DNA of 64,000 bases from a bacterium. Lineage in GTDB: Bacteria; AUK180. Within the stretch, counting starts at the first letter, position 1; each line of letters begins with the position of its first letter. Positions 1-64,000 of the stretch are shown here, in pieces. The position numbers and the translations under genes are program-made. Location of the stretch: positions 1-64,000 of the forward strand of contig JAGLGN010000030.1 of assembly GCA_023144005.1 (NCBI GenBank), written 5' to 3'. The notes under the pieces were generated by a model. That model was given only the letters and a program-made list of their open reading frames with translations, did no database searches and was not told the DNA's origin.

Positions 1-246
1 AGAGCTTCAGCCCGAAGGGAATATCATCTTTGATCAATTCCTTCCTCCATCTTCGCTCACGGACCACAGAGGGTACGCTACGCTCATTGTTCGTTGGACT
101 TGCCTCAAATCTAAATATTCCATTGGCATTGTATTTATGAATCAGAGCACCCTAGCAAATACGGATCAAAACTCCATTAAATAATCTTTATTCAATTGTC
201 AATTTTACATTGACAATTCAAAGATAATATTGCCTTAGATATCTGT

Positions 247-277
247 ATAAATCAGAACACCAAGTGTTCTGATTTAT
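247..277. repeat. Perfect 14-bp inverted repeat with 3-nt loop
   Basis: The arm ATAAATCAGAACAC (247-260) is followed by CAA and its exact reverse complement (264-277). No T-tract follows on either strand, so a simple intrinsic terminator is unlikely. It ends 9 bp before the putative -35 of the downstream gene, which would suit an operator or a cruciform site. Function is inferred only from position. Confidence 0.7.
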
Positions 278-285
278 AACATATT

Positions 286-314
286 TTGACTTATGAACCA
301 TTTTCCTTTACACT
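286..314 (+). promoter_or_regulatory. Putative promoter for the solute-binding gene
   Basis: TTGACT (286-291), a 17-nt spacer and TACACT (309-314) resemble a sigma-70 promoter. The predicted start of transcription is near 321, giving a very short leader containing the GGAGG at 320-324. Confidence 0.4.
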
Positions 315-333
315 ATTGTGGAGGCGGTAAGGT

Positions 334-1236
334 ATGAGGAAGGTGATCACGACTCTTTTACTCCTATTGCTCTGCGGTTCAATTAGTATTTCTGCTGACC
401 ATCGTATTTCTGAACTTGAATTGCTTCGTGGAGCTGTCAAGTTGAATTCCGAAGAAAAAGCCTTTCTGGATATGATCAGGGAGAGGGGATATATCAAAGC
501 GGCATGCCGCGAGAAACCCTCGGTATATGAATTGACAGAAGACGGCAAGATCATCGGTTTCCACTACCGCATGATGGAGTTGTTTTCTCAATTTATCGGC
601 GTAGACCTCAAGATCGAGATCGTATCATTTAAGGATCTTTACTCAAATGGAGACGAGATCGGTGAGCGGGTGATCACAGATGCCGACTATTCATATGACC
701 CTGGGATTTTTAATGATGTCGATCTGATAAGCGATACCCTGACCGTTTTACCCTGGCGGCTGAAGATCATGGACATAATCCCCTTATATCCTGTTAAGCA
801 GCTTCTTATTTTACGTGCCGGTGAATCCATTGATATACTGCAAAAACTGGTATCTCACAAGATAGCTGTAAGAGAATACTCTTCATATCACATGAAATTC
901 ATGGAGATAGGCCGGCATTTGGGATTGAGGTTCACATTCAAATTTGTCGATGATACCACATTTCAGATCCGTGAGATCCTGGATGGCCGCGCGGATATAT
1001 CCGCTCAGGACAGCGATCTGTGTATTCTGATAAAAGAGCAACACCCGGACTTGGCGATCGGGCTCCCTATATCCGATATTCAAATGATAGGATGGGGAGT
1101 ATCCCATAACTCTCCTTTGATGTCGTCAATCCTGAAAAAATTCTTTACTGCCGTCAAGGGGATGCACCTGTTCCACAGGGTATGGGAAGAGGAGTTCCGT
1201 TTTAAATACCTTGAATATTGGCAAATGCTCCGATAA
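334..1236 (+). CDS. Periplasmic solute-binding protein, SBP_bac_3-like
   Basis: This 300-residue protein begins with a clear Sec signal peptide (basic MRK, then a run of leucines, likely cleaved after residue 20-22). The mature part has the two-lobed periplasmic binding fold pattern: an early segment on substrate identity (IKAACREKPSV), a central PLYPVKQLLILRAGESI strand and a later LDGRADISAQDSD segment, as in type 2 amino-acid or signalling-type binding proteins. GGAGG at 320-324, 9 nt before the ATG, fixes the start. No ABC permease or ATPase gene lies next to it, so it may serve a distant transporter or act as a sensor input. The ligand cannot be told from sequence. Confidence 0.7.
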   Translation: MRKVITTLLLLLLCGSISISADHRISELELLRGAVKLNSEEKAFLDMIRERGYIKAACREKPSVYELTEDGKIIGFHYRMMELFSQFIGVDLKIEIVSFKDLYSNGDEIGERVITDADYSYDPGIFNDVDLISDTLTVLPWRLKIMDIIPLYPVKQLLILRAGESIDILQKLVSHKIAVREYSSYHMKFMEIGRHLGLRFTFKFVDDTTFQIREILDGRADISAQDSDLCILIKEQHPDLAIGLPISDIQMIGWGVSHNSPLMSSILKKFFTAVKGMHLFHRVWEEEFRFKYLEYWQMLR

Positions 1237-1237
1237 T

Positions 1238-1266
1238 TTGGTGATTTCAGAGTTTTCTATTATAAT
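1238..1266 (+). promoter_or_regulatory. Promoter, TTGGTG-17-TATAAT, leaderless
   Basis: TTGGTG (1238-1243), a 17-nt spacer and a perfect TATAAT (1261-1266) end only 5 nt before the ATG at 1272. The expected transcription start (about 1273) coincides with the start codon and there is no Shine-Dalgarno, so the mRNA should be leaderless. Confidence 0.65.
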
Positions 1267-1271
1267 CATTC

Positions 1272-1994
1272 ATGGATCTAAAAAAGCCGCTTTTGATAAT
1301 CGGGGGATTTTCTCCCGCATTAAAACACTTTGTAGAGGTCATTTCAGGTAAGGTTCCGCGCTTATGTGTCTTTGACCTTCCCGGTAAACCGGTTCCAGGT
1401 TATCTGAAGTATCTTAAATGTGAAATTATTTCGGGAGATACTACCAATTATAAGGACCTCAGGAATGCGATGGGAGAAAGCGGTTTCGTATTGAGACTAA
1501 GTGATCTTGAGCAAAGCGATGCCGAGCGTTATCCTGATTTTCCCTTTGGAAAAGTGATACAGGGGACCTTGAACTCCCTTGAAGCGGCCCGCAAGACAGG
1601 AGTGGATCACTTTATTCAACTTCTATCACAGCCGCTTAAAAGGTCTTTACGCGGCCATTCATATCAATTAACAAGAAAATTGGAAGGTGAGATCGCAAAA
1701 GACTTCTCCGAGACCTATAGGATGAATATCTCGTTTCTGACCACCGGCATCCTCTTTGACGGGCATAGGGGGTATGATATCTCCGGAAATAAGATTAAGG
1801 CCACCGGTATTAGGGGGAAAGACCTTCTGGGCATGGGTGACCTCTCACAAGCTCTGATAAAGCTGATAACTGATAAACACAAGGGATATCATGAATATTA
1901 CCTTGCCGGCTCATCAAATGCTGTGCAGAAATATGAAGTCCGAAAAGCCGTCAAAGAGTTGGGCATGGAGTTTCAGGACAAATACAATCTTTAA
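1272..1994 (+). CDS. NAD(P)-binding Rossmann-fold protein, divergent epimerase/NmrA type
   Basis: The protein has 240 residues. A short N-terminal beta strand with a glycine turn (LLIIGGFSPAL, residues 7-17) is followed by a CEIISGDTTNYKDL segment, the usual place where extended SDR proteins contact the cofactor, and by a KTGVDHFIQLLS strand like those before the active site of NmrA or epimerase proteins. The catalytic YxxxK is not cleanly present: the nearest match is YQLTRK with lysine at +5. It may therefore be a non-catalytic sensor-like or atypical member. The start is set by a promoter that places transcription at the ATG. The stop codon lies inside a 35-bp palindrome. Substrate unknown. 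Confidence 0.55.
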   Translation: MDLKKPLLIIGGFSPALKHFVEVISGKVPRLCVFDLPGKPVPGYLKYLKCEIISGDTTNYKDLRNAMGESGFVLRLSDLEQSDAERYPDFPFGKVIQGTLNSLEAARKTGVDHFIQLLSQPLKRSLRGHSYQLTRKLEGEIAKDFSETYRMNISFLTTGILFDGHRGYDISGNKIKATGIRGKDLLGMGDLSQALIKLITDKHKGYHEYYLAGSSNAVQKYEVRKAVKELGMEFQDKYNL

Positions 1995-2018
1995 TGCGCT
2001 AAGCGCATTAAAGATTGT
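1984..2018. repeat. Perfect 17-bp inverted repeat with 1-nt centre
   Basis: ACAATCTTTAATGCGCT (1984-2000), a single A, then the exact reverse complement (2002-2018). It contains the stop codon of the upstream gene (1992-1994) and lies just before the -35 of the next promoter. There is no T-run on either side, so termination would be atypical; a transcript-end hairpin or a protein site are both possible. Confidence 0.75.
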
Positions 2019-2025
2019 TCAAAAG

Positions 2026-2054
2026 TTGAAATAGTAAGCAGAGATTGGTATAAT
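2026..2054 (+). promoter_or_regulatory. Promoter, TTGAAA-17-TATAAT, leaderless
   Basis: TTGAAA (2026-2031), 17-nt spacer, TATAAT (2049-2054). The predicted start of transcription is 2061, one base before the ATG at 2062, and no Shine-Dalgarno is present. Confidence 0.75.
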
Positions 2055-2061
2055 TACAAAG

Positions 2062-3642
2062 ATGCAGAAGGATTTAGAAAAACACTTAAAGCGTATAGCT
2101 GAACTTGAAGCGGATAATTACCGTTTGAATACTTCATTGGCTGGATATCTTCGGAAACAAAAAGAGCTGTGGTCAAGTGTCGAGACCTTCTATAAGATGA
2201 TGACGGAGTCCTCCATTACATCTACGATCCTTGTGGATGAAGCCGAAAATCTGATATTTTTTAATCCTGCTTTTTCAAGGCTTGTGGGCTATTCGGAACG
2301 GGAATTGTCCTCAATGAATCTGAGGCAGCTTACAAATGAGAGTGAATTCCGTAAATTCGAGAAATTGACCCGTGAGCGGAAAAAGGGATTCAGATCAAGA
2401 TATGAAACTATTTTTATCACAAAAGAGAAGAAGAAAAAGAATATTCTGGTAGAAGCATCTCCAATTATTGATCCGGATGGTAAATTTATCGGAACGACAT
2501 CCAGTCTGGTCGACATCTCGAAGCAGAAATTGAATGAGAAGAGATTAAAAGAAAGTGAAAGGAAAATGACGCTTCTTTTTGACCATGCCCCAGTCGGGTA
2601 CTGCCTTTTGGATTTGGAAGGGGTCGTACGCCATATCAACTCTGCTTTTGAGAAATACACAGGATTGAGCAGCGATGAAGTACTGGAGAAGGAGTTCGTC
2701 GAGCTTCCCATATTTTTCCCTGAAGACATTACTGCAATTCGAGCCATAAGCGGAAAGATCTGCAAATCCGAAAGCGTTACCGGTAAGGAATTGACGATCA
2801 AATGTTCCGACTGTGACCGGAAAGATGTAGAAGTGAATTGTTATCCCATTATTCTTGAAGGGGAGAAGATGATACTTTATGCTCTTTGGGATATCACCGA
2901 GAGAAAGATCATTGAAGAGGGAAAGGAAAGGGCGTTCAATGATCTTGAGAAGATCGTTCAAGAGAGAACCTTTGAGATCACAAGAATAAACAGTAAACTT
3001 GAAAGTGAGATCTCCAAGAAGGAGACGGCACGGAAGAATCTCAGCGAAAGTTATGAAAAACTCCAGAGAGTACTGGAAGAAACCGTCAACGCTCTGACCA
3101 CTGCCGTAGAAAAACGAGACCCGTACACATCTGGCCATCAGCGGACAGTATCGGAGATCGCTTATCTTATCGCAAAGGAAATGGACTTTTCCCCTGATGA
3201 TATTGAAGGAATACGTATTGCCGGTCTGCTTCACGATATCGGTAAGATCACTGTTCCCGCAGAGATACTGAGTAAACCCAGTAAATTGACCCAGATGGAA
3301 TTCAATATTATCAAGATGCATTCATATGAAGGATATGATGTTTTGAAGGGAATTGAATTCCCTTGGCCTGTGGCTCAAATGGTCCTGCAGCATCATGAGA
3401 GAATTGACGGCAGCGGGTATCCCAATGGATTGACCGGAATTGACATCCTTATCGAGGCTCAGATAATCGCCGTAAGCGATATCATTGAAGCTATCTCTTC
3501 ACATCGGCCTTACCGCCCAAGTCTCGGCCTCGATTTTGCCATAGAAGAACTTTTCCGTGAACCCGATAAATTCAATCTCGAGATCCTGGAAGCTGTAAAA
3601 ACCCTCTATGACCAGGGAAAACTTCATGCGCTGTTTAAATAG
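2062..3642 (+). CDS. PAS-PAS sensor with HD-GYP cyclic-di-GMP phosphodiesterase domain
   Basis: This is a 526-residue cytoplasmic signalling protein. A short coiled coil (1-35) leads into two PAS domains (about 40-155 and 165-275; FFNPAFSRLVGYSERELSS and INSAFEKYTG are typical), then a long helical linker (285-345) and a C-terminal HD-GYP domain. The metal-binding HDIGK (H391, D392), the HHERIDGSGYP block (GYP near 451-453) and HRPYRPS are intact, so hydrolysis of cyclic-di-GMP is expected. The window also encodes a GGDEF cyclase (19897), but they are not adjacent. No membrane segment is seen, so the PAS domains probably read a cytoplasmic signal. Confidence 0.93.
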   Translation: MQKDLEKHLKRIAELEADNYRLNTSLAGYLRKQKELWSSVETFYKMMTESSITSTILVDEAENLIFFNPAFSRLVGYSERELSSMNLRQLTNESEFRKFEKLTRERKKGFRSRYETIFITKEKKKKNILVEASPIIDPDGKFIGTTSSLVDISKQKLNEKRLKESERKMTLLFDHAPVGYCLLDLEGVVRHINSAFEKYTGLSSDEVLEKEFVELPIFFPEDITAIRAISGKICKSESVTGKELTIKCSDCDRKDVEVNCYPIILEGEKMILYALWDITERKIIEEGKERAFNDLEKIVQERTFEITRINSKLESEISKKETARKNLSESYEKLQRVLEETVNALTTAVEKRDPYTSGHQRTVSEIAYLIAKEMDFSPDDIEGIRIAGLLHDIGKITVPAEILSKPSKLTQMEFNIIKMHSYEGYDVLKGIEFPWPVAQMVLQHHERIDGSGYPNGLTGIDILIEAQIIAVSDIIEAISSHRPYRPSLGLDFAIEELFREPDKFNLEILEAVKTLYDQGKLHALFK

Positions 3643-3662
3643 GAAGAATGTTCAGAAGTTAT

Positions 3663-3677
3663 GCTTCGCAGTGCACA
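3663..3677 (+). repeat. 15-bp stop-proximal tag, copy 1
   Basis: GCTTCGCAGTGCACA, found identically at 26137-26151 and 50584-50598, with a shorter match at 26526-26535. It starts 21 bp after the stop of the HD-GYP gene and marks the entry into the repeat island. Confidence 0.8.
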
Positions 3678-3688
3678 GGCGAAGCAGA

Positions 3689-3716
3689 GGTTGGAGGCTG
3701 GAGGTTAGAGGTTAGG
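3689..3716 (+). repeat. Degenerate heptad array (4 units)
   Basis: GGTTGGA, GGCTGGA, GGTTAGA, GGTTAGG in perfect 7-nt phase. Confidence 0.8.
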
Positions 3717-3840
3717 GCAGAGGGGACACGCTGCAGAAGGCACAAGTGGGGAAAACACAAGAAACAAATACCAGATGGATTCTTCGGTCGCTACCGCTCT
3801 TTCAGAATGACAGATATGTGTCTATTTTTGTCTCATAATT

Positions 3841-3868
3841 GTTCATTGTCAATTGTACATTGTTCATT
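3841..3868 (+). repeat. Degenerate heptad array (4 units)
   Basis: GTTCATT, GTCAATT, GTACATT, GTTCATT in 7-nt phase. It abuts the truncated end of the 180-bp element at 3879, so it occupies the place of the missing half. Confidence 0.8.
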
Positions 3869-3878
3869 GTCCTTAAGT

Positions 3879-3980
3879 GTACGACATGTCCCATATCTGG
3901 TTTGGGGTGCGGCGCGAAACGATTGTAACAGAAGAATTAATGTGTTAAACGAAATAATGGTTTTTCCGGTTACGGATGTG
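3879..3980 (-). repeat. 180-bp intergenic element, half copy A
   Basis: Read on the minus strand, this copy starts with CACATCCGTAACCGG and proceeds collinearly with the full copies to GGGACATGTCGTAC. It then stops: the hairpin right arm and the second stem-loop are missing and heptads follow. It has about 102 of 180 positions, with one extra A in the A-run near its start. Confidence 0.85.
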
Positions 3981-3997
3981 TTTATTGTTTTATTCTC

Positions 3998-4025
3998 CTC
4001 ACTTTACACCTCACACATCACACTT
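3998..4025 (+). repeat. Degenerate heptad array (4 units)
   Basis: CTCACTT, TACACCT, CACACAT, CACACTT in 7-nt phase, ending 10 bp before the next -35 box. Confidence 0.75.
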
Positions 4026-4034
4026 CACGGTAAT

Positions 4035-4063
4035 TTGACTTGTGTGCCCAAATCAAATATAAT
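4035..4063 (+). promoter_or_regulatory. Promoter, TTGACT-17-TATAAT, leaderless
   Basis: TTGACT (4035-4040), 17-nt spacer, TATAAT (4058-4063). The predicted start of transcription at 4069-4070 falls on the ATG at 4069, with no Shine-Dalgarno. Confidence 0.75.
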
Positions 4064-4068
4064 TGCAC

Positions 4069-4926
4069 ATGGATATGCTTTCATTTCTAATAGTCACCTA
4101 TAACTCTATTTCCACTATCGACAGGTGTATTAATTCTATCTATGATCATTTGGGCCATCTTTCCCTCGAGGTCATTGTCGTGGATAACGGTTCTTCAGAC
4201 GGTACCGCCGAATATGTGAAGAAGCATTTCCAAAAGGTGATAATACCTGAGAATACAGAAAATACGGGTTTCGCGAGGGGAGTTAACAAGGCATTCAGAA
4301 ACAGCAGCGGAGAGATATTGATAATATTGAACCCCGATACTTATCTGAATGATCCCTCTATTGAAAAAGCGGTTTCCTATCTCGCTAACAATCCGGATGT
4401 AGGCGTGCTGGGCCCCAAGATCAGCGATGATAAAGGGGATTTCCAATATTCCTGCAGAAGGGGCAAGGCGGACCCCATAATGGTTTTATGGAAGGATCTT
4501 GGATTGGAAAGAATACTGGGCAGGGGTTTTGATGAGTATAAATTGCATAGGATCTCTCCCGATCAGATCCTTGAAGTGGAATCGGTCTCCGGTTCCTGCA
4601 TGATACTCAAAAGTTCCCTCTTTCGTTCGCTCAATGGACTGGATACCAGATATTTCATGTACAGTGAGGATATCGATCTATGTCTGAAAGTGCAAAAAAT
4701 GGGAAAGAAGGTCATATACTTTCCCGAAATAAATGTACTGCATCTTGGGGGTGTTTCATCCAGGCAAACGCCGTTGCGTTCACTTCTGTATATGCATTTT
4801 TCCAAATTGATATTCATTAACAGGCATTATTTTCGATTTCCGCCATACGGCTTGTTACTGCAATTGCTTGTAGCGGCCCGTTTATTGATAAAGGCCTATG
4901 CCGCGTTGATAAGGCGGAACCCATGA
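4069..4926 (+). CDS. Family 2 glycosyltransferase (rhamnosyltransferase-like)
   Basis: The 285-residue protein has the GT-A fold signatures of family 2: SFLIVTYNS at the start, VIVVDNGSSDGT (about 35-46), and ILNPDTYL as the acidic metal-binding strand. These are followed by PKISDDKGDFQYSCRR and a GLDTRYFMYSEDIDL block typical of WbbL-like rhamnosyl or related transferases. The ATG at 4069 was chosen because the promoter places +1 there; the upstream TTG at 4063 is inside the -10 box and ATG 4075 is the only other option. Its stop overlaps the next gene by 4 bp. It likely adds a sugar to a lipid-linked glycan at the inner membrane. Donor and acceptor unknown. Confidence 0.9.
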   Translation: MDMLSFLIVTYNSISTIDRCINSIYDHLGHLSLEVIVVDNGSSDGTAEYVKKHFQKVIIPENTENTGFARGVNKAFRNSSGEILIILNPDTYLNDPSIEKAVSYLANNPDVGVLGPKISDDKGDFQYSCRRGKADPIMVLWKDLGLERILGRGFDEYKLHRISPDQILEVESVSGSCMILKSSLFRSLNGLDTRYFMYSEDIDLCLKVQKMGKKVIYFPEINVLHLGGVSSRQTPLRSLLYMHFSKLIFINRHYFRFPPYGLLLQLLVAARLLIKAYAALIRRNP

Positions 4927-5639
4927 GTTTTGGAGAGATACTGGGCCGTTTTTACTGCTCGATGGACAGGTATGAGCGGCATTACGCCGCGTCGAAGTTC
5001 CTGCGCGGCAAAGGGATCAAAAGGGTATTGGATGTCGGCGGAAGAGGAGCCATAATAAAGCGCTTTTTATCCGCGGATATTACCACTATCAATATTGACG
5101 GCAGCGGTGATGTCGAGTATGACGGTAAAAGGATGCCGTTTGAGGCTCTCTCATTTCCGGCAGTGATATCTCTTGATACTCTTGAGCATGTGTCAGAGGA
5201 GATGAGACAGGAATTCATTAAAGAATGTCTGCGCGTATCCTCGGAATGTGTCCTGATCAGCGTGCCATTGGGCTCCAAAGCGCACATACTTAAAGAGAAG
5301 GAGCTTTCACAGCGATATACCGAGGTATATGGACGCGAGCATCCCTATCTTGCCGACCATGTAGAAAAGGGTTTACCGACCCTTGGGCAGCTCGAGGAGT
5401 ATATATCATTATCAGGCCTTGAATGCAGGATGTTTTTCTCGGGTAATTTCCTCAAAGAAAGTGAGCGAATGATGAAAAAACTTGATCTCAAAGAAAAGGG
5501 CGGTATGATGAGCGGCCCCCTGCGGATATTTCTGAAAATCAGCTCATTAGCGGCCTTTCATCAGTTCAAATTGGAAACACAAGCGGATGATTTCACTAAT
5601 AGGGCTTATCTGTTCTTTGATAAAACAGATTCGCGGTAA
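4923..5639 (+). CDS. SAM-dependent methyltransferase, class I
   Basis: The 238-residue protein begins in an ATGA overlap with the glycosyltransferase, so the two are co-translated. The SAM-binding motif I is IKRVLDVGGRGAIIKRFL (about 35-52). INIDGSGDVEYDGKRMPF supplies the acidic residue and the switch region, and AVISLDTLEHV matches motif IV of small-molecule or sugar methyltransferases. With the neighbouring glycosyltransferases it probably methylates a glycan or its precursor; this is inference from context. Its last 34 bp overlap, tail to tail, the end of the minus-strand polysaccharide operon. Confidence 0.82.
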   Translation: MSFGEILGRFYCSMDRYERHYAASKFLRGKGIKRVLDVGGRGAIIKRFLSADITTINIDGSGDVEYDGKRMPFEALSFPAVISLDTLEHVSEEMRQEFIKECLRVSSECVLISVPLGSKAHILKEKELSQRYTEVYGREHPYLADHVEKGLPTLGQLEEYISLSGLECRMFFSGNFLKESERMMKKLDLKEKGGMMSGPLRIFLKISSLAAFHQFKLETQADDFTNRAYLFFDKTDSR

Positions 5640-6637
5640 TCTCTTGTCTTTTCTCTATATTCTTCTGCTCCCTCTTCATTAAGCATAGAAAGCATCAGTT
5701 CAGAGCATTTCTTTTCATCATAGGGTGAGAAGCGGTATTCCTGGAAGGGGAGTACCTCTTTTAAAGAAGATGTATCTGAGCAAATAGTAAGAGCGCCGAA
5801 ATAAACGGCCTCCAGGACAGGAAGCCCGAAACCTTCATATAGCGAAGGTAGCACGAATAGCGAACAATTGCCGTAAAGCCATGCCAATTGAGCGTCACTG
5901 ACATATCCGGTGAAGAGTATTGAATCTTCCAATCCCAATTCCCTGATCAATATTTTCAATGCGTAATGTTCATTGATATTCTTTCCTGTGAGCGCGAGAT
6001 GGAACCTTCGCCGGACCTTCGGGTCCAATAATGAATATGAGCGAAGCAGAAACGGGAGATTCTTTCCCTTTTCCATTGAACCGACGGTCAGGATAAATTT
6101 CTTCCCCTCCAATTCCTTTACAGATGCCGGGATCTTTGGGAATTGTCCTATTTCCAATTTGTGGATGCTGATCTTTTTCTTTGTATGTTGGGAAAGGTCA
6201 TTCCTGGTGGAAATAGATGGAACGATGAACTCATCCGCGTTCATTAATGCCGTAAAATAGAAAAAGTGATAGGCGGCAGATTTCAGGCGTGGGTATTTGC
6301 GCGGAACCTTATAGAGCATTAGATCGTTCATCAGAGCGATATAATGGCCGCATTTGAAAACGGGCAGTATATGTGTGGGGCTGAACAGAAACAGCCTGTT
6401 CAATACTATCATCAGAAGCGGTATGACAAAGAGCTGATAGAGCACTCTGATGAAAGTGAGATGTGAGTAAGGCATTGTTAGGACATTGAAATTCTTGAGC
6501 TCAAGAGGAAAATTGCGATTAATGAGGATCAGATAGCTCTTATCTTCACGGATATTCTCCAGATGCTGAATCACTCCACGGGCAACACCCGTTGGCCTAT
6601 CTCCAAGTATCATGGCATCAAATATTTTTCTTTTCAT
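5606..6637 (-). CDS. Family 4-type glycosyltransferase, end of polysaccharide operon
   Basis: This 343-residue GT-B fold enzyme has the C-terminal donor-binding half well marked: FILTVGSMEKGKNLPFLLRS, then LFTGYVSDAQLAWLYGNC and FVLPSLYEGFGLPVLEA with the EGFGLPVLE motif of family 4. I place the start at ATG 6637 (MKRKIFDAMILG) because the open frame upstream lies inside the preceding membrane protein gene; the overlap is then 20 bp. It is the last gene of the minus-strand operon and its stop overlaps the convergent methyltransferase. It is likely to transfer a nucleotide-activated sugar on the cytoplasmic face. Confidence 0.9.
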   Translation of the reverse strand: MKRKIFDAMILGDRPTGVARGVIQHLENIREDKSYLILINRNFPLELKNFNVLTMPYSHLTFIRVLYQLFVIPLLMIVLNRLFLFSPTHILPVFKCGHYIALMNDLMLYKVPRKYPRLKSAAYHFFYFTALMNADEFIVPSISTRNDLSQHTKKKISIHKLEIGQFPKIPASVKELEGKKFILTVGSMEKGKNLPFLLRSYSLLDPKVRRRFHLALTGKNINEHYALKILIRELGLEDSILFTGYVSDAQLAWLYGNCSLFVLPSLYEGFGLPVLEAVYFGALTICSDTSSLKEVLPFQEYRFSPYDEKKCSELMLSMLNEEGAEEYREKTRDYRESVLSKNR

Positions 6638-8024
6638 AGAGCCCTTTTGATACAAACGCCGCAAATATAAAGAAGTAGGCATTTACTTTGAAAACTATCG
6701 AAACATCATAAGAGATGGAATGGATCAGGAAAATGACCGCGGAAACCAGGAAGATGATACCCAGCCGGTCTCCTTTCTGCTGAAGATAGAGCTTAACTCC
6801 CCGGAAGATCATGATGCCTATCATAAAATAATAGGAGAGAAACCCCAATATGCCTGCGTTAACAAGCATTTTGACATAATTATTGTCCTGCCATACCGTT
6901 GGATAGCCAAGTCCTGTGAGCAGATGGGGCTGAATAATTTTCATCCATCTTCCCCATTTTATTATTCGAGTCTGCACCGTTCCCGGAAATTGCTTTCTGG
7001 GATTCACAATGGTTGTGGAGACCCGGATCTTCTCTAAGATGAAATCATTACTTAAGACGATCGACACAAAAGCGATACAGACCACGGCGATAATGGCGAT
7101 CCTTCCACCGGCTGAAAGCCGTCGTGAAAGGAGGGTGATGAGGAATAATCCTCCGATAAGCGCGGCATATGAACCGAAAGAGTATGTAAATAAAAAAATG
7201 AAGAAGAGGAATGCTCCGGTGAAGTAAAGAGCGATGTTTCTCGGCTTCTCAAGGATATAATAATAAACTATGCAGATGCTTAATGCGAGAAAGGTTCCAA
7301 AACTCTGTGGATTATCGAAGGTTGAGGGAATGCGGAAAAGCGATGCTTGATGATATGTTGTGTGATATAGGGAATATATTGAATCGGGAACCAGATTGTA
7401 CTTAGATAGCCAGCCGAATGCCGCCGTCGCCATCGCCGATAATAATAATATCTTCATGACCCGTTTTACCTCTCTTTTATCCGTGCTGAATGTTTCATGG
7501 ACGAAGTAATACAGAAATAATGGGAAAAAAGTTCTGAAAAAGACAAAGAAATTACTCATGGATACGGGTGAAACGGTGAGGGGATTTAATCGGGCATACC
7601 TGATATGCAGTATTGAATTAATGCGGTAAAGTTCATTGGAATCCATGCGGATCGCGGCGACCAGGATCGATAATATAGAAATGGCGACAAAGGAGAAAAT
7701 GGTGGCGGTAAGGATAGTATTGATAAGTTTCAGGTCATTGGCAATTATTTTCTTAACGATAAGAACACCGAATAAGACCAGGAATACACCGTCAGCGACA
7801 AAGATGTCCTTCAATCCGCCGACATTCAACGGGATATTGAATGAAAGGGGAAGAACGACGAGAAAGAGATAGAAAGCATACTTCAGGTCAATAAATGATA
7901 AGGTGATCAGCAAGATCACCGCAGAGAGAAGGAATGCGAGTTTTGGTTCTATCAGATAAAATACCGCAAATAAGAATAAGGATAGGGAAAATCCCCAGAT
8001 CAAACCGTTCCTAGCCACAGGCAA
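6618..8024 (-). CDS. O-antigen polymerase/ligase-like membrane protein
   Basis: The 468-residue polytopic protein has about ten to twelve hydrophobic segments from LIWGFSLSLFLFAVFYLI at the start to YFFIFAAFVSKG at the end. A long polar loop (about 300-375) contains RIIKWGRWMKIIQPHLLTGLG, the pattern seen in the large periplasmic loop of Wzy_C/WaaL proteins, where arginine and histidine residues act. Position after the flippase and among glycosyltransferases supports polymerisation or ligation of lipid-linked glycan units in the periplasm. Wzy and WaaL cannot be separated by sequence alone. Confidence 0.82.
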   Translation of the reverse strand: MPVARNGLIWGFSLSLFLFAVFYLIEPKLAFLLSAVILLITLSFIDLKYAFYLFLVVLPLSFNIPLNVGGLKDIFVADGVFLVLFGVLIVKKIIANDLKLINTILTATIFSFVAISILSILVAAIRMDSNELYRINSILHIRYARLNPLTVSPVSMSNFFVFFRTFFPLFLYYFVHETFSTDKREVKRVMKILLLSAMATAAFGWLSKYNLVPDSIYSLYHTTYHQASLFRIPSTFDNPQSFGTFLALSICIVYYYILEKPRNIALYFTGAFLFFIFLFTYSFGSYAALIGGLFLITLLSRRLSAGGRIAIIAVVCIAFVSIVLSNDFILEKIRVSTTIVNPRKQFPGTVQTRIIKWGRWMKIIQPHLLTGLGYPTVWQDNNYVKMLVNAGILGFLSYYFMIGIMIFRGVKLYLQQKGDRLGIIFLVSAVIFLIHSISYDVSIVFKVNAYFFIFAAFVSKGLYEKKNI

Positions 8025-8832
8025 ATCCTATATAATAAGAAAGCAGGCCGATCGCATACAGCGGCCTGAAAAAGGGAGGAGCCAATATGCTCTTTATTCT
8101 CATATAATGAGCACCCGGGAGAAATATTTGCAATGGGAACATTATCATTCTGAATAGGATATATACAGGCATCATGGTCTTGAAAAAAATATTCACTGTT
8201 CCGCTTGCTTTGCTTCGGTGAAGTTCTCCGATACCTTTTCCATACCAGAAAAACTGATTTAAGAACACCCAAAAGGATTCTTTGGCGGGATGATATACAA
8301 CAAGCCCTTTCAGCATAATAGTTCTTCTGCCCGTTCTCCTGACGCGTTTTCTGAAATCTGTGTCCTCTCCCGCAGTGATATCTTCATTAAAGAGTCCGAC
8401 CTCACTGTACAATTGCGCCTTTGAGGCCCAGCAGCAGGTTGCGATCCTATCAGAATCCTCGTCTCGATCCTTTCGCGGGATGATCTGTTCTCGCGGGATA
8501 TCTCTGGCAAGCCATCGCTGAAGCCGATTTGACCGCAGGGGAATAATGTGGCCACCGCCGACAAGGTCATTGGGGTATTTCTGGATCCCGTCAAGCAATT
8601 CCTTAATTACATCGTGATTGGGAAGGCGGATGTCATCGTCAAGGAAAACGATGAACTCTCCTTTTGCCTTTCTCAATCCGGTATTTCTTGCTTTTCCCAC
8701 CGGAGAAACGCCTTTAACAAGAACTATTTCAATATTGCTTTCAGATTGAGCGCGTATATCCTTCATTAACAGGGCTACATTGCCATCGCGGTTCCCGTCG
8801 CGGGAAATAATGATCACGGAGATCTTGATCAT
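8011..8832 (-). CDS. Family 2 glycosyltransferase
   Basis: A GT-A fold enzyme of 273 residues: MIKISVIIISRDG at the start, VGKARNTGLRKAKGEFIVFLDDD with the DDD metal site near residue 90, then a FNEDITAGEDTDFRKRVRR block. The C-terminal part carries two hydrophobic stretches (ILFRMIMFPLQIFL and AIGLLSYYIGFACG) that should hold it at the membrane. I chose the second methionine (8832) because it gives a 4-bp overlap with the preceding gene and starts right at the first beta strand. Donor unknown. Confidence 0.9.
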   Translation of the reverse strand: MIKISVIIISRDGNRDGNVALLMKDIRAQSESNIEIVLVKGVSPVGKARNTGLRKAKGEFIVFLDDDIRLPNHDVIKELLDGIQKYPNDLVGGGHIIPLRSNRLQRWLARDIPREQIIPRKDRDEDSDRIATCCWASKAQLYSEVGLFNEDITAGEDTDFRKRVRRTGRRTIMLKGLVVYHPAKESFWVFLNQFFWYGKGIGELHRSKASGTVNIFFKTMMPVYILFRMIMFPLQIFLPGAHYMRIKSILAPPFFRPLYAIGLLSYYIGFACG

Positions 8833-9821
8833 AGAAGATCCCTCAATGCGTTTCCCCACTCAGCTTTTACTGTCTCCGGAGAGAAATTCATTTGGAGAAA
8901 ATCCGCGGGGGAGTATTCTTCCCTACGGACCTCTTTCAAAGCACTTGAAAAGCGTTGCGCTTTCCATTTATTTACCATTATACCGGGGAAATCTCTTAGT
9001 TCTGGGAATAATCCTACCGGTGTTCCGATAACCGGCAGTCCGGAAGCAAATGCTTCCAATACGGTGTAGGAATTGCCCTCAAATCTTGAGGGGAAGAGCA
9101 GGACATCCGCCTGCGAATATATTTCGCCCATCTCGTAATGCGGCAGGTCATGAAGCAATTGTATATTTTTCGGTAAGTTCTTTACCGTATTTTTGCCGAA
9201 TAACACCGCCGTGAATTGAATATCAGGGTTCAGCATGGCGGTTTTTATGAAGATACCAAATCCCTTTTCCCGTGTGGCTCTCCCGACAAAAATAACCTTT
9301 TTCTCTGCGCTTTCGGGTTTGGCCACTGTCTTTACATTCGGGGCATTGTGAACTACATTGATATTGTCCATCCCTTCCTTTTTCAGTATAGCACCAATGA
9401 AGTGAGAAGGGGCGATATTAATGGCATTCCGTCCGCTCAGCTTTTCGTATCTGATCTTTCTCAAAGTGATCGCCCACCAGCTCTTTTGCAGAGGGTGATA
9501 GCAGTGATCGCGAAAGCCGAACCAATTGCCCTGAAATACATTGATACGGGGGATCGGAAGGTTCTTCGGCGCCGCCCATCCTCCGAGTCCGAGCGTAAGG
9601 ATAGCGTCACAGTCCATATTCTCTTTTCTTCCGTAAAAAATATTCCATGCTTCCTTTGCCCTTAGATACTCCGCAGAGCTACCGCTTTCCTTTGAGGGAA
9701 ATGTATATTCAACTTCAGAAAAGAACTTAGGCAGCTGAGAAATGAAGAATTCCGCTCCTCCCGCTATCCGGTCTAATCGGACCTGGGAAATGACATGAAT
9801 CTTCAGGGGGAGTTTATCCAA
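8829..9821 (-). CDS. Family 4-type glycosyltransferase
   Basis: This is a 330-residue GT-B protein. N-terminal KIHVISQVRLDRIAGGAEFFI is the acceptor-side glycine-rich loop. The donor side shows KKVIFVGRATREKGFGIFIK, LLHDLPHYEMGEIYSQADVL and FPSRFEGNSYTVLEAFASG, matching the ExxxxxxxE pattern of family 4 (here EGNSYTVLE). It overlaps both neighbours by a few bases, consistent with one operon and coordinated glycan assembly. The sugar transferred cannot be deduced. Confidence 0.9.
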   Translation of the reverse strand: MDKLPLKIHVISQVRLDRIAGGAEFFISQLPKFFSEVEYTFPSKESGSSAEYLRAKEAWNIFYGRKENMDCDAILTLGLGGWAAPKNLPIPRINVFQGNWFGFRDHCYHPLQKSWWAITLRKIRYEKLSGRNAINIAPSHFIGAILKKEGMDNINVVHNAPNVKTVAKPESAEKKVIFVGRATREKGFGIFIKTAMLNPDIQFTAVLFGKNTVKNLPKNIQLLHDLPHYEMGEIYSQADVLLFPSRFEGNSYTVLEAFASGLPVIGTPVGLFPELRDFPGIMVNKWKAQRFSSALKEVRREEYSPADFLQMNFSPETVKAEWGNALRDLL

Positions 9822-10572
9822 AATCCATCTCCTCTTTTAAAATGATGCTTTCACCTTTCTGAAGCCGCTTATTATGGCAGATCTGAAATGACATTCCGGG
9901 ATAAAGCCTCTCCCGGGCGTAGGTAAAGAGACCTCGGAGCGGGGGAGTCTTCAGAAGCCAGCTGTCCTTTTTTATCCGGTTACCTTTGATCGTTTTTGAA
10001 AAAACCTCATCCATGGAGAATGAAAGGCCTCTCGTATGCAATATCCAATTTCCGTCCCTTTGAAATCGCAGATAATCCGCTCTTTCAAAGCCATCCGCAA
10101 GCAAAGAGGTCTTAACTTTGATGCTGTTCGCATCAAAGGTCAGTGTGCTGGGATTTGGAATAACATTATAAAGGTTGAATCGCTTTTTCGGCTTCATTAA
10201 CTTACTATTTAATTGGAGCTTGAAACGCCCGGGAATACATGTCCTTATTGCAAGATCTCCAAGATAGGCCTCTTCGCTTATAACGGTCAGGGTAAGGGAG
10301 CGGTATACCTTGCCGGACTCGAATTCATCGGTGTACAGGAAGCTGAATCTCCCGTTTTCCAGGGCGATGATGCCGCGGGTTTCAAATGTCCCGCCATCAT
10401 TGCTGATCGAAATATCTGAACCTTCACTGTTCAGGCCGCCCATTTTTTCAAGAGAGAAGAAGGAATACCAATTACCCATCTCAAAACCCCATCCTGAAAA
10501 GAAGTACTCCTTTCCCTTTAAAGTCAGTATGCGTGAAATAAGGTTGCGTTCGCTATCAATTTCCTTCATCAA
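9814..10572 (-). CDS. Unknown protein of the polysaccharide operon
   Basis: The protein has 252 residues, with no signal peptide or membrane segment. It is predicted to be mostly beta: many short alternating strands such as GKEYFFSGWGFEMGNWYSFF, ISISNDGGTFETRG and DYLRFQRDGNWILHTRG. I do not recognise a family. The repeated aromatic and glycine content could suit a carbohydrate-binding or lyase-like beta sandwich, but no catalytic motif is visible. It sits between two glycosyltransferases with overlapping ends, so it should be made together with them and act on the same glycan. Confidence 0.6.
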   Translation of the reverse strand: MMKEIDSERNLISRILTLKGKEYFFSGWGFEMGNWYSFFSLEKMGGLNSEGSDISISNDGGTFETRGIIALENGRFSFLYTDEFESGKVYRSLTLTVISEEAYLGDLAIRTCIPGRFKLQLNSKLMKPKKRFNLYNVIPNPSTLTFDANSIKVKTSLLADGFERADYLRFQRDGNWILHTRGLSFSMDEVFSKTIKGNRIKKDSWLLKTPPLRGLFTYARERLYPGMSFQICHNKRLQKGESIILKEEMDFG

Positions 10573-11638
10573 GCCATTTCAATTGTGTTTCGTAGAATTC
10601 TTTAATAAGATCGGGCCAGTAAAAAACTTCCCTGTTCTTCATTACATTGCTTATGTGTTCGCCGTAGCTCTTTCTTATATTGTCAAAGAGGCCCGGAGTG
10701 TATTCTTCGGGATTGATATCGTAACCCACACCGTACTCCCGTGTTTCCCGTGAAATAATGCTTCTTCCAAATGAAACATTTATGGTAGGTATTCCCATAG
10801 CGAGGTATGTATAGAACTTTGATGGTATGGAATAATTGTAAATGGTTTTTACAAAGGTAAGCCCCGCAGAGTATTCCTTGAGCTTATTTTTGAATTTCTC
10901 TTCGGTGATCGGGGGCAGGAAGCGGATGAAGTTGAACTTCTCTTCAGTCGATACCCGCTGTACCTCCCTCAATTGTTCGGATGGAAAACAGTAGAAATCG
11001 AAGACCGCCTTCTCCTTTTCGATGTCTTCCCGGTATATTGAAAAGAACTTCTTGAAATTAATTACGGAATGCATCAGATTGAAAGCCCCGAAATAGAGAA
11101 ATTTGGAAGTATATTCTCTTTCATGGGAGAAGAGCACTGCATCGTATCCGTTGGGGAGGAAATAAAAGAGCCGTTCTACACCCATATCCCTATAGACCTC
11201 GCGTATCCCTGGCGAATTGATCACAGCCGCCTTTGCTCCCGCTAAAAGAGCCCTTTCATAATATTCCAGCATCTTTTCTTTAATGAGATTTCCGGATTTA
11301 GCTTTGTGAGTATAGAGAAGCGGGTCTCTTATATCATATATCAAAGGGATCCCTTTGTCATGCGCGGCTTTGACCGCTGAAATTCCGATCGCCGGAGGGA
11401 CGGAAAAGATGATAAGGTCAGGGGATGATGAAAAGATCTTTCTTTTCAGGAGCCCTAAATTCTTAAAATTGACCACCTCAAGGTGATGCTGTGAGTTCGA
11501 AACGGCATCCTGCTGAGCGGTTATGAGCGTAACTTCATGTCCCTTAGAAACAAAGAATTTAGTGAAATTGCCTACACGGTACGGTGCCGCCCCCAATGCC
11601 GGCGGCGCCCAGAATGAAACGATGCTTATCTTTGCCAT
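10556..11638 (-). CDS. Glycosyltransferase, GT-B fold
   Basis: The 360-residue enzyme opens with AKISIVSFWAPPALGAAPYR and VGNFTKFFVSKGHEVTLIT, typical for family 4 transferases. PLIYDIRDPLLYTHK corresponds to the inner acceptor region and VINSPGIREVYRDMG to the hinge before the donor domain. In the C-terminal half SIPSKFYTYLAMGIPTINVS replaces the usual EGFGLxxLE block, a form common in exopolysaccharide biosynthesis transferases. Start and stop overlap the neighbours. Sugar specificity unknown. Confidence 0.85.
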   Translation of the reverse strand: MAKISIVSFWAPPALGAAPYRVGNFTKFFVSKGHEVTLITAQQDAVSNSQHHLEVVNFKNLGLLKRKIFSSSPDLIIFSVPPAIGISAVKAAHDKGIPLIYDIRDPLLYTHKAKSGNLIKEKMLEYYERALLAGAKAAVINSPGIREVYRDMGVERLFYFLPNGYDAVLFSHEREYTSKFLYFGAFNLMHSVINFKKFFSIYREDIEKEKAVFDFYCFPSEQLREVQRVSTEEKFNFIRFLPPITEEKFKNKLKEYSAGLTFVKTIYNYSIPSKFYTYLAMGIPTINVSFGRSIISRETREYGVGYDINPEEYTPGLFDNIRKSYGEHISNVMKNREVFYWPDLIKEFYETQLKWLDEGN

Positions 11639-12861
11639 TTGGATATCCCCCTCTTATCATCTTTTAAAAAAATCTTCTCGCTGTCTTCCGTATAAAAATC
11701 ATTGTCGATCTTAATTGTTTCCTTTCTCCCGGATAATTCCGTAAGGTCTCCTTCATAGAAAAAGGACAGAAGGAAAAAGAGATACGCTTCCCATCGAATT
11801 ACGGGTATACGGTTCCTCCATTCCTGCTCAAATCCGTAGGCATTGGGAAAACTTCCGTTATTTAATTGATAACGGTCAATGAAATCCGCGATGGTCTCAA
11901 TATTCAATGCTGCCGGTTCTGAAAGCAGGCTTGAATAGAGGTGAAGAAATATCATGTCGATCGCTGATCTCGCTATGAAACGGGGGTCTTTCAAACAAAC
12001 AAAATCCCGTTTATTGTAATAATTCGTAAATTTCTTCGGGGTACTTCTTATGGAGAAGGCTTTTCTGAGTATCCTTGAGCTTTGAGTTTCAATACAGCGA
12101 TAGCCCGCATAATAAAGCCCGGTTTCACTTTCTTGAAGTGACTGAATAAAAGGCAGAAGTTTTTTAATAGATGAATAAAGTGTATCTTTTCTCAATAATT
12201 CATATGTCCACAAAAGCGCGACACCGGTTTTTGCATTGTAGAATGAGAGCTGATCCGAGAGGTGGAGGCCGTGGAAGAAACCACCGTTATTATGCTGCAT
12301 TTGCATAACGAATTCCTCTATGTCATCAAGAACAAAGTCACAGATGGCGGCTTTACTGCCGGAAAGTTCGATAACTTTGTAGAGTAAAAATAAGAGCATG
12401 GCATTCTGATTCACGACACGATTGGAGAGTATTCCATTTCTTCTCATATGCCTGCTCATGAATCTAATACTGCTGAGCACTGCCTTTATGTATTTCTCGT
12501 CCTTAAAGCTCTCATACGCCTTCAGGAGAGCAATATCCGCCGCTATGTGAATGATCGGCGGGCTTTGTGTTGAACTGACATCCCCAAAGGCATTGTTATA
12601 ACTTCCATCCTTATTTTGCGAACTCAAAATAAAATCAAGCCATTTGAAGAGTTCTTCAGGCGGTTTGGCTGCGGGATTCTTCTTCAGGATGTGTATCAAT
12701 CCGAGTATCATTGGGAAGGTATTCATTATATTCGGAAGTGATTTGAATTCCGCGTCCCAATATGTAGAGGTTACGGAGTGAAGCGATCCCGAAGGATCAT
12801 CAAATGTCTTGACATGGTTAAAGAGAGCGGACATGCTGTCACGGATCTTCTGCCTATACAT
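11626..12861 (-). CDS. Alpha/alpha-toroid protein, possibly glycan-modifying
   Basis: The 411-residue protein is built of recurring helical hairpins with the signature of alpha/alpha-barrel enzymes: SQNKDGSYNNAFGDV, MQHNNGGFFHGLHLSD, LQESETGLYYAGYRC and YQLNNGSFPNAYGFE repeat a QxxNGSF-type turn. This architecture is shared by terpene cyclases, polysaccharide lyases and glucuronyl epimerase-like proteins. No DxDD or other defining catalytic motif is seen and no signal peptide is present. ATG 12861 was preferred to the upstream start inside the flippase gene. From context it could modify or measure the glycan; this is inference. Confidence 0.6.
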   Translation of the reverse strand: MYRQKIRDSMSALFNHVKTFDDPSGSLHSVTSTYWDAEFKSLPNIMNTFPMILGLIHILKKNPAAKPPEELFKWLDFILSSQNKDGSYNNAFGDVSSTQSPPIIHIAADIALLKAYESFKDEKYIKAVLSSIRFMSRHMRRNGILSNRVVNQNAMLLFLLYKVIELSGSKAAICDFVLDDIEEFVMQMQHNNGGFFHGLHLSDQLSFYNAKTGVALLWTYELLRKDTLYSSIKKLLPFIQSLQESETGLYYAGYRCIETQSSRILRKAFSIRSTPKKFTNYYNKRDFVCLKDPRFIARSAIDMIFLHLYSSLLSEPAALNIETIADFIDRYQLNNGSFPNAYGFEQEWRNRIPVIRWEAYLFFLLSFFYEGDLTELSGRKETIKIDNDFYTEDSEKIFLKDDKRGISKWQR

Positions 12862-14107
12862 CAGTTTTCCTTTTACCTGCTTTCTGTAAGGCAATAAGAA
12901 CGGCAAAGGCGCCGTAAGATATTATATTTCCGGTGGCAACAGCTCTTAATGTGCCGTAGCGGTAACCCAGATAGAAGTATACAAGCAGAGAGAATATCCC
13001 CGCGGGCAGATAGCAAAAGAGAAATAACTTCTTGAGGTTATTTCTGATAGTTAGTATTGCACTTACCGGACGAACGAAGTTCAAAAGAGTTACGCCGATT
13101 ATTATTAAGGCGGAGATCTCGTAAACAAGGGGAATGTCAACCTTGGGGAAGAGAAAAGCTATCATCTCTTTTCCAAAAAGAATGAAGAAGATAAGCTGAA
13201 GCAGAGAGAGAATATTTAGAGAAAGTGTTCCCCAGAAGAAAAAGCGCTTCTCTTCAGGTGAGTCCTTTGCCAAATTCGAATATCCGATCTTCAATACCTT
13301 TTCACCCATCTGAGGGATAACGAAGAAGTAATTGGATAGTGTAAGTGCCACCGTGTACGAGGCGATCGCTTCAATCGAAACAAAGAGAGAGAGGATAAAT
13401 GTATCAATGCGGTACATCATGAAGGTGATCGCTCCGCTGAGATGATTCCAGAGGGTGAAATCCGCAAAATTATTTCTGAAGAAGGCAGGCCAATTGATCT
13501 TGAACGAGAGCTTGATATCGTTTTTTTTCACAAATATCATATAGAGGGCTGATGTGGAAAGGATATTGAAACCTATCAATGAAAGAGTATAAAAAAGAAG
13601 ATTTGAATAGAGGGGGAGAAGGAAAAGATAGAAGAAGAATTGAAGAAGGGAGAATGTCAGATTCAGGAAGAAATTTAAATTCTGCTTGAATGAAACATAC
13701 AATCCTTCGCGGGGAACATTGCCAAGCAATTTGATCGAAAACGCAGCCACCCAAAGGGGAAAGATAAGTGCCTTGACCCCATGGATAGGTAGGTAGATAA
13801 GAGCGGGGATCATGCTGAGTATAATGAAAAGCAAAGTTCTGAATATTCCGAATAACAAATAACTTCCGACTTCTATCCCCAAATGTTCTTTTAACTTGGG
13901 GAAGTCCCGTATCAGTATTGCTTCCGGCGAGACGGCCAACAAGTTAAAAAAGACCAGAAGCCCGCCGAAGATACCGAGCATTCCCACATCCGCGACACCG
14001 AGATTCCGGATGACAACGGTGAAAATAATTACCTGAAGGATGCCGGAGAACAGACGGTCCAGCATAGAAAAACTGAACAGGGATATGAGATTCTTCTTAA
14101 GCCCCAT
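12854..14107 (-). CDS. Polysaccharide flippase, Wzx/MATE-like
   Basis: The 417-residue membrane protein has about twelve hydrophobic segments. It begins GLKKNLISLFSFSMLDRLFS, followed by VVIRNLGVADVGMLGIFGGLL, the standard opening of the oligosaccharide flippase family (RxLGxxxxG). It should move the undecaprenyl-linked repeat unit across the inner membrane. It follows the BY-kinase with an 11-bp overlap and precedes the toroid protein. Conservative family assignment; the specific substrate is unknown. Confidence 0.88.
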   Translation of the reverse strand: MGLKKNLISLFSFSMLDRLFSGILQVIIFTVVIRNLGVADVGMLGIFGGLLVFFNLLAVSPEAILIRDFPKLKEHLGIEVGSYLLFGIFRTLLFIILSMIPALIYLPIHGVKALIFPLWVAAFSIKLLGNVPREGLYVSFKQNLNFFLNLTFSLLQFFFYLFLLPLYSNLLFYTLSLIGFNILSTSALYMIFVKKNDIKLSFKINWPAFFRNNFADFTLWNHLSGAITFMMYRIDTFILSLFVSIEAIASYTVALTLSNYFFVIPQMGEKVLKIGYSNLAKDSPEEKRFFFWGTLSLNILSLLQLIFFILFGKEMIAFLFPKVDIPLVYEISALIIIGVTLLNFVRPVSAILTIRNNLKKLFLFCYLPAGIFSLLVYFYLGYRYGTLRAVATGNIISYGAFAVLIALQKAGKRKTDV

Positions 14108-16220
14108 AATCCGAATAATAGTAATAGCCCATTTTCCCTTTATTGGATCTGAAATTGATTATGATCCCGCCGGGTTTGGACCCCATTTCCGAGAATTTAT
14201 TGATAGCCTCAATGGCATTGTAATGAGTGCTTTTCTTATTGTGGAACACCAGAAGAATATTATCAGCGACCTTGGAAAGCGCCAGGGAGTCAGGAGCGGC
14301 TTTCAAAGGGGGAGTGTCTATGATAATGACATCATAATCCTTTTTTAATTTCTGTAACTCTCTGTTCAGCACGCCTGAAGACAGTAATCTGACAGGTGCT
14401 ATCTCATTGCTGGTTCCTGCCGTGAGTATGAAGACATTCTCATGGGCTGTCTTCCGAACAAAGGTCTTCAATGGAGAAGAGGAATCCTTGTAGAAGTCGA
14501 ATATACCTGAAGTATTTTCAATATTGAGGATCTTATGTAATGAGGGCTTTCTCAGATCACAATCCACAAGGAGTATTTTCTTATCGGGCGCCATGGCGAG
14601 TGCCAGCATGACGGAAACAGTGGATTTGCCTACGCTCGGATCCGGCGAGGTCAGGAGGCATATCGAATTGTCACCGCTTTTGATATTCTCCACGCTTATC
14701 TTAAGAAGGTGAAGGTACTCCAATACATGAGAGTGGGGGTTTGCCGGCTCTTTTCCCAAGAATATCGAGTCCAGCTCATCTGATTTGTGAAAATACGGTA
14801 TCTCGGCAATTGTGCCTATCTTAAGTTCATGCTTTATTTCGATCGGGTCCACCCTTTTAAATAAATAAGTCTTCAGAAAAATGAAAAAGAGCCCGAAAAA
14901 CAGGCCGAAAAGCGCTCCAAGGATCACCATCTGTTTTCTTTTAGGCTGTACCGCTCCTGAGGGGATGACGGGATAATCAACGATCTGTACCTTCGATATA
15001 ACTCCCTCGGTCTGTATCTTAGCTTCTTCAAGCTTTTCCTTGAGCATATTGTACATCTTCTCATTGAGCTCGGATTCCCTGATAAGCCGTGTGAGGTCCA
15101 ATTGCTTTTCCGGCAGTATGGTCAACTCTTTCTCGTATCTTTCCAGAATATCCTTATATGCCAATTCTTTCTCTTTAAGGATGGTGATCTCTTTCCGCAA
15201 ATTCAATATTTTGATGACATCTTCCTGGTAGATCGCAAGTGTCTTATCGCCGAGACTGGAACCCAGGAAAGAGCCGATCTCATTTTTTAATTGACCGTTC
15301 AAATTGTCAACTCTCTGCTGAAGTTCTTTCATCTTGGGGTTATCATCTTTATATCCAGATGATCTCAGAACTATGAGCTCAGATTCCAAAGAAGATATCT
15401 TACTGATCAGGAAATTGATCTTCTTATTGGAAGTGGGGATGGCTTTGCCCAATATGGCCTTTAATTCATTAATCCTGTTTGTCAGGAATTCCAGATGTTT
15501 TTCATTCTCCGCCAGTGTTATGCGGTTTTTGTAATAATCACTTTGAAAATCACTGTATTTATCCAGGATCTTCTTAGCTTCATTCCCAAGATAAGGAGAT
15601 TTCATGGTGGCTTTGACCTCTTTGAGCTTATCTTCAGAGGCTTGCAGCAATTCTTCATAATGGATGGTTTCAAAGCTTAAAAAATCCTTGATCATACTGG
15701 ATTCTTCCTTCTGTATCTTCAAGTCATACTCCCTGTATGTGTTTAATAGAAGGGTGAGAAGAGACTTGCCGAGCTCGGGATCATTGATATCCATGGAGAG
15801 AATGATGATATCAGAATCCTCGATGGGTTTTATAGACAATCTTGAGAGTATGAAATTGGAAACAAAGGTATCCTGGTCGCTTTTATTGAGGATTTCTTCC
15901 GGCGCCCGGGACAAGATATTTTCACTCATCTTCTCGTCCATTCTTTGAGAAACCATATTCATCAGGGTATATGACCTTATAAGATAGATCTGATTATTGA
16001 TGAGATTTGGAGACCAGTACCACGGGTTGAAACCGCCTGCAAGTTCGCTGCCGCCGGACATATTCAGCATAACGGAGCCCTCAAGGCGATATACTTTTTC
16101 AGCGGTCAATGCCATGAATAGGGAAATAGATGTAAAGACGACGAAGGCGATCAGAAGATAAATCAGGTTTTCTCTAATTATATTCAGAAAATCCGTGAAA
16201 TGAACACTCCTTTTTTCCAT
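14097..16220 (-). CDS. Wzc-like chain-length determinant and tyrosine autokinase
   Basis: The 707-residue protein contains, in order, a short N-terminal tail, a first membrane helix (LLIAFVVFTSISLFMALTA, about 18-36), a large periplasmic coiled-coil domain, a second helix after the proline-rich VIPSGAVQPKRKQ, and a cytoplasmic kinase. The kinase has a Walker A variant SPDPSVGKSTVSV, Walker A' ILLVDCDLRKPSLH and Walker B VIIIDTPPLK. The C-terminus carries a tyrosine cluster (YYYYSDYG), the usual autophosphorylation tail. It heads the polysaccharide operon and should control polymerisation and export. Its promoter predicts a leaderless transcript. Confidence 0.93.
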   Translation of the reverse strand: MEKRSVHFTDFLNIIRENLIYLLIAFVVFTSISLFMALTAEKVYRLEGSVMLNMSGGSELAGGFNPWYWSPNLINNQIYLIRSYTLMNMVSQRMDEKMSENILSRAPEEILNKSDQDTFVSNFILSRLSIKPIEDSDIIILSMDINDPELGKSLLTLLLNTYREYDLKIQKEESSMIKDFLSFETIHYEELLQASEDKLKEVKATMKSPYLGNEAKKILDKYSDFQSDYYKNRITLAENEKHLEFLTNRINELKAILGKAIPTSNKKINFLISKISSLESELIVLRSSGYKDDNPKMKELQQRVDNLNGQLKNEIGSFLGSSLGDKTLAIYQEDVIKILNLRKEITILKEKELAYKDILERYEKELTILPEKQLDLTRLIRESELNEKMYNMLKEKLEEAKIQTEGVISKVQIVDYPVIPSGAVQPKRKQMVILGALFGLFFGLFFIFLKTYLFKRVDPIEIKHELKIGTIAEIPYFHKSDELDSIFLGKEPANPHSHVLEYLHLLKISVENIKSGDNSICLLTSPDPSVGKSTVSVMLALAMAPDKKILLVDCDLRKPSLHKILNIENTSGIFDFYKDSSSPLKTFVRKTAHENVFILTAGTSNEIAPVRLLSSGVLNRELQKLKKDYDVIIIDTPPLKAAPDSLALSKVADNILLVFHNKKSTHYNAIEAINKFSEMGSKPGGIIINFRSNKGKMGYYYYSDYGA

Positions 16221-16225
16221 GAGTT

Positions 16226-16254
16226 ATTTTATCAGAATATATGGTGAAAATCAA
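16226..16254 (-). promoter_or_regulatory. Promoter of the polysaccharide operon, TTGATT-17-TAAAAT, leaderless
   Basis: On the minus strand TTGATT (16254-16249), a 17-nt spacer and TAAAAT (16231-16226) precede the ATG at 16220 by 5 nt. No Shine-Dalgarno lies between. The 118-bp divergent region therefore drives both this operon and the permease operon. Confidence 0.7.
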
Positions 16255-16301
16255 ATTATTTTTGGGCAAAACGGCGATTCCTGCTATCTTTGGCCTCAAG
16301 T

Positions 16302-16330
16302 TTGTATTTTAACCGTTTTTTTTATAGAAT
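16302..16330 (+). promoter_or_regulatory. Promoter, TTGTAT-17-TAGAAT, near-leaderless
   Basis: TTGTAT (16302-16307), 17-nt spacer, TAGAAT (16325-16330). Predicted +1 is 16337, two bases before the ATG at 16339. Confidence 0.6.
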
Positions 16331-16338
16331 ACTTCATA

Positions 16339-17178
16339 ATGAAGTCTTTTAATTCTATAATGCTTATTCTTTCGCCTTTCATGCCGCTTTTTTTTGCAGC
16401 GATGGGAGGGATATTATCTGAAAGAGTGGGGATAATAAATATTGCCTTGGAGGGTTTTTTGATCATTTCCGCGTTCGTGGCAGGAGTTGTGTATTTCTAT
16501 ACCTCAAGCATCATCCTTGCAATACTTGCGGGATGCGCGTCCTCGGGGCTTGCCGGACTTCTGCATTATTTCTTGACGGTCAAGTTAAGACTGAATCACA
16601 TAGTCAGCGGATTGGGGATCAATATATTCGCGTCGGGTATCACGGTTTATATCACTTCAATGCTTTTTGATCAGAGCAGATCCTTCCAGGTAGGAGTAAA
16701 AGGTAGTGTTCTCCCCGTGTTCCTGATCATTGCGGCATTTGTACTGATCACGATATCGCTCTTTTTTAACAAGACGCCGATCGGCCTGAGATACAAAGCT
16801 GTGGGAGAGAATCCTTTTGATGCGAAAGTCCTTGGGATCCGTGTCAATAACTATAGAGCGATAGGATTATTCGCCTCTGGTTTTATTACCGGTATCGGCG
16901 GAGCGTTCCTGGTCCTTCAATCGGGTAGTTTCGTAAAGGATATTGCCGCGGGAAGGGGATATATTGCCTTGGCGGCGGTGATATTCGGAAATTGGAAACC
17001 CCTGCCGGCGGCTTTGGGCGCTCTGATATTCGCCGGATTCGATTGGCTCGGGACATCATTGCAGGGCCGCTTTCTTCCCGATCAAATACTTAGAATGCTT
17101 CCCTATATAATCACAATTATCGCATTGGCGGGCATATTCAAGAAGGCATCTCCTCCTGCCGCATTGGGGCGAATATGA
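16339..17178 (+). CDS. ABC transporter permease, nucleoside/BmpD-NupQ type
   Basis: The 279-residue membrane protein has eight to ten hydrophobic segments. GILSERVGIINIALEGFL near residues 24-41 is the hallmark of the second permease of basic-membrane-protein nucleoside transporters (SERxGxxNIxLEG), and NPFDAKVLGIRVNNYR is its cytoplasmic coupling loop. An open frame extends upstream to 16219, but that part overlaps the promoter, so I start at ATG 16339. The ATPase, first permease and binding lipoprotein normally beside it are absent, so it is an orphan here. Its stop overlaps rsmI by 4 bp. Confidence 0.85.
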   Translation: MKSFNSIMLILSPFMPLFFAAMGGILSERVGIINIALEGFLIISAFVAGVVYFYTSSIILAILAGCASSGLAGLLHYFLTVKLRLNHIVSGLGINIFASGITVYITSMLFDQSRSFQVGVKGSVLPVFLIIAAFVLITISLFFNKTPIGLRYKAVGENPFDAKVLGIRVNNYRAIGLFASGFITGIGGAFLVLQSGSFVKDIAAGRGYIALAAVIFGNWKPLPAALGALIFAGFDWLGTSLQGRFLPDQILRMLPYIITIIALAGIFKKASPPAALGRI

Positions 17179-17846
17179 GTGGAACTCTAACAATAGTAGG
17201 TGCTCCCATAGGCAATCTTGCATCGGTTGATTCTCTTTTCGCAAAGGCGCTTAAGCAAGCTGACCTGATTCTTTGTGAGGATACGCGTGTCACAGGTAAA
17301 CTGCTGAACCTGAAGGGGATAACTCCGGTTAAGATGATGTCATACCGTGAGGAAAATGAGGAGCGTATGGCAAAGAAGGCATTGGAATTCCTGGCGCAGG
17401 GCCTTCATATTGTTCTTTTGTCCGATGCCGGAATGCCTCTGGTCTCTGATCCGGGATACCGGCTTGTGCATATGGCGACTGAAAGCGGGTATGATACCTC
17501 TGTGGTTCACGGGCCCAGCGCTTTTATGGAAGCCCTTCTGAGATCGGGTTTTGGGACGGATAGATTTGTATTTTTGGGATTTCTTCCTAAAAAAGGCAAG
17601 AAACTCACCGAGGCCGTAGAATTGATGAGTGGATATGATATGACATTTGTATTCTATGAATCGCCATATCGCATAAGAAAGACAATGAAGCTCTTGCAGG
17701 ACCGTCTTCCGGAATCCAGGTATGCGATTTGCAGGGAGTTGACCAAGATGCATGAGGAATTTTTAAGAGGCCAACTCTCCCAATTGAATATTCTCGATAT
17801 CAAGGAGAAGGGAGAATTTACGGTCGTATTAAGGAGAGAAAGATGA
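17175..17846 (+). CDS. rsmI: 16S rRNA 2'-O-ribose C1402 methyltransferase
   Basis: The 223-residue protein has the tetrapyrrole-methylase fold with signatures of RsmI: GTLTIVGAPIGNLASVDS at the start, ADLILCEDTRVTGKLL, IVLLSDAGMPLVSDPGYR and FVFLGFLPKKGKK, then VFYESPYRIRKTM. It is somewhat short because the C-terminal extra domain of E. coli RsmI is reduced. It uses SAM to methylate the ribose of C1402 in the decoding centre. It overlaps the permease and the GWxTD lipoprotein by 4 bp each, so expression is coupled to envelope genes. Confidence 0.95.
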   Translation: MSGTLTIVGAPIGNLASVDSLFAKALKQADLILCEDTRVTGKLLNLKGITPVKMMSYREENEERMAKKALEFLAQGLHIVLLSDAGMPLVSDPGYRLVHMATESGYDTSVVHGPSAFMEALLRSGFGTDRFVFLGFLPKKGKKLTEAVELMSGYDMTFVFYESPYRIRKTMKLLQDRLPESRYAICRELTKMHEEFLRGQLSQLNILDIKEKGEFTVVLRRER

Positions 17847-18463
17847 ATAAACGCATGATCACAATACTTATGGCGATAATGGCTCTGAGTATATTTTCGG
17901 GTTGCGGCTATATAAAGAGCGAGATAAAGGCCGGCAAGATAAAGAAAGGACTTGAAGGTGAGTCATTCAAGAAGTATTACATCCTTTCTCTTTTCGCCAG
18001 TCACTCAGAAGCAAAGGCATATCTCCTCATGGAAAGTGAAGATCAGAGAAACGGTTACCTCAAAGAATTCTGGATGATGTATGACCCCGACATATCAAGC
18101 ACAAGAAATTCATTCTATGCGGAATTGCTAAAAAGGTATTCATATGCTAAACTCAAATTCCCCTATATGAGGCGTTCCGGGGAGAAGACCGATATGGGCA
18201 GAATGTATATCAAATACGGGGCTCCGGTAGAGATCCAAAGAAATCCTCAGGATATTGAAAGGGAAGATTTTCAGGAGGTCATAGTGTGGGAGTATGAAGA
18301 ACCTAAGATGTTCAATATAGGCTTCAAAGACGAGAACGGTACCGGCAGCTTTAACCTTATTCCCAATTATGAGGTAATTCCTACGGTAACCGGCAAGGAA
18401 TTTAGACATAGGACCTTGAAAGAGGTCCGCGAATGGAGGGTAAGCCATGAAGAGAATAATTAG
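17843..18463 (+). CDS. GWxTD-domain lipoprotein
   Basis: The 206-residue protein carries a lipoprotein signal peptide: MNKRMITILMAIMALS then the lipobox FSGC (C at residue 21). The mature protein contains a GWxTD domain, visible in KEFWMMYDPD, the GEKTDMGRMYIKYGAP core with the T-D pair, and EVIVWEYEEP. GWxTD proteins are secreted and of unknown function, found in several FCB-type and Acidobacteria-like lineages. It overlaps the next gene by 17 bp and the two probably form a partner pair in the envelope. Confidence 0.85.
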   Translation: MNKRMITILMAIMALSIFSGCGYIKSEIKAGKIKKGLEGESFKKYYILSLFASHSEAKAYLLMESEDQRNGYLKEFWMMYDPDISSTRNSFYAELLKRYSYAKLKFPYMRRSGEKTDMGRMYIKYGAPVEIQRNPQDIEREDFQEVIVWEYEEPKMFNIGFKDENGTGSFNLIPNYEVIPTVTGKEFRHRTLKEVREWRVSHEENN

Positions 18464-19904
18464 TTTTATCATCATTTTAATTTCAATGCTGACCTTTGCT
18501 CAGCATGACCCGGTCGTTTACCGCGGCTCCGGCGCCAGCGGAACATATATACGCATTTGTCAGAGGGTTGATTTCAGTGATTTTACTCTGAGTAAGGATC
18601 TGCGGTTCAGGATATCTTACAAGGTGAGTTCCAAGGATGGTGAATTGATATTTAAACGCCGTGATTATCAGGAAATTAACGGAAAAGAGATCCTTGAACA
18701 GAAGATCATCTTCTTTTCTTCATCAGTTTGGGGGGATATACAGCCCGGAGAGTATGAGGTCGAGGTTTCCATCGTTGAATTGGAGAATAAGATAAGAGTA
18801 AAGACCGGAACTTCAATTATTGTAAAAGAAAACGGATTCCATGATGATGTGTTCGCCTGGTCGGGAAAGGATCTCAATCTCTCTTCCAAGGAAGCCTATT
18901 CCGGTGAAACATTCACATTTTCAACAGATATTGAGAACAATTCCGTAATGAAATGGAGATTTTTCATCTCCGGACAGAACGGAGAGCGTTATTATGAGAT
19001 GACTTCATCCACCTCTACTAAAAAGGGGGTTTCACGCCTTGCTTCGACAGGTATCGATTCGCTGTATTTGGGAGAGGGGGAATTCACCGCAACCTTTGAA
19101 GCGGATTTCTCGGATAGAGATAATCCCATTGTCAATTCAAGGGAATTTTCAATCGAGCACCCGCCATTTACGATCGACCTGTCCGCCTATACGCCTCTTA
19201 AATATACCCTTAATTCTACCGGTGACTATGTAGGCGCGCTGTCCAATTTCAGCGGTTATTCCGCAACCGTAGTATTTCCTGTCCTCTTACCAAATAAAAG
19301 CGTTGCCGGAATGATCGAGTCGCGGTATGTGATCACTGATAATATCTCCGCTCTTAGAGGCTCTCTTTCATACAAGGTGTTTTTCAATTATAAAAAAGAA
19401 GCGATCAAGCTTGACATTCTGGCTACACTTAATTCGAGTGATGTGGATCTTTCCCTGATAAACATGGATATTGCAAATAATCCCGCGAACCTCATGGAAA
19501 TAAACAAGGACAATTTCATCGTTTCCACGATCGGCATAGGCCCGTATGTAAGAAAAATACATGAACTGAAGCGTGTGGACCCTTTTCAGATCTTTCCGTA
19601 TTTTGCCATCAACATTAAATACGAGGGAGGTGACCTTATATCCTTCAAGGGCTTTATCCCTGGCATGTACACATATTTGAGAATGATCCTGCGTTATGAT
19701 TATCAAGGAAATAATAAGAGCTTATACATGAGCAATTCAGGTATAACCAAACCCATATTGCCTCTATTCGGTGGTTTCTATGAAAGGACATCGGGTGATA
19801 AATATTTGGTGGGCCTTGCGAATCTTCAGATGGAAAAGAGCACATCTTCCCGGATCGATACTTTTAAATTGCTGAATTATCTGAAGGGAAGTAAAGTTGA
19901 GTGA
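18447..19904 (+). CDS. Secreted beta-rich protein, partner of GWxTD lipoprotein
   Basis: The 485-residue protein has a Sec signal peptide (KRIISFIIILISMLTFAQ, cleaved after residue 18-20). The N-terminal third is a beta sandwich of the kind found in longer GWxTD proteins (FRISYKVSSKDGELIFKRR, PGEYEVEVSIVELENK). The remainder repeats another immunoglobulin-like layer (FTFSTDIENNS; GEFTATFEADF) and a C-terminal strand-rich domain without recognisable motif. In many genomes the Ig-like part and GWxTD part are one protein, so here the function appears split over two overlapping genes. That last statement is inference. Confidence 0.65.
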   Translation: MKRIISFIIILISMLTFAQHDPVVYRGSGASGTYIRICQRVDFSDFTLSKDLRFRISYKVSSKDGELIFKRRDYQEINGKEILEQKIIFFSSSVWGDIQPGEYEVEVSIVELENKIRVKTGTSIIVKENGFHDDVFAWSGKDLNLSSKEAYSGETFTFSTDIENNSVMKWRFFISGQNGERYYEMTSSTSTKKGVSRLASTGIDSLYLGEGEFTATFEADFSDRDNPIVNSREFSIEHPPFTIDLSAYTPLKYTLNSTGDYVGALSNFSGYSATVVFPVLLPNKSVAGMIESRYVITDNISALRGSLSYKVFFNYKKEAIKLDILATLNSSDVDLSLINMDIANNPANLMEINKDNFIVSTIGIGPYVRKIHELKRVDPFQIFPYFAINIKYEGGDLISFKGFIPGMYTYLRMILRYDYQGNNKSLYMSNSGITKPILPLFGGFYERTSGDKYLVGLANLQMEKSTSSRIDTFKLLNYLKGSKVE

Positions 19905-21279
19905 AATAAAAACCGGTATACTGAAATATCTGGTCGCCATTCTCGGGATTTCCGGTGTCCTTCTGTCACCGCTGCATCCACTGCCCGGCCTGGCGGTCGC
20001 TTTGATCTGTTCGGCGGCCCTTAATTACATCGAACCCGTATTTTCCAATCTCATGATCCTTCTGTCAATTTCATTCGGGATCTATTTAACGATGAAAGGC
20101 ATGATCACGGGATATACGCTTCTTTCGATAATAGTCGCGATCGCGGCGGTCTTCTACTTTCGAGGTAAACTTTTGGAGAGTGAGAACATATTCCGCTCAC
20201 GCAAACAAAGCAGCAGTGAGGATATTTCCTATAACTCGGACATCCTGGAAAAAAACCGTTCGCAGATCAATTACTTCGATATCAAGATCGAGGATTACAA
20301 GTATCTGACACGCGGTTTATTGGATATCACCAATCTTCTGGATCAGGACAAGGACCTTGCCGCTCTGCTTCAGTATTCTTCAAAATATTTCAAAGGCACC
20401 GGGTACGTACTTAGATATGAAGACAGAAATTGGGCATTGAAGGAAAAGCATGGCCGTGGAAATGTGAATGTTGAAAATTTTAATTTCCAATCCGGTATCC
20501 TCAAAGATGTGATCATGAAAAAGAAGACTCTCTATGTGGAGAATATCGACTCGGACTTTCATTATACCTTCATCAACGGAATAAAGACCGTAAAATCCAC
20601 CATAGTTTTTCCCATACTTGTGAATTATCAGGTAGAGGGACTTTTAAAATGGGATTTTGCAGTTCCCACAGAATTTGAATACCATAAGATCAAGATCATT
20701 CAGACACTTGTTCATTTCACTTCATTGAACCTTTCACTTCTTAACACGCTTGAAGAGCTGGAAAAGGTGAGTATCATCGATGAGCTCACTCAGATCTACA
20801 ATAAAAAGGAATTCGATTCGCGGCTGAAGGATTTTGTAAAGACGGGCAGAAATTTAGGAAAACCCCTTTCACTGCTGATGATCGATATTGATCATTTCAA
20901 GCAGGTAAACGATACATATGGTCATCTGGACGGGGATCTGGTACTATCACAGCTTTCTGCTTTATTGAAGAAGTATGTAAGGATATCCGACATCATATTC
21001 AGGTATGGCGGGGAAGAATTTGCCGTGATACTCCCTGATACCTCTGAAAGTGATGCCGCTATCCTTGCCAGGCGCCTATGTAAAAGTACCGAAGAGAATA
21101 CATTCTATTTGAAAAAGAAAAGGATCCGCCTGACGGTCACGGTCGGGGTCTCAGAGCTGACTAATGAGATATATACTCCGAAGATGATGATCGAAACGGC
21201 GGACAGTGCTTTGTATTGGGGCAAGGAGAATGGAAGGAATCGTGTTATATGTTACTCAGAGATAAAAGAAAAGCGATAA
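19897..21279 (+). CDS. Membrane GAF-GGDEF diguanylate cyclase
   Basis: The 460-residue protein starts at a TTG within an 8-bp overlap. Several hydrophobic segments fill residues 8-90. A GAF-like domain follows (about 130-275; TKFIR-type core STIVFPILVNYQVEGLLKW), then a GGDEF domain. The active site is GGEEF (371-375). The inhibitory I-site RISD lies exactly five residues upstream, so product feedback is expected. DELTQIYNKKEFD and IDIDHFKQVNDTYGH are the usual start and metal-binding strands. It should make cyclic-di-GMP at the inner membrane in response to a signal read by GAF. Confidence 0.93.
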   Translation: MSEIKTGILKYLVAILGISGVLLSPLHPLPGLAVALICSAALNYIEPVFSNLMILLSISFGIYLTMKGMITGYTLLSIIVAIAAVFYFRGKLLESENIFRSRKQSSSEDISYNSDILEKNRSQINYFDIKIEDYKYLTRGLLDITNLLDQDKDLAALLQYSSKYFKGTGYVLRYEDRNWALKEKHGRGNVNVENFNFQSGILKDVIMKKKTLYVENIDSDFHYTFINGIKTVKSTIVFPILVNYQVEGLLKWDFAVPTEFEYHKIKIIQTLVHFTSLNLSLLNTLEELEKVSIIDELTQIYNKKEFDSRLKDFVKTGRNLGKPLSLLMIDIDHFKQVNDTYGHLDGDLVLSQLSALLKKYVRISDIIFRYGGEEFAVILPDTSESDAAILARRLCKSTEENTFYLKKKRIRLTVTVGVSELTNEIYTPKMMIETADSALYWGKENGRNRVICYSEIKEKR

Positions 21280-22100
21280 TATTAGGCTCCGGCGGCGCCA
21301 AAGGCCTCGCACATCTCGGAGTGTGGAAAGTGCTCAAGGAGATGGGAATGGACTCCGTTGATTTTATCGCCGGCACATCCATGGGTGCTGTGATCGGGGC
21401 GATGATGGCTAATAACCTCAATGTCCTGGAGCTCATTCGAGTAATGAGAAATATGTCGCAGACGGATTGGCTCAAGATCTTTTCTCCCCACATTCCGGTC
21501 TCGGGCTTTGTTTCGGGTCGGAACGTCAGAAAATTTCTGGAAAAATTCCTAACGGTAAACCAGATTGAAGAATTACAGGTGCCGTTCGGCTGCGCTGCCT
21601 ACAATTATGATCTTTGCGATCCCGAATTCCTGACTTCAGGAGGGTTATTAGACGCTCTCAGGGCCAGTATGTCCATACCCATAATTTTTGATCCCTATAA
21701 GATAGGGGATACATACTATCTTGACGGCGGCCTCGGGAATCCGCTTCCCATTAAGGATGTAGAAGCGCTTGGTATCGATAAATATCTCGTCGTGAATGTT
21801 CTGCAGAAGCCGGTCAAAAGGGATATTGACAAGGCATTGCTGAAGCGCCTGAATATTTTAAAAAGAAAGCACAAAGAAGACGAACCCAAATTATTCGATA
21901 TCGCCCTTAGAAATATCTCTATCATTGAATGGGAACTGGCGAGAAGTCAGTTGGAGCTGCATAAGCCCAAATATCTAGTCACGATCGACACCTCCGAGTT
22001 CAATATTCTACAATACCATTCAGCGAAGGAGATCATCCTTCAGGGTGAGAATGCCGCTCTGAGAGAGCGTGATATGTTGGAAGATTTCTTGAAAGGATGA
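21249..22100 (+). CDS. Patatin-like phospholipase
   Basis: The 283-residue protein has the alpha/beta acyl-hydrolase core of bacterial patatins: glycine-rich oxyanion loop ILGSGGAKGLAHLG, nucleophile in GTSMG (S44), and catalytic aspartate in the DGG triad (D159, YYLDGGLGNPLP). This is the RssA/YlbK-like short form without an outer-membrane domain. The first methionine of the open frame lies 33 bp upstream inside the GGDEF gene; ATG 21249 begins just before the first strand. It probably hydrolyses membrane lipids or acyl esters. It is the last gene of the operon that starts at 16339. Confidence 0.92.
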   Translation: MLLRDKRKAIILGSGGAKGLAHLGVWKVLKEMGMDSVDFIAGTSMGAVIGAMMANNLNVLELIRVMRNMSQTDWLKIFSPHIPVSGFVSGRNVRKFLEKFLTVNQIEELQVPFGCAAYNYDLCDPEFLTSGGLLDALRASMSIPIIFDPYKIGDTYYLDGGLGNPLPIKDVEALGIDKYLVVNVLQKPVKRDIDKALLKRLNILKRKHKEDEPKLFDIALRNISIIEWELARSQLELHKPKYLVTIDTSEFNILQYHSAKEIILQGENAALRERDMLEDFLKG

Positions 22101-22106
22101 CAAGCA

Positions 22107-22155
22107 AATAGTGAATACTGAATAGTGGAGAAATGAAGAATGAAGAATGAAGAAT
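22107..22155 (+). repeat. Degenerate heptad array (7 units)
   Basis: AATAGTG, AATACTG, AATAGTG, GAGAAAT and three GAAGAAT units run in unbroken 7-nt phase starting 7 bp after the patatin stop. Confidence 0.85.
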
Positions 22156-22172
22156 GGGGAAAGGAACGGAAA

Positions 22173-22352
22173 CACATCCGTAACCGGAAAATCACAATTT
22201 CGCTTCTTTCACTAAAACCATCCGTTAAAATAATAGAACGCCGGAGTGTAGGTAGATATGGGACATGCCGTACTCCGCAGGAGTTCGACTGTCCCGGTGT
22301 AAAAGTTCCAAGCAAAGAGTTGACAGGAAGCAGAGCGTATAAACTCTTTGCC
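22173..22352 (+). repeat. 180-bp intergenic element, full copy C
   Basis: The copy runs from CACATCCGTAACCGG to AAACTCTTTGCC, exactly as long as copy D and with the same internal spacing (TATGGG at offset 84), although the middle has diverged. Hairpin 1 (22260-22295 region) has ACTCC-GCA-GGAGT where D has ACGCC-GCA-GGCGT, a paired change. Hairpin 2 has GCAAAGAGTT and AACTCTTTGC arms. Its last 33 bp form the first codons of the downstream 5'-nucleotidase if the TTG start is right. Confidence 0.88.
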
Positions 22353-23693
22353 CTCTTAATTATTGCCGTTGTTCTATGTGTCTCCGCATCAATATTCGCC
22401 GGGGATACTACAGTTGCGCTTATTGAGCTGAATATACTTCACACGAATGATATTCACGGCCATATTAAGCCCTATTCCAATGGTATTGGCGGAATGGTGA
22501 ACCTTGAAGCCCATGTGAAGAAATTGAGGGCAGAGGGCCGCTGCGATCTTCTAATAGATTCCGGGGATCTCATTCATAAAGGTAACTCCATAGACCTTAA
22601 CTCCAATGGCGAGGCGACCTTCAAGTTATTTGATCTTCTGGATTATGATATCTTCACTCCGGGAAATAATGAGCTGAAGGAGCCGTTTCAGAGGTATTTG
22701 GCATTCAGGGATTCCCTTGATGCGCCCTTTATCGGGTGTAATATCAAAAATAACGGCGCGAGTATCTTTGATGACGCATATAAGGCCTTTGACCTTAAAG
22801 GTATAAAGATCGCCGTCGTGGGGCTTTCCTACTGCGGAAAGAACTCCTATGTCAAGGGTAGGTATGACGGATGGGACAATGTTGAATTCCTGCCATGGGA
22901 GGAGGCATTGGCAAATACCTTCTCTTCGATGGAAAAGGCCGATATAATTATCTTGGTGTCTCATAACGGTATGGACTTTGACAGGAATGTGCTGACAAAA
23001 TTTCCGCAGATCGATATAGTGATCTCGGGACATGATCACCGCGTCACAAAAATGCCTGATCAGGCCGCGGATTCAATTCTTGTCGAGACCGGCTGCTATC
23101 TAAATGATCTGGGCGTTCTGACATTGATGGTTTCCGCAGAGGATAAAAAGATCTCCGATGTGAAATATGAATTGATCCCGCTTGTTCCCCTCGGCAAAGG
23201 CAAGGGTAAATTGGCAAGAAGGATCAGGAAATACGATAGGAAATACAATAAAAAAGGCAAAGAAGTACTGGGATATCTGAAAGAATCCCTGGATTCATTT
23301 GAAAGATCAGCGGAATTTACCGCCAGGGCTTTCTGCCGCAGTGCAAAAACGGATTTTGCGCTCATCAACGATGGCAGCGAGAGGGAATTCCTGCCCGCCG
23401 GCCCCGTCACCGCGGAATGGCTGAGGATGAAGTCGCCGTATCAGAATGACCTTGTGGTCGCCGAAGTCGATGTAGAGAGGATAAGAGCCCTTGTGGAGCG
23501 ATTTAAGGGGCAGAATGTCCTCTTCTTCTGGTCAAATGCGGATCTCCCCGAAAAGGGTACTGTCAAGGTCGCGATGGATTCCTATCTTGCCGAAGCAATG
23601 AAACTGGAAAGCACTACCGTGGGTATGACCGAATTTGAATCCCAGGCGGATTATCTCAGTGTACTGTTCCATAAATACGGTAACAATGACTGA
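22320..23693 (+). CDS. Secreted 5'-nucleotidase/UshA-family protein lacking its catalytic dyad
   Basis: The 457-residue protein has a signal peptide (LFALLIIAVVLCVSASIFAG), a metallophosphatase domain and a short nucleotidase C-terminal domain. Metal ligands are mostly kept: NDIHGH, SGDLIHKGN, the Asn of GNNELK (N116), SHNGMD and SGHDHR. The catalytic His-Asp pair of the family, in GNHxxD, is replaced by N117 and K120. The C-terminal NGGxR-type substrate motif is also altered (NDGSERE). It may therefore bind nucleotides without cleaving them. I prefer TTG 22320; the only other in-frame start, ATG 22140, would translate the heptads and most of the 180-bp element. Start moderately sure. Confidence 0.75.
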   Translation: MTGSRAYKLFALLIIAVVLCVSASIFAGDTTVALIELNILHTNDIHGHIKPYSNGIGGMVNLEAHVKKLRAEGRCDLLIDSGDLIHKGNSIDLNSNGEATFKLFDLLDYDIFTPGNNELKEPFQRYLAFRDSLDAPFIGCNIKNNGASIFDDAYKAFDLKGIKIAVVGLSYCGKNSYVKGRYDGWDNVEFLPWEEALANTFSSMEKADIIILVSHNGMDFDRNVLTKFPQIDIVISGHDHRVTKMPDQAADSILVETGCYLNDLGVLTLMVSAEDKKISDVKYELIPLVPLGKGKGKLARRIRKYDRKYNKKGKEVLGYLKESLDSFERSAEFTARAFCRSAKTDFALINDGSEREFLPAGPVTAEWLRMKSPYQNDLVVAEVDVERIRALVERFKGQNVLFFWSNADLPEKGTVKVAMDSYLAEAMKLESTTVGMTEFESQADYLSVLFHKYGNND

Positions 23694-23778
23694 TGTTATT
23701 TTGCTCAACACATTTTCTATAGCAATCAGAAGACTGAAAAAGAGGCGTGGAGAATGTTATCGTGTGATTCTATACATT

Positions 23779-23958
23779 GCGAAGAGTGTACAATTGCTTC
23801 ACAATTTTCAACTCTTCACTTGGAACTTTTACATCGGGACAGACGAACGCCGGCGGCGTACGACATGTCCCATATCTTGATTGGGATGCGGCGTGATATG
23901 ATTGGAACAGGAGAATTAAAGTGTTAAACGAAATACTTATTTTCCGGTTACGGGTGTG
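23779..23958 (-). repeat. 180-bp intergenic element, full copy B (reversed)
   Basis: Read on the minus strand it starts CACACCCGTAACCGG at 23958 and keeps TATGGG at offset 84. Hairpin 1 has loop GCC in place of GCA. Hairpin 2 has GAAGAGT and ACTCTTC where C and D have AAAGAGT and ACTCTTT, a compensating A-T to G-C change; its loop is one base longer and contains an extra AATTG/CAATT stem. Confidence 0.87.
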
Positions 23959-23968
23959 TGCCTTTTTC

Positions 23969-24010
23969 CACTTCGTACATCTCGCATCTTACATCCAGCA
24001 TCGTACCTCG
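23969..24010 (+). repeat. Degenerate heptad array (6 units)
   Basis: CACTTCG, TACATCT, CGCATCT, TACATCC, AGCATCG, TACCTCG in strict 7-nt phase. The same units reappear at 52194-52221. Confidence 0.85.
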
Positions 24011-24069
24011 TTCACTCGTGAACGACAGTCATCGGATTTATGGAACAGTACACTAGGCGCACTAGGTAA

Positions 24070-25056
24070 GTGAAGCGTTTTTTAGAACCTATTTTACTGA
24101 TAATCGTTCTCCTTTTCCTTGTGAATCTACTTCTGAATTTCACCCTGAAAAAGATCGCTGTACCGGGCCGTGACGGCTACGGTTTCATATCTCCCGATGC
24201 CGAATTGGGGTTTTACCATAATCCATCCTTGAGCTTCCGTACACAGGACAAAGGGCGTGTCTGGAGCGATGAAAGGGGATTCAGGCCATGCGGTACGGGC
24301 AATGCTTCCGCTGATACTGTTTATGTCCTTGGCGATTCCATGATCGACCTTCTGGTGGATAATTGTAAGCTGCCCGCCGCCTTCATGGGGGGTGATTCTA
24401 AGGACAAAAGATATATCAGCAGCGGCTGTATGTCATTCTCAACGATGCAGGAATACATTTTATTAAAGAGGATACATCAGAAGTATCATGGCAAGGAATT
24501 CCATATATATGTTTACACGGGAAATGACCTCTTTCAGAATACGCAGGGCATTTCAACCCTTCCGGTGATAAGAGAGACCGATGATGGATTTGAATTGATA
24601 TCACCGGAGAAAACAAGAGGCATTCCCATTACGAAAAGATTTATACTATTTTCTATCATCGAATCCTATTTTTTCGGCAAGAATGAGGATGATCCGTCAT
24701 ACTGGCATGATCTGATGTATGGCTATACTCTCGATTCGATGGAAGAAAATCTCGATGAGATGCTGAATAAGACCGCATTCGTATTGAATCTGATAAATGA
24801 ATATTCTACGGCAAATGATATCAGCGTAAGATATTACATTATCCCAACATCAATGGAAATAACTTCCCCAAATGATGAGGGGGCAGTAAAAATGGCTCGA
24901 TTACGCCATGCATTTATTGATATATTGGCATCTCATAGCGCTTCTTTTACGGATCTCACTCCGGTGATCAACAAGGTATATGAGCCGGGATTCTATGATC
25001 CTGTGAATTTCCATCTGACCTCCGATGCGTGGAAAAAGATTTTGGGGACACATTGA
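24070..25056 (+). CDS. SGNH/GDSL-like hydrolase with N-terminal membrane anchor
   Basis: The 328-residue protein starts at a GTG and has one N-terminal membrane helix (PILLIIVLLFLVNLLLNF, about 6-23), leaving the rest outside the cytoplasm. SGNH blocks are recognisable: GDSM with the nucleophile S90 in VYVLGDSMI, a glycine in SSGCMSFSTM, TGNDL for the Asn block, and DPVNFHLT with the catalytic His near 315. This suits an O-acetyl esterase or acyltransferase-associated enzyme acting on surface glycans. No acyltransferase partner is seen. The 5' side is repeat-derived and no strong Shine-Dalgarno precedes the GTG, so the start is uncertain by a few codons. Confidence 0.75.
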   Translation: MKRFLEPILLIIVLLFLVNLLLNFTLKKIAVPGRDGYGFISPDAELGFYHNPSLSFRTQDKGRVWSDERGFRPCGTGNASADTVYVLGDSMIDLLVDNCKLPAAFMGGDSKDKRYISSGCMSFSTMQEYILLKRIHQKYHGKEFHIYVYTGNDLFQNTQGISTLPVIRETDDGFELISPEKTRGIPITKRFILFSIIESYFFGKNEDDPSYWHDLMYGYTLDSMEENLDEMLNKTAFVLNLINEYSTANDISVRYYIIPTSMEITSPNDEGAVKMARLRHAFIDILASHSASFTDLTPVINKVYEPGFYDPVNFHLTSDAWKKILGTH

Positions 25057-25059
25057 TAT

Positions 25060-25088
25060 TTGATTTTTCATTGATTAAGGATTAAAAT
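25060..25088 (+). promoter_or_regulatory. Promoter, TTGATT-17-TAAAAT
   Basis: TTGATT (25060-25065), 17-nt spacer, TAAAAT (25083-25088). Predicted +1 near 25095 gives a 21-nt leader that includes GGAGGAG at 25107-25113. Confidence 0.6.
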
Positions 25089-25115
25089 ATACATAGCATT
25101 CTTCTTGGAGGAGAA

Positions 25116-26129
25116 ATGAACAATTCCAAAATCGCAATTTTAATAGGCCTATTACTTGTCTCCTGCGTGATCCAGGCACGGATGACCGTCGCTGTACAGG
25201 ACTTTACAGCTGAGAATTGTGAGGCCTATATCGGCGCGGTGAGCTCTCGTGAGTTCAGAAATGTACTTGTTGGGAATAAAGAGCTGACGGTTCTGGATAG
25301 AAGTTCAATGGAAATAATTCTCAAGGAGCAGGATTTTCAAATCTCCGGATGTACTTCAGCTGAATGCGCCATAGAGATGGGAAAATTGCTTGCCGCCAAT
25401 TTTATCATTACAGGTACGGTATCAAAAATGGGCAATGCCTATTATATCAGCATCAATTGTATCGGCGTGGAAACAGGGGAGATCAAATACTCAAAGAGTA
25501 ATTATATCGAAGGGGGAGTAGAGCTGGTCATGCCTCTATCTCACAATCTTGCCGTCGAGTTTTCAAATCAGTATTTCGGTACCAATTTCCCGATGAGGGC
25601 ATTATCCAGACAGATCGCTCCTCCCACCACCAGTAATAACAATCTTCAGCTCAATCTTCAACCGCAGCTGCCCCTGATGAAAAAGGAAGGGATATATTAT
25701 CTCAGAGGGAAGAAGATGAACTGGAAGGACCTGAGAAAAGTATTGCGCGGAAACCCCGCAAGCGCCCCTTATTACTCGAAACTTGACAAATTGAACAAAG
25801 CTATGATACCTGTGGGGATAATAACGATCGCAAGTGAAGTTGTTTGCGGAGTTTCCGTTATCATATGGGCGCTGTCATCCCCTGATGATCTGGGCGATTC
25901 CTGGCTCTCTGAAGATGCTCGTTCTGCCTGGGGCAATGTTGCGCTTATCACAGCGATACCATTCACTGTGGGACTGATAGTCCTCTTGGCGACGGCCGGG
26001 CCTTCGAAGAAACTGATAGAAGATGCTGTGAGGGCTTTTAATTCAGATCAGGCATCTAATTTGAAATTGAAGGGATTCTTCACCTTGAATGAGAATGGCC
26101 CCCGAGGCGGACTCAGTCTAGTATTTTGA
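25116..26129 (+). CDS. CsgG/LpoB-like secreted protein with C-terminal membrane segments
   Basis: The 337-residue protein has a Sec signal (IAILIGLLLVSCVIQA). The next 150 residues have the CsgG-type alpha/beta pattern: MTVAVQDFTAENCE, FRNVLVGNKELTVLDRSSME, ILKEQDFQISGCTSAECAIE and a FIITGTVSKMGNAYYIS strand pair. Such domains often occur in outer-membrane lipoprotein assemblies and penicillin-binding-protein activators. The cysteine after signal residues (VSC) might be a lipobox, though its spacing is not ideal. Near residues 230-290 are two hydrophobic stretches. Strong GGAGGAG supports the ATG. The stop is followed after 8 bp by the 15-bp repeat tag. Confidence 0.7.
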   Translation: MNNSKIAILIGLLLVSCVIQARMTVAVQDFTAENCEAYIGAVSSREFRNVLVGNKELTVLDRSSMEIILKEQDFQISGCTSAECAIEMGKLLAANFIITGTVSKMGNAYYISINCIGVETGEIKYSKSNYIEGGVELVMPLSHNLAVEFSNQYFGTNFPMRALSRQIAPPTTSNNNLQLNLQPQLPLMKKEGIYYLRGKKMNWKDLRKVLRGNPASAPYYSKLDKLNKAMIPVGIITIASEVVCGVSVIIWALSSPDDLGDSWLSEDARSAWGNVALITAIPFTVGLIVLLATAGPSKKLIEDAVRAFNSDQASNLKLKGFFTLNENGPRGGLSLVF

Positions 26130-26136
26130 GAGACAA

Positions 26137-26151
26137 GCTTCGCAGTGCACA
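26137..26151 (+). repeat. 15-bp stop-proximal tag, copy 2
   Basis: GCTTCGCAGTGCACA, starting 8 bp after the stop of the CsgG-like gene. A perfect hairpin follows, TGCTGAGC-TT-GCTCAGCA (26157-26174). Confidence 0.8.
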
Positions 26152-26156
26152 AGCAA

Positions 26157-26174
26157 TGCTGAGCTTGCTCAGCA
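26157..26174. repeat. Perfect 8-bp inverted repeat with 2-nt centre
   Basis: TGCTGAGC-TT-GCTCAGCA. It lies 27 bp after a stop codon but is followed by the AGTGTGA heptads, not by a T-run, so a simple terminator is doubtful. Confidence 0.65.
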
Positions 26175-26209
26175 AGTGTGAAGTCTGAAGTGTGAAGTGT
26201 AAAGTTGGA
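26175..26209 (+). repeat. Degenerate heptad array (5 units)
   Basis: AGTGTGA, AGTCTGA, AGTGTGA, AGTGTAA, AGTTGGA in phase. Confidence 0.85.
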
Positions 26210-26226
26210 AAATAGATAGCCGGGTG

Positions 26227-26258
26227 AGGCTGATAAGGTGATAGGGTGATAGGGAAAA
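26227..26258 (+). repeat. Octad array (4 units) at the 5' end of the next gene
   Basis: AGGCTGAT, AAGGTGAT, AGGGTGAT, AGGGAAAA in 8-nt phase. The likely GTG start codon of the zinc-ribbon lipoprotein lies in the third unit. Confidence 0.75.
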
Positions 26259-26518
26259 TAGGAAAACCAACGAATGCGATCTGGCGCACTTTGATTATCT
26301 TACTTGCATTTTCTGCTATTGTATTTTCCTGTCAGTCCGGAAGTAATTGGGGTTCAGAATATCTATGTGAGGACTGTGAAAAAAGCGCATTCACTTGTGA
26401 CATCGGAACATGTGCGGTTTGCGGCAGAGGTACAAGCAGCGGTGCATTTGAATTGTGTAATCATTGCGCTGATAAATTAGGTAAGTGCCAGGCATGTCAA
26501 AAAGACCTGTTTGAGTGA
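26246..26518 (+). CDS. Small zinc-ribbon lipoprotein
   Basis: The 90-residue protein has a lipoprotein signal (RTLIILLAFSAIVFSC, acylated cysteine near 28). It is followed by a short mature part rich in CxxC pairs: LCEDCE, TCAVCGRG, LCNHCAD, CQACQK. That is enough for one or two structural zinc sites; an extracytoplasmic zinc ribbon of this kind is unusual. The GTG start lies in an octad repeat, so the first ten residues (IGKIGKPTNA) are partly repeat-derived and the exact start is unsure. Ends 8 bp before another partial repeat tag. Function unknown. Confidence 0.6.
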   Translation: MIGKIGKPTNAIWRTLIILLAFSAIVFSCQSGSNWGSEYLCEDCEKSAFTCDIGTCAVCGRGTSSGAFELCNHCADKLGKCQACQKDLFE

Positions 26519-26525
26519 ACTAACA

Positions 26526-26557
26526 GCAGTGCACAAGGCACAAGTAACAAGAGCACA
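26526..26557 (+). repeat. Partial tag plus heptad-like run
   Basis: GCAGTGCACA (matching the last 10 bp of the 15-bp tag), then AGGCACA, AGTAACA and AGAGCACA, the last unit with one extra base. It starts 8 bp after the lipoprotein stop. Confidence 0.6.
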
Positions 26558-26586
26558 AGCGTCCCAGATAAAATGCAACTAATGTT

Positions 26587-26766
26587 CACATCCGTAACCG
26601 GAAAATCGTTATTTCGTATAACCCATTATTTATCCTGTTACAATCATGTCACGCCGTACCCCAAACAAGATATGGGACATGTCGTACGCCGCAGGCGTTC
26701 GTCTGTCCCGATGTAAAAGTTCCAAGCAAAGAGTTAACAGGAAGCGTAGCGTGTAAACTCTTTGCC
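26587..26766 (+). repeat. 180-bp intergenic element, full copy D (reference)
   Basis: I use this copy as the reference. Hairpin 1 (26674-26709) has outer arms GGGACA/TGTCCC and inner arms ACGCC/GGCGT around a GCA loop, with T-T mismatches between. Hairpin 2 has arms GCAAAGAGTT and AACTCTTTGC around a 20-nt loop. Copies C and B keep both hairpins with paired substitutions. There is no open frame of note and no terminal inverted repeat. Confidence 0.88.
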
Positions 26767-26824
26767 CCGTTAGAATCACACGCACCTTTATTACCTATTT
26801 CATTTTGTTCTTTCTCTTCTCCAA

Positions 26825-26852
26825 TTATTCACTGTTCATTGTTCACTTCTCT
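26825..26852 (+). repeat. Degenerate heptad array (4 units)
   Basis: TTATTCA, CTGTTCA, TTGTTCA, CTTCTCT in phase. Confidence 0.7.
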
Positions 26853-26898
26853 ACAGGCCTCTACCCTCTGTTTAGCGGCATTCTTCATTGTATTATCC

Positions 26899-26926
26899 CA
26901 CTTTACACTTCACACCTCACACTTGC
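26899..26926 (+). repeat. Degenerate heptad array (4 units)
   Basis: CACTTTA, CACTTCA, CACCTCA, CACTTGC in phase; close in sequence to the array at 3998-4025. Confidence 0.8.
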
Positions 26927-26959
26927 TTTCGCACTTGCGAACCTGCGAACTTTTCCTAT

Positions 26960-26988
26960 TGACTCCGTTTGATAAATATGTTACAATT
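26960..26988 (+). promoter_or_regulatory. Promoter of the nusA-infB superoperon, TTGACT-17-TACAAT
   Basis: TTGACT (26960-26965), 17-nt spacer, TACAAT (26983-26988). Predicted +1 near 26995 leaves a leader of about 67 nt, AT-rich, ending in GGAGG at 27051-27055. Confidence 0.7.
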
Positions 26989-27061
26989 CACCTTCAATTA
27001 ATCATTTATTATAAAATAATCTATTTGTATAACCGTTTGATTGAGTAGATGGAGGTTTGAG

Positions 27062-28390
27062 ATGAACGATATCATGAAAGAACTTAAACAGATCTCTGAG
27101 ATGAAGGATATTTCCTTTGAGGCAGCCAGAGAGATTTTAGAAGAGTCCATTAAACTTGGATTTATGGAGAAAAGTCAGAGGACTAAAGACAATGAGCTTT
27201 ATCCGATATATATGCAGCGGATCACGATCCGGATAAGTGAAAAGAGAAACGATATTTCAATATCTTTTCACAAGGCCGTTGTGGAAGAAGTAAAGAATAA
27301 ATGGCTGGAGATAGCGATCGATGACGAGGATCTCGCCGAGAAGAAGAGAAAATTAGGCGAAATGGTCAAGGTAACGGTAAGATTGAAGCAGGTACCGAGA
27401 TCCATCGCCGCTAATATCAGAAAGATCTTCAAGAACAAGATCCTGACCAAGGAAAAAGAAGGTGTCTATAAAGATTTTGAAGATAACAGGATCGGTAAGA
27501 TCGTAATGGGAACCATCATCGGCAAAGAGAGAGAAAGCAGAGAGGTTATCGGCTTCAGGGTCGATCTTGACCGCATTTACGGATTTTTACCGAATGAAGA
27601 AGCGGTATTCTCCGATAAATACGGCATCGGCAAGAAGTATAAATTCCTCCTTGTGGAGGTGCGTGAAGATGACGGCCAGAAGAGGATCATCCTTTCCAGA
27701 AGAAGTCATGACTTTATCAAGGAATTGCTCAGGCAGCAGATCCCTGAAGTGAAAGAGGGTTATGTTATTATCAAGAAGATCGTAAGAGAGCCCGGTATAA
27801 GAACTAAGATATCCGTTTCTTCGGAAAATTCAAAACTTGATCCGGTAGGCGCCTGTGTCGGCCCCAGGGCTCAGAGGATCAGCGAGATCAGAAAGATCAT
27901 CGGAGAGAAATTGGATGTAATACAATACTCCGATAGTTTGGATGAGTATATCAAGAACTCATTGAAGCCCGCTACCATTAAAAAGATCATCATCAATAAA
28001 AGAAAGAAGAGGGTTCTGGTCATTGTACCGGACGATACGGAGCAGCTTGGCCACGCGCTCGGAAGAAATGAATCAAACAGGACCTTGACCGGTGAATTGA
28101 TCGGGATGTACGTTGAAATTAAAAAAGAAGACGATTATAAAAAACAACTCGAAAAGGAGAGAAACGCGCTCTTAGTTTCCCGCAGCGTGCTTCTGGGTAT
28201 CAAAGGAATAGATGAGGGCACCGCCCTAGGCCTTACCCAGCTATATGGGACACTTGAAGATATTTCTCTTTTGGATCCCGAGGAGATCATGGACGAATTC
28301 CCCGAGATCAAGAAACGCAAGGCTTCCAAGATCATAGAGCTCGCAAAGGCAAATATCGGCCGGCTTTATGAAGGAACCAAGGAAAAATAG
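27062..28390 (+). CDS. nusA: Transcription termination/antitermination factor NusA
   Basis: The 442-residue protein has the NusA N-terminal domain (MNDIMKELKQISEMKDISF; residues 1-125), an S1 domain (about 135-200; GFLPNEEAVFSDKYGIGKKY), two KH domains (about 205-345; DPVGACVGPRAQRISEI with the GxxG loop, and IKKIIINKRKKRVLVIVPD) and one C-terminal helical HhH-like domain (LYGTLEDISLLDPEEIM). It binds RNA polymerase and nascent RNA. The start was moved from the upstream in-frame codon to ATG 27062, 6 nt after GGAGG. rimP, which usually precedes nusA, is not here. Confidence 0.96.
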   Translation: MNDIMKELKQISEMKDISFEAAREILEESIKLGFMEKSQRTKDNELYPIYMQRITIRISEKRNDISISFHKAVVEEVKNKWLEIAIDDEDLAEKKRKLGEMVKVTVRLKQVPRSIAANIRKIFKNKILTKEKEGVYKDFEDNRIGKIVMGTIIGKERESREVIGFRVDLDRIYGFLPNEEAVFSDKYGIGKKYKFLLVEVREDDGQKRIILSRRSHDFIKELLRQQIPEVKEGYVIIKKIVREPGIRTKISVSSENSKLDPVGACVGPRAQRISEIRKIIGEKLDVIQYSDSLDEYIKNSLKPATIKKIIINKRKKRVLVIVPDDTEQLGHALGRNESNRTLTGELIGMYVEIKKEDDYKKQLEKERNALLVSRSVLLGIKGIDEGTALGLTQLYGTLEDISLLDPEEIMDEFPEIKKRKASKIIELAKANIGRLYEGTKEK

Positions 28391-28399
28391 AGGTGAGGT

Positions 28400-31102
28400 A
28401 TGCGAAGACGAGACCTAGCAAAGGAATTCAATGTAGACTATAAGGTCATTCGGGAAATAATCGAAGCGAATTTCCCGGGTGAGGATTGGAAACTTTCCGC
28501 ACGGAATGTAGAAGAAAATTTAGCCAATCTATATAGAGACAAGATCAAACAAGCCATAGAGAAACAAAAACCGGTAACCAAACCGAAAGCTATCATTGGA
28601 AAAGATGAGAAGTTAAAAGAGAAGATCTTAAAGAAAAAGAAACCGGCAAAGGCCAAGAAGGAAAAGGAAAAGGAAAAGGAAGAAGGGAAAAAGACCAAAA
28701 AAGCGGCATCGAAAACTACTTCCAAGACAAAGACCAAGAAAACAAAAGCAAGTGAAGCCAAAAAAGCACCCGCGAAGAAAGCCCCGAAAAAGCCGACTAA
28801 AGAGGATAAAGATGCGGCGTTAATGAAAAAAGAAGAACAGAAAGCCGCGAAGGCGCTTGTCATTGCAGAGAAAGCAAAGAAAGAAGAGGAAAAAGCCGCA
28901 AAGACCAAAAAAGAGAAAGAAGAAAGCGAGAAAGAGGAAAGAAAGAGAAAGATCCTTCAAAGGCAGCAGCGTGAAAAGGATAAAAAGGAAAGGGATAAAA
29001 AAGAAAGACTGAAAAAGCAGGAAATGCGGAAGAAAAAAGATCTTGAGGATAAAAGGACCGCTGAAAAGAAGGTTAACGCTACTACCGACGCCGAGCTGAT
29101 CGAAGCGAAAGGTGATAAGAGGCGGCCTTCACAGAAAAAGAAATATACGAAGAAAAAGGATGATGCGGCAGCGGCGGTCACAGCCAGCAAAAGAAGAGCC
29201 AAGCGACTTATCTCAAAGGATTTCGATATTGACATTGAAACTGAACTCTATGAGCTTGAGCACAAGAATAAGAAGTCCGATTCACCCGATACTACGGTGG
29301 TATCCGCTCCCAAAGCCCCAGCCAAGAAGCCCAAACCCAAATTGAGAAAGAAGAAAGGTGATATCAAAATAGATAGACGCATACGCATACATGAGCGCAG
29401 TACAACTCTTGAAATCGCCAATTTCCTGGACATGGACGCCCTGGAGCTCATTAAGAAGATGAAAGAATTCGAGCTATGGCTTTCACCCACACAGCAATTG
29501 AGTTTCGAGGAGATCGACCTTATATCGCAGGTTCTGGAGATCGAAAATATCAACATCATAAGATTAGCGGATGAGGAGCTCACCAAGGTTGAAGAAGATA
29601 TAGAAGATGGTTTCAAAAGAGCTCCTGTAATAACAGTGATGGGACATATCGATCACGGCAAGACAACATTATTGGATGCTCTGCGCAATACCAATGTTGC
29701 CGCTAAGGAAAGCGGCGGTATAACTCAGCATATAGGCGCATCTTATGTAGAAAACGAGCATGGTGAATTCTGTATGATCGACACCCCCGGGCATAGTGCA
29801 TTTACAGCGATGAGGGCACGCGGAGCAAAGGTCTGCGACATCGTGATCCTGGTGGTTGCCGCTGATGATGGTGTTAAGCCTCAAACAGTGGAAGCGATTA
29901 ATCATGCAAGGACCGCCGGTCTTCCTATAATAGTTGTAGTGAACAAGATCGATAAGAATAATGCGAAAACTGAGGTGGTAAAGACACAATTATCGTCCGA
30001 ATATAATCTTCTGGATATCAATTATGGCGGTAAAACTCAATTCGTGGAGGTATCCGCTCTTAAAAAGACAAATATAGAGGCAGTTATTGATGCGATACAG
30101 CTTCAATCGATCGAATTGAATTTGAACGCGGATCCCGGCAAACCCGCTACAGGCTTTGTTCTTGAAGCGCAGGTAAAAAAGGGAATGGGTTCTGTGGCGA
30201 CCGTAATTATTACCAATGGAACTCTCAATCCAAAAGATAATTTCGTATGCGGCACAACTTACGGCAGAGTAAAAACTTTATTCGGCAGTGGGGGAAAAGC
30301 TCTTGGGAACCTTGGACCATCACGTCCCGGTCAGGTTTCGGGATTCGCGGAACTCCCCGAGCCCGGTGATGTTGTGATCGTTGTGGACGATGAAAAGGAA
30401 GCCAAAGACCTGGCACAATCCAAGAAGAGATTGATGGACGAAACAAAATTGGCATCCAATAAGAAGGTCGATATCGATTACCTTTTTGCTCAGGTCAGTG
30501 GTGACCTTAAGGAATTGAAGGTAATTGTGAAGACAGATGTCGTTGGTTCCGAAGGTGTCCTGAACGATCTTATGCAGCACTTCCAGCATAAGGATGTCAA
30601 GATAAACCTCATTCATTCAGCCGTAGGAGATATTACGGATAATGATGTATTTCTTGCCGCATCTTCTGACGCGATGATATTCGGTTTCAAGGTGAAGATA
30701 CCCAATGCTCTAAAAAAGACAATAGATAAGGAAAAGGTGCGTATCAATATGTTCTCAACTATTTTCGAGATCGAGGATTTCCTTAAAGAACTCATCGAAG
30801 GTAATATCGTGAAGGAAACAGAGGAGAAGATCAAGGGGCATGCTGAAATAAGAGCTATCTTTACGATCGGTAAAGTGAACAAGATCGCCGGATGTTACAT
30901 GAAAGACGGTGTCGCTACAAGAAATTCATTTGTACGTGTGCTTAGAAAGGACGGGCTCCTTCATGAAGGCAATATCGAATCCCTGAAGCGTGAGAAAAAT
31001 GATGCAAAGGAGGTCAAGCAGGGACTTGAATTCGGTTTGAAGATAAAAGACTTCAATGATATAGAAGTCGGTGATGTTCTGGAGTTTTACATCTACGAGT
31101 AA
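28400..31102 (+). CDS. infB: Translation initiation factor IF-2
   Basis: The 900-residue protein has a conserved N-terminal IF2_N motif ([20 protein letters not shown]). A very long lysine/glutamate/alanine linker follows (about 55-300), and the G domain with [34 protein letters not shown] and NKIDK. The beta-barrel domains II-IV end at [10 protein letters not shown]. It delivers formyl-Met-tRNA to the 30S subunit. GHIDHGK instead of the usual GHVDHGK is a mild variant. Lies 9 bp after nusA. The strongly biased linker produces a long shadow frame on the other strand that is not a gene. Confidence 0.97.
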
Positions 31103-31104
31103 TA

Positions 31105-31383
31105 ATGGTAGGTATTTTTCAGGTCGGGATGAAGATCCCGGGCCCAGTTTTCTCACTTAAGGAAAGAAGGAAGTATGCAAACTCCTTGAAAGATAATTTA
31201 AAGAACCGCTTCAATATTTCCCTAAGAGAAGTTCCGGACGACAAGATCTTGAATTCTATCGAGTTCACCATCGCTTATGTAGCTTTAGATTCCGGAGAAA
31301 TCGAAAAATTTCAATCATCGCTTTACAGCATCCTGGGCGAAAGCACTCTTGAGACATTATATGTAAACAGGGAAGTGATATGA
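31105..31383 (+). CDS. DUF503 (YlxP-like) protein
   Basis: This is a 92-residue protein matching the DUF503/YlxP family, a small alpha/beta protein regularly found between infB and rbfA. Recognisable parts are MVGIFQVGMKIPGPVFSLKE at the start, then KERRKYANSLKDNLKNRFN and a VAYVALDSGEIEK-like strand. It starts 2 bp after infB and overlaps rbfA by 4 bp. The biochemical role is unknown; association with ribosome maturation is inferred from its constant neighbours. Confidence 0.85.
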   Translation: MVGIFQVGMKIPGPVFSLKERRKYANSLKDNLKNRFNISLREVPDDKILNSIEFTIAYVALDSGEIEKFQSSLYSILGESTLETLYVNREVI

Positions 31384-31757
31384 CGAGAAAAGATAGAACG
31401 GTTTACAGAAATAAATTGGGTTCACTGATAAAGAGGCGATTATACGACATCCTTTTAAACGATGCCGATGACAGAAGATTTGCCACGATAAGCGTTAAGA
31501 GACTGCAGCTTAACAGCGATATGTCCCTTGCGACCGTTTTTGTTGAAACATATGATAATACCCTTGATAAGGCAGCCTTGATCGCGGCTTTGAATAAGGC
31601 CTGCGGATTTTTTCACATATTATTGAAGAAGAGTCTTCACTTGAAGCGTATCCCCAATCTGGAGTTCAAGTACGATCATTCCACGGATTATTATTTTCAG
31701 ATAGGTGAAGTTATTGAGGATTTAAAGGAAAATGACAGTTCAGAAATTGAAGAATGA
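31380..31757 (+). CDS. rbfA: Ribosome-binding factor A
   Basis: The 125-residue KH-type protein needed for 30S maturation. Features: an N-terminal KLGSLIKRRLYDILLND helix, ISVKRLQLNSDMSLATVFV forming the family's central strand, and the C-terminal HLKRIPNLEFKYDHSTDYYF with the conserved PxLxFxxD pattern. It overlaps DUF503 by 4 bp and nrnA by 26 bp, so translation is coupled. Confidence 0.95.
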   Translation: MTRKDRTVYRNKLGSLIKRRLYDILLNDADDRRFATISVKRLQLNSDMSLATVFVETYDNTLDKAALIAALNKACGFFHILLKKSLHLKRIPNLEFKYDHSTDYYFQIGEVIEDLKENDSSEIEE

Positions 31758-32673
31758 AATAGAAAAGAGCCGCAGTGTTCTGGTTACGGCTCACCGGAAT
31801 CCGGATGCTGATGCCGTATCTTCGCTGGCATTCGTGCTAGCCCTTTTACAAAAGAAAGGAAAGGTGCTGTACTATCACTTGGCCGGAGAAATAAATTTGA
31901 AGTGGAAAAATATCGTTTCAGGATTGCCGGGCAAACCCTATGAAGGGGAAGATGTGGATATTTCCATTTGTCTGGACTCTACTTCGCCTGAGCGTTTCGG
32001 AGAAGGGATAATCAAGGGCGTGATCATCAATATTGATCATCATGTTTCCAACCGGCAGTATGGCGATATCAACCATGTGATGCCGGATATGTCATCGACA
32101 GCGGAAATAGTGTATTACCTTTTCAAGGATGAGATCGGCCTTTTTGATGATTTCATGAAGGAAATGATCCTTTTAGGCATTCTTGGCGATACTGGATTTC
32201 TCAAGTTTGATAATGCGACCGAAAGTACCTTTCAAGTGGTCTCCGCTTTAATGTCAAGTGTGCCGTTGTTCAACATATATCAGAAGTATTATCAAGTCCT
32301 TACAATGGAGCACTTTGATTATTTCAGTTTTCTTATTTCCAAAATGCAGAAAGGACAGGACGGGATCTACTATATTTCTTTGGACTTTGAGGAACTTGAA
32401 TCTTCCTCTTTGAATTACGACGAGATATCGGAGCTCTTCGCATGGTTCAGGCCTTTGAAAGACGCCGAAGTACTGCTTTTCTTCCGGGAGTTCCAAAAAG
32501 GCACCTTCAGGATAAATTTTCGTGGAAACAATAATATCGATCTGAACAAAATCGCGAGATTATATGGAGGCGGCGGGCACAGGAACGCTGCTGCGGCGAG
32601 CATAGAAGGAGATCTTGACGATATTCTTCCGGATGTATTTCAGTCGATCTCGGATGGAATGAAAGATGAATAA
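31732..32673 (+). CDS. nrnA: DHH/DHHA1 nanoRNase-like phosphoesterase
   Basis: The 313-residue protein belongs to the bifunctional oligoribonuclease/pAp phosphatase group. The DHH domain has VTAHRNPDADAVSSL (metal D of DAD), CLDSTSPERFG, and the name-giving NIDHHVSNRQYG. The DHHA1 domain at the C-terminus ends with the GGGHRNAAAAS substrate motif. It degrades very short RNAs or pAp in the cytoplasm. Position between rbfA and truB is standard for this family. Confidence 0.93.
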   Translation: MTVQKLKNEIEKSRSVLVTAHRNPDADAVSSLAFVLALLQKKGKVLYYHLAGEINLKWKNIVSGLPGKPYEGEDVDISICLDSTSPERFGEGIIKGVIINIDHHVSNRQYGDINHVMPDMSSTAEIVYYLFKDEIGLFDDFMKEMILLGILGDTGFLKFDNATESTFQVVSALMSSVPLFNIYQKYYQVLTMEHFDYFSFLISKMQKGQDGIYYISLDFEELESSSLNYDEISELFAWFRPLKDAEVLLFFREFQKGTFRINFRGNNNIDLNKIARLYGGGGHRNAAAASIEGDLDDILPDVFQSISDGMKDE

Positions 32674-33514
32674 AGACATACACGGTTTTCTTTCGGTCGA
32701 CAAACCCAAGGGGATGACCTCGTTTGATGTCTGCAATGTGATCAAAAAGAAATTCAAGATCCCCAAGGTGGGCCATAGCGGTACATTAGACCCTCAGGCT
32801 ACAGGCTTACTTATTATCGCTTTGAATAAGGCTACAAGGGCCATTCGCTTTCTGCCTTCCACACAGAAAATATATTCAGTTGCCATTGAATGGGGACTTG
32901 AAACAGATTCGTGGGATCTTGAAGGAAAGGTGGTAAGAAGAGAGAACAAAGTTCCCGACCCTGCCGAAGTCGCGAAGGCAATTCCCGATCTGATCGGGGA
33001 TCCGATCCTTCCCGTGCCTTATTTTTCAGCCAAGAAACTTAACGGCCAGAGGATGTATAAATTGGCCAGAGAAGGGGATTACAGAAAGATCGAAAAAGCA
33101 ATGAGAGTGGACAAGATAGAGATAACAGGAGATGATTCGCTCAAGATAACATGTGCTTCAGGGACATATGTGCGGAGTATCGTTTATCAAATAGGCGAGA
33201 TGGTGGGCTGTCCAGCGACCACAGCTGAATTGACTCGGCTTCAAAATAACGGTTTTGACCTGAAAGACGCGCTTACCTTGGATCATCTATTGCAATGTGA
33301 AACGATTTATGATAAAATGGTTGACTTAAATGATGCTTTAAAAGAAATAAAGCCCGTTTACATCGACAGGAAGACCTACGATGCCTTGAGCTTGGGAAAT
33401 ATGCCTCCGAGGGCAGTTTTCAACGGCAGCGGCCTCTTCCGGCTTGTGTATAACGGTAAATTGGCGGCAGTGACCGAGGTCGGTGCTAAGATCAAGATAA
33501 CAAACTTTACCTAA
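32666..33514 (+). CDS. truB: tRNA pseudouridine-55 synthase
   Basis: The 282-residue enzyme begins FLSVDKPKGMTSFDVCNV and has the catalytic block GHSGTLDPQATGLLIIALNKATR with the active aspartate in TLDP (near residue 44). YSAKKLNGQRMYKLAREG-like and TCASGTYVRSIVYQIG motifs follow. It isomerises U55 in the T-loop of tRNAs. It overlaps nrnA by 8 bp. ribF, which often follows truB, is missing; rpsO comes next. Confidence 0.96.
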   Translation: MNKDIHGFLSVDKPKGMTSFDVCNVIKKKFKIPKVGHSGTLDPQATGLLIIALNKATRAIRFLPSTQKIYSVAIEWGLETDSWDLEGKVVRRENKVPDPAEVAKAIPDLIGDPILPVPYFSAKKLNGQRMYKLAREGDYRKIEKAMRVDKIEITGDDSLKITCASGTYVRSIVYQIGEMVGCPATTAELTRLQNNGFDLKDALTLDHLLQCETIYDKMVDLNDALKEIKPVYIDRKTYDALSLGNMPPRAVFNGSGLFRLVYNGKLAAVTEVGAKIKITNFT

Positions 33515-33569
33515 GGCTTGATCTCACACTTCAATGTGATGGTTCGGTTTTAGGCGGATGGAGGATATT

Positions 33570-33836
33570 ATGATAGGAAAAGAAGCTACAAAAAAAATTA
33601 TTGAGCATTACGGTGCTACGGATAAGGACTCCGGTTCTGTACAGGTACAGATCGCGATCCTTACTGAAAGGATAGTCAATCTATCCGGGCATCTGAAAGA
33701 GAACAAAAGGGATTTTAGTTCAAGAAGAGGACTTCTCAAGCTGATCGCAAGGCGAAAAAGCTTATTGAGATATCTTCAGAGAAAAGATTATGAGGGTTTT
33801 ACCAAGCTGGTAAAAGACCTGAAACTGAAATTCTAA
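33570..33836 (+). CDS. rpsO: 30S ribosomal protein S15
   Basis: The 88-residue protein shows the S15 signature: DSGSVQVQIAILTERIVNLS, then GHLKENKRDFSSRRGLLKLI and RRKSLLRYLQRKDYEGFTKL. The open frame starts at 33558, but that ATG contains the Shine-Dalgarno GGAGG (33560-33564); ATG 33570, 5 nt further, gives the normal N-terminus MIGKEATKKIIEHYG. The protein binds helix 22 of 16S rRNA. A weak TCACA/TGTGA stem lies in the 55-bp leader. Confidence 0.96.
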   Translation: MIGKEATKKIIEHYGATDKDSGSVQVQIAILTERIVNLSGHLKENKRDFSSRRGLLKLIARRKSLLRYLQRKDYEGFTKLVKDLKLKF

Positions 33837-33851
33837 TCCGAGGAGGATGAT

Positions 33852-35954
33852 TTGAAAAAATACAATTTGAATTTAGGAAGCGAACAAGAACTAATTATAA
33901 AAACGGACTATTTCGCAAAACAAGCAAACGGATCAGTACTGGTCCAAATGGGAGGAACCGTGGTCCTGGCGACGGCGGTAATGTCAGACAAGGATAAGAA
34001 GGGTCTGTCATTTTTTCCGTTAAGTGTTGAATATAGAGAAAAAACATATGCCGCGGGCAAGATCCCCGGTGGATTCTTTAAGAGAGAAGGTCGGCCTCAC
34101 GAAGGTGAGATACTGGCTTGCAGAGAGATCGACAGGCCGATAAGGCCGTTGTTTCCGGACTGGCTGAAGAGAGAAGTGCAGATAAGTGTATTTGTACTTT
34201 CCTATGATGGCATCAATGCTGCGGATACACTGGGAATGATCGGAGCGTCATTAGCTCTGAGTATCTCGGATATCCCCTTTGACGGTCCCGTATCCGGTGT
34301 AAAACTGGTTCTGAAAGACGGCAATTGGGTAGTGAATCCCACATTCACTCTGGAAGATGTCAGCACGATTATTAATATGGTCGGAAAGGACGAAAATGTC
34401 GTGATGCTCGAGGGAAAACTCGAAGAGATATCAGATGACAAATTCCTTGAGGGTTTTGATGAGGCATCAAAAGCCATTAAGAAACTCAATGAGTTCCAGC
34501 AGCAGATCAAAGATGAGATCGGAAAAGAGAAGATGGCAGCTCCTGAAGCCGCCCCTGATCCGCTTTCAGATGAACTTCGCTCCAAGATAGAGAATACGGT
34601 CAATGAAAAATTCATGGGCGTTTATGACGCTCCCGGTAAATTTGAGAAGATGGACTACTTGAAAGCCATTAAGACCGGATTGATCGAAGGAATGGATGAA
34701 GAGGAAGAAGTCGACCTGATCAAGGCGACAAAGAATTTCGCGGAAGAACTCTTTAAAAAGAAGATGCGTAAAAGAATACTCACTGACAAGATCCGTCTGG
34801 ACAACAGGTCTCCGGAAGACATCAGAAAAATTACTCTGGAAGTCGGAGTGCTGCCGAGAGTTCATGGAAGCGCGCTTTTTACCAGAGGTGAGACTCAGGC
34901 ATTGGTCACAGCGACTTTAGGCACCTCTTATGACGAGCAGATCGTTGACAATATTGCCGGTGATGTGAGAAAGAGCTTTATGCTGCATTATAATTTCCCT
35001 CCATTCTCTGTCGGTGAAGTAGGATTTTACCGTTCTGTATCAAGAAGAGAGATCGGCCACGGACATCTTGCCGAGATATCTTTCAATTCCATACTTCCGA
35101 AGAATGAGGAATTCCCGTACACTCTCAGGATCGTTTCCGAGATCCTTGAGTCAAACGGTTCGTCATCCATGGCATCTGTTTGCGGTGGAACGATGGCAAT
35201 GCTGGATGCGGGCGTGCCCCTGAAGAAGCCGGTTGCCGGTGTGGCACTTGGCCTTGTTTCATGCGGAGACGATTATCAGATACTTACCGATATTCTGGGT
35301 GAAGAAGATCATTGGGGAGATATGGACCTCAAGGTTACCGGAACACGAGACGGTATTACCGCTATTCAAATGGACCTTAAGATCGAAGGAGTGTCGAAAA
35401 AAATATTCTTCGAGGCCCTGGGACGCGCGAAAAAAGGAAGGATCCATATTCTTGACTTGATATCACAAACGATCTCAGGCCCAAGAACGGATGTTTCAGA
35501 ATTCGCTCCCAAGATAGTTACCATCAAAATAAATCCTGATAAGATCGGCGGTATCATAGGATCCGGCGGCAAGACGATCAAAGCGATCCAGGAAGAGACG
35601 GACTCCACTATTACCATAGCGGAAGACGGCCTGGTTAAGATATTCGGTTACGATAAAGAGAAATTGAATAGCGCAAAAGCTTATGTTAAACTCATCGCCT
35701 TCGGCCCGCGCAATGGAGAGATCTATACCGGTCCGGTAATGAGAATTGAAAAATACGGTGTATTTGTTGAGTTAGCCCCCGGGGTAAAGGGACTTCTTCA
35801 TGTCTCTCAATTCGAAGAGAAGGGATATCCCGAAAAACTTTTCAAGATGGGTCAGCAGATCACTGCAAAGATCAAATATGTAAATTCCCGCGAAGGAAAG
35901 ATCGACCTTACGCAGAAGGATATGAATGGAGAAAAGAGACCGGATCAAGGTTAG
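33852..35954 (+). CDS. pnp: Polyribonucleotide nucleotidyltransferase
   Basis: The 700-residue enzyme starts at TTG, supported by AGGAGG (33841-33846) 5 nt upstream. It has two RNase PH domains (about 10-140 and 310-550), with FFKREGRPHEGEILACREID in the first and LFTRGETQALVTATLG plus DILGEEDHWGDMDLKVTG in the active second. A KH domain (IIGSGGKTIKAIQEET) and an S1 domain (GPVMRIEKYGVFVELAPG) follow. It is a phosphorolytic 3'-5' exoribonuclease of the degradosome. Its last 29 bp overlap dut. Confidence 0.97.
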   Translation: MKKYNLNLGSEQELIIKTDYFAKQANGSVLVQMGGTVVLATAVMSDKDKKGLSFFPLSVEYREKTYAAGKIPGGFFKREGRPHEGEILACREIDRPIRPLFPDWLKREVQISVFVLSYDGINAADTLGMIGASLALSISDIPFDGPVSGVKLVLKDGNWVVNPTFTLEDVSTIINMVGKDENVVMLEGKLEEISDDKFLEGFDEASKAIKKLNEFQQQIKDEIGKEKMAAPEAAPDPLSDELRSKIENTVNEKFMGVYDAPGKFEKMDYLKAIKTGLIEGMDEEEEVDLIKATKNFAEELFKKKMRKRILTDKIRLDNRSPEDIRKITLEVGVLPRVHGSALFTRGETQALVTATLGTSYDEQIVDNIAGDVRKSFMLHYNFPPFSVGEVGFYRSVSRREIGHGHLAEISFNSILPKNEEFPYTLRIVSEILESNGSSSMASVCGGTMAMLDAGVPLKKPVAGVALGLVSCGDDYQILTDILGEEDHWGDMDLKVTGTRDGITAIQMDLKIEGVSKKIFFEALGRAKKGRIHILDLISQTISGPRTDVSEFAPKIVTIKINPDKIGGIIGSGGKTIKAIQEETDSTITIAEDGLVKIFGYDKEKLNSAKAYVKLIAFGPRNGEIYTGPVMRIEKYGVFVELAPGVKGLLHVSQFEEKGYPEKLFKMGQQITAKIKYVNSREGKIDLTQKDMNGEKRPDQG

Positions 35955-36387
35955 GATCCAGCTTTTAGAACACGGTAAGGAACTTCCCTTACCGCAATAT
36001 GAGACCCCCGGTTCATCGGGGGTCGATCTGGCTGCTGCGATATATGATGACATTATCATTGAGCCGGGCAAGCGTGAGATCATCCCAACAGGAATGAAGA
36101 TGCAGATTCCATTAGGATGGGAGATGCAGGTACGCCCGCGCTCCGGCCTCGCCTTCAAAAGCGGCCTTACAGTATTAAATACACCGGGTACGGTGGATTC
36201 CGATTACAGGGGCGAGGTCAAGGTGATACTTTATAATTCATCCGAGCTGCCCTTTACGGTTATCAGAGGAATGCGCATAGCCCAAGGAGTATTTTCACAG
36301 GTAATTCAGGTAGAGATGGAGATATCTGAAGAGGAATTGGAGCAAACGCAAAGGGGGAGCGGTGGATTTGGACATACAGGCCATTGA
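35926..36387 (+). CDS. dut: Deoxyuridine 5'-triphosphate nucleotidohydrolase
   Basis: The 153-residue trimeric dUTPase has all five motifs: SGVDLAAA (1), PRSGLAFKSG (2), LNTPGTVDSDYRGEV (3, with the uracil-binding loop), RGMRIAQGVFS (4) and RGSGGFGHTG (5). It hydrolyses dUTP to dUMP and pyrophosphate. The start lies within pnp and the end within tsaB, so the three are tightly coupled. Confidence 0.97.
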   Translation: MEKRDRIKVRIQLLEHGKELPLPQYETPGSSGVDLAAAIYDDIIIEPGKREIIPTGMKMQIPLGWEMQVRPRSGLAFKSGLTVLNTPGTVDSDYRGEVKVILYNSSELPFTVIRGMRIAQGVFSQVIQVEMEISEEELEQTQRGSGGFGHTGH

Positions 36388-36982
36388 CAACATCCTTTTT
36401 CTTGACACATCTTTGCCGTATTTTTCGGCATCCTTCAGAAGAAACGGAAAAATACATTCCATAAGAGAGTCCTTGGACTCATCACATTCGATAGGTTTGG
36501 AGGGCAGGCTGAACCGCTTCCTTGCCGATGCGGATACTTCTCTCGATGATATTGAGAACCTTGTTTATAATATGGGCCCCGGGTCCTTTACAGGGCTCAG
36601 GATCGGCGCGGCATTTCTTTCCGGATTAAGTGCGTCGACAAATGCCGTACTTTACGGCGTAGATCTGTATTCGGTCGTCATGTCCAACCTTCTGGGCGAG
36701 GATGATGCGGTGTATATCAGAAATTCAAAGAAGAGGGAATTCTACATGCTTACACGGGAAATGGCGGACTTTCAGCTGATCTCCCTTCAGAAACTGACAG
36801 ATGACCCCGCATTCAGGGATAGAACAATAATGTATGAAGGGACATTTTCATATCCCGAACTGCCACTTACGCCCGTTGCGATCCACCCTAAAATGTTTTT
36901 CACGGATGGAGTTATTATAAAAAAGGTTGAAAAAGGAAGGATAATCTTTTATTATATTAATGACCCCGACATAAGGAAGTAA
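36362..36982 (+). CDS. tsaB: tRNA threonylcarbamoyladenosine biosynthesis protein TsaB
   Basis: The 206-residue protein of the ASKHA fold starts with a GTG inside dut. ILFLDTSLPYFSASF is the first strand pair, SHSIGLEGRLNRFLADAD the HSxxLxP-like helix region, and YNMGPGSFTGLRIGAAFLSG the highly conserved nucleotide loop. The C-terminal half is shorter and less conserved, as usual. TsaB is the scaffold partner of TsaD for t6A37 formation. No TsaD or TsaE gene is visible in the window. Confidence 0.93.
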   Translation: MDLDIQAIDNILFLDTSLPYFSASFRRNGKIHSIRESLDSSHSIGLEGRLNRFLADADTSLDDIENLVYNMGPGSFTGLRIGAAFLSGLSASTNAVLYGVDLYSVVMSNLLGEDDAVYIRNSKKREFYMLTREMADFQLISLQKLTDDPAFRDRTIMYEGTFSYPELPLTPVAIHPKMFFTDGVIIKKVEKGRIIFYYINDPDIRK

Positions 36983-36983
36983 T

Positions 36984-37742
36984 ATGAAAAGATCCTTTAT
37001 TCTCTTATTGATCGTATTATTCTCAGTAAATCTTTTATCACAGGAATGCACTATCCGGAAGAACCCGTATTTTTCCGGTAGCCTATCCTGGTATTATCCC
37101 GGACTAGGGCAGGCATATAATGGAAAACTCCTGAAAGGCGCCCTGTTTCTGACACTTGAGCTGGGCTCCCTTTACACTGCGATCAATTTGGTCAGCGACC
37201 TGACATTCAGATTGGAGGAAGGTGTAATAGTAAATCCTCATAGTGATATCACGCGCGGCAACAGAAATATTGCCATCGGCCTCGCCGTAGGCGCGACATT
37301 GCTCCATATATACAATATCTACGATGCTATTAGTGATTCAATGAAATTCAATCTGAGGAACGCCTCTTCATTAAAGAGTGAGAGCCCGGACCCGTTCTTT
37401 CTGGCTGTTTCTTCCTATTTGATGCCGGGTACGGGGCAGATGTTCAACGGCAGCTTCAGAAAAGGTTCTGAACTTCTCTTTTATCAGCTTCTATTCAAGG
37501 TTTGGAAGGTATATATCGACTACGATCTTCGGAATCGATACTCTCCTGAAGATAGCGCTTTGAATTGGCTTGATTTGAATCAAAATGATCGAGTTACCAT
37601 AATCGCATATTACGCAATGAACTCTTTCTTCAGGATCTATTCAGCGTACGATGCGTATATCGGCGGTCACAAAAAAGTGGAGATCCTGATGATGGAGGAC
37701 TCGAGGAAGAATCTTCTTCTGGGGCTCGGAGTTAAATTTTGA
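36984..37742 (+). CDS. DUF5683-like membrane protein with duplicated PGxGQ motif
   Basis: The 252-residue protein has a Sec signal (SFILLLIVLFSVNLLSQ) and two related halves. Each opens with a proline-glycine motif, YYPGLGQAYNGKLLKG (near 32) and LMPGTGQMFNGSFRKG (near 144), followed by hydrophobic helices, the second half ending with a YSAYDAYIG segment. The PGxGQxYxGxxxKG pattern is the mark of DUF5683/TM2-like envelope proteins. The internal duplication is clear. Role unknown. Starts 1 bp after tsaB and overlaps the DUF4390 gene by 4 bp. Confidence 0.7.
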   Translation: MKRSFILLLIVLFSVNLLSQECTIRKNPYFSGSLSWYYPGLGQAYNGKLLKGALFLTLELGSLYTAINLVSDLTFRLEEGVIVNPHSDITRGNRNIAIGLAVGATLLHIYNIYDAISDSMKFNLRNASSLKSESPDPFFLAVSSYLMPGTGQMFNGSFRKGSELLFYQLLFKVWKVYIDYDLRNRYSPEDSALNWLDLNQNDRVTIIAYYAMNSFFRIYSAYDAYIGGHKKVEILMMEDSRKNLLLGLGVKF

Positions 37743-38233
37743 AAAGTCTCCTTGCGGCCTTCCTTCTGCTTCTGGCGGTTTCGATCTTTTCTGCGGAGGC
37801 CTCTGTAATGATCTCTCCGTATGATGACCACATCGAAATATCCGTTACATTACAAGATTTTATTTCTCAGGATATCGAGGCCTCATTGCAGGCAGGAGAA
37901 GGGGTTATCATCACATATGAGTTCTTCAAGAAGGGTTTTCTTTCTAAAAAAGTGTACAGCACTCAAAAAGTAGAGTTCAAATACGATATTCTCAATAATA
38001 AATTCTCACTCAAGACCGGAGGTGAGGTGCTTTACTTCAAGAATTTCGATGACCTGGTGGATGAAGTGGCTACTTTCCAGGCATCCTTTGACCGCGAGAT
38101 ATTTGAAAAGGAACGTATATTCTGCCGTGTTCATGTAAAGGGAATGTCCGTGGTAGGGGTATTCGCTATTATTTATAAGGTATTCTTTGACCTGAATTAC
38201 TCTATGGAATTTCTTCTGGAGAAAAAGCTTTGA
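37739..38233 (+). CDS. DUF4390 secreted protein
   Basis: The 164-residue protein starts at TTG in a 4-bp overlap. Signal peptide LLAAFLLLLAVSIFSAEA (cleaved near 20). The mature domain is the DUF4390 type: ITYEFFKKGFLSKKVYSTQK followed by KYDILNNKFSL and FDDLVDEVATF. In proteobacteria DUF4390 genes sit immediately before ntrY-like kinases, as here, so it may modulate the sensor's periplasmic input; that link is inferred from gene order. Confidence 0.8.
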   Translation: MKSLLAAFLLLLAVSIFSAEASVMISPYDDHIEISVTLQDFISQDIEASLQAGEGVIITYEFFKKGFLSKKVYSTQKVEFKYDILNNKFSLKTGGEVLYFKNFDDLVDEVATFQASFDREIFEKERIFCRVHVKGMSVVGVFAIIYKVFFDLNYSMEFLLEKKL

Positions 38234-40143
38234 AAGGAACACGAAGAAATCTGATATATCTCATTTTCATAATTGTCATGTTCGCGGTCTTCATCGTATT
38301 TTCTCTCAGAACCTTATCTGAGCTGCAGGGAGAGAGCCGGATCACTACCGTTTACATAGTATTTCAGCTTCTAGCCCTCTTCGTTTTCATCTTCTCATTT
38401 CTATTTGTTGCTCTGAAGGGCGCATTGTACTTTTTTAATGAAAAAAGCAAAAAATCATTTAAAGACAGAAGCATACGCTCTAAATTCTTTGTAATAATCT
38501 TAATGGTCGTTATATTCATCTCCGTTCCTCAAATAATCTTTAATGTTCTATTCACAAATAATCTTCTGAATCAATGGGGAGGGAAATTGTTTCGAGATAC
38601 TATCGATGCGGGTGTTGAGTATTCCAGGTATGTGATATCACAGAAAGTCCGCACGGCTCACATCTGGATCGATAAATTGCCCGAAGAGGATCTCAAAGAG
38701 CTGGAGATCAGAAAGAACGCGGGAGAAGAGGAATTAAAAGCGGGTGAAAGCCTTTACCTTGAGGACCGCATACTCTTCAATAAGGGCGGTATTGTCTGGG
38801 AGATCACTCTTTCTGAGGAGGAGAAGAATTTCTTATACAATGTAAATGAAACGCATAACCGATTTTTCAAGGATTCACTTTTTCGCAAAAAGGCCTCTCA
38901 GATCTTTGCGATAATCTCCATCTTCATCATCTCTGTGTTTATTTTTGTGCTTTCCTTCTGGATCGCGGGATTTCTGGGGAAGGACCTTATTCTGCCCATT
39001 GAAAATCTCATGTTGGGCACGGAAGAGCTCAAAAGGGGAAATTACCGTTTCAAGATACAGAAAACTTCTGAAGACGAGCTTGGGGTCTTGATAGATAATT
39101 TCAATAAGATGTCATCAATAATTCAAACCGCGAGGGACGAGCAGAGCAAGTTAAATGAAAATCTGCAGACGGAGCGGGATTTCCAGAATGCCATCCTTAC
39201 TTCTGTCACAACCGGTATCGGCATTATTTCCGCTAAAGGGGACATGATCTTCAAGAATCCTTCTTTGGAAGCAATTCTGCAGGAATTGGAATCGCCGGAA
39301 GAACTTGAGAAGTCCATTTCCAAGATGCTTTCCGACAAGGATGAAACCCTGCTCAAGAAACGGATAAGGATAGGAGATATTTTTCTTTCGATCAATATCT
39401 TGAATTTTCGATCTGGCAAGTCGGAGAAACTGCTTATAGTCGATGATTTCACCGAGATACTCAATCTTCGCCGCGCCGAGATATGGCAGGCAATGGCGAG
39501 GAAATTAATGCATGAACTGAAGAACCCGCTCACTCCAATATCGCTGGCCATTGACCGTTTGCGCCGAAAGCGCTCACAGGATCCGGATGGTTTTGAGAAG
39601 ATCTTTGACGAGAATACCGCTATTATCAAGGAAGAAATAGACAGATTATCGAAACTGCTGAAACACTTCAATGATTTCGCGAAACTTCCCGCGCCTCATC
39701 TCAAGAAAATGTCGCTTGACAAATTATTGGGAGATCTTATTAAACTCTATTCGGATAAGGAAGACAAAAATGTCTCTATTCACCTCCGTACAGAGGCTGA
39801 TGATGCGATGATAGAAGGTGATCAGATCCTTCTTAAGCAGCTTTTTGTGAATCTGCTCAATAATTCCCTTGATTCCTTTAAGGGGGGAAAGGGGGCGATC
39901 AATATTATCATCAAGGGCGATGAGAGAACTGTGTATGTTGAATTTTCTGATAATGGCATAGGAATAGCTAAAAAAGACCTTGATAAGATCTGGGATATAT
40001 ATTTTTCAGGAAAAAAATCGGGCACCGGCCTTGGCTTAACAATGGTGCAAAGGATCATTGAAGATCATAGCGGCAGGATCAGTGTAAGATCATCGCTGAA
40101 GACCGGCACCGTATTCGATATCGAATTCAGGAGAAGGCAGTGA
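38230..40143 (+). CDS. NtrY-like membrane sensor histidine kinase (orphan)
   Basis: The 637-residue protein starts at TTG and has several N-terminal membrane helices (about 7-25, 38-62, 85-105). A periplasmic part is followed by another helix (FAIISIFIISVFIFVLSFWI, about 221-240), a HAMP domain (ENLMLGTEELKRGNYRF), a PAS-like region and the kinase. H428 in MHELKNPLTPISLAIDRL is the phosphoacceptor; N-box LLNNSLDSF, DNGIGIAKKDL and GTGLGLTMVQ are intact. No response regulator lies beside it. The preceding DUF4390 gene and following comF overlap it by 4 bp. Confidence 0.92.
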   Translation: MKGTRRNLIYLIFIIVMFAVFIVFSLRTLSELQGESRITTVYIVFQLLALFVFIFSFLFVALKGALYFFNEKSKKSFKDRSIRSKFFVIILMVVIFISVPQIIFNVLFTNNLLNQWGGKLFRDTIDAGVEYSRYVISQKVRTAHIWIDKLPEEDLKELEIRKNAGEEELKAGESLYLEDRILFNKGGIVWEITLSEEEKNFLYNVNETHNRFFKDSLFRKKASQIFAIISIFIISVFIFVLSFWIAGFLGKDLILPIENLMLGTEELKRGNYRFKIQKTSEDELGVLIDNFNKMSSIIQTARDEQSKLNENLQTERDFQNAILTSVTTGIGIISAKGDMIFKNPSLEAILQELESPEELEKSISKMLSDKDETLLKKRIRIGDIFLSINILNFRSGKSEKLLIVDDFTEILNLRRAEIWQAMARKLMHELKNPLTPISLAIDRLRRKRSQDPDGFEKIFDENTAIIKEEIDRLSKLLKHFNDFAKLPAPHLKKMSLDKLLGDLIKLYSDKEDKNVSIHLRTEADDAMIEGDQILLKQLFVNLLNNSLDSFKGGKGAINIIIKGDERTVYVEFSDNGIGIAKKDLDKIWDIYFSGKKSGTGLGLTMVQRIIEDHSGRISVRSSLKTGTVFDIEFRRRQ

Positions 40144-40793
40144 AATGCGCCCTTTGCGGCAAGAAAATGAAGATAAGATCTCCGTTTTGCCCTTCATGCA
40201 GCTCAAGATTGCTGCGTTCTCCGATATCCGCCTGTGAAAAATGTCATTGCGCGCTTTCTGGAAGAAGGAGGCTGTGTGAACAATGCAGGGGGCGGAAGAA
40301 TTACTTCGACGGATTTTACAATCTCGGTTATTACGCCAAGGGAATGGGAGAAATAATCAGGAAGGTAAAATTCAGAGAGGAGCGAAAACTTGCTTTGGGA
40401 TTGGGACGAATGATGGGGAAAATTCTAAAAAGAGAAAATAGAGAATACACTTATATAATTCCCATACCAATGTCACCGAAACGCTTTCATGAAAGGGGAT
40501 TCAATCAGGCATATGAGATCGCGAAAGGAGTAGCGAAAACCATGGGAGTGAAGCTCCGGGCAGATCTTCTGGAGAAGCGTGACACGATCGCCTTTGAGAA
40601 ATTGAATAGAGTTCAGCGCCGAAGGGAAGTAAAGAAAGCCTTCAAGAGCACAAAGAAGATAGACAAGGCCAAGGGAGCTTCTATCCTGCTTGTGGATGAT
40701 GTATTTACGACGGGAACTACGGTAAATGCTGTGGCGCATCTTCTAAAAACGGGTGGCGCCTTAATAGTTGACGCTGGAGTGATCGCAAGATGA
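40140..40793 (+). CDS. comF: ComF family phosphoribosyltransferase
   Basis: The 217-residue protein has an N-terminal four-cysteine zinc module (CALCGKKMKIRSPFCPSC), a second CxxC pair set (CEKCHCALS, CEQCRG) and a phosphoribosyltransferase domain with KRFHERGFNQAYEIAKG and the PRPP loop ILLVDDVFTTGTTVN. Homologues assist DNA uptake in competent bacteria. This is relevant because the right end of the window holds ComEA/ComEC-like proteins, though 19 kb away. Its own substrate is not known. Confidence 0.9.
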   Translation: MKCALCGKKMKIRSPFCPSCSSRLLRSPISACEKCHCALSGRRRLCEQCRGRKNYFDGFYNLGYYAKGMGEIIRKVKFREERKLALGLGRMMGKILKRENREYTYIIPIPMSPKRFHERGFNQAYEIAKGVAKTMGVKLRADLLEKRDTIAFEKLNRVQRRREVKKAFKSTKKIDKAKGASILLVDDVFTTGTTVNAVAHLLKTGGALIVDAGVIAR

Positions 40794-41917
40794 AAAAACG
40801 TATCTATGTGATATATGCTTCCTCTGAATGGCGTTCGGAAGGACTTCTAAATGTTCATCATTACTCAAGATGCCTCTCAAAAAGAGGCGCGGATGTGATA
40901 TTTGTCGAAAGTATAGGATTACGAAAACCGTCGATATCCAGAAGCGGACATGACAAGAAGAGGGTATTTTCACGCCTTCTGCGGCTTCTCTTTCATCCAT
41001 TACGGAGAGAAGGCAATATACGCATCTTGACACCGCTTTATTATCCCGGCCCTCTTCAGGGTATTTTCTTTTCGCTTCTTAGATCAAGACTTGCGGCAAT
41101 GACAAGGGGATACGAAAGGATCGACTGGGTATTTCTTCCTTCCTTCGCTCCCGTCATACGCAAGGCCGGCGCGATCATTTATCATGCTGTGGATAATTAT
41201 TCAGCGAATCCCGGGGTCATACCGGAAGATGTAATGAATGTAGAGAGGCATATGTGTGCCAAGGCGGATCTTATTTTCTGTACATGCTCAAAGATCAAAG
41301 ACCTTTTAATAAAACGATACGGAGCCACGGATATAACTGTACTTGCGAACGATGTTGTGGATAGTGCAAGCCGGGATAAATGTGATTTGAACGATGAGTT
41401 CCTTCATCCCTCACTTGTTTATGCCGGCAATATCGCGAAATATAAGATCGATATTGACCTCATCATTGAGCTTTCCCGAAAAAATCCGGGGACGCATTTC
41501 TATTTTGCCGGCCCACGCGGTAAAGGGGAAGAGGACGCTCAGATGAATGGGCTGGAGCCAGCAGAGAATATTCATTTTCTTCCGTCCGTACCTCATGGGC
41601 AGTTGACGGGCTTTCTGCGCAAATTCAATGCCGGCTTCCTTCCTTATCTATTGAACGAGAGCACATCATATTCTTTTCCGATGAAATACATGGAGTATAT
41701 CAAGGCCGGCCTTCCGGTCTGGTCGACCGCTATGCCTTGTCTTTTAAAAATGCCGTTCATCTCTTATATCGGCTCTGAGCCGATCAAGATCAAAGAACCG
41801 GATAATGAGCTCAAGCGCGAGATGGAAGAATATTGCAGCGACAGAAGCTGGACATCCCGTATAGATGATCTTGTGAGTATCATAGATTCCCACCTCGATA
41901 AGAGGTATGCGGAATGA
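40790..41917 (+). CDS. Glycosyltransferase, GT-B fold (family 1/4 type)
   Basis: The 375-residue protein has N-terminal SEGLLNVHHYSRCLSKRGADV, then GAIIYHAVDNYSANPGV, a segment typical for TuaH-like transferases (YxxxDxxS), and FCTCSKIKDLLIKRYG at the hinge. The C-terminal half has YAGNIAKYKIDIDL, HFYFAGPRGKGE and FPMKYMEYIKAGLPVWST, which binds the donor. It overlaps comF and the TerB/J-domain gene by 4 bp each, an unusual place for a glycan gene, and is far from the main polysaccharide operon. Specificity unknown. Confidence 0.82.
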   Translation: MKKRIYVIYASSEWRSEGLLNVHHYSRCLSKRGADVIFVESIGLRKPSISRSGHDKKRVFSRLLRLLFHPLRREGNIRILTPLYYPGPLQGIFFSLLRSRLAAMTRGYERIDWVFLPSFAPVIRKAGAIIYHAVDNYSANPGVIPEDVMNVERHMCAKADLIFCTCSKIKDLLIKRYGATDITVLANDVVDSASRDKCDLNDEFLHPSLVYAGNIAKYKIDIDLIIELSRKNPGTHFYFAGPRGKGEEDAQMNGLEPAENIHFLPSVPHGQLTGFLRKFNAGFLPYLLNESTSYSFPMKYMEYIKAGLPVWSTAMPCLLKMPFISYIGSEPIKIKEPDNELKREMEEYCSDRSWTSRIDDLVSIIDSHLDKRYAE

Positions 41918-42699
41918 TCCTTCACTGCGGTTCTATTCTCTGGGGCGCAATAATCGGTTTTGCTTTGACCGGAGGTAATATTATCGGCGGTATTGTGGGA
42001 GGCATCATCGGCGGGAGTCTTGACGGATATGCGAGCCGCCGAAAACAAAGTAATTACTCCGGTTCATCTTTTGATTCGGGGAAGAGAATAATCGCGATAA
42101 ATTCGCTGACGGACCTGATGATGATAATTGCCGGTGCAGACAATGTGTATCATGAAGCCGAAATGGCCTCATTTATCTCATTTATGGTAAATTCCGGATT
42201 TACTCCGCAGGAAATGGTGATGATACGGCAGCGGATAGAGGAATTCAAGAGATTTCCAAAGGAGATCGACCAGGTATGCCGTTTAGTTAATTCTACCTTC
42301 AATTACACAATGCGCCTGGTAATCCTGGAGATGCTGTTCGGTGTTGCTCTTGCTGACGGAAGTATTTCTGATGTAGAATTGAAAAAGATACGGCAGGCAG
42401 CGAGCCTCATGGGCATCAGGCGGGATGATTACTTCAGGGCGAAGGGACAATTCATCCGCGGTTCGTATCAGGGCGGCTCACAGAGCACTTATAAGAAGCG
42501 AACCGATTTCGACCCATATGCGGAATTCGGCCTTGCTCCCGGTGCTTCAATAGCAGAGATCAAATCAACTTACAGGAAACTGGTGAAAAAGTACCATCCT
42601 GATAAGGTCTCTCATCTTGGGGAAGAATTCCGAAAAAGGGCCGAGGAAAGGATGAAAAGAATAAATCAGGCATATATCCTTCTCGGGGGCCGCAATTGA
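41914..42699 (+). CDS. TerB-like and J-domain protein (DjlA-like)
   Basis: The 261-residue protein has a glycine-zipper hydrophobic N-terminus (GNIIGGIVGGIIGGSLDG), which may anchor it in the membrane. A TerB-like helical domain (about 65-165; MMIIAGADNVYHEAEMASF, GVALADGSISDVELKKI) and a C-terminal J domain follow, with the HPD tripeptide intact (H228-D230, KKYHPDKVSHLG). The order anchor-TerB-J is that of DjlA co-chaperones, which stimulate DnaK at the membrane. The 3' end has been copied into the following 105 bp. Confidence 0.88.
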   Translation: MILHCGSILWGAIIGFALTGGNIIGGIVGGIIGGSLDGYASRRKQSNYSGSSFDSGKRIIAINSLTDLMMIIAGADNVYHEAEMASFISFMVNSGFTPQEMVMIRQRIEEFKRFPKEIDQVCRLVNSTFNYTMRLVILEMLFGVALADGSISDVELKKIRQAASLMGIRRDDYFRAKGQFIRGSYQGGSQSTYKKRTDFDPYAEFGLAPGASIAEIKSTYRKLVKKYHPDKVSHLGEEFRKRAEERMKRINQAYILLGGRN

Positions 42700-42836
42700 T
42701 CAAAGGCAATCAAAAGGCCTATATTTTGAGTGTTCAGCTCCATAAATCCGATGATAATGGAAAGAATAAATAAGGCCGATATACTTCTCGGAGGTCACAA
42801 TTGATCAAAGGCAATCAAAAGGCCTATGTTCTGGCG
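42651..42836 (+). repeat. Imperfect tandem duplication of a gene junction
   Basis: About 80 bp covering the end of the TerB/J gene and the start of the EamA gene occurs twice, at about 42651-42732 and 42753-42836. The core of 30 bp (42693-42722 and 42798-42827) is identical and offset by 105 bp. Both copies contain a G-rich Shine-Dalgarno and a TTG. Confidence 0.85.
42696..42773 (+). pseudogene. Truncated 5' copy of the EamA gene, 25-codon leader frame
   Basis: From TTG 42696 the first duplicate encodes MIKGNQKAYIL, the same start as the EamA protein, then drifts and stops at 42771-42773 after 25 codons. It could be translated as a small upstream peptide with its own G-rich ribosome site, or be an inert remnant of the duplication. 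Confidence 0.55.
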
Positions 42837-43673
42837 TTTATTGCTGTAATATTCTGGTCAACCGCAGCCACGGCATTCAAATTGACCTTGATCCACATGA
42901 CACCCGAAGGAATCCTTTTTATCGCATCCTCGGCATCTGCGCTCGTCATGTTCATCATCGTGCTGCTCAAGGGGCATTTCCTCAGTTTATTCGACAGGAA
43001 ATACCTGATGAGGTCACTTCTGGCGGGAGCCATAAACCCCTTTTTTTACTATTTGATCCTTTTTAAGGCCTATGACATGCTTCCTGCTCAGACCGCATTG
43101 GTGTTGAACTATACCTGGCCGATGGTCATAGCTCTGCTTTCCATACCTTTTCTGAAACAGAAATTACCCTTCAGGACCCTGATCGCGCTGACGGCTGGAC
43201 TGATCGGAGTGGGTACGGTAGTAGGAGGTATCTCATTTACCGGCGGTTTCAAACCGGTCCTTCTTCTGCCGATATTATCAAGCGTATTCTGGGGAGTGTA
43301 TTGGATGTTGAACATCCGCGATAAAAGGCCCGATTCAGTGAAATTGTTCATGGGATTTTTCATGGGAAGCATTCTTTCCCTCTTGTATCTTCTTTTTTCA
43401 GGCGGAATGAAAGGGTTTACATTGCCAGGTATATTGGGAAGTTGTTATATAGGCATCTTCGAAATGGGATTGGCTTTTTTTATATGGCTGAAGGCCTTGA
43501 AAACAGCGGACCGCACTTCCAGGGTGTCTTCGGTCGTTTACCTGGCGCCATTGATATCTCTGCTGATCATTAATACGGTGTTGGGCGAAAGGATAAAAAG
43601 TTACACATTGATAGGATTATTGCTTATTGTCGGTGGAATTTTATTGGATAGCAAGGTGTGTTCTGATTCATAA
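42801..43673 (+). CDS. EamA/DMT-family transporter
   Basis: The 290-residue protein has ten hydrophobic helices in two homologous halves, starting YVLAFIAVIFWSTAATAFKL, with YLILFKAYDMLPAQTALVLN and PMVIALLSIPFLKQKL typical of the first EamA repeat and FFIWLKALKTADRTSRVSSV of the second. These proteins export metabolites or amino acids. The TTG start is supported by GGAGG (42790-42794). This start region is the second copy of a local duplication. Substrate unknown. Confidence 0.9.
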   Translation: MIKGNQKAYVLAFIAVIFWSTAATAFKLTLIHMTPEGILFIASSASALVMFIIVLLKGHFLSLFDRKYLMRSLLAGAINPFFYYLILFKAYDMLPAQTALVLNYTWPMVIALLSIPFLKQKLPFRTLIALTAGLIGVGTVVGGISFTGGFKPVLLLPILSSVFWGVYWMLNIRDKRPDSVKLFMGFFMGSILSLLYLLFSGGMKGFTLPGILGSCYIGIFEMGLAFFIWLKALKTADRTSRVSSVVYLAPLISLLIINTVLGERIKSYTLIGLLLIVGGILLDSKVCSDS

Positions 43674-43691
43674 ACACGATAGGAGGACGGA

Positions 43692-44072
43692 ATGAAGATG
43701 TTAATGCTGAGATTTGAGAAGTACGCATATTGGAAGGATGCTGATGACGGCCGTTTCGAAAAGGGGATAATAATATTTACTCATGCCGAGGAAAAGGATG
43801 AGGAAAATCTCGCTAAGGCCGTAACGAAGTATGTGAAGAATGTAAAATGGTTCGCCAGGAAATGGGAGAGCAATAGCGTCATCCTTCATTCTTTCTCACA
43901 TCTATCATCCTCGAAAGCGAGCTTTGAAACAGCCTGTGAGATAATCGACAAGGGAGCTCAGCGTTTGTCCGATGTCGGTATGGAAGTTATGAAAACACCG
44001 TATGGAAAAGTACTTAATTTCCAGATCGAATTGGATGATACGCCAATGGCTAGGGTTTTCAAGGAGTTCTGA
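43692..44072 (+). CDS. Freestanding threonyl-tRNA synthetase editing domain (archaeal type)
   Basis: The 126-residue protein corresponds to the N-terminal editing domain of archaeal ThrRS (tRNA_Thr_ED, a D-aminoacyl-tRNA deacylase-like fold). It begins MKMLMLRFEKYAYW, continues with AKAVTKYVKNVKWFARKWES, and has the characteristic VILHSFSHLSSSKA block and a DVGMEVMKTPYGKVLNFQI strand. That domain removes serine from tRNA-Thr. Here it stands alone, with AGGAGG upstream of the ATG, so it could act in trans. No ThrRS gene is in the window. The family call rests on motif recognition. Confidence 0.75.
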   Translation: MKMLMLRFEKYAYWKDADDGRFEKGIIIFTHAEEKDEENLAKAVTKYVKNVKWFARKWESNSVILHSFSHLSSSKASFETACEIIDKGAQRLSDVGMEVMKTPYGKVLNFQIELDDTPMARVFKEF

Positions 44073-44087
44073 AAATAAAGAAAATAG

Positions 44088-44116
44088 TTGAAAAAACCAG
44101 CGATATTTGTTATAAA
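44088..44116 (+). promoter_or_regulatory. Promoter, TTGAAA-17-TATAAA, leaderless
   Basis: TTGAAA (44088-44093), 17-nt spacer, TATAAA (44111-44116). Predicted +1 is 44123 and the ATG begins at 44122; no Shine-Dalgarno. Confidence 0.7.
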
Positions 44117-44121
44117 AGTAT

Positions 44122-44484
44122 ATGAGTTACAATACTACCGAAAACAATAAGAAAATTAGCGAGCTCGACCATCGTATCGAGAATATTGAAAAGACCGTGG
44201 ATAAGATCTATGGCCTCTTGAAAGGCGCTGATATAAATAAATTGAACAAGCTGATCTCTATGGTGCTTTATGACTATGAACAGAAAATGCGTTCGGAGGA
44301 GAAGGCCGACCGTATTATTAAATCATTCTTTAAGGGGCGTTTTCAAACCTGTCAGATATGCGGCAAATTCAAGTTTATCGAGGAATTAACCGATGGGCAC
44401 GCAGTTTGCGAGGCCTGTCATCATAAATATCTGGATAAGGATATTCCACTGGAAAAAGCGAAGCAATTAGAAAAAAATAAATAA
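44122..44484 (+). CDS. Small coiled-coil and zinc-finger protein
   Basis: The 120-residue protein has an N-terminal coiled coil (NNKKISELDHRIENIEKTVD), a helical middle, and a C-terminal four-cysteine zinc module: CQICGKFKFIEEL and a CEACHHKYL pair. I do not recognise the family. The arrangement resembles small cytoplasmic adaptor or TraR/DksA-like proteins, but the DksA signature is absent. It is read from its own leaderless promoter and precedes the aminotransferase gene by 18 bp. Confidence 0.6.
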   Translation: MSYNTTENNKKISELDHRIENIEKTVDKIYGLLKGADINKLNKLISMVLYDYEQKMRSEEKADRIIKSFFKGRFQTCQICGKFKFIEELTDGHAVCEACHHKYLDKDIPLEKAKQLEKNK

Positions 44485-44502
44485 TTACTTTAAGGAGGTC
44501 TT

Positions 44503-45726
44503 ATGATCGACTGGGTGAAAAACTATTCAATAAATGCGAGACGGCTGAAAAAATCCGCTATCAGAGAGATCTTGAAGCTTACCAACCGGCCTGAGATAAT
44601 CTCATTTGCCGGCGGGCTTCCTGCTCCTGAAACCTTTCCGATCGATGAGGTGATCGATATTGTAGATACCGTTATGAAGAGAGAAGGGCACAAAGCCCTT
44701 CAATACGGCCCTACAGATGGATACCCCGCCTTCGTTGATCAATTGCTCAAATGGGAAAAGAGGATGAACGGCCTTGATCTCACAGCTGCCAACATTCTTC
44801 CTACCACTTCATCACAACAGGCCCTGGATCTTATAGGTAAGATCCTTATCGACCCCTCTGACCCCGTTCTTGTGGAGCGACCCACCTATCTGGGAGGACT
44901 TTCCGCTTTCAATCAATACGGCGCTCGTTTTGTCGGTGTACCGATGGATGAGGACGGCACCGGGCTGAATGTTTCAGATCTGGAAGGGAAGCTTCAGGAA
45001 CTCAGAGAGGACGGCGAGCATTATAAATTTGTGTATGTGGTGCCAGATTTCCAGAATCCTTCGGGTATCACCATTTCTCAGGAAAAGAGAAAACGCATAT
45101 TAGAACTTTCCGATGAATATTCATTCATTCTTCTTGAGGACTCTCCATACAGAGAACTGAGATTTGAAGGTACCGCTCCCGATATGATGTATAAAATGGA
45201 CACTTCTGGCAATGTCGTAACATTGCATACGATGAGTAAGACCTTTGCTCCGGGATTCCGCATCGGATGGGTCGTCGGGCCGGAAGAGTTCATTGATAAA
45301 TTGAATACCGCCAAGCAGGCTTCAGACCTGTGTACTCCGTCATTTACGCAATCGATCATGGCTGAATTCATGGCAAGGGGACTTCTTGAGAAGAATATTG
45401 AAAGAGCGAAGGTATTATATAAAAAGAAAAAGCATTTGATGATAGATGCCCTGGAACAATTTATGCCTCAACATGAGCATATCAATTGGACAAATCCTGA
45501 AGGCGGACTCTTCCTCTGGATAACCCTGCCTGAGTATTTCGATACCGACAAGATGTTCTTTGAAGCGATAGATAAAAAAGTTGCGTATATCAAAGGCAGC
45601 GCGTTCGACTGTTATCATAAGATGAAGAACACGATCCGCATGAATTTCTCATATCCTTCAGAGGGACAGATAGAAGATGGCATAAAGAGGCTTGCTGCTT
45701 TAATTAAGTCAAAGCTCAAGGACTGA
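44503..45726 (+). CDS. PLP-dependent aminotransferase, class I (2-aminoadipate/KAT type)
   Basis: The 407-residue fold-type I enzyme starts after a clear AGGAGG. ISFAGGLPAPETFP and LQYGPTDGYPAFVDQL are the usual substrate-side motifs of the MocR-like or 2-aminoadipate aminotransferase group. VPDFQNPSGITIS holds the PLP-binding Asn, EDSPYRELR the Asp-x-x-Tyr, and TMSKTFAPGFRIGW the Schiff-base lysine K246. It transfers amino groups between an amino acid and a 2-oxo acid in the cytoplasm; the exact substrate is not decided by sequence. Confidence 0.93.
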   Translation: MIDWVKNYSINARRLKKSAIREILKLTNRPEIISFAGGLPAPETFPIDEVIDIVDTVMKREGHKALQYGPTDGYPAFVDQLLKWEKRMNGLDLTAANILPTTSSQQALDLIGKILIDPSDPVLVERPTYLGGLSAFNQYGARFVGVPMDEDGTGLNVSDLEGKLQELREDGEHYKFVYVVPDFQNPSGITISQEKRKRILELSDEYSFILLEDSPYRELRFEGTAPDMMYKMDTSGNVVTLHTMSKTFAPGFRIGWVVGPEEFIDKLNTAKQASDLCTPSFTQSIMAEFMARGLLEKNIERAKVLYKKKKHLMIDALEQFMPQHEHINWTNPEGGLFLWITLPEYFDTDKMFFEAIDKKVAYIKGSAFDCYHKMKNTIRMNFSYPSEGQIEDGIKRLAALIKSKLKD

Positions 45727-45728
45727 TC

Positions 45729-47174
45729 ATGAAGGATCTGGCCCGTTTCGCTCTTGATGAAATCGAGGTTGGAGGCGCATCTTACGGAGATATCCGTATC
45801 GTGCAGAGGACGGATCAGAACATGAGCGCGAAGAATGGGATCCTTGAATCGAATTCCTATTCTGAGAGTCTCGGTTTTGGTGTCCGTGTAATAGTCGATG
45901 GCGCCTGGGGTTTCGCCTCTTCTGGAGAACTCAACAAGGAAAAGATATCACAATTGGTAAAGAAGGCGGTCGGCATTGCCAGAGACAGCGCTCGATACAA
46001 CTCTGAGAAGATCAAATTATCTGCTGTCGAGAAGGTAGAAAGTGAGTATATCTCCCCATATTTGATAGACCCTTTCGAGATATCAGAAGAGGAGAAGATA
46101 GAAAAACTGCTATCCTACTCAAAATTGCAGATGACGGACAAGCGGATCATCATAGCCAACTCATCCTTTTCCTTCAGAAGAGAGATCAAGACCTTTGCTT
46201 CAACGGAAGGAAGCATGATAAAGCAGACATTCATACAAACCGGAGGCGCTATCGGCTGCTTTGCCTTTGAGAACGGTGAATTAGCCGCACGGTCTTATCC
46301 CGCTTCCTTTGGCGGCGACTTTAGAAATGCCGGTTGGGAATTCATTCAGGAAATGGATTTTGAGAAGCATGCGCCTCGGATCTCGGAAGAAGCGGTCCTA
46401 TTGCTGTCGGCTCCCCAACTTCCTCACGGAAGGAAAACCTTGATAATAGGTGAATCACAGCTTGCCCTGCAGATACATGAATCCGTGGGCCATCCTACCG
46501 AGCTGGACAGGGTACTTGGGTATGAACGCTCCCTTGCCGGCGCAAGTTTTGTTACTTTGGATAAATTGTATCACTTAAAATACGGCTCTCCTATTGTAAA
46601 TCTCACAGCGGACGCTACGGTGCATTCTGCCTTGGGGGGATTTCAATATGATGATGAAGGCGTACCCGCCCAATCCTCTTATTTGGTGAAAGACGGCCTT
46701 TTCGTGGGTTATCAGACCTCTCGTGAAACAGCTCCTGTCATAGGGCAGGTATCTAATGGCTGTATGAGGGCGGACGGATTTTCAAATATACCGCTCGTGA
46801 GAATGACCAGTATTAATTTATTACCGGGGACGCATTCACTGGATCAGATGATCTCCGAGGTCGATGACGGCTACCTTTTTGATGTTAACCGCTCCTGGTC
46901 TATCGATGATAAGCGTTTGAACTTCCAATTCGGATGTGAACTGGCAAGGGAAATAAAGAACGGTAAACTCGGAAAGATATTCAGAAATCCCACCTATACG
47001 GGGATCTCACCGAAATTCTGGGGCAGTTGCGATGCCATTGCCTCTAAAGAGCATTACAGGTTCTGGGGGATACCGAATTGCGGTAAAGGCGAGCCCGTTC
47101 AGACAGCCCGTGTATCTCACGGAGCATCCTTTGCCAGATTCCGCGATGTGGAAGTAGGAGTCGGGAAATGGTAA
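45729..47174 (+). CDS. tldD: TldD-family metalloprotease subunit
   Basis: The 481-residue protein has the HExxxH zinc motif of the family, HESVGH (H250-H255) followed by PTELDRVLGYERSL. An N-terminal DIRIVQRTDQNMSAKNG-type segment and C-terminal FRNPTYTGISPKFWGSCDAI are also family features. TldD with PmbA/TldE forms a protease that processes small modified peptides or antitoxins. Its stop overlaps the next gene by 7 bp. In this genome the two subunits are adjacent. Confidence 0.9.
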   Translation: MKDLARFALDEIEVGGASYGDIRIVQRTDQNMSAKNGILESNSYSESLGFGVRVIVDGAWGFASSGELNKEKISQLVKKAVGIARDSARYNSEKIKLSAVEKVESEYISPYLIDPFEISEEEKIEKLLSYSKLQMTDKRIIIANSSFSFRREIKTFASTEGSMIKQTFIQTGGAIGCFAFENGELAARSYPASFGGDFRNAGWEFIQEMDFEKHAPRISEEAVLLLSAPQLPHGRKTLIIGESQLALQIHESVGHPTELDRVLGYERSLAGASFVTLDKLYHLKYGSPIVNLTADATVHSALGGFQYDDEGVPAQSSYLVKDGLFVGYQTSRETAPVIGQVSNGCMRADGFSNIPLVRMTSINLLPGTHSLDQMISEVDDGYLFDVNRSWSIDDKRLNFQFGCELAREIKNGKLGKIFRNPTYTGISPKFWGSCDAIASKEHYRFWGIPNCGKGEPVQTARVSHGASFARFRDVEVGVGKW

Positions 47175-48499
47175 GGGACAGATTAGAACACTTTGCAGAC
47201 CTACTCATCGGATATTCCGACGCCGATTATTGCCGTGTAAATGTGAGCATAAGCGAGAACAGCCTTACGAGGTTCGCCAATTCGCAAATACATCAGAATC
47301 TGGAGCAGGAACAATTCGGTATTGTTCTGGAACTTGTGTACGGCAAAAAGCATGGTATCTCATCAATGAATATTTCAGATGAAGAGGCCTTGAAAAGGAT
47401 GCATGACAGATTGAAGACATTTGTCCTTTCCTATCCGGACGATGATACATTCGTACACTATCCCGAAGGTGGAAATTTTTCAAATTCAAGTAAATGGGAT
47501 GATGCGACAGGGGAGTCCGGTTCAAGTGAAAGAGCGGCCCTCGTGGGTACGGCTATCAATGAGGCAAAAAAGATAGATGCGCTTGTTTTCGGCTCATTAA
47601 ATGTTAAAAAGTCATTTAATATTGTGGCGAATAAATATGGTAATAAAGGGTATAATCAGAACACATATGTAGACCTTCAAGTGATTCCGGCGCATGGGGA
47701 TAATACCACTTATCTGCATCAATTCTCCCATGAATTGGGAGGTATTAATATCCTGGATTCCCTTGCTGAACCCTTAAGCAGATTGTCCCTTTACAAGGAT
47801 CATGGTGAATTTCCATCCGGCGAGCAGACCGTTATTCTGGAGCCCAATGCCGCAGGTGACATGATGAGATTTCTCAATTATATGGTCTTCTCGGGAAAGG
47901 CATATAATGAGAAGCAGAGTTATATCTCGGATAAATTGGGAACTCAGGTCACGGGAAGCAATATCTTTTTCTACGATGATCACGCGCACCCTCTCACGAT
48001 GGGTGCCCCTTTTGACCCTGAATTGACGGAAAGGAAAAAGCTGTCGCTTCTGGAAGGAGGGAAGGCGATTGAAGTGGCTCATGACACGAAAAGTGCCTCT
48101 ATAGCGGGCACGGCCTCTACAGGACACGCATTATTCGGGCATTCAATGCCCATTTGTCTGAACCCGGTGCTTCAGGGCGGTGATGTTTCAAGGGATGAGA
48201 TGATCAAAGGCACGGAGAACGGCCTCTTGATAACACGGTTCAATTATACGAATATCGTTAACAGGAAGAAGACGATGTTCACAGGTATGACAAGGAACGG
48301 CGTGTATAGGGTCAAGGACGGGAAGATCGTGGGGACCGCTAATAATATGAGGTTTACCGTTAATATTATGGAGACATTGAAAAAGGTCGCTGCACTTGAG
48401 AATAAGCAGCATTTCATCGGCGGCGGCTGGTTCGGAGGAATAGTGGTTCCGAGCATGAAGATCGAGGGCTTCAATTTCACGGGGACTACGGCTTTTTGA
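47168..48499 (+). CDS. pmbA: PmbA/TldE-family subunit
   Basis: The 443-residue protein is paralogous to TldD but lacks the HExxxH motif, as expected for the TldE/PmbA partner. Family features are NVSISENSLTRFANSQIHQN near the N-terminus, QTVILEPNAAGDMMRFLNYM in the middle and GLLITRFNYTNIVNRKK plus MRFTVNIMETLKKV near the end. It forms a heterodimer with the upstream product. It is followed by mscS in a one-base stop-start overlap. Confidence 0.9.
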   Translation: MVRDRLEHFADLLIGYSDADYCRVNVSISENSLTRFANSQIHQNLEQEQFGIVLELVYGKKHGISSMNISDEEALKRMHDRLKTFVLSYPDDDTFVHYPEGGNFSNSSKWDDATGESGSSERAALVGTAINEAKKIDALVFGSLNVKKSFNIVANKYGNKGYNQNTYVDLQVIPAHGDNTTYLHQFSHELGGINILDSLAEPLSRLSLYKDHGEFPSGEQTVILEPNAAGDMMRFLNYMVFSGKAYNEKQSYISDKLGTQVTGSNIFFYDDHAHPLTMGAPFDPELTERKKLSLLEGGKAIEVAHDTKSASIAGTASTGHALFGHSMPICLNPVLQGGDVSRDEMIKGTENGLLITRFNYTNIVNRKKTMFTGMTRNGVYRVKDGKIVGTANNMRFTVNIMETLKKVAALENKQHFIGGGWFGGIVVPSMKIEGFNFTGTTAF

Positions 48500-49392
48500 T
48501 GATGGAACTGTTTTATCCCGAATCCATTAATGAACTGCTGACGAATGCTGTTTTCTTCAAGATAATCCAATCCCTGCTCGTCCTTATTGTCCTATGGTTT
48601 CTCTCAAAGATCGTCAATAGTATGATCAATAGGAGCGTTAAGCAGAAAAGAAAGAGCTATACGATGAAAAAGCTCAATGCCTATATCACAACTACTGTCA
48701 CGATCATACTTATACTTATGATATGGTTTTCGATGGTGAAATCCCTTGCGATCATGATCTCTATCATTTCTGCGGGAATCGCGCTTGCGTTGCAGGAAGT
48801 GATACTCGCGATCGCGGGGTGGTTCTTTATAATATTTAAAAAACCCTATGAGGTCGGAGACCGTATAGAGATCAACGGGAACAAGGGTGACATCATCGAT
48901 ATAGATGTGTACAATACCACTATTTTGGAGATAGAGAACTGGGTGAAATCCGATCAGGCGACCGGCCGTATCGCGAAGATACCAAACTCGGAAGTCTTCA
49001 GATACCCCATATTCAATTACAATAAAGGTTGGAAATTCATCTGGGATGAGGTTTCCGTAAACATAACCTTTGAAAGCGATTATAAAGCTGCTGAAAAGAT
49101 CCTTTTGTCCATCATTGAGGAATACTCCGCGTCCATACAGGATGATGTGGAGAAATCCGTCCGAAAATTGAATAGAAAATACCTTGTTCACTTCTCGATA
49201 TTCACGCCAAAGGTCTATGTTACGATTCAGGATTCAGGTATTGAATTGACCTTGAGATTTCTTGTCGTTGTTAAGGCTCGAAGGGATCTGGAGGAGATGG
49301 TGTTCAGGCAATTCCTCGATAAGATAAAGGGTAAAAAGAATGTGACCCTGGCTTACAATACCTTCCGAGTAACTGGAGAGAGAGATCACTAA
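48499..49392 (+). CDS. Small-conductance mechanosensitive channel, MscS family
   Basis: The 297-residue protein begins in a TGATG overlap with pmbA (a TTG 3 bp upstream is an alternative). Three N-terminal helices are followed by the pore-lining segment AGIALALQEVILAIAGWFFI, KPYEVGDRIEINGNKGDIID of the beta domain, IPNSEVFRYPIFNYNKG and a C-terminal alpha/beta domain. It opens on hypo-osmotic stress to release solutes. Length and order are standard for short MscS proteins. Confidence 0.92.
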   Translation: MMELFYPESINELLTNAVFFKIIQSLLVLIVLWFLSKIVNSMINRSVKQKRKSYTMKKLNAYITTTVTIILILMIWFSMVKSLAIMISIISAGIALALQEVILAIAGWFFIIFKKPYEVGDRIEINGNKGDIIDIDVYNTTILEIENWVKSDQATGRIAKIPNSEVFRYPIFNYNKGWKFIWDEVSVNITFESDYKAAEKILLSIIEEYSASIQDDVEKSVRKLNRKYLVHFSIFTPKVYVTIQDSGIELTLRFLVVVKARRDLEEMVFRQFLDKIKGKKNVTLAYNTFRVTGERDH

Positions 49393-49441
49393 TGTTTTCG
49401 TTTCTCCGGTCTCATCTGACCTGAGAAACAAATTCAAGCGT

Positions 49442-50602
49442 TTGCTCCTGACTCAGGCCTTTCTGGAAGGTTTCATACACGGCATATTCTTTTTAAAAGA
49501 GACGATAGCTAAAAAGAGCTTCGGTGCAGGCGCGGGCTATATTACTGCCATCGCTATCCTGGTTCACGCCGTCATGGTTTTTTCCATATTCTTCGGATAC
49601 AAGACGCGCGGCAGATCAAAAGCCGGCTACTATTTCGTGGCAATGCTGCTTGGACGGGCAGTACTCTTCACCTCCTTCCTTATTACGGACATTCGCATCT
49701 TCATTGTTTATATTTTCCTTTTTTTCAGCTTCAACTCCATTGTATCTCCCGGTGTCAACGCGATCATGCAATCCTTATTCGATGATTCTAATAGGGGAAA
49801 GTTCTTCTCAAAAATGAGAATGGCAGCTTCATTTACTGCTATGCTTGTGTCGTATGGTACGGGAAGGCTGCTTGATATTTCACATTCCTGGTTCCTTCCG
49901 CTTTTCATTGCCGCCGGACTTCTGGGCAGTATTTCCTTCGGGATATTGATCTACATAGATAAAAAGATAAAATACCGCCCCTTCAAGGTGAAGGAACGAA
50001 AATTCGGGCTTGTGGTGAGTATTTTCAAGAAGAATCGCGAATTTCTGAAATTCGAGTCCTTATTCATGGTATATGGATTCGGCTTCATGGCAATGCTTCC
50101 CCTGGTGCCGGAATATCTTATCGGGGTTATGGGCTTTTCCTACTCTCAGATGGGTTTTGTGAAAGGCCCCTTGACGCAGATATTTATCGTCCTCTTCATC
50201 CCATTGGCTGGTGCGATCTACGATAGGACAGACCCTTGGTATATCTTCCGCTACTCGCTGATATTCCTGCTCTTTTATCCGCTTTCATTTCTTTTGGTCG
50301 ATCTGGGCATTGGCGGGGAAATGTTGATATATGCGGGTTTTCTGTCACTTTCTCTCGGCCTTGCGGGGATAACTCTGGTCTGGAGTCTGGGATCGATATT
50401 CTTTGCCAAGGATGAGGATTCAACGATGTATCAATCAATTCATGTAGCGTTAACAGGGATCAGGGGGCTTTTCGGGCCGATCCTTTCCTTTCTGCTGCTG
50501 AGACTTTTCGGTTTCCGCGTCGCCTTCGGTTTCTCCTTTCTCATGTTCCTGCTCGCCTTCATCGGAGCAAGCGTGCACCACAAGCTTCGCAGTGCACAGT
50601 GA
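49442..50602 (+). CDS. Major facilitator superfamily transporter, 5' end uncertain
   Basis: The 386-residue protein has twelve likely helices with TSFLITDIRIFIVYIFLFFS and a FSKMRMAASFTAMLVSYGTG helix in the first half. The first helix starts almost at the TTG codon, yet in the same frame KFKR and further polar codons continue upstream to a stop at 49370 without any ATG, GTG or TTG. An ATG at 49392 in a stop overlap would be out of frame and terminate after ten codons. Either a rare start codon is used or there is an indel near 49410-49424. The final HKLRSAQ is encoded by the 15-bp repeat tag. Confidence 0.72.
   Translation: MLLTQAFLEGFIHGIFFLKETIAKKSFGAGAGYITAIAILVHAVMVFSIFFGYKTRGRSKAGYYFVAMLLGRAVLFTSFLITDIRIFIVYIFLFFSFNSIVSPGVNAIMQSLFDDSNRGKFFSKMRMAASFTAMLVSYGTGRLLDISHSWFLPLFIAAGLLGSISFGILIYIDKKIKYRPFKVKERKFGLVVSIFKKNREFLKFESLFMVYGFGFMAMLPLVPEYLIGVMGFSYSQMGFVKGPLTQIFIVLFIPLAGAIYDRTDPWYIFRYSLIFLLFYPLSFLLVDLGIGGEMLIYAGFLSLSLGLAGITLVWSLGSIFFAKDEDSTMYQSIHVALTGIRGLFGPILSFLLLRLFGFRVAFGFSFLMFLLAFIGASVHHKLRSAQ
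50584..50598 (+). repeat. 15-bp stop-proximal tag, copy 3
   Basis: GCTTCGCAGTGCACA, here inside the last codons of the MFS gene, which stops 4 bp further (50600-50602). Confidence 0.8.
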
Positions 50603-50699
50603 CCCAGGGACAAGTGGAACAGGGGACAAGTGAATAAATACAATGAACAATTACAAGATAGAATACAGAAAAATCATATCTCATACGATTTATCTCCAC

Positions 50700-50731
50700 C
50701 TACAAACCTATCACCCTATCATTCTATAACC
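50700..50731 (+). repeat. Octad array (4 units)
   Basis: CTACAAAC, CTATCACC, CTATCATT, CTATAACC in 8-nt phase. Confidence 0.75.
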
Positions 50732-50796
50732 TTGCATCTATTTCTCAACCTTGAACCTTTGAACCTTTGACCGCTTCGGTCCTGCGATGCAGATAT

Positions 50797-50826
50797 TTGC
50801 GTTTTATATAAATGCTGTGATATAAT
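50797..50826 (+). promoter_or_regulatory. Promoter, TTGCGT-18-TATAAT
   Basis: TTGCGT (50797-50802), 18-nt spacer, TATAAT (50821-50826). Predicted +1 is 50833, one base before a GTG that opens a 24-codon frame. Confidence 0.6.
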
Positions 50827-50833
50827 GGATCGT

Positions 50834-50908
50834 GTGAAGATGAGAGGGCAAAAAAATATGAGAAGTAGAAAATTACAGATGCTAAGGAGAAGGTGGAGTT
50901 TACGGTAG
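50834..50908 (+). CDS. Possible 24-residue basic leader peptide
   Basis: GTG at 50834 opens a frame of 24 codons ending in TAG at 50906-50908, 4 bp before the TPR gene's ATG. The peptide (start MKMRGQKNMRSRK) has ten Lys/Arg and no acidic residue. It would be read from a leaderless message. No homology recognised; it may be a translation-coupling leader or chance. Confidence 0.35.
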   Translation: MKMRGQKNMRSRKLQMLRRRWSLR

Positions 50909-50912
50909 ATCT

Positions 50913-51953
50913 ATGGATGCTGATGTAAATAGAACTTTCTCTGATCTCATTGTTTCTGCTTACCTGATGCGGGGAGAAGTCCACAGTCTCATAGGCAACA
51001 CCGACCAGTCACTCATTGACTTTGACTCAGGATTGAAAAAGGCAAAGAAATATAAAAAACTATGCAGTCAGGGTGTGATATATCTCGGTATGGCCCGTGT
51101 ATATGTCTCGATCGGAAGTTTGCTAAATGGGAATGAGGCAGCTCGGAAGGCAGCAATAATATTTAGAAAGCTCGGCGATGATGTGCAATTGGCAAGATGT
51201 TATATCAATTTGGGCCAAGCGGAGAATGTCAGAGGGCACTGGGAAAAAGCCCTTGAATACTATGAAAAAGCTGAAAAGATACAGATACGGGAAAATGACC
51301 GTTTCGGTCTGGCGGCGACTCTTAATAATATAGGCAGAGTATATGGGCGTTTAGAGGAGTTTGAGCCCGCAATGGACCATCAGCAGCGATCGCTGAAGAT
51401 CTTCAGGGAACTGAATCTATACCGTGAGCAGGCCGTATGTCTTAATAATATCGGTCTGCTGAACAATGTGCATGGAAATATGTCAACCGCCATTAAATGC
51501 TACAAAGAGGCATACCGCCTGAGGCTCAGAGTGGGGGACATGGCTGGGCAGGCCACAACCCTAATCAACATTGGAGTGACTTATAAGGATTTGGGCGAAA
51601 ACAAGAAAGCTCTGGAATACTTCAACAGGGCAAAAGAGAACAGCATACTGCGCAGAGACCTTCCATCCGAAGCCAATGCCCTAAACAATATAGGCGCTGT
51701 ACAGAAGGTGATAAAGAAATATCCGGAAGCCCTCTCCCGCTTCAAAGAGGCTCTCAGTATCTGTGAGCGTACCAATGAGGCCTATGGTATTGTGTTCTGT
51801 AATCTGAATGTGGGTAGCATTTACTCACTGACAAAAAGAAAAGTTAAGGCTGAGCGATATTTTAACGCAGCCTTGGAGATGTGCCGAAAATTTAATAATC
51901 CCAATCTGGAGAAAAACATCGTCTCCATCATCGAGAAATACAGAAAAGAATAA
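50913..51953 (+). CDS. Tetratricopeptide repeat protein
   Basis: The 346-residue protein consists almost entirely of TPR units of about 40 residues, seven or more in tandem, of the NB-ARC/kinesin-light-chain type: YINLGQAENVRGHWEKALEY, LNNIGRVYGRLEEFEPAMDH, LNNIGLLNNVHGNMSTAIKC, LINIGVTYKDLGENKKALEY and LNNIGAVQKVIKKYPEALSR. No catalytic, signal or membrane segment is seen. It should be a protein-binding scaffold. The first unit seems incomplete, so the protein may be truncated at its N-terminus or begin earlier by an unrecognised start. It is flanked on both sides by related repeats. Confidence 0.8.
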   Translation: MDADVNRTFSDLIVSAYLMRGEVHSLIGNTDQSLIDFDSGLKKAKKYKKLCSQGVIYLGMARVYVSIGSLLNGNEAARKAAIIFRKLGDDVQLARCYINLGQAENVRGHWEKALEYYEKAEKIQIRENDRFGLAATLNNIGRVYGRLEEFEPAMDHQQRSLKIFRELNLYREQAVCLNNIGLLNNVHGNMSTAIKCYKEAYRLRLRVGDMAGQATTLINIGVTYKDLGENKKALEYFNRAKENSILRRDLPSEANALNNIGAVQKVIKKYPEALSRFKEALSICERTNEAYGIVFCNLNVGSIYSLTKRKVKAERYFNAALEMCRKFNNPNLEKNIVSIIEKYRKE

Positions 51954-52103
51954 GGCGTCTGGTCTTTATTTTACCTGAAATCTTCTTAAGAGAACAGGTT
52001 TACACGCTATAATCTCAATTGTTCCAGACAATTATCCATTATTCTATAACTTCTCAACCTGTGAACCCTCCCCACGTGACACGTTATACGGCACACGCAC
52101 AGG

Positions 52104-52119
52104 CCACTGGGCCCAGTGG
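52104..52119. repeat. Perfect 16-bp palindrome
   Basis: CCACTGGGCCCAGTGG. It lies inside region F and has no T-run after it; a similar but non-palindromic sequence (CCCAGGGACAAGTGG) is at 50604-50618. Confidence 0.7.
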
Positions 52120-52193
52120 AACAGGGGGGAGTATGAGGAGATCCCGTTTCTATTTCTCCACATTTTATATTTGAACTTTTGCGCAATCTTCTC

Positions 52194-52221
52194 CACTTCG
52201 TACTTCGTACCCCGTACCTCG
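52194..52221 (+). repeat. Degenerate heptad array (4 units)
   Basis: CACTTCG, TACTTCG, TACCCCG, TACCTCG in phase; nearly the same units as 23969-24010. Confidence 0.85.
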
Positions 52222-52239
52222 CACTTACATCGCCCATAC

Positions 52240-52268
52240 TTGAAAAAAAGGTCAGATTAATTTATAAT
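52240..52268 (+). promoter_or_regulatory. Promoter, TTGAAA-17-TATAAT
   Basis: TTGAAA (52240-52245), 17-nt spacer, TATAAT (52263-52268). Predicted +1 near 52275, followed by AGGAG (52276-52280) and ATG 52287, so a very short conventional leader. Confidence 0.7.
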
Positions 52269-52286
52269 AATGAACAGGAGAAATAT

Positions 52287-54041
52287 ATGTTCAAGAGGTT
52301 ATTTTACACCTTAGTTATTATTCTATCCGTTGTTTCATTTGCCTTCGCGTCAAATACTCAGATAACCATTCTTCATACCAATGATATTCACGGAAATATC
52401 GGGGAGTCCACCGCATTCTGGATGAACCCGGAATTCCCCCCGCCGCTTGGCGGCGCGGCATCACTCGCATCCTTGATCAAAGAGGTGCGCACAAATATAG
52501 CCAAAGAAGAAGACAACCATCTGATAGTTATCGATGCCGGTGATTTCTGGCAGGGAACTCCGGTAGGGGAGAAATCGCAAGGCCGCGCTGTATTGGATTA
52601 TTTCGAATTGGCCGAATATGACATGATCGTTCTTGGCAATCATGATTTTGACAAGGGGGTCGCTGCCATCAAGGAAATGGTCGCATATTCAAAAATACCC
52701 TTCGTTACCGCAAATCTAAGAGATCCGGCAACCGGCGAATACCCCGAATGGGAAAATCTCCAGCCCTATATGATAATGGAGAAAGGCGGCATAAAGGTAG
52801 GTATCATCGGCATCATTACAGATGATATGCCGACATTGCTTCCTGCGGCATCGCTCGAAGGTATTGAATTCCTGCTTTCCGGCACCACTATTATGAAGTT
52901 CAGGGACCTCTTAAAAAATGAGATGGGTTGTGATCTCATTGTCGTTGCAGCCCATACCGGTATTTCATATAATGTTGACAATAAGTACAAGGAGAATATT
53001 GAGCTTCAGAAACTCGCGATTGCTGAAGGCCTTCAATACGGAACGACGCAATATGTCGAATATGTTTACGAGAAGAAGGGATTCGGACTGCAGGATCATG
53101 ATCTTACGGCTTTGATACCGGGGATAGATGTGCTTGTAGGCGGACATTCCCATCAGGGGCTTTATCCGCCGTATGAAGATCCCAGGAATCATACACTCGT
53201 GATCCAGGCTTATTCCAAGAGTTCCGCTCTCGGCCGGCTGGATCTTGTGGTGGATGACGAGCATAAACAGATTATCGGATATAAATCGACGAATTATACA
53301 CCATTTACAGATAACACCGCCCCTGACAAGGTGGTCAAGAAGAAGGTGGATGAATACATCTGGGAAGCCGAGAAAGACCTGAGAAATATTGTCGCTGTTT
53401 CCGCAACTCCCATCACAAGAGGTAACGATGAGACACTTCTGGGCTCGCTCATTGCCGATGCGATGAAGGAAGAGTACCGTGTGGACTTCGTTCTCTTCAA
53501 CAGAGGCGGCATGAGAGCCGACCTTCCCGCGGGGCAGATCTCAGGAAAGGATGTTTATCAGACACTTCCGTTCGGCAATACCGCGGTCGTGATCGATATC
53601 TCCGGCCGTGACATTATCAGGATACTTCAGATCGGTTTCTCCGGACGCAGGAGGGATACTCAGATCTCCGGCGCGCGTGTCATCTATAATCCCGACCTTG
53701 AAACAAAGAATAAACTATGTTGGATCGCCATGGATGATGGAACACCTATCGATCTCGATAAGACATATAAGATGGCTACATCAAATTATCTCTCCGCCGG
53801 AGCGGTGGGGTATCAATTGCTCACAAAACTCCCGCAGAATGACAGCTTCACTCCCTTGAGAGATGTTCTTTCGATCTATTTGAAGAAGCTAACCCCGCTT
53901 GCAAGGAAGCTGGACGGCAGGATAAAAAGGGACAGAAGTGCTGAGATGGACCCCGATTTCCAGATACAGCTGGATCATCTTAACGATGACCTTACAGCGG
54001 AAGAAACCCCAGAAAAGAAGAAGGAGATATTCACTCAATAA
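52287..54041 (+). CDS. Secreted 5'-nucleotidase/2',3'-cyclic phosphodiesterase, UshA family
   Basis: The 584-residue protein has a Sec signal (FKRLFYTLVIILSVVSFAFA). The metallophosphatase domain has all motifs: ILHTNDIHGN, IDAGDFWQGTP, LGNHDFDKG (catalytic H119 and D122), AAHTGIS and GGHSHQG. The C-terminal domain keeps VLFNRGGMRADLPAGQIS, a DVYQTLPFGNTAVVID segment and FSGRRRDTQISGARV. It should hydrolyse nucleotides in the periplasm to supply nucleosides. An open frame from 52179 adds 36 repeat-derived residues; the promoter and AGGAG show that ATG 52287 is the start. Confidence 0.94.
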   Translation: MFKRLFYTLVIILSVVSFAFASNTQITILHTNDIHGNIGESTAFWMNPEFPPPLGGAASLASLIKEVRTNIAKEEDNHLIVIDAGDFWQGTPVGEKSQGRAVLDYFELAEYDMIVLGNHDFDKGVAAIKEMVAYSKIPFVTANLRDPATGEYPEWENLQPYMIMEKGGIKVGIIGIITDDMPTLLPAASLEGIEFLLSGTTIMKFRDLLKNEMGCDLIVVAAHTGISYNVDNKYKENIELQKLAIAEGLQYGTTQYVEYVYEKKGFGLQDHDLTALIPGIDVLVGGHSHQGLYPPYEDPRNHTLVIQAYSKSSALGRLDLVVDDEHKQIIGYKSTNYTPFTDNTAPDKVVKKKVDEYIWEAEKDLRNIVAVSATPITRGNDETLLGSLIADAMKEEYRVDFVLFNRGGMRADLPAGQISGKDVYQTLPFGNTAVVIDISGRDIIRILQIGFSGRRRDTQISGARVIYNPDLETKNKLCWIAMDDGTPIDLDKTYKMATSNYLSAGAVGYQLLTKLPQNDSFTPLRDVLSIYLKKLTPLARKLDGRIKRDRSAEMDPDFQIQLDHLNDDLTAEETPEKKKEIFTQ

Positions 54042-54043
54042 TT

Positions 54044-55648
54044 ATGGAAATGAAATTAGTTTACTATGACTTAAACAGCGAACTTCAGGAATTTCGTATA
54101 GAGAAGAACTACATTACTATAGGCCGCAAAGAAGATAATGATATCGTTTTGAAAGATATATTCGTTTCCAGGTATCATTGTAATCTCATTGAGGATCAGG
54201 ACACCTTTTATATACTTGACAAGGGGAGTAAGTACGGAACCCTTCTCAATGGGGAGCAGATCGAAAAGGCCCCCTTGAAGCCCGGCGATCAAATAAAAAT
54301 AGGAAATATTATCGTCCATTTTCTGGCGGCTGAGGAAAGCCTGAAGAAATGGGCGGAAAGCGGCAATGACCGTTTGGGATTCAATCTTGACGATGATCTT
54401 GAATTTATCCTGTCTTCACTTTCAGAGGGCGAGGATGACCTGAATTCCGAAATGCTCAAAGAGCTGCTGAATAAGATCAAGGTCAAACAGATCGAATACG
54501 GCAAGAAATTAAGAAATTACCAGATCATGTACCGTGTCGGGACGATGATAAATTCTATCTTTGATTTCGATATATTGATCAAGATGATCCTTGATCTCGC
54601 CTTGGAAGTTACCGAAGGAGACAGGGGGTATATCATAATAAGGGATACCGAAACGAAAGAGGATAAGATCCTCTTCCATAAGAATATCGATAATCCCTCA
54701 GCTTTCCTTTCCAAAACCATGATCGCGAAGCTGGTGAAGGACAAGATACCATTCATCATCAATGAATCGGACCTTACTTCTTCAGGTTACGGCGAAAGTG
54801 CCCGGGCTTCCAATATCAGCTCGGCGATGCTCAGCCCGCTTCTGAACAAGAATATGGACTTCGTCGGTGCTATATATATCGACCGCAACAAACGATTCAC
54901 TTCCTTTTCGGACAGCGACCTTGATCTGATGAAGATCTTTTCATCCTATGTGTCCATATCAATTGAGAACTCGCAGCTTTTCGCGAAGGTGCGAAAGGAA
55001 GAGCATATTAAAAATAATCTGAAAAGATACCTTTCTTCATCTATAGTTGATACCGTTTCCCTTGAGGCGGACCTTAAACTCGGCGGGCATGAGGAAGATA
55101 TCTCGATAATGTTTATCGATATAAGGAATTTTACGCCGCTTTCCGAGAAATTATCACCGGATGAGGTTGTTTCTCTCCTGAATGGTTTCTTCAATTTCAC
55201 CGCTGAGTATATTTTTAAGTACAAAGGCACACTGGATAAATTCATAGGGGATTGCGTGATGACCATTTACGGAGCACCGATCAAGGATGAAGATCATGCC
55301 GACAATGCGGTGAAGACCGCGCTGGAGATCAGGGATTACTTCCTTAAGGATTTCAGAAAGCAGATAAAAAAGGATTTCAAGCTTGATATCGATATTGGGA
55401 TCGGCATTAATTCCGGGCCTGCCATCGTGGGTAATATAGGAACAGATGACAGAATGGATTATACCGCAATCTCCGATACGGTAAATACCGCTGAGAGGAT
55501 CGAGAGTAAGTCCCGGGACGGAGCGGTATATATCTCTCGTGCCACCCGTTCACGATTAAAGGGCAAGTACAAGATCATTTCAAAGGGTGAAATGACCCTT
55601 AAAGGGAAAGCAGAACCACAGGAGGTCTTCGAGGTGATCAAAAAGTGA
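54044..55648 (+). CDS. FHA-GAF-class III adenylate/guanylate cyclase
   Basis: The 534-residue protein has an N-terminal FHA domain (about 1-95; ITIGRKEDNDIVLKDIFVSR followed by YH, and KGSKYGTLLNG), a helical linker, a GAF domain (about 165-320) and a C-terminal class III cyclase. Both metal aspartates are present, in FIDIRNFTPLSE and FIGDCVMTIYGAP. The lysine of LDKFIGD and DYTAISDTVNTAERIES point to ATP as substrate. It should make cAMP in response to GAF ligand and bind a phosphothreonine partner by FHA. No Ser/Thr kinase is nearby. It starts 2 bp after the nucleotidase gene and overlaps the epimerase by 4 bp. Confidence 0.92.
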   Translation: MEMKLVYYDLNSELQEFRIEKNYITIGRKEDNDIVLKDIFVSRYHCNLIEDQDTFYILDKGSKYGTLLNGEQIEKAPLKPGDQIKIGNIIVHFLAAEESLKKWAESGNDRLGFNLDDDLEFILSSLSEGEDDLNSEMLKELLNKIKVKQIEYGKKLRNYQIMYRVGTMINSIFDFDILIKMILDLALEVTEGDRGYIIIRDTETKEDKILFHKNIDNPSAFLSKTMIAKLVKDKIPFIINESDLTSSGYGESARASNISSAMLSPLLNKNMDFVGAIYIDRNKRFTSFSDSDLDLMKIFSSYVSISIENSQLFAKVRKEEHIKNNLKRYLSSSIVDTVSLEADLKLGGHEEDISIMFIDIRNFTPLSEKLSPDEVVSLLNGFFNFTAEYIFKYKGTLDKFIGDCVMTIYGAPIKDEDHADNAVKTALEIRDYFLKDFRKQIKKDFKLDIDIGIGINSGPAIVGNIGTDDRMDYTAISDTVNTAERIESKSRDGAVYISRATRSRLKGKYKIISKGEMTLKGKAEPQEVFEVIKK

Positions 55649-56565
55649 GCAAAAAAATACTAGTTCTCGGCAGCGAGGGCTTTGTCGGATTATATTTGAA
55701 AGAACATTTTAAGAGTAATGAGAATGTGTTTTTCAGTGATTATATTCAAAAGGGCGAGGACAAGTACATTCAATGTGATATTACCGACCCCGCTGAGACC
55801 CTGGCGCTGGTAAAACAGGTCTTGCCTGATTCGGTTCTCTATTTAACGAGCCAGAGCTCCGTGAAGCGCTCATTTGACTTCCCTCAGGAGACCTTCAAGG
55901 TCAATGTCGAAGGGCTTTTGAACATCTTAACCGCATTCCGGGATGTAGATATACAGCCGTATTTCATTTATATCTCCACGATCGAGGTTTACAAGAAGGG
56001 TAACTCCAAGATCAATGAACGGCATACCTATGAATGTGAAAATCCTTACTCTATCTCCAAGGCGGCAGGGGAGGATATCATTACTCTTTATAAAAAGCTC
56101 GGTTTGATCAAGGGGATCATTGTTCAGCCCGTTTCACATATCGGCCCGGGACAATCCCCGCAATTTTCAATCTCCAGCTTTGCCAAGCAGATAGCTGAAT
56201 TGGATAAAAAGGGCGGCACCGAGCTGCTTGTCGGCAATCTCGATGTATTTAGAGATGTATTGGATGTCCGTGATGTGGTTGAATTCTATCTACAGCTTCT
56301 GGAGACCCTTCCCACAGATTTCGAGAAGGTCATTGTTTCTTCCGGAAACGGTTACAATTTTAAGGATATCGTTGACAGATTGATCGAGATATCGGGAAAT
56401 GATTCAATTAAAGTAAAGGTCGATAAAAAGCGCTTGAGGCCGATAGATAATCCCTATATTGTAGCCAGCCCCTCTTATGCCTTGTCAAAATTTCATTGGC
56501 GGAATAAGATCCCGATGGATAAAACCCTTAAAGACATCCTTGATTACTGGAGATCCAAGATTTAA
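55645..56565 (+). CDS. NAD-dependent sugar-nucleotide epimerase/reductase (extended SDR)
   Basis: The 306-residue protein has an N-terminal nucleotide-binding loop ILVLGSEGFVGLYL (GxxGxxG), then LYLTSQSSVKRSFDFPQETF typical for GDP-mannose-4,6-dehydratase-like and RMD-like reductases. IYISTIEVY holds the active Ser/Thr, and YSISK (Y and K of YxxxK) completes the catalytic set. The C-terminal FRDVLDVRDVVEFYLQLLE is also a family mark. It probably acts on a GDP- or dTDP-hexose. It overlaps wecB by one base. Confidence 0.88.
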   Translation: MSKKILVLGSEGFVGLYLKEHFKSNENVFFSDYIQKGEDKYIQCDITDPAETLALVKQVLPDSVLYLTSQSSVKRSFDFPQETFKVNVEGLLNILTAFRDVDIQPYFIYISTIEVYKKGNSKINERHTYECENPYSISKAAGEDIITLYKKLGLIKGIIVQPVSHIGPGQSPQFSISSFAKQIAELDKKGGTELLVGNLDVFRDVLDVRDVVEFYLQLLETLPTDFEKVIVSSGNGYNFKDIVDRLIEISGNDSIKVKVDKKRLRPIDNPYIVASPSYALSKFHWRNKIPMDKTLKDILDYWRSKI

Positions 56566-57623
56566 TGCGCTGTGGCGTATTCCTGGGCACCCGGCCTGAT
56601 ACATTAAAACAGATTCCCGTGATATGGGAACTCCAAAAGAACAGCATTCCCCATGATATTATCGCCACCGGACAGCATACCACGCTTCTGACTTCTGTAT
56701 TGGAAGAATTCAATTTGAAGCCGGATCATAATTTTGAGATAAAGCGAAGCGGATTGAATGACCTTTCAGGCATACTTCTGCAGAAGCTTCACCATCTTTT
56801 CAATGAATACAAGTATGATCTTGTAATTGTTCAAGGAGACACCACTACCTCGTTGATATCCGCACTTGCGGGCTTTTATTCCGGAGCGAAAATAGCGCAT
56901 ATTGAGGCGGGGCTTAGAAGTTTTGACTGTAGAGATCCCTTTCCTGAGGAGATGAACCGAAAGCTGATAGGCCAATTGGCCGATCTTCATTTTCCTCCCG
57001 GAGCTGCGGCAAGAGATAATCTGATAAAAGAGGGGGTATCACCGACGGATATTCATCTTACAGGTAATACCATTATAGACCTGCTGCGGATCACAGCCGA
57101 AGAATATCCAAGCAAAGAGAACAATGTTCTTATCACTCTCCACCGCCGCGAGAATTGGGGGCATAAAATGGAGTGTGCCTGCAGGGTGATCGGGCGGTTT
57201 GCCGAAAAATACCCGGATAAACAATTCATTTTTCCCGTACACCCTAATCCGAAAGTAAAGGAGACCGTATATAATATTCTGGGCGATTCTCCGGTTCAAT
57301 TGATCGAGCCGCTCTCATACCATGATTTTATTAAACTGCTAAAGGGCGCCTATTTGGTGATCACCGATTCCGGTGGTGTGCAGGAAGAGGCGGCCTTTCT
57401 CGGAAAACCCGTCGCGGTGATCAGAGAGACCACGGAAAGGCCGGAGATCATCGATAGCGGTGCGGGCATCTTATGCGGTACAAATGAGCAGCGGATGTAT
57501 TCGATAATAGATAAAATATTTTCTGATCCAGCGATACATAAGCAAATGAAAAAATACCTGAAAACATATGGGGATGGATATTCATCCAAAGAGATAGTAG
57601 CGAAGATCAAAGGATATGAGTGA
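56565..57623 (+). CDS. wecB: UDP-N-acetylglucosamine 2-epimerase (non-hydrolysing)
   Basis: The 352-residue enzyme has GTRPDTLKQIPVIWEL at the start and DLVIVQGDTTTSLISALAGF. HIEAGLRSFDCRDPFPEEMN (the active-site block), ITLHRRENWG and a C-terminal ITDSGGVQEEAAFLGKPV follow. All are diagnostic for WecB/MnaA. It converts UDP-GlcNAc to UDP-ManNAc for surface polysaccharides. Together with the adjacent epimerase it suggests a sugar-nucleotide branch feeding the glycan locus at 5606-16220. Confidence 0.95.
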   Translation: MRCGVFLGTRPDTLKQIPVIWELQKNSIPHDIIATGQHTTLLTSVLEEFNLKPDHNFEIKRSGLNDLSGILLQKLHHLFNEYKYDLVIVQGDTTTSLISALAGFYSGAKIAHIEAGLRSFDCRDPFPEEMNRKLIGQLADLHFPPGAAARDNLIKEGVSPTDIHLTGNTIIDLLRITAEEYPSKENNVLITLHRRENWGHKMECACRVIGRFAEKYPDKQFIFPVHPNPKVKETVYNILGDSPVQLIEPLSYHDFIKLLKGAYLVITDSGGVQEEAAFLGKPVAVIRETTERPEIIDSGAGILCGTNEQRMYSIIDKIFSDPAIHKQMKKYLKTYGDGYSSKEIVAKIKGYE

Positions 57624-58870
57624 GTAATGTTATAGAGGAAATGAGGGATTACTTCCACAGTTTATCCCTGTTTTCAAGGAATGTCAGGCTCTTTCTCGCG
57701 GGCACTTTCTTTATCGGGATCGGACAATCTGTCTTCATGCTCATGTTCAATCTTTACTTGAAGGAAGCCGGATACGCTGAAGGTTTTATCGGCAGCACGC
57801 TCTCGATATCATCATTAGGCCAGGCCCTCTTTTCGATCCCTCTCGCATTGATCATGGCAAAGATGAAGTTGAGAAAAATACTTCTGATAATCCCATTCCT
57901 CCTTATGATGAGCTTCCTCGCTCTGACATTCGGCACGACTAAGTCCGTTATCATGACCGCTTCATTTTTCAGAGGAATATTTTTTGCTGTGATCATGGTA
58001 GTAGGCCCGCCCTTTTTTATGAGGAACTCCGGTGAAAAGGAGCGTACACACATCTTTTCCATCTCCTTCGCATTGGCACTTGCTTCCGGCATCCTCGGAA
58101 ATGTAATGAGCGGTTTGCTATACGGCTACGCCGCAAAATTCGTATCATTGGAGCTGCATCAGTACCGGGTGACATTGACAGCAGGTTCGGTGATCGCGTT
58201 CCTGGCTGTACTTGCCTTCGTTTTACTTGATACAAGATCAATGGACCCCGAAAAGGACAAAGACAAGAAGATCGTCCTGAAGAATTTCCCCTTCGGCTTT
58301 ATGGCGAAGATCGCATTGCCGCAACTGGTTGTTGGATTAGGAGCCGGGCTGGTCATTCCATTTTTGAATCTGTATTTCAGGGATGTGTGGGAACTCACGC
58401 CAAAGCAGATCGCACCTATATTCGGAGTATCACAGGCATTCATGTTCGTGGGTATATCCCTGGGGCCAGTGCTGAAAAAGCACATGGGAATGGTGAAAGC
58501 CGTTGTACTGACACAATTGCTTTCCATGCCGTTCATGTTCATTCTGGGTTTTTCCCAGGTATTCTGGCTGGTAGTGATCTCATTCTTTCTAAGGGCGACT
58601 CTTATGAACATGTCACAGCCGTTGATAACAAATTTTACGATGGAGAATGTCCCGAAGGAGTTCCAATTTACAGCCACCGCGATACTTTCATCCGCCTGGA
58701 CAGGCGCATGGGTCATCTCTTCCTGGCTCGGCGGCAATATTATTGAGAGATACGGCTTTAATATCGTGTTCCTCTCCGCTATTGTCTTTTATTTCATTTC
58801 CTCGTTCCTATATATCATTTTCTTTCTGAAATCTAAAAGGAGTAAAGAATATGTCGGATGTACGAATTGA
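57620..58870 (+). CDS. Major facilitator superfamily transporter
   Basis: The 416-residue protein begins at a GTG in a 4-bp overlap with wecB. It has twelve hydrophobic segments, with LFLAGTFFIGIGQSVFMLMF as helix 1 and the interdomain loop rich in charged residues (DTRSMDPEKDKDKKIV). MKLRKILLIIPFLLMM follows the helix 2-3 loop. It may export or import a small molecule; substrate unknown. It differs from the other MFS gene at 49442 and they are not recent duplicates. Confidence 0.88.
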   Translation: MSNVIEEMRDYFHSLSLFSRNVRLFLAGTFFIGIGQSVFMLMFNLYLKEAGYAEGFIGSTLSISSLGQALFSIPLALIMAKMKLRKILLIIPFLLMMSFLALTFGTTKSVIMTASFFRGIFFAVIMVVGPPFFMRNSGEKERTHIFSISFALALASGILGNVMSGLLYGYAAKFVSLELHQYRVTLTAGSVIAFLAVLAFVLLDTRSMDPEKDKDKKIVLKNFPFGFMAKIALPQLVVGLGAGLVIPFLNLYFRDVWELTPKQIAPIFGVSQAFMFVGISLGPVLKKHMGMVKAVVLTQLLSMPFMFILGFSQVFWLVVISFFLRATLMNMSQPLITNFTMENVPKEFQFTATAILSSAWTGAWVISSWLGGNIIERYGFNIVFLSAIVFYFISSFLYIIFFLKSKRSKEYVGCTN

Positions 58871-58990
58871 TCGTAGCGCTCTGATTCATAAATACGGTTA
58901 CAATGGAATACTCAGATCTGAGTCAATTCCAACTAACAATGAGTGCGGCGTTCCTCACTTCTCTCATGCTGAACAAAATAGCATCAGACA

Positions 58991-59146
58991 TTGTCATTGA
59001 ATCTTTTGATTAGAACAATTAATATCGCTAAAAAAGCAAAATTAGAAAATATCCGAGGCGATCGTGTCAAAACCGGACTTCCCAAAAAGCCCTCGGCCGA
59101 GAACATTGATATTGCTGATGACGGAAATATTTACGGATTATTTTAA
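58991..59146 (+). CDS. Possible 51-residue protein or gene remnant
   Basis: A frame opened by TTG 58991 (or TTG 59006) runs to TAA 59144-59146. The product reads like real protein: NLLIRTINIAKKAKLENI, then a VKTGLPKKPSAENIDIADD segment and GNIYGLF. No Shine-Dalgarno is seen. The preceding stop is at 58979. It could be the tail of a decayed gene whose first part has been lost. No family recognised. Confidence 0.3.
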   Translation: MSLNLLIRTINIAKKAKLENIRGDRVKTGLPKKPSAENIDIADDGNIYGLF

Positions 59147-59159
59147 TAGTGGTAATCTG

Positions 59160-59188
59160 TTGAAATATTGGACATTATGTGGTAAAAT
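59160..59188 (+). promoter_or_regulatory. Promoter, TTGAAA-17-TAAAAT
   Basis: TTGAAA (59160-59165), 17-nt spacer, TAAAAT (59183-59188). Predicted +1 near 59195, giving a 19-nt leader with AGGTGG before ATG 59214. Confidence 0.65.
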
Positions 59189-59213
59189 AATACAGATTTA
59201 GGTGGATCAATAA

Positions 59214-60287
59214 ATGAGCAGAAAACAGACCCTTATCGTCTTATTTGAAATTTTACTTCTTATTCTAGGTATATTCCTCTATTTCGCCGGTGATTCTCTC
59301 TTCTCAGGCAAGTTCTCTGAAGAAGAAGAGATACTGAGAAAGGAGATTCTCGGACTTTCAGAAAAAATAGATGTGTACGAGGACTCTGACAGCAGAGAAC
59401 TTTTCACCAAGAACTTCCTTGAGATCCGTAAAAGTTACAATCAACTCAGTATCACATTTGTTGAAAAGGACTATACAAATGCTCTTTCCGCATACACGGA
59501 GTTCGTTCAAGAATTAGAATCACTAAAAAGTGAAGTGGACTCCCATTATGCCGACTTGAAGGCAAAAAGAGAGCAGGCGGCTGTGGAGGACGAACTTGCG
59601 CAGCTGAAGAAGGATCAGGAGATGAAAATCGCCCAGGCGGTTTCCAAGGCAAAAAAGGAACAGGCGGTGGCTGTCGCTGCTGCGAAGAAAGAAGCGAAAA
59701 CTACCGAGACAACTCCCTCTGGATCGTATACATATGCTCCTTTGAAGAAGGTATCTTCCGAACCTGCTGCTGCCGAACCGGTTAAGGCCGCTGCCACGCA
59801 AGCCGTAAGTGCGGATAATTCTGGAAAAGTTGACATAAATAACGCATCCATCGCGGAATTAGACAAATTACCGCGCATCGGGCCTGTTAAGGCGAATGCG
59901 ATTTACGATTATCGGATGGCAAACGGCGGTTTTACTTCAATTGAGGACATCGTTAGTGTAAGCGGTATCGGAGAGAAGACATATGCCTTATTGAAACCCC
60001 TGATATACTGCGGCAAATTTGGAACGGCTTCTTCCCCCGCGGTAAGCACCAGTTCTCCCGCGGCATCTCAAACATCCGCCGCGGACAAGGTCAATATAAA
60101 CACCGCGGATCAGACGCAATTAGAGACATTACCCCGAATCGGCCCCGCGACCGCCCGTAATATCATTAATTACCGTGATGAGAACGGGCCCTTTAAAACA
60201 TATGAGGATATCATGAATGTTCCCCGGATAGGCGAGAAGACCTTGGCGAACATTAAACCATTTATAAAATTAGGAGATGGCGAATGA
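59214..60287 (+). CDS. Membrane-anchored protein with two ComEA-type helix-hairpin-helix domains
   Basis: The 357-residue protein has one N-terminal membrane helix (LIVLFEILLLILGIFLYFAG, about 6-25). A helical coiled-coil region follows (30-110), then an Ala/Lys-rich linker (110-200) and two tandem HhH domains (about 203-265 and 293-355). The units are VDINNASIAELDKLPRIGPV and VNINTADQTQLETLPRIGPA, each followed by a second hairpin with GIGEKT or RIGEKT. ComEA-type HhH domains bind double-stranded DNA outside the inner membrane in competent bacteria. It starts the terminal locus and overlaps the UvrD-like gene by 4 bp. Confidence 0.88.
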   Translation: MSRKQTLIVLFEILLLILGIFLYFAGDSLFSGKFSEEEEILRKEILGLSEKIDVYEDSDSRELFTKNFLEIRKSYNQLSITFVEKDYTNALSAYTEFVQELESLKSEVDSHYADLKAKREQAAVEDELAQLKKDQEMKIAQAVSKAKKEQAVAVAAAKKEAKTTETTPSGSYTYAPLKKVSSEPAAAEPVKAAATQAVSADNSGKVDINNASIAELDKLPRIGPVKANAIYDYRMANGGFTSIEDIVSVSGIGEKTYALLKPLIYCGKFGTASSPAVSTSSPAASQTSAADKVNINTADQTQLETLPRIGPATARNIINYRDENGPFKTYEDIMNVPRIGEKTLANIKPFIKLGDGE

Positions 60288-62254
60288 ACATAAGCAACCT
60301 GATCGAGAAACTCCCTGAAAAAGAACAGAAGTATTTCATCTATCTTATCAAAGACCTCAAGGATGAAGAAAAGGAAAGATTTATCAGGGAAGTGTATGAA
60401 CTTTCGGAAGTTGAACAGGATCTTATCCTGAAGATGCTTCTGAGGATGTCACCGGAACAGATCACGGGCATTATTTATAATTCCAATGATGAGGGGCCTT
60501 TGATGATACTTGGAGACGAGATATCGATGAAGCGTACCCTTCTGGCCAATAGAATAGCGTATCATCTGATCACCCGCAATATCAAGGTGGATGAGGTTCT
60601 GGGGTTATGCTTTTCGAATCTAAATGCCGGAAGTATAATCGACATGATCGGTAATTCTCTGCCGGAAAAGATGATCTTCCGTATGGATATCGATACTTTC
60701 AATTCGATCTCATTGCAGATACTGAGAGATTATGTTCTGGGAAGCCTGAATATCGAGAAGATCGGTTATAAAACATCTCCGAAATTCAGGGTATTAGTGG
60801 CAAGAGAGCAATTACTTCTTTTGAAAAGGGCTTTGGAGGAATCGAAGATACCTTCCTCAGAGCTTGGCTTCTCACAGCTTGTCGGCAGCATCATAGGATT
60901 GAAAAGAGAATTGGTCTCGCCCGAAGACGCGGTGAAGCAGGCAAAGGATGACGAGGCGGTAAAGGTGGCGAAGGTATATACGATTTATCAGGACCTTCTG
61001 ATAAAGAACAATACCTGTGATATCAATGATCTTGTTCGGCTTACGATCCAATTGTTCAATACATCTTCAGAGGTTCTCGAATACTACAGAGGCAAATACA
61101 AGATGATCTTTATTGACGACTATCATTATTCGAGTTTTGCCCAATACCAGATGATCAAGGTACTGACCGAGGGCAAGAAGAACCTGACCTTTACATCAGG
61201 GCATAAGATAAACACATATAAATGGTCCGCGAACGCGGTAAATTATTCCAATGAATTTGTAAAAGATTTTAAAGGCAAAACGGTTGAATATGATAGAAGC
61301 GCGATAGATGTTGAGGAGATCCTCAAGCGTGAGATCTTTATTGAGACCGGCGAGAGCGTGGAAGAGATAGAGCCTGCCGAGACAGCTGACTTCAACGAAT
61401 ATATTGAAGGAGAGGCCCTGATCAGGCTTGAAGAGGAAGATGAGGTAAATGAATCTTCACTTGTTATCAACTCCATCATCAGAAAAACTCAGGAAGGCAC
61501 TCCTTTCGGTAAGATCGCTATCGTGGTGAGGACTAACCGCCAGATCGAAGTCCTGAAGAAAGTATTGAAAGGCGCGAATATACCTTTCTTTATTACAGGA
61601 GATAGATTGCTTGCCCGTGATGAGATCAATGATGTTATGTCATTGCTGAAAACAGTTTATTATGTTTCGGAGATGAATAGCAAGAAAAAACTTACTCCTG
61701 ATGAACTGCATGACCTGAACGAATCGCTTAAAGCCATTTTCCTGAACATTATTCCGCTTCAATTGGAATTCAACACATATGTTCAATTAGAGAAAATGGC
61801 ATTAGAGGCGCAAACGGATATATATTCAATACTACTGGATGACGAGAAGGAGACCGACAGATTCAAGACACGGTTCCCGCTTAAGGACAGAGAGATCGTA
61901 GGGTTTTTCAAAGACCTTATTCAGACGGTATCCAAAGAGATCGAAGAGTTCGATGTCGCCATTTTGATAGAGCTTCTCACCAATGAGACCAAATTCCTTG
62001 ATTCTCTGGTCGCGGAGGGGAAAACCATAGGTAGAATAAAGGCCGAAAACATCAAATACCTCTACCTTTATGCTACTGAGTTCATGAAGAACAATAGCAA
62101 AAAAGGCAAGGCCGGACTGAAGGATTTTGTCATGGATATCGTGGCGAAGAAGAAAAAGCAAGACGAAGAATTGAAATTACATGAAGATGATGTTAAGGTT
62201 ATCACTCTTAATGCCATTGAAGATATTTCTTATCAGATCTATTATCTGATCTAG
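60284..62254 (+). CDS. UvrD/PcrA-family helicase homologue without ATPase motifs
   Basis: The 656-residue protein aligns by eye to UvrD/Rep helicases over most motifs, but the catalytic residues are gone. MSPEQITGIIYN (55-66) is the Q-motif. GPLMILGDEISMKRT (71-85) stands where GPLLVLAGAGSGKT is expected, so the Walker A lysine context is lost. NRIAYHLI follows as in active enzymes. Motif II is FIDDYHYSSFAQYQ (276-289) in place of VDEYQDTxxxQ. Motif III has no GDxxQSIY. Motif IV IAIVVRTNRQIEVLKK is well kept. The protein ends at the motif V position (VKVITLNAIEDI), lacking motif VI. The first 50 residues are an extra helical domain. Likely a DNA-binding or scaffold paralogue. Confidence 0.82.
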   Translation: MNISNLIEKLPEKEQKYFIYLIKDLKDEEKERFIREVYELSEVEQDLILKMLLRMSPEQITGIIYNSNDEGPLMILGDEISMKRTLLANRIAYHLITRNIKVDEVLGLCFSNLNAGSIIDMIGNSLPEKMIFRMDIDTFNSISLQILRDYVLGSLNIEKIGYKTSPKFRVLVAREQLLLLKRALEESKIPSSELGFSQLVGSIIGLKRELVSPEDAVKQAKDDEAVKVAKVYTIYQDLLIKNNTCDINDLVRLTIQLFNTSSEVLEYYRGKYKMIFIDDYHYSSFAQYQMIKVLTEGKKNLTFTSGHKINTYKWSANAVNYSNEFVKDFKGKTVEYDRSAIDVEEILKREIFIETGESVEEIEPAETADFNEYIEGEALIRLEEEDEVNESSLVINSIIRKTQEGTPFGKIAIVVRTNRQIEVLKKVLKGANIPFFITGDRLLARDEINDVMSLLKTVYYVSEMNSKKKLTPDELHDLNESLKAIFLNIIPLQLEFNTYVQLEKMALEAQTDIYSILLDDEKETDRFKTRFPLKDREIVGFFKDLIQTVSKEIEEFDVAILIELLTNETKFLDSLVAEGKTIGRIKAENIKYLYLYATEFMKNNSKKGKAGLKDFVMDIVAKKKKQDEELKLHEDDVKVITLNAIEDISYQIYYLI

Positions 62255-62264
62255 GAGGACGATT

Positions 62265-62492
62265 ATGGGAAAGTATGACAAGTACAAAAAAACGACAGAA
62301 TCCACTAACCTGGATAAATACAAGAAGCAGAGCGGGAAGAGTTTTGACGAGATCGATAAAAAACTGGATGCTCAGCCTGAAACTGCTGCTGCGCAGGAGA
62401 ATAAAGCATCAATGGGTGGAAATGTGCTAATAGTTGTTCTCGGTATAGCCACTGCCATTGTCTGGGTTCTGGCGATCGGAAAACTGATCTGA
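62265..62492 (+). CDS. Small tail-anchored membrane protein
   Basis: The 75-residue protein starts after AGGAGG. It has a charged N-terminal half with a repeated YDKYKK/LDKYKKQ motif, a short Ala/Gln linker and one C-terminal membrane helix (GGNVLIVVLGIATAIVWVLA). The polar part should face the cytoplasm. No family recognised. Placed 10 bp after the UvrD-like gene and 13 bp before the MBL gene, it may tether the helicase-like protein to the membrane; this is inference. Confidence 0.7.
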   Translation: MGKYDKYKKTTESTNLDKYKKQSGKSFDEIDKKLDAQPETAAAQENKASMGGNVLIVVLGIATAIVWVLAIGKLI

Positions 62493-62505
62493 TAGACCGG
62501 TGATC

Positions 62506-64000
62506 ATGAAAAAATTCATTTTATCTTTATTACTTCTTGTATGCATATTTGCGTTTGCCGGCGAGTTGAAGATAGCTTTCATCAATGTTAACCAGGGCGA
62601 CGCAATGCTTATTTCAACTCCTGAAGGCAAGCATTATATTGTCGATGGGGGACAGCCCGCATATTATGACCCCGTAAAGGATATTTATTACTCGAGATTT
62701 GACGCGGGAAGAGATGTGATCCTGCCGTACCTCAAATCGCAGGGCATCGAGAAATTGGATGGTATCCTCGCGACGCATCCTGATGCCGACCATATAGGCG
62801 GACTGGTACATTTGCTTAAGAATATGCCCGTTGATACCGTTTATTACACCGGCAGGCTCCACACCTCCAATATTTTTCAGGTATTTTTAACCCTCTCGAA
62901 GGAAAAGGGCGCCAAATATATCGAAGTGAGGGACGGTGATATATTGAAATGGTCTCCTGCAATGCTGGTAAATGTTCTTGCCCCGACCGATAAAGAGATG
63001 GATTATGCCAAGAATAATAACAATACCTCTATTGTGCTCTTTATCAAATATGGGGAAACTTCGTTCATTCTCTCGGGAGATGCGGAGAAAGAGCAGGAGG
63101 ACAGAATGTCTTCGGACTACGGGCAGAATCTGAAGGCGGATCTTCTTAAATTCGGACATCATGGTTCAAAATCTTCTTCGATGACGCGCTATCTGAATCT
63201 GATCGCCCCCAAATACGGCATAATATCCTGCGGGAAGAACAATAAATTCGGTTTTCCCCATAAGGATGCCCTTGATAGATATTATCATGCAAATTCTGAT
63301 ATGCTCATAGGGCGTACGGATTATAACGGACATATCGTTGCCGTCAGTGACGGCAGTAAGATCAGTTTTGAAGTCCAGAAGGGAGAGATGTACACCATGG
63401 AAGAGGTTTTTGCACAGGAAAACCTTACTATTCCCGGAAAAGCAGCGAAAACCACTACGGTGCAGAAATCCGGAAATAATGACAGCCCTCTCGTGTCATC
63501 CGGTGACCTGGTGAATATCAATACTGCTTCACAGAGTCAGCTTGAGACATTGCACAGGGTTGGTCCCGCGACCGCCCGCAATATTATAAATTACCGCGAT
63601 GAGAACGGGCCTTTCAAAAGGATAGAGGATATTCAAAATGTTCCGAGGATCGGACCAAAGACATTTGAGAATCTGAAAGCCCATATTACCGTCGGTGACA
63701 GCGCCGCGGCACCCTCCAGCGGAACACAGAAAAAAACCACAACCACTGTTTCTTCAGGGGCTCTGGTGAATATCAATACTGCTTCACAGAGTCAGCTTGA
63801 GACATTGCACAGGGTTGGTCCCGCGACCGCCCGCAATATTATAAATTACCGCAATGAGAACGGGCCTTTCAAAAAGATAGAGGATATTCAAAATGTTCCG
63901 AGGATCGGGCCGAAAACATTTGAGAATCTGAAAGCCAATATCACAGTAGGCGACGGCGCCTCTACCTCTTCTCCTGAAGCGAAGAAGAAAGTTGAAGCAA
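62506..64000 (+). CDS. Secreted ComEC-like metallo-beta-lactamase with tandem HhH domains (partial)
   Basis: The frame runs off the window after 498 codons. A signal peptide (KFILSLLLLVCIFAFA, cleaved near 18) is followed by an MBL domain like the ComEC C-terminus: FINVNQGDAMLIS, YIVDGG, THPDADHIGG (H91, D93, D95, H96), SILF-type strand and FGHHGSKSSS (H218, H219). After a Thr/Ser linker come two ComEA-type HhH units beginning near residues 335 and 420, each VNINTASQSQLETLHRVGPA followed by NVPRIGPKT. More may follow outside the window. It is probably an extracytoplasmic nuclease or DNA-binding enzyme. Start ATG 62506 has a weak ribosome site. Confidence 0.88.
   Translation, partial: MKKFILSLLLLVCIFAFAGELKIAFINVNQGDAMLISTPEGKHYIVDGGQPAYYDPVKDIYYSRFDAGRDVILPYLKSQGIEKLDGILATHPDADHIGGLVHLLKNMPVDTVYYTGRLHTSNIFQVFLTLSKEKGAKYIEVRDGDILKWSPAMLVNVLAPTDKEMDYAKNNNNTSIVLFIKYGETSFILSGDAEKEQEDRMSSDYGQNLKADLLKFGHHGSKSSSMTRYLNLIAPKYGIISCGKNNKFGFPHKDALDRYYHANSDMLIGRTDYNGHIVAVSDGSKISFEVQKGEMYTMEEVFAQENLTIPGKAAKTTTVQKSGNNDSPLVSSGDLVNINTASQSQLETLHRVGPATARNIINYRDENGPFKRIEDIQNVPRIGPKTFENLKAHITVGDSAAAPSSGTQKKTTTTVSSGALVNINTASQSQLETLHRVGPATARNIINYRNENGPFKKIEDIQNVPRIGPKTFENLKANITVGDGASTSSPEAKKKVEA
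63508..63939 (+). repeat. 255-bp near-identical tandem HhH repeat in DNA
   Basis: The unit beginning CTGGTGAATATCAATACTG at 63508 recurs at 63763, an offset of 255 bp (85 codons). The first 90 bp or so are identical, including synonymous positions, then a few substitutions appear. This points to recent duplication or gene conversion. Confidence 0.85.

Follow-up and report, generated by a model that had tools for sequence, protein, structure and literature searches.

Two genomes of an uncultured bacterial genus each harbor about 60 small, apparently mobile, intergenic DNA repeats with two hairpins, whose pairing has been preserved by evolution. Four of them lie in the 64,000-nucleotide stretch of DNA analysed here (the window). 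We consider these repeats to be probably non-autonomous mobile elements whose hairpins act as DNA and which are moved in trans, with Y1 transposases as the leading candidates for the mobilizing enzyme. Small structured repeats are common in bacteria, and how those lacking terminal inverted repeats (TIRs) or tags move is an open question. The approximately 120 copies across two close species show which parts of such a repeat are kept (the two hairpins), swapped (three modules) and broken (the hairpin tips), thereby rendering a DNA-hairpin mechanism directly testable.

Copies, extent and paired hairpins of the repeat

The initial annotation had correctly placed and oriented four copies in the window, including the recognition of one (copy A) as a mere left half. 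We label them by position (A, 3879; B, 23779; C, 26587; D, 22173), the C and D of the initial annotation appearing to be swapped. The features are as follows:

3871..3980, minus strand: copy A, left half (element positions 1-109), with its break in the upper stem of hairpin 1
22173..22358, plus strand: copy D, element positions 1-186; left type 2, hairpin-1 TA haplotype, hairpin-2 type 1
22260..22295, plus strand: copy D hairpin 1 (GGGACA...TGTCCC)
22312..22351, plus strand: copy D hairpin 2, containing a TTG at 22320
23731..23958, minus strand: copy B, element positions 1-226; left type 1, hairpin-1 GC, hairpin-2 type 2
23836..23871, minus strand: copy B hairpin 1
23779..23819, minus strand: copy B hairpin 2
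23658..24054, no strand: TIR-bounded composite of 397 bp carrying copy B, with the ends AGTGTACTGTTCCATAAAT.../...ATTTATGGAACAGTACACT
26587..26805, plus strand: copy C, element positions 1-219; left type 1, hairpin-1 GC, hairpin-2 type 1
26674..26709, plus strand: copy C hairpin 1
26726..26765, plus strand: copy C hairpin 2

The count of four greatly understates the family. With copy C as the query, blastn against the whole genome (2.67 Mb in 38 contigs) recovered 42 pieces with 79-100% identity, the next best DNA match to a copy having E-values down to 1e-78. The search for further copies in this and related genomes that the initial annotation had proposed, carried out with a covariance model built from 31 full copies, yielded at least 56 matches in the source genome and at least 62 in that of a sister species (G001), both counts being lower bounds, as at most 64 candidates per genome were scored under stricter filters. 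The same model found no match in 58 other genomes (three share its family, two its class, and 53 are more distantly related), where very weak copies could escape it, and none of the plasmids and viral contigs searched contained a match to the element. Thus, as far as searched, with G001 as the only other genome of the genus, the family is confined to a single bacterial genus. Exact 18-mer matches in unrelated genomes were put down to chance, since the model, where it was run on those genomes, gave no score outside the sister genome. Pairwise comparison of 51 full copies with 400 bp of flank on each revealed a sharp left boundary, with 738 of 1240 copy pairs having the start of homology no more than 10 bp from position 1, and a right end that fades, mostly at positions 190-230; accordingly, the unit is about 229 bp long and not 180 bp, as first described.

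Hairpin 1 has the form GGGACA-N-G-N-CGT-ACGCC-GCA-GGCGT-TCG-N-C-TGTCCC and is joined by the conserved linker GATGTAAAAGTTCCAAGC to hairpin 2, which opens with GC(A/G)AAGAGT and closes with ACTCTTTGC or ACTCTTCGC. In the 31-copy alignment 96.8% of the stem cells pair, as against 34-49% when the partners are slid, which, taken together with the E-values of the DNA matches, excludes chance. Both hairpins are real, and the covariation noted earlier in each stem is exactly as had been described. It also extends to many more copies and withstands the statistical test that had been called for: among the 101 matches of the two genomes, two-sided change is seen at 13 of 28 pairs (5.0 in shuffles and 3-5 with slid partners) and in 95 cells versus 29 in shuffles, with none of 500 shuffles reaching these pair or cell counts. 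Being fitted to the model, this alignment is biased in its favor; a MAFFT alignment of the 31 copies, which was not so fitted, agrees in direction (four pairs, 26 cells). Kinship among copies inflates such tests, and two of the commonest stem changes are module haplotypes, each of which may represent one event, whereas several rarer pair types are separate changes. In one copy (L184:668) the interior of hairpin 2 is wholly different and yet paired (GAGTTTAGAC...GTCTAAACTC). The stem changes lean to G.U on the plus strand, with 58 G.U versus 19 A.C cells (15 versus 10 when pair columns alone are considered), a leaning that is not decisive as to strand polarity.

Presence/absence, modules and tip insertions

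The aligned stretches of the two genomes are about 95% identical, and orthologous empty sites, where a copy is found in one genome and is absent in the other, occur in both directions, as in the insertion polymorphisms that MITEs show between close genomes. Copy C is absent in G001, as is copy B along with its whole TIR composite. Copy D is common to both genomes, with about 228 bp in G001 replacing 17 bp of its hairpin 1, and the left half of copy A is likewise shared, with different continuing sequence in each genome. Some gains are bounded by AGTG TIRs (L123:9417-9827) and others are not (L123:17479-18013); several of the sites are replacements rather than clean insertions, and many of the differences involve larger composites and not the 229-bp unit alone. 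Gain rather than loss is the simpler reading of these sites, because of the clean empty sites and the mobile-element borders. At copy B the composite also alters the end of the upstream gene, which reads ...ADYLSVLFHKYGNND in the window (23600-24060) and ...ADYLSTTGTIEGK in G001 (L270 2700-2840).

The 397-bp element around copy B has imperfect TIRs of about 30 bp, and the initial claim that the repeat lacks terminal inverted repeats is hence wrong for this copy. A second repeat family, seen at 23658-24054 of the window and throughout the genome, consists of approximately 273-bp elements with the TIRs AGTGNNCTGNNNCATAAA, of which there are 92 ends genome-wide (none for the backward control); these elements show no obvious target duplication, and no transposase was found for them. 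AGTG inverted repeats lie within 300 bp on both sides of copy B and seven other copies; of 86 copies, 56 show none within this distance on either side. Homologous composites occur at three loci. Some copies also travel as cargo in a second, TIR-bounded element. An AGTG pair spanning 1.77 kb (L129) was considered as a potential autonomous element and rejected, as it encloses no transposase but a gene that we take, judging from its translation, to be dehydratase/epimerase-like. The flanks of the repeats, most markedly the left one, are enriched in period-7 repeats (mean match 0.40 versus a background of 0.26). These are degenerate intergenic arrays of the GTGTGAA, GTACGAG, AGTGCACAAG and GAACAAT types, seen in both genomes (G000 and G001), often with reverse-complement arrays on the opposite side of the element.

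The unit comprises three modules, each in two versions (left types, hairpin-1 haplotypes and hairpin-2 types), and all eight combinations were found among the 57 copies that could be typed at all three. Partial copies break at positions 74-82, at 95-109 (the right piece starting from 111-116) and at 158 (the right piece at 168); the latter two fall in the upper stem and loop, of hairpin 1 and hairpin 2 respectively. Measured from GGGAC to CTGTCCC, the hairpin-1 interval is 46-47 nt long in 75 copies; eight others have 201-289 nt, with several different left junctions, and one of the eight (L180) may join two neighboring copies. The interior of hairpin 1 has been replaced outright in at least seven copies, and the insertions at hairpin 2 and near position 82 are of the second, approximately 273-bp, family. 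An alternative core, GGGACGG...CCGTCCC, lies between the same left and right modules and resembles the inverted repeats of the Y1 genes:

L106, L107, L129, L132, L143, L162, L165 and L171: alternative core GGGACGGCAGGTTGAA...CACCTCCGTCCC

It is conceivable, if doubtful, that extruded hairpin tips are natural sites of breakage and insertion, such that elements nest tip by tip, swap cores while their ends stay fixed, and build up into composites. The tip insertions could also be a few old events spread by copying. Were the former true, hairpin extrusion in living cells would be readable from sequence alone.

Candidate mechanism and alternative explanations

The unit's own ends show no significant TIR (local score 7.0 versus a shuffled mean of 5.7, P = 0.20), while the composite around copy B, as a positive control, scores 21 in the same test. 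At the nominal ends, of which the right one is fuzzy, 27 of 39 copies have no target duplication and two have one of 4-5 bp. In the stretches read, which cover part of the genome, no transposase gene was found inside a copy. The earlier observation that no transposase lies nearby is not contradicted; elsewhere in the genome there are five Y1 transposase genes (PF01797, over the cut-off), whose loci have no covariance-model match and adjoin no copy. GGGAC inverted repeats flank most of the Y1 genes that were read in the genus and in its relatives; they are like the alternative core and, more loosely, like hairpin 1:

L100-L104 and the relatives' L188-L200: inverted repeats flanking Y1 genes, [A/G]GGGACGGT followed by 12-16 specific bases

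These motifs are too short to prove mobilization and are taken only as a lead. Single-stranded hairpins are the substrates of Y1 enzymes of the IS200/IS605 group, which do not require TIRs or target duplications; this would fit their involvement. The five Y1 (HUH) transposases of this IS200/IS605-like group are the leading candidates because of this mode of action and for a second reason: the GGGACGGT inverted repeats in their own flanks are similar to the GGGAC...GTCCC stem of hairpin 1. We posit that copying or movement of the repeat in trans would depend on its hairpins as folded DNA, be it single-stranded or cruciform. Selection on the spreading copies would then preserve the pairing even as the sequence drifts, and breakage, along with the insertion of other repeats, would take place at the exposed tips.

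The initial annotation had left open whether the fold is kept as RNA or as DNA. That the copies are structured-RNA genes or leaders (small RNAs or cis-regulatory elements), whose pairing is kept by RNA function and which spread by recombination, is in our estimate unlikely. Strong two-sided covariation and the two hairpins with a conserved linker are features expected of such an RNA, and the strand lean to G.U would also suit it. However, no Rfam family reaches its gathering threshold, the copies come and go between two such closely related species, and the wholesale replacement of the hairpin-1 interior also stands against an RNA role, as does the lack of a T run after hairpin 2, for which reason an intrinsic terminator was rejected too. 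Moreover, the 59 copies with open reading frames on both sides, as mechanically called, are found in every orientation to their neighbors (23 convergent, 27 co-directional and nine divergent), with an excess of convergent gaps over the background of gaps of at least 150 bp (67 of 309). This is evidence against a cis-regulatory leader, and a riboswitch or leader was accordingly dropped as the main reading; the pattern argues for a repeat settling behind genes. A unit without mobility of its own, carried passively by the AGTG...CACT TIR element and the heptamer-repeat cassettes and spread by them and by recombination between copies, appears quite unlikely: the eight copies bracketed by AGTG repeats, the homologous composites at three loci and an empty site (site 1) whose insertion is bounded by AGTG TIRs speak for it, but most copies lack such a TIR nearby, and the left end of the unit itself marks a sharp limit of homology among copies. 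A retroelement-like RNA that returns to DNA by reverse transcription would likewise be structured, multi-copy and free of terminal inverted repeats, but is highly improbable given that no reverse transcriptase (PF00078) was found in the 96%-complete genome and that there is no consistent target duplication. Taken together, the presence/absence differences, the module shuffling, the tip insertions and the lack of a consistent gene context favor a DNA-level mobile repeat, the fold being compatible with an RNA function as well.

One copy may have been put to use as the start of a protein-coding gene. The TTG at 22320, which lies in hairpin 2 of copy D, is in frame with a metallophosphoesterase gene (PF00149; MTGSRAYKLFALLIIAVVLCVSASIFAG...) and gives a signal-peptide-like start, which is kept in G001 despite the altered left half of the copy there. 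This hairpin may supply the start codon and signal-peptide N-terminus in both species:

22320-23693 of the window, and 1226-2788 of L270: metallophosphoesterase reading from copy D hairpin 2

Comparison with known repeat systems

The family resembles the REP, BIME and REPIN sequences mobilized by RAYT (TnpA-REP) in being intergenic, multi-copy, hairpin-forming and devoid of a gene of its own, in a genome with Y1 genes (PMC3116915, PMC8266576, PMC2817692). REP-type repeats are palindromes of 20-40 bp that are tagged at one end by GTAG or CGTC (PMC3733652). In contrast, the present 229-bp unit has two dissimilar hairpins, neither with GTAG or CGTC at the foot of its stem (consensus feet GATAT/GGGACA...TGTCCC/GATG and CCAA/GCAAAGAG...CTCTTTGC/CCCG), and no copy flanks a Y1 gene. 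With prokaryotic MITEs, such as ERIC, Correia and RUP, it shares size, copy number, intergenic location, stable stem-loops and occasional in-frame coding use (PMC10969869). Unlike these, the unit's own ends are without TIRs or a consistent target duplication, and no partner IS was found in the stretches read. It probably works like a REP- or MITE-like non-autonomous element, and we do not file it as a member of either class because tested defining features of these were not found.

Pneumococcal BOX elements are modular, with exchangeable parts and secondary structure. Compared by description, these elements, which are named in a review (PMC10969869), are similar to the present family in their modular composition and folding; here, the modules recombine freely at three positions, and other repeats replace the tips. 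Finally, in potentially supplying an in-frame start codon and signal-peptide N-terminus, copy D, the one such case among the window copies, parallels the palindromic elements of Rickettsia.
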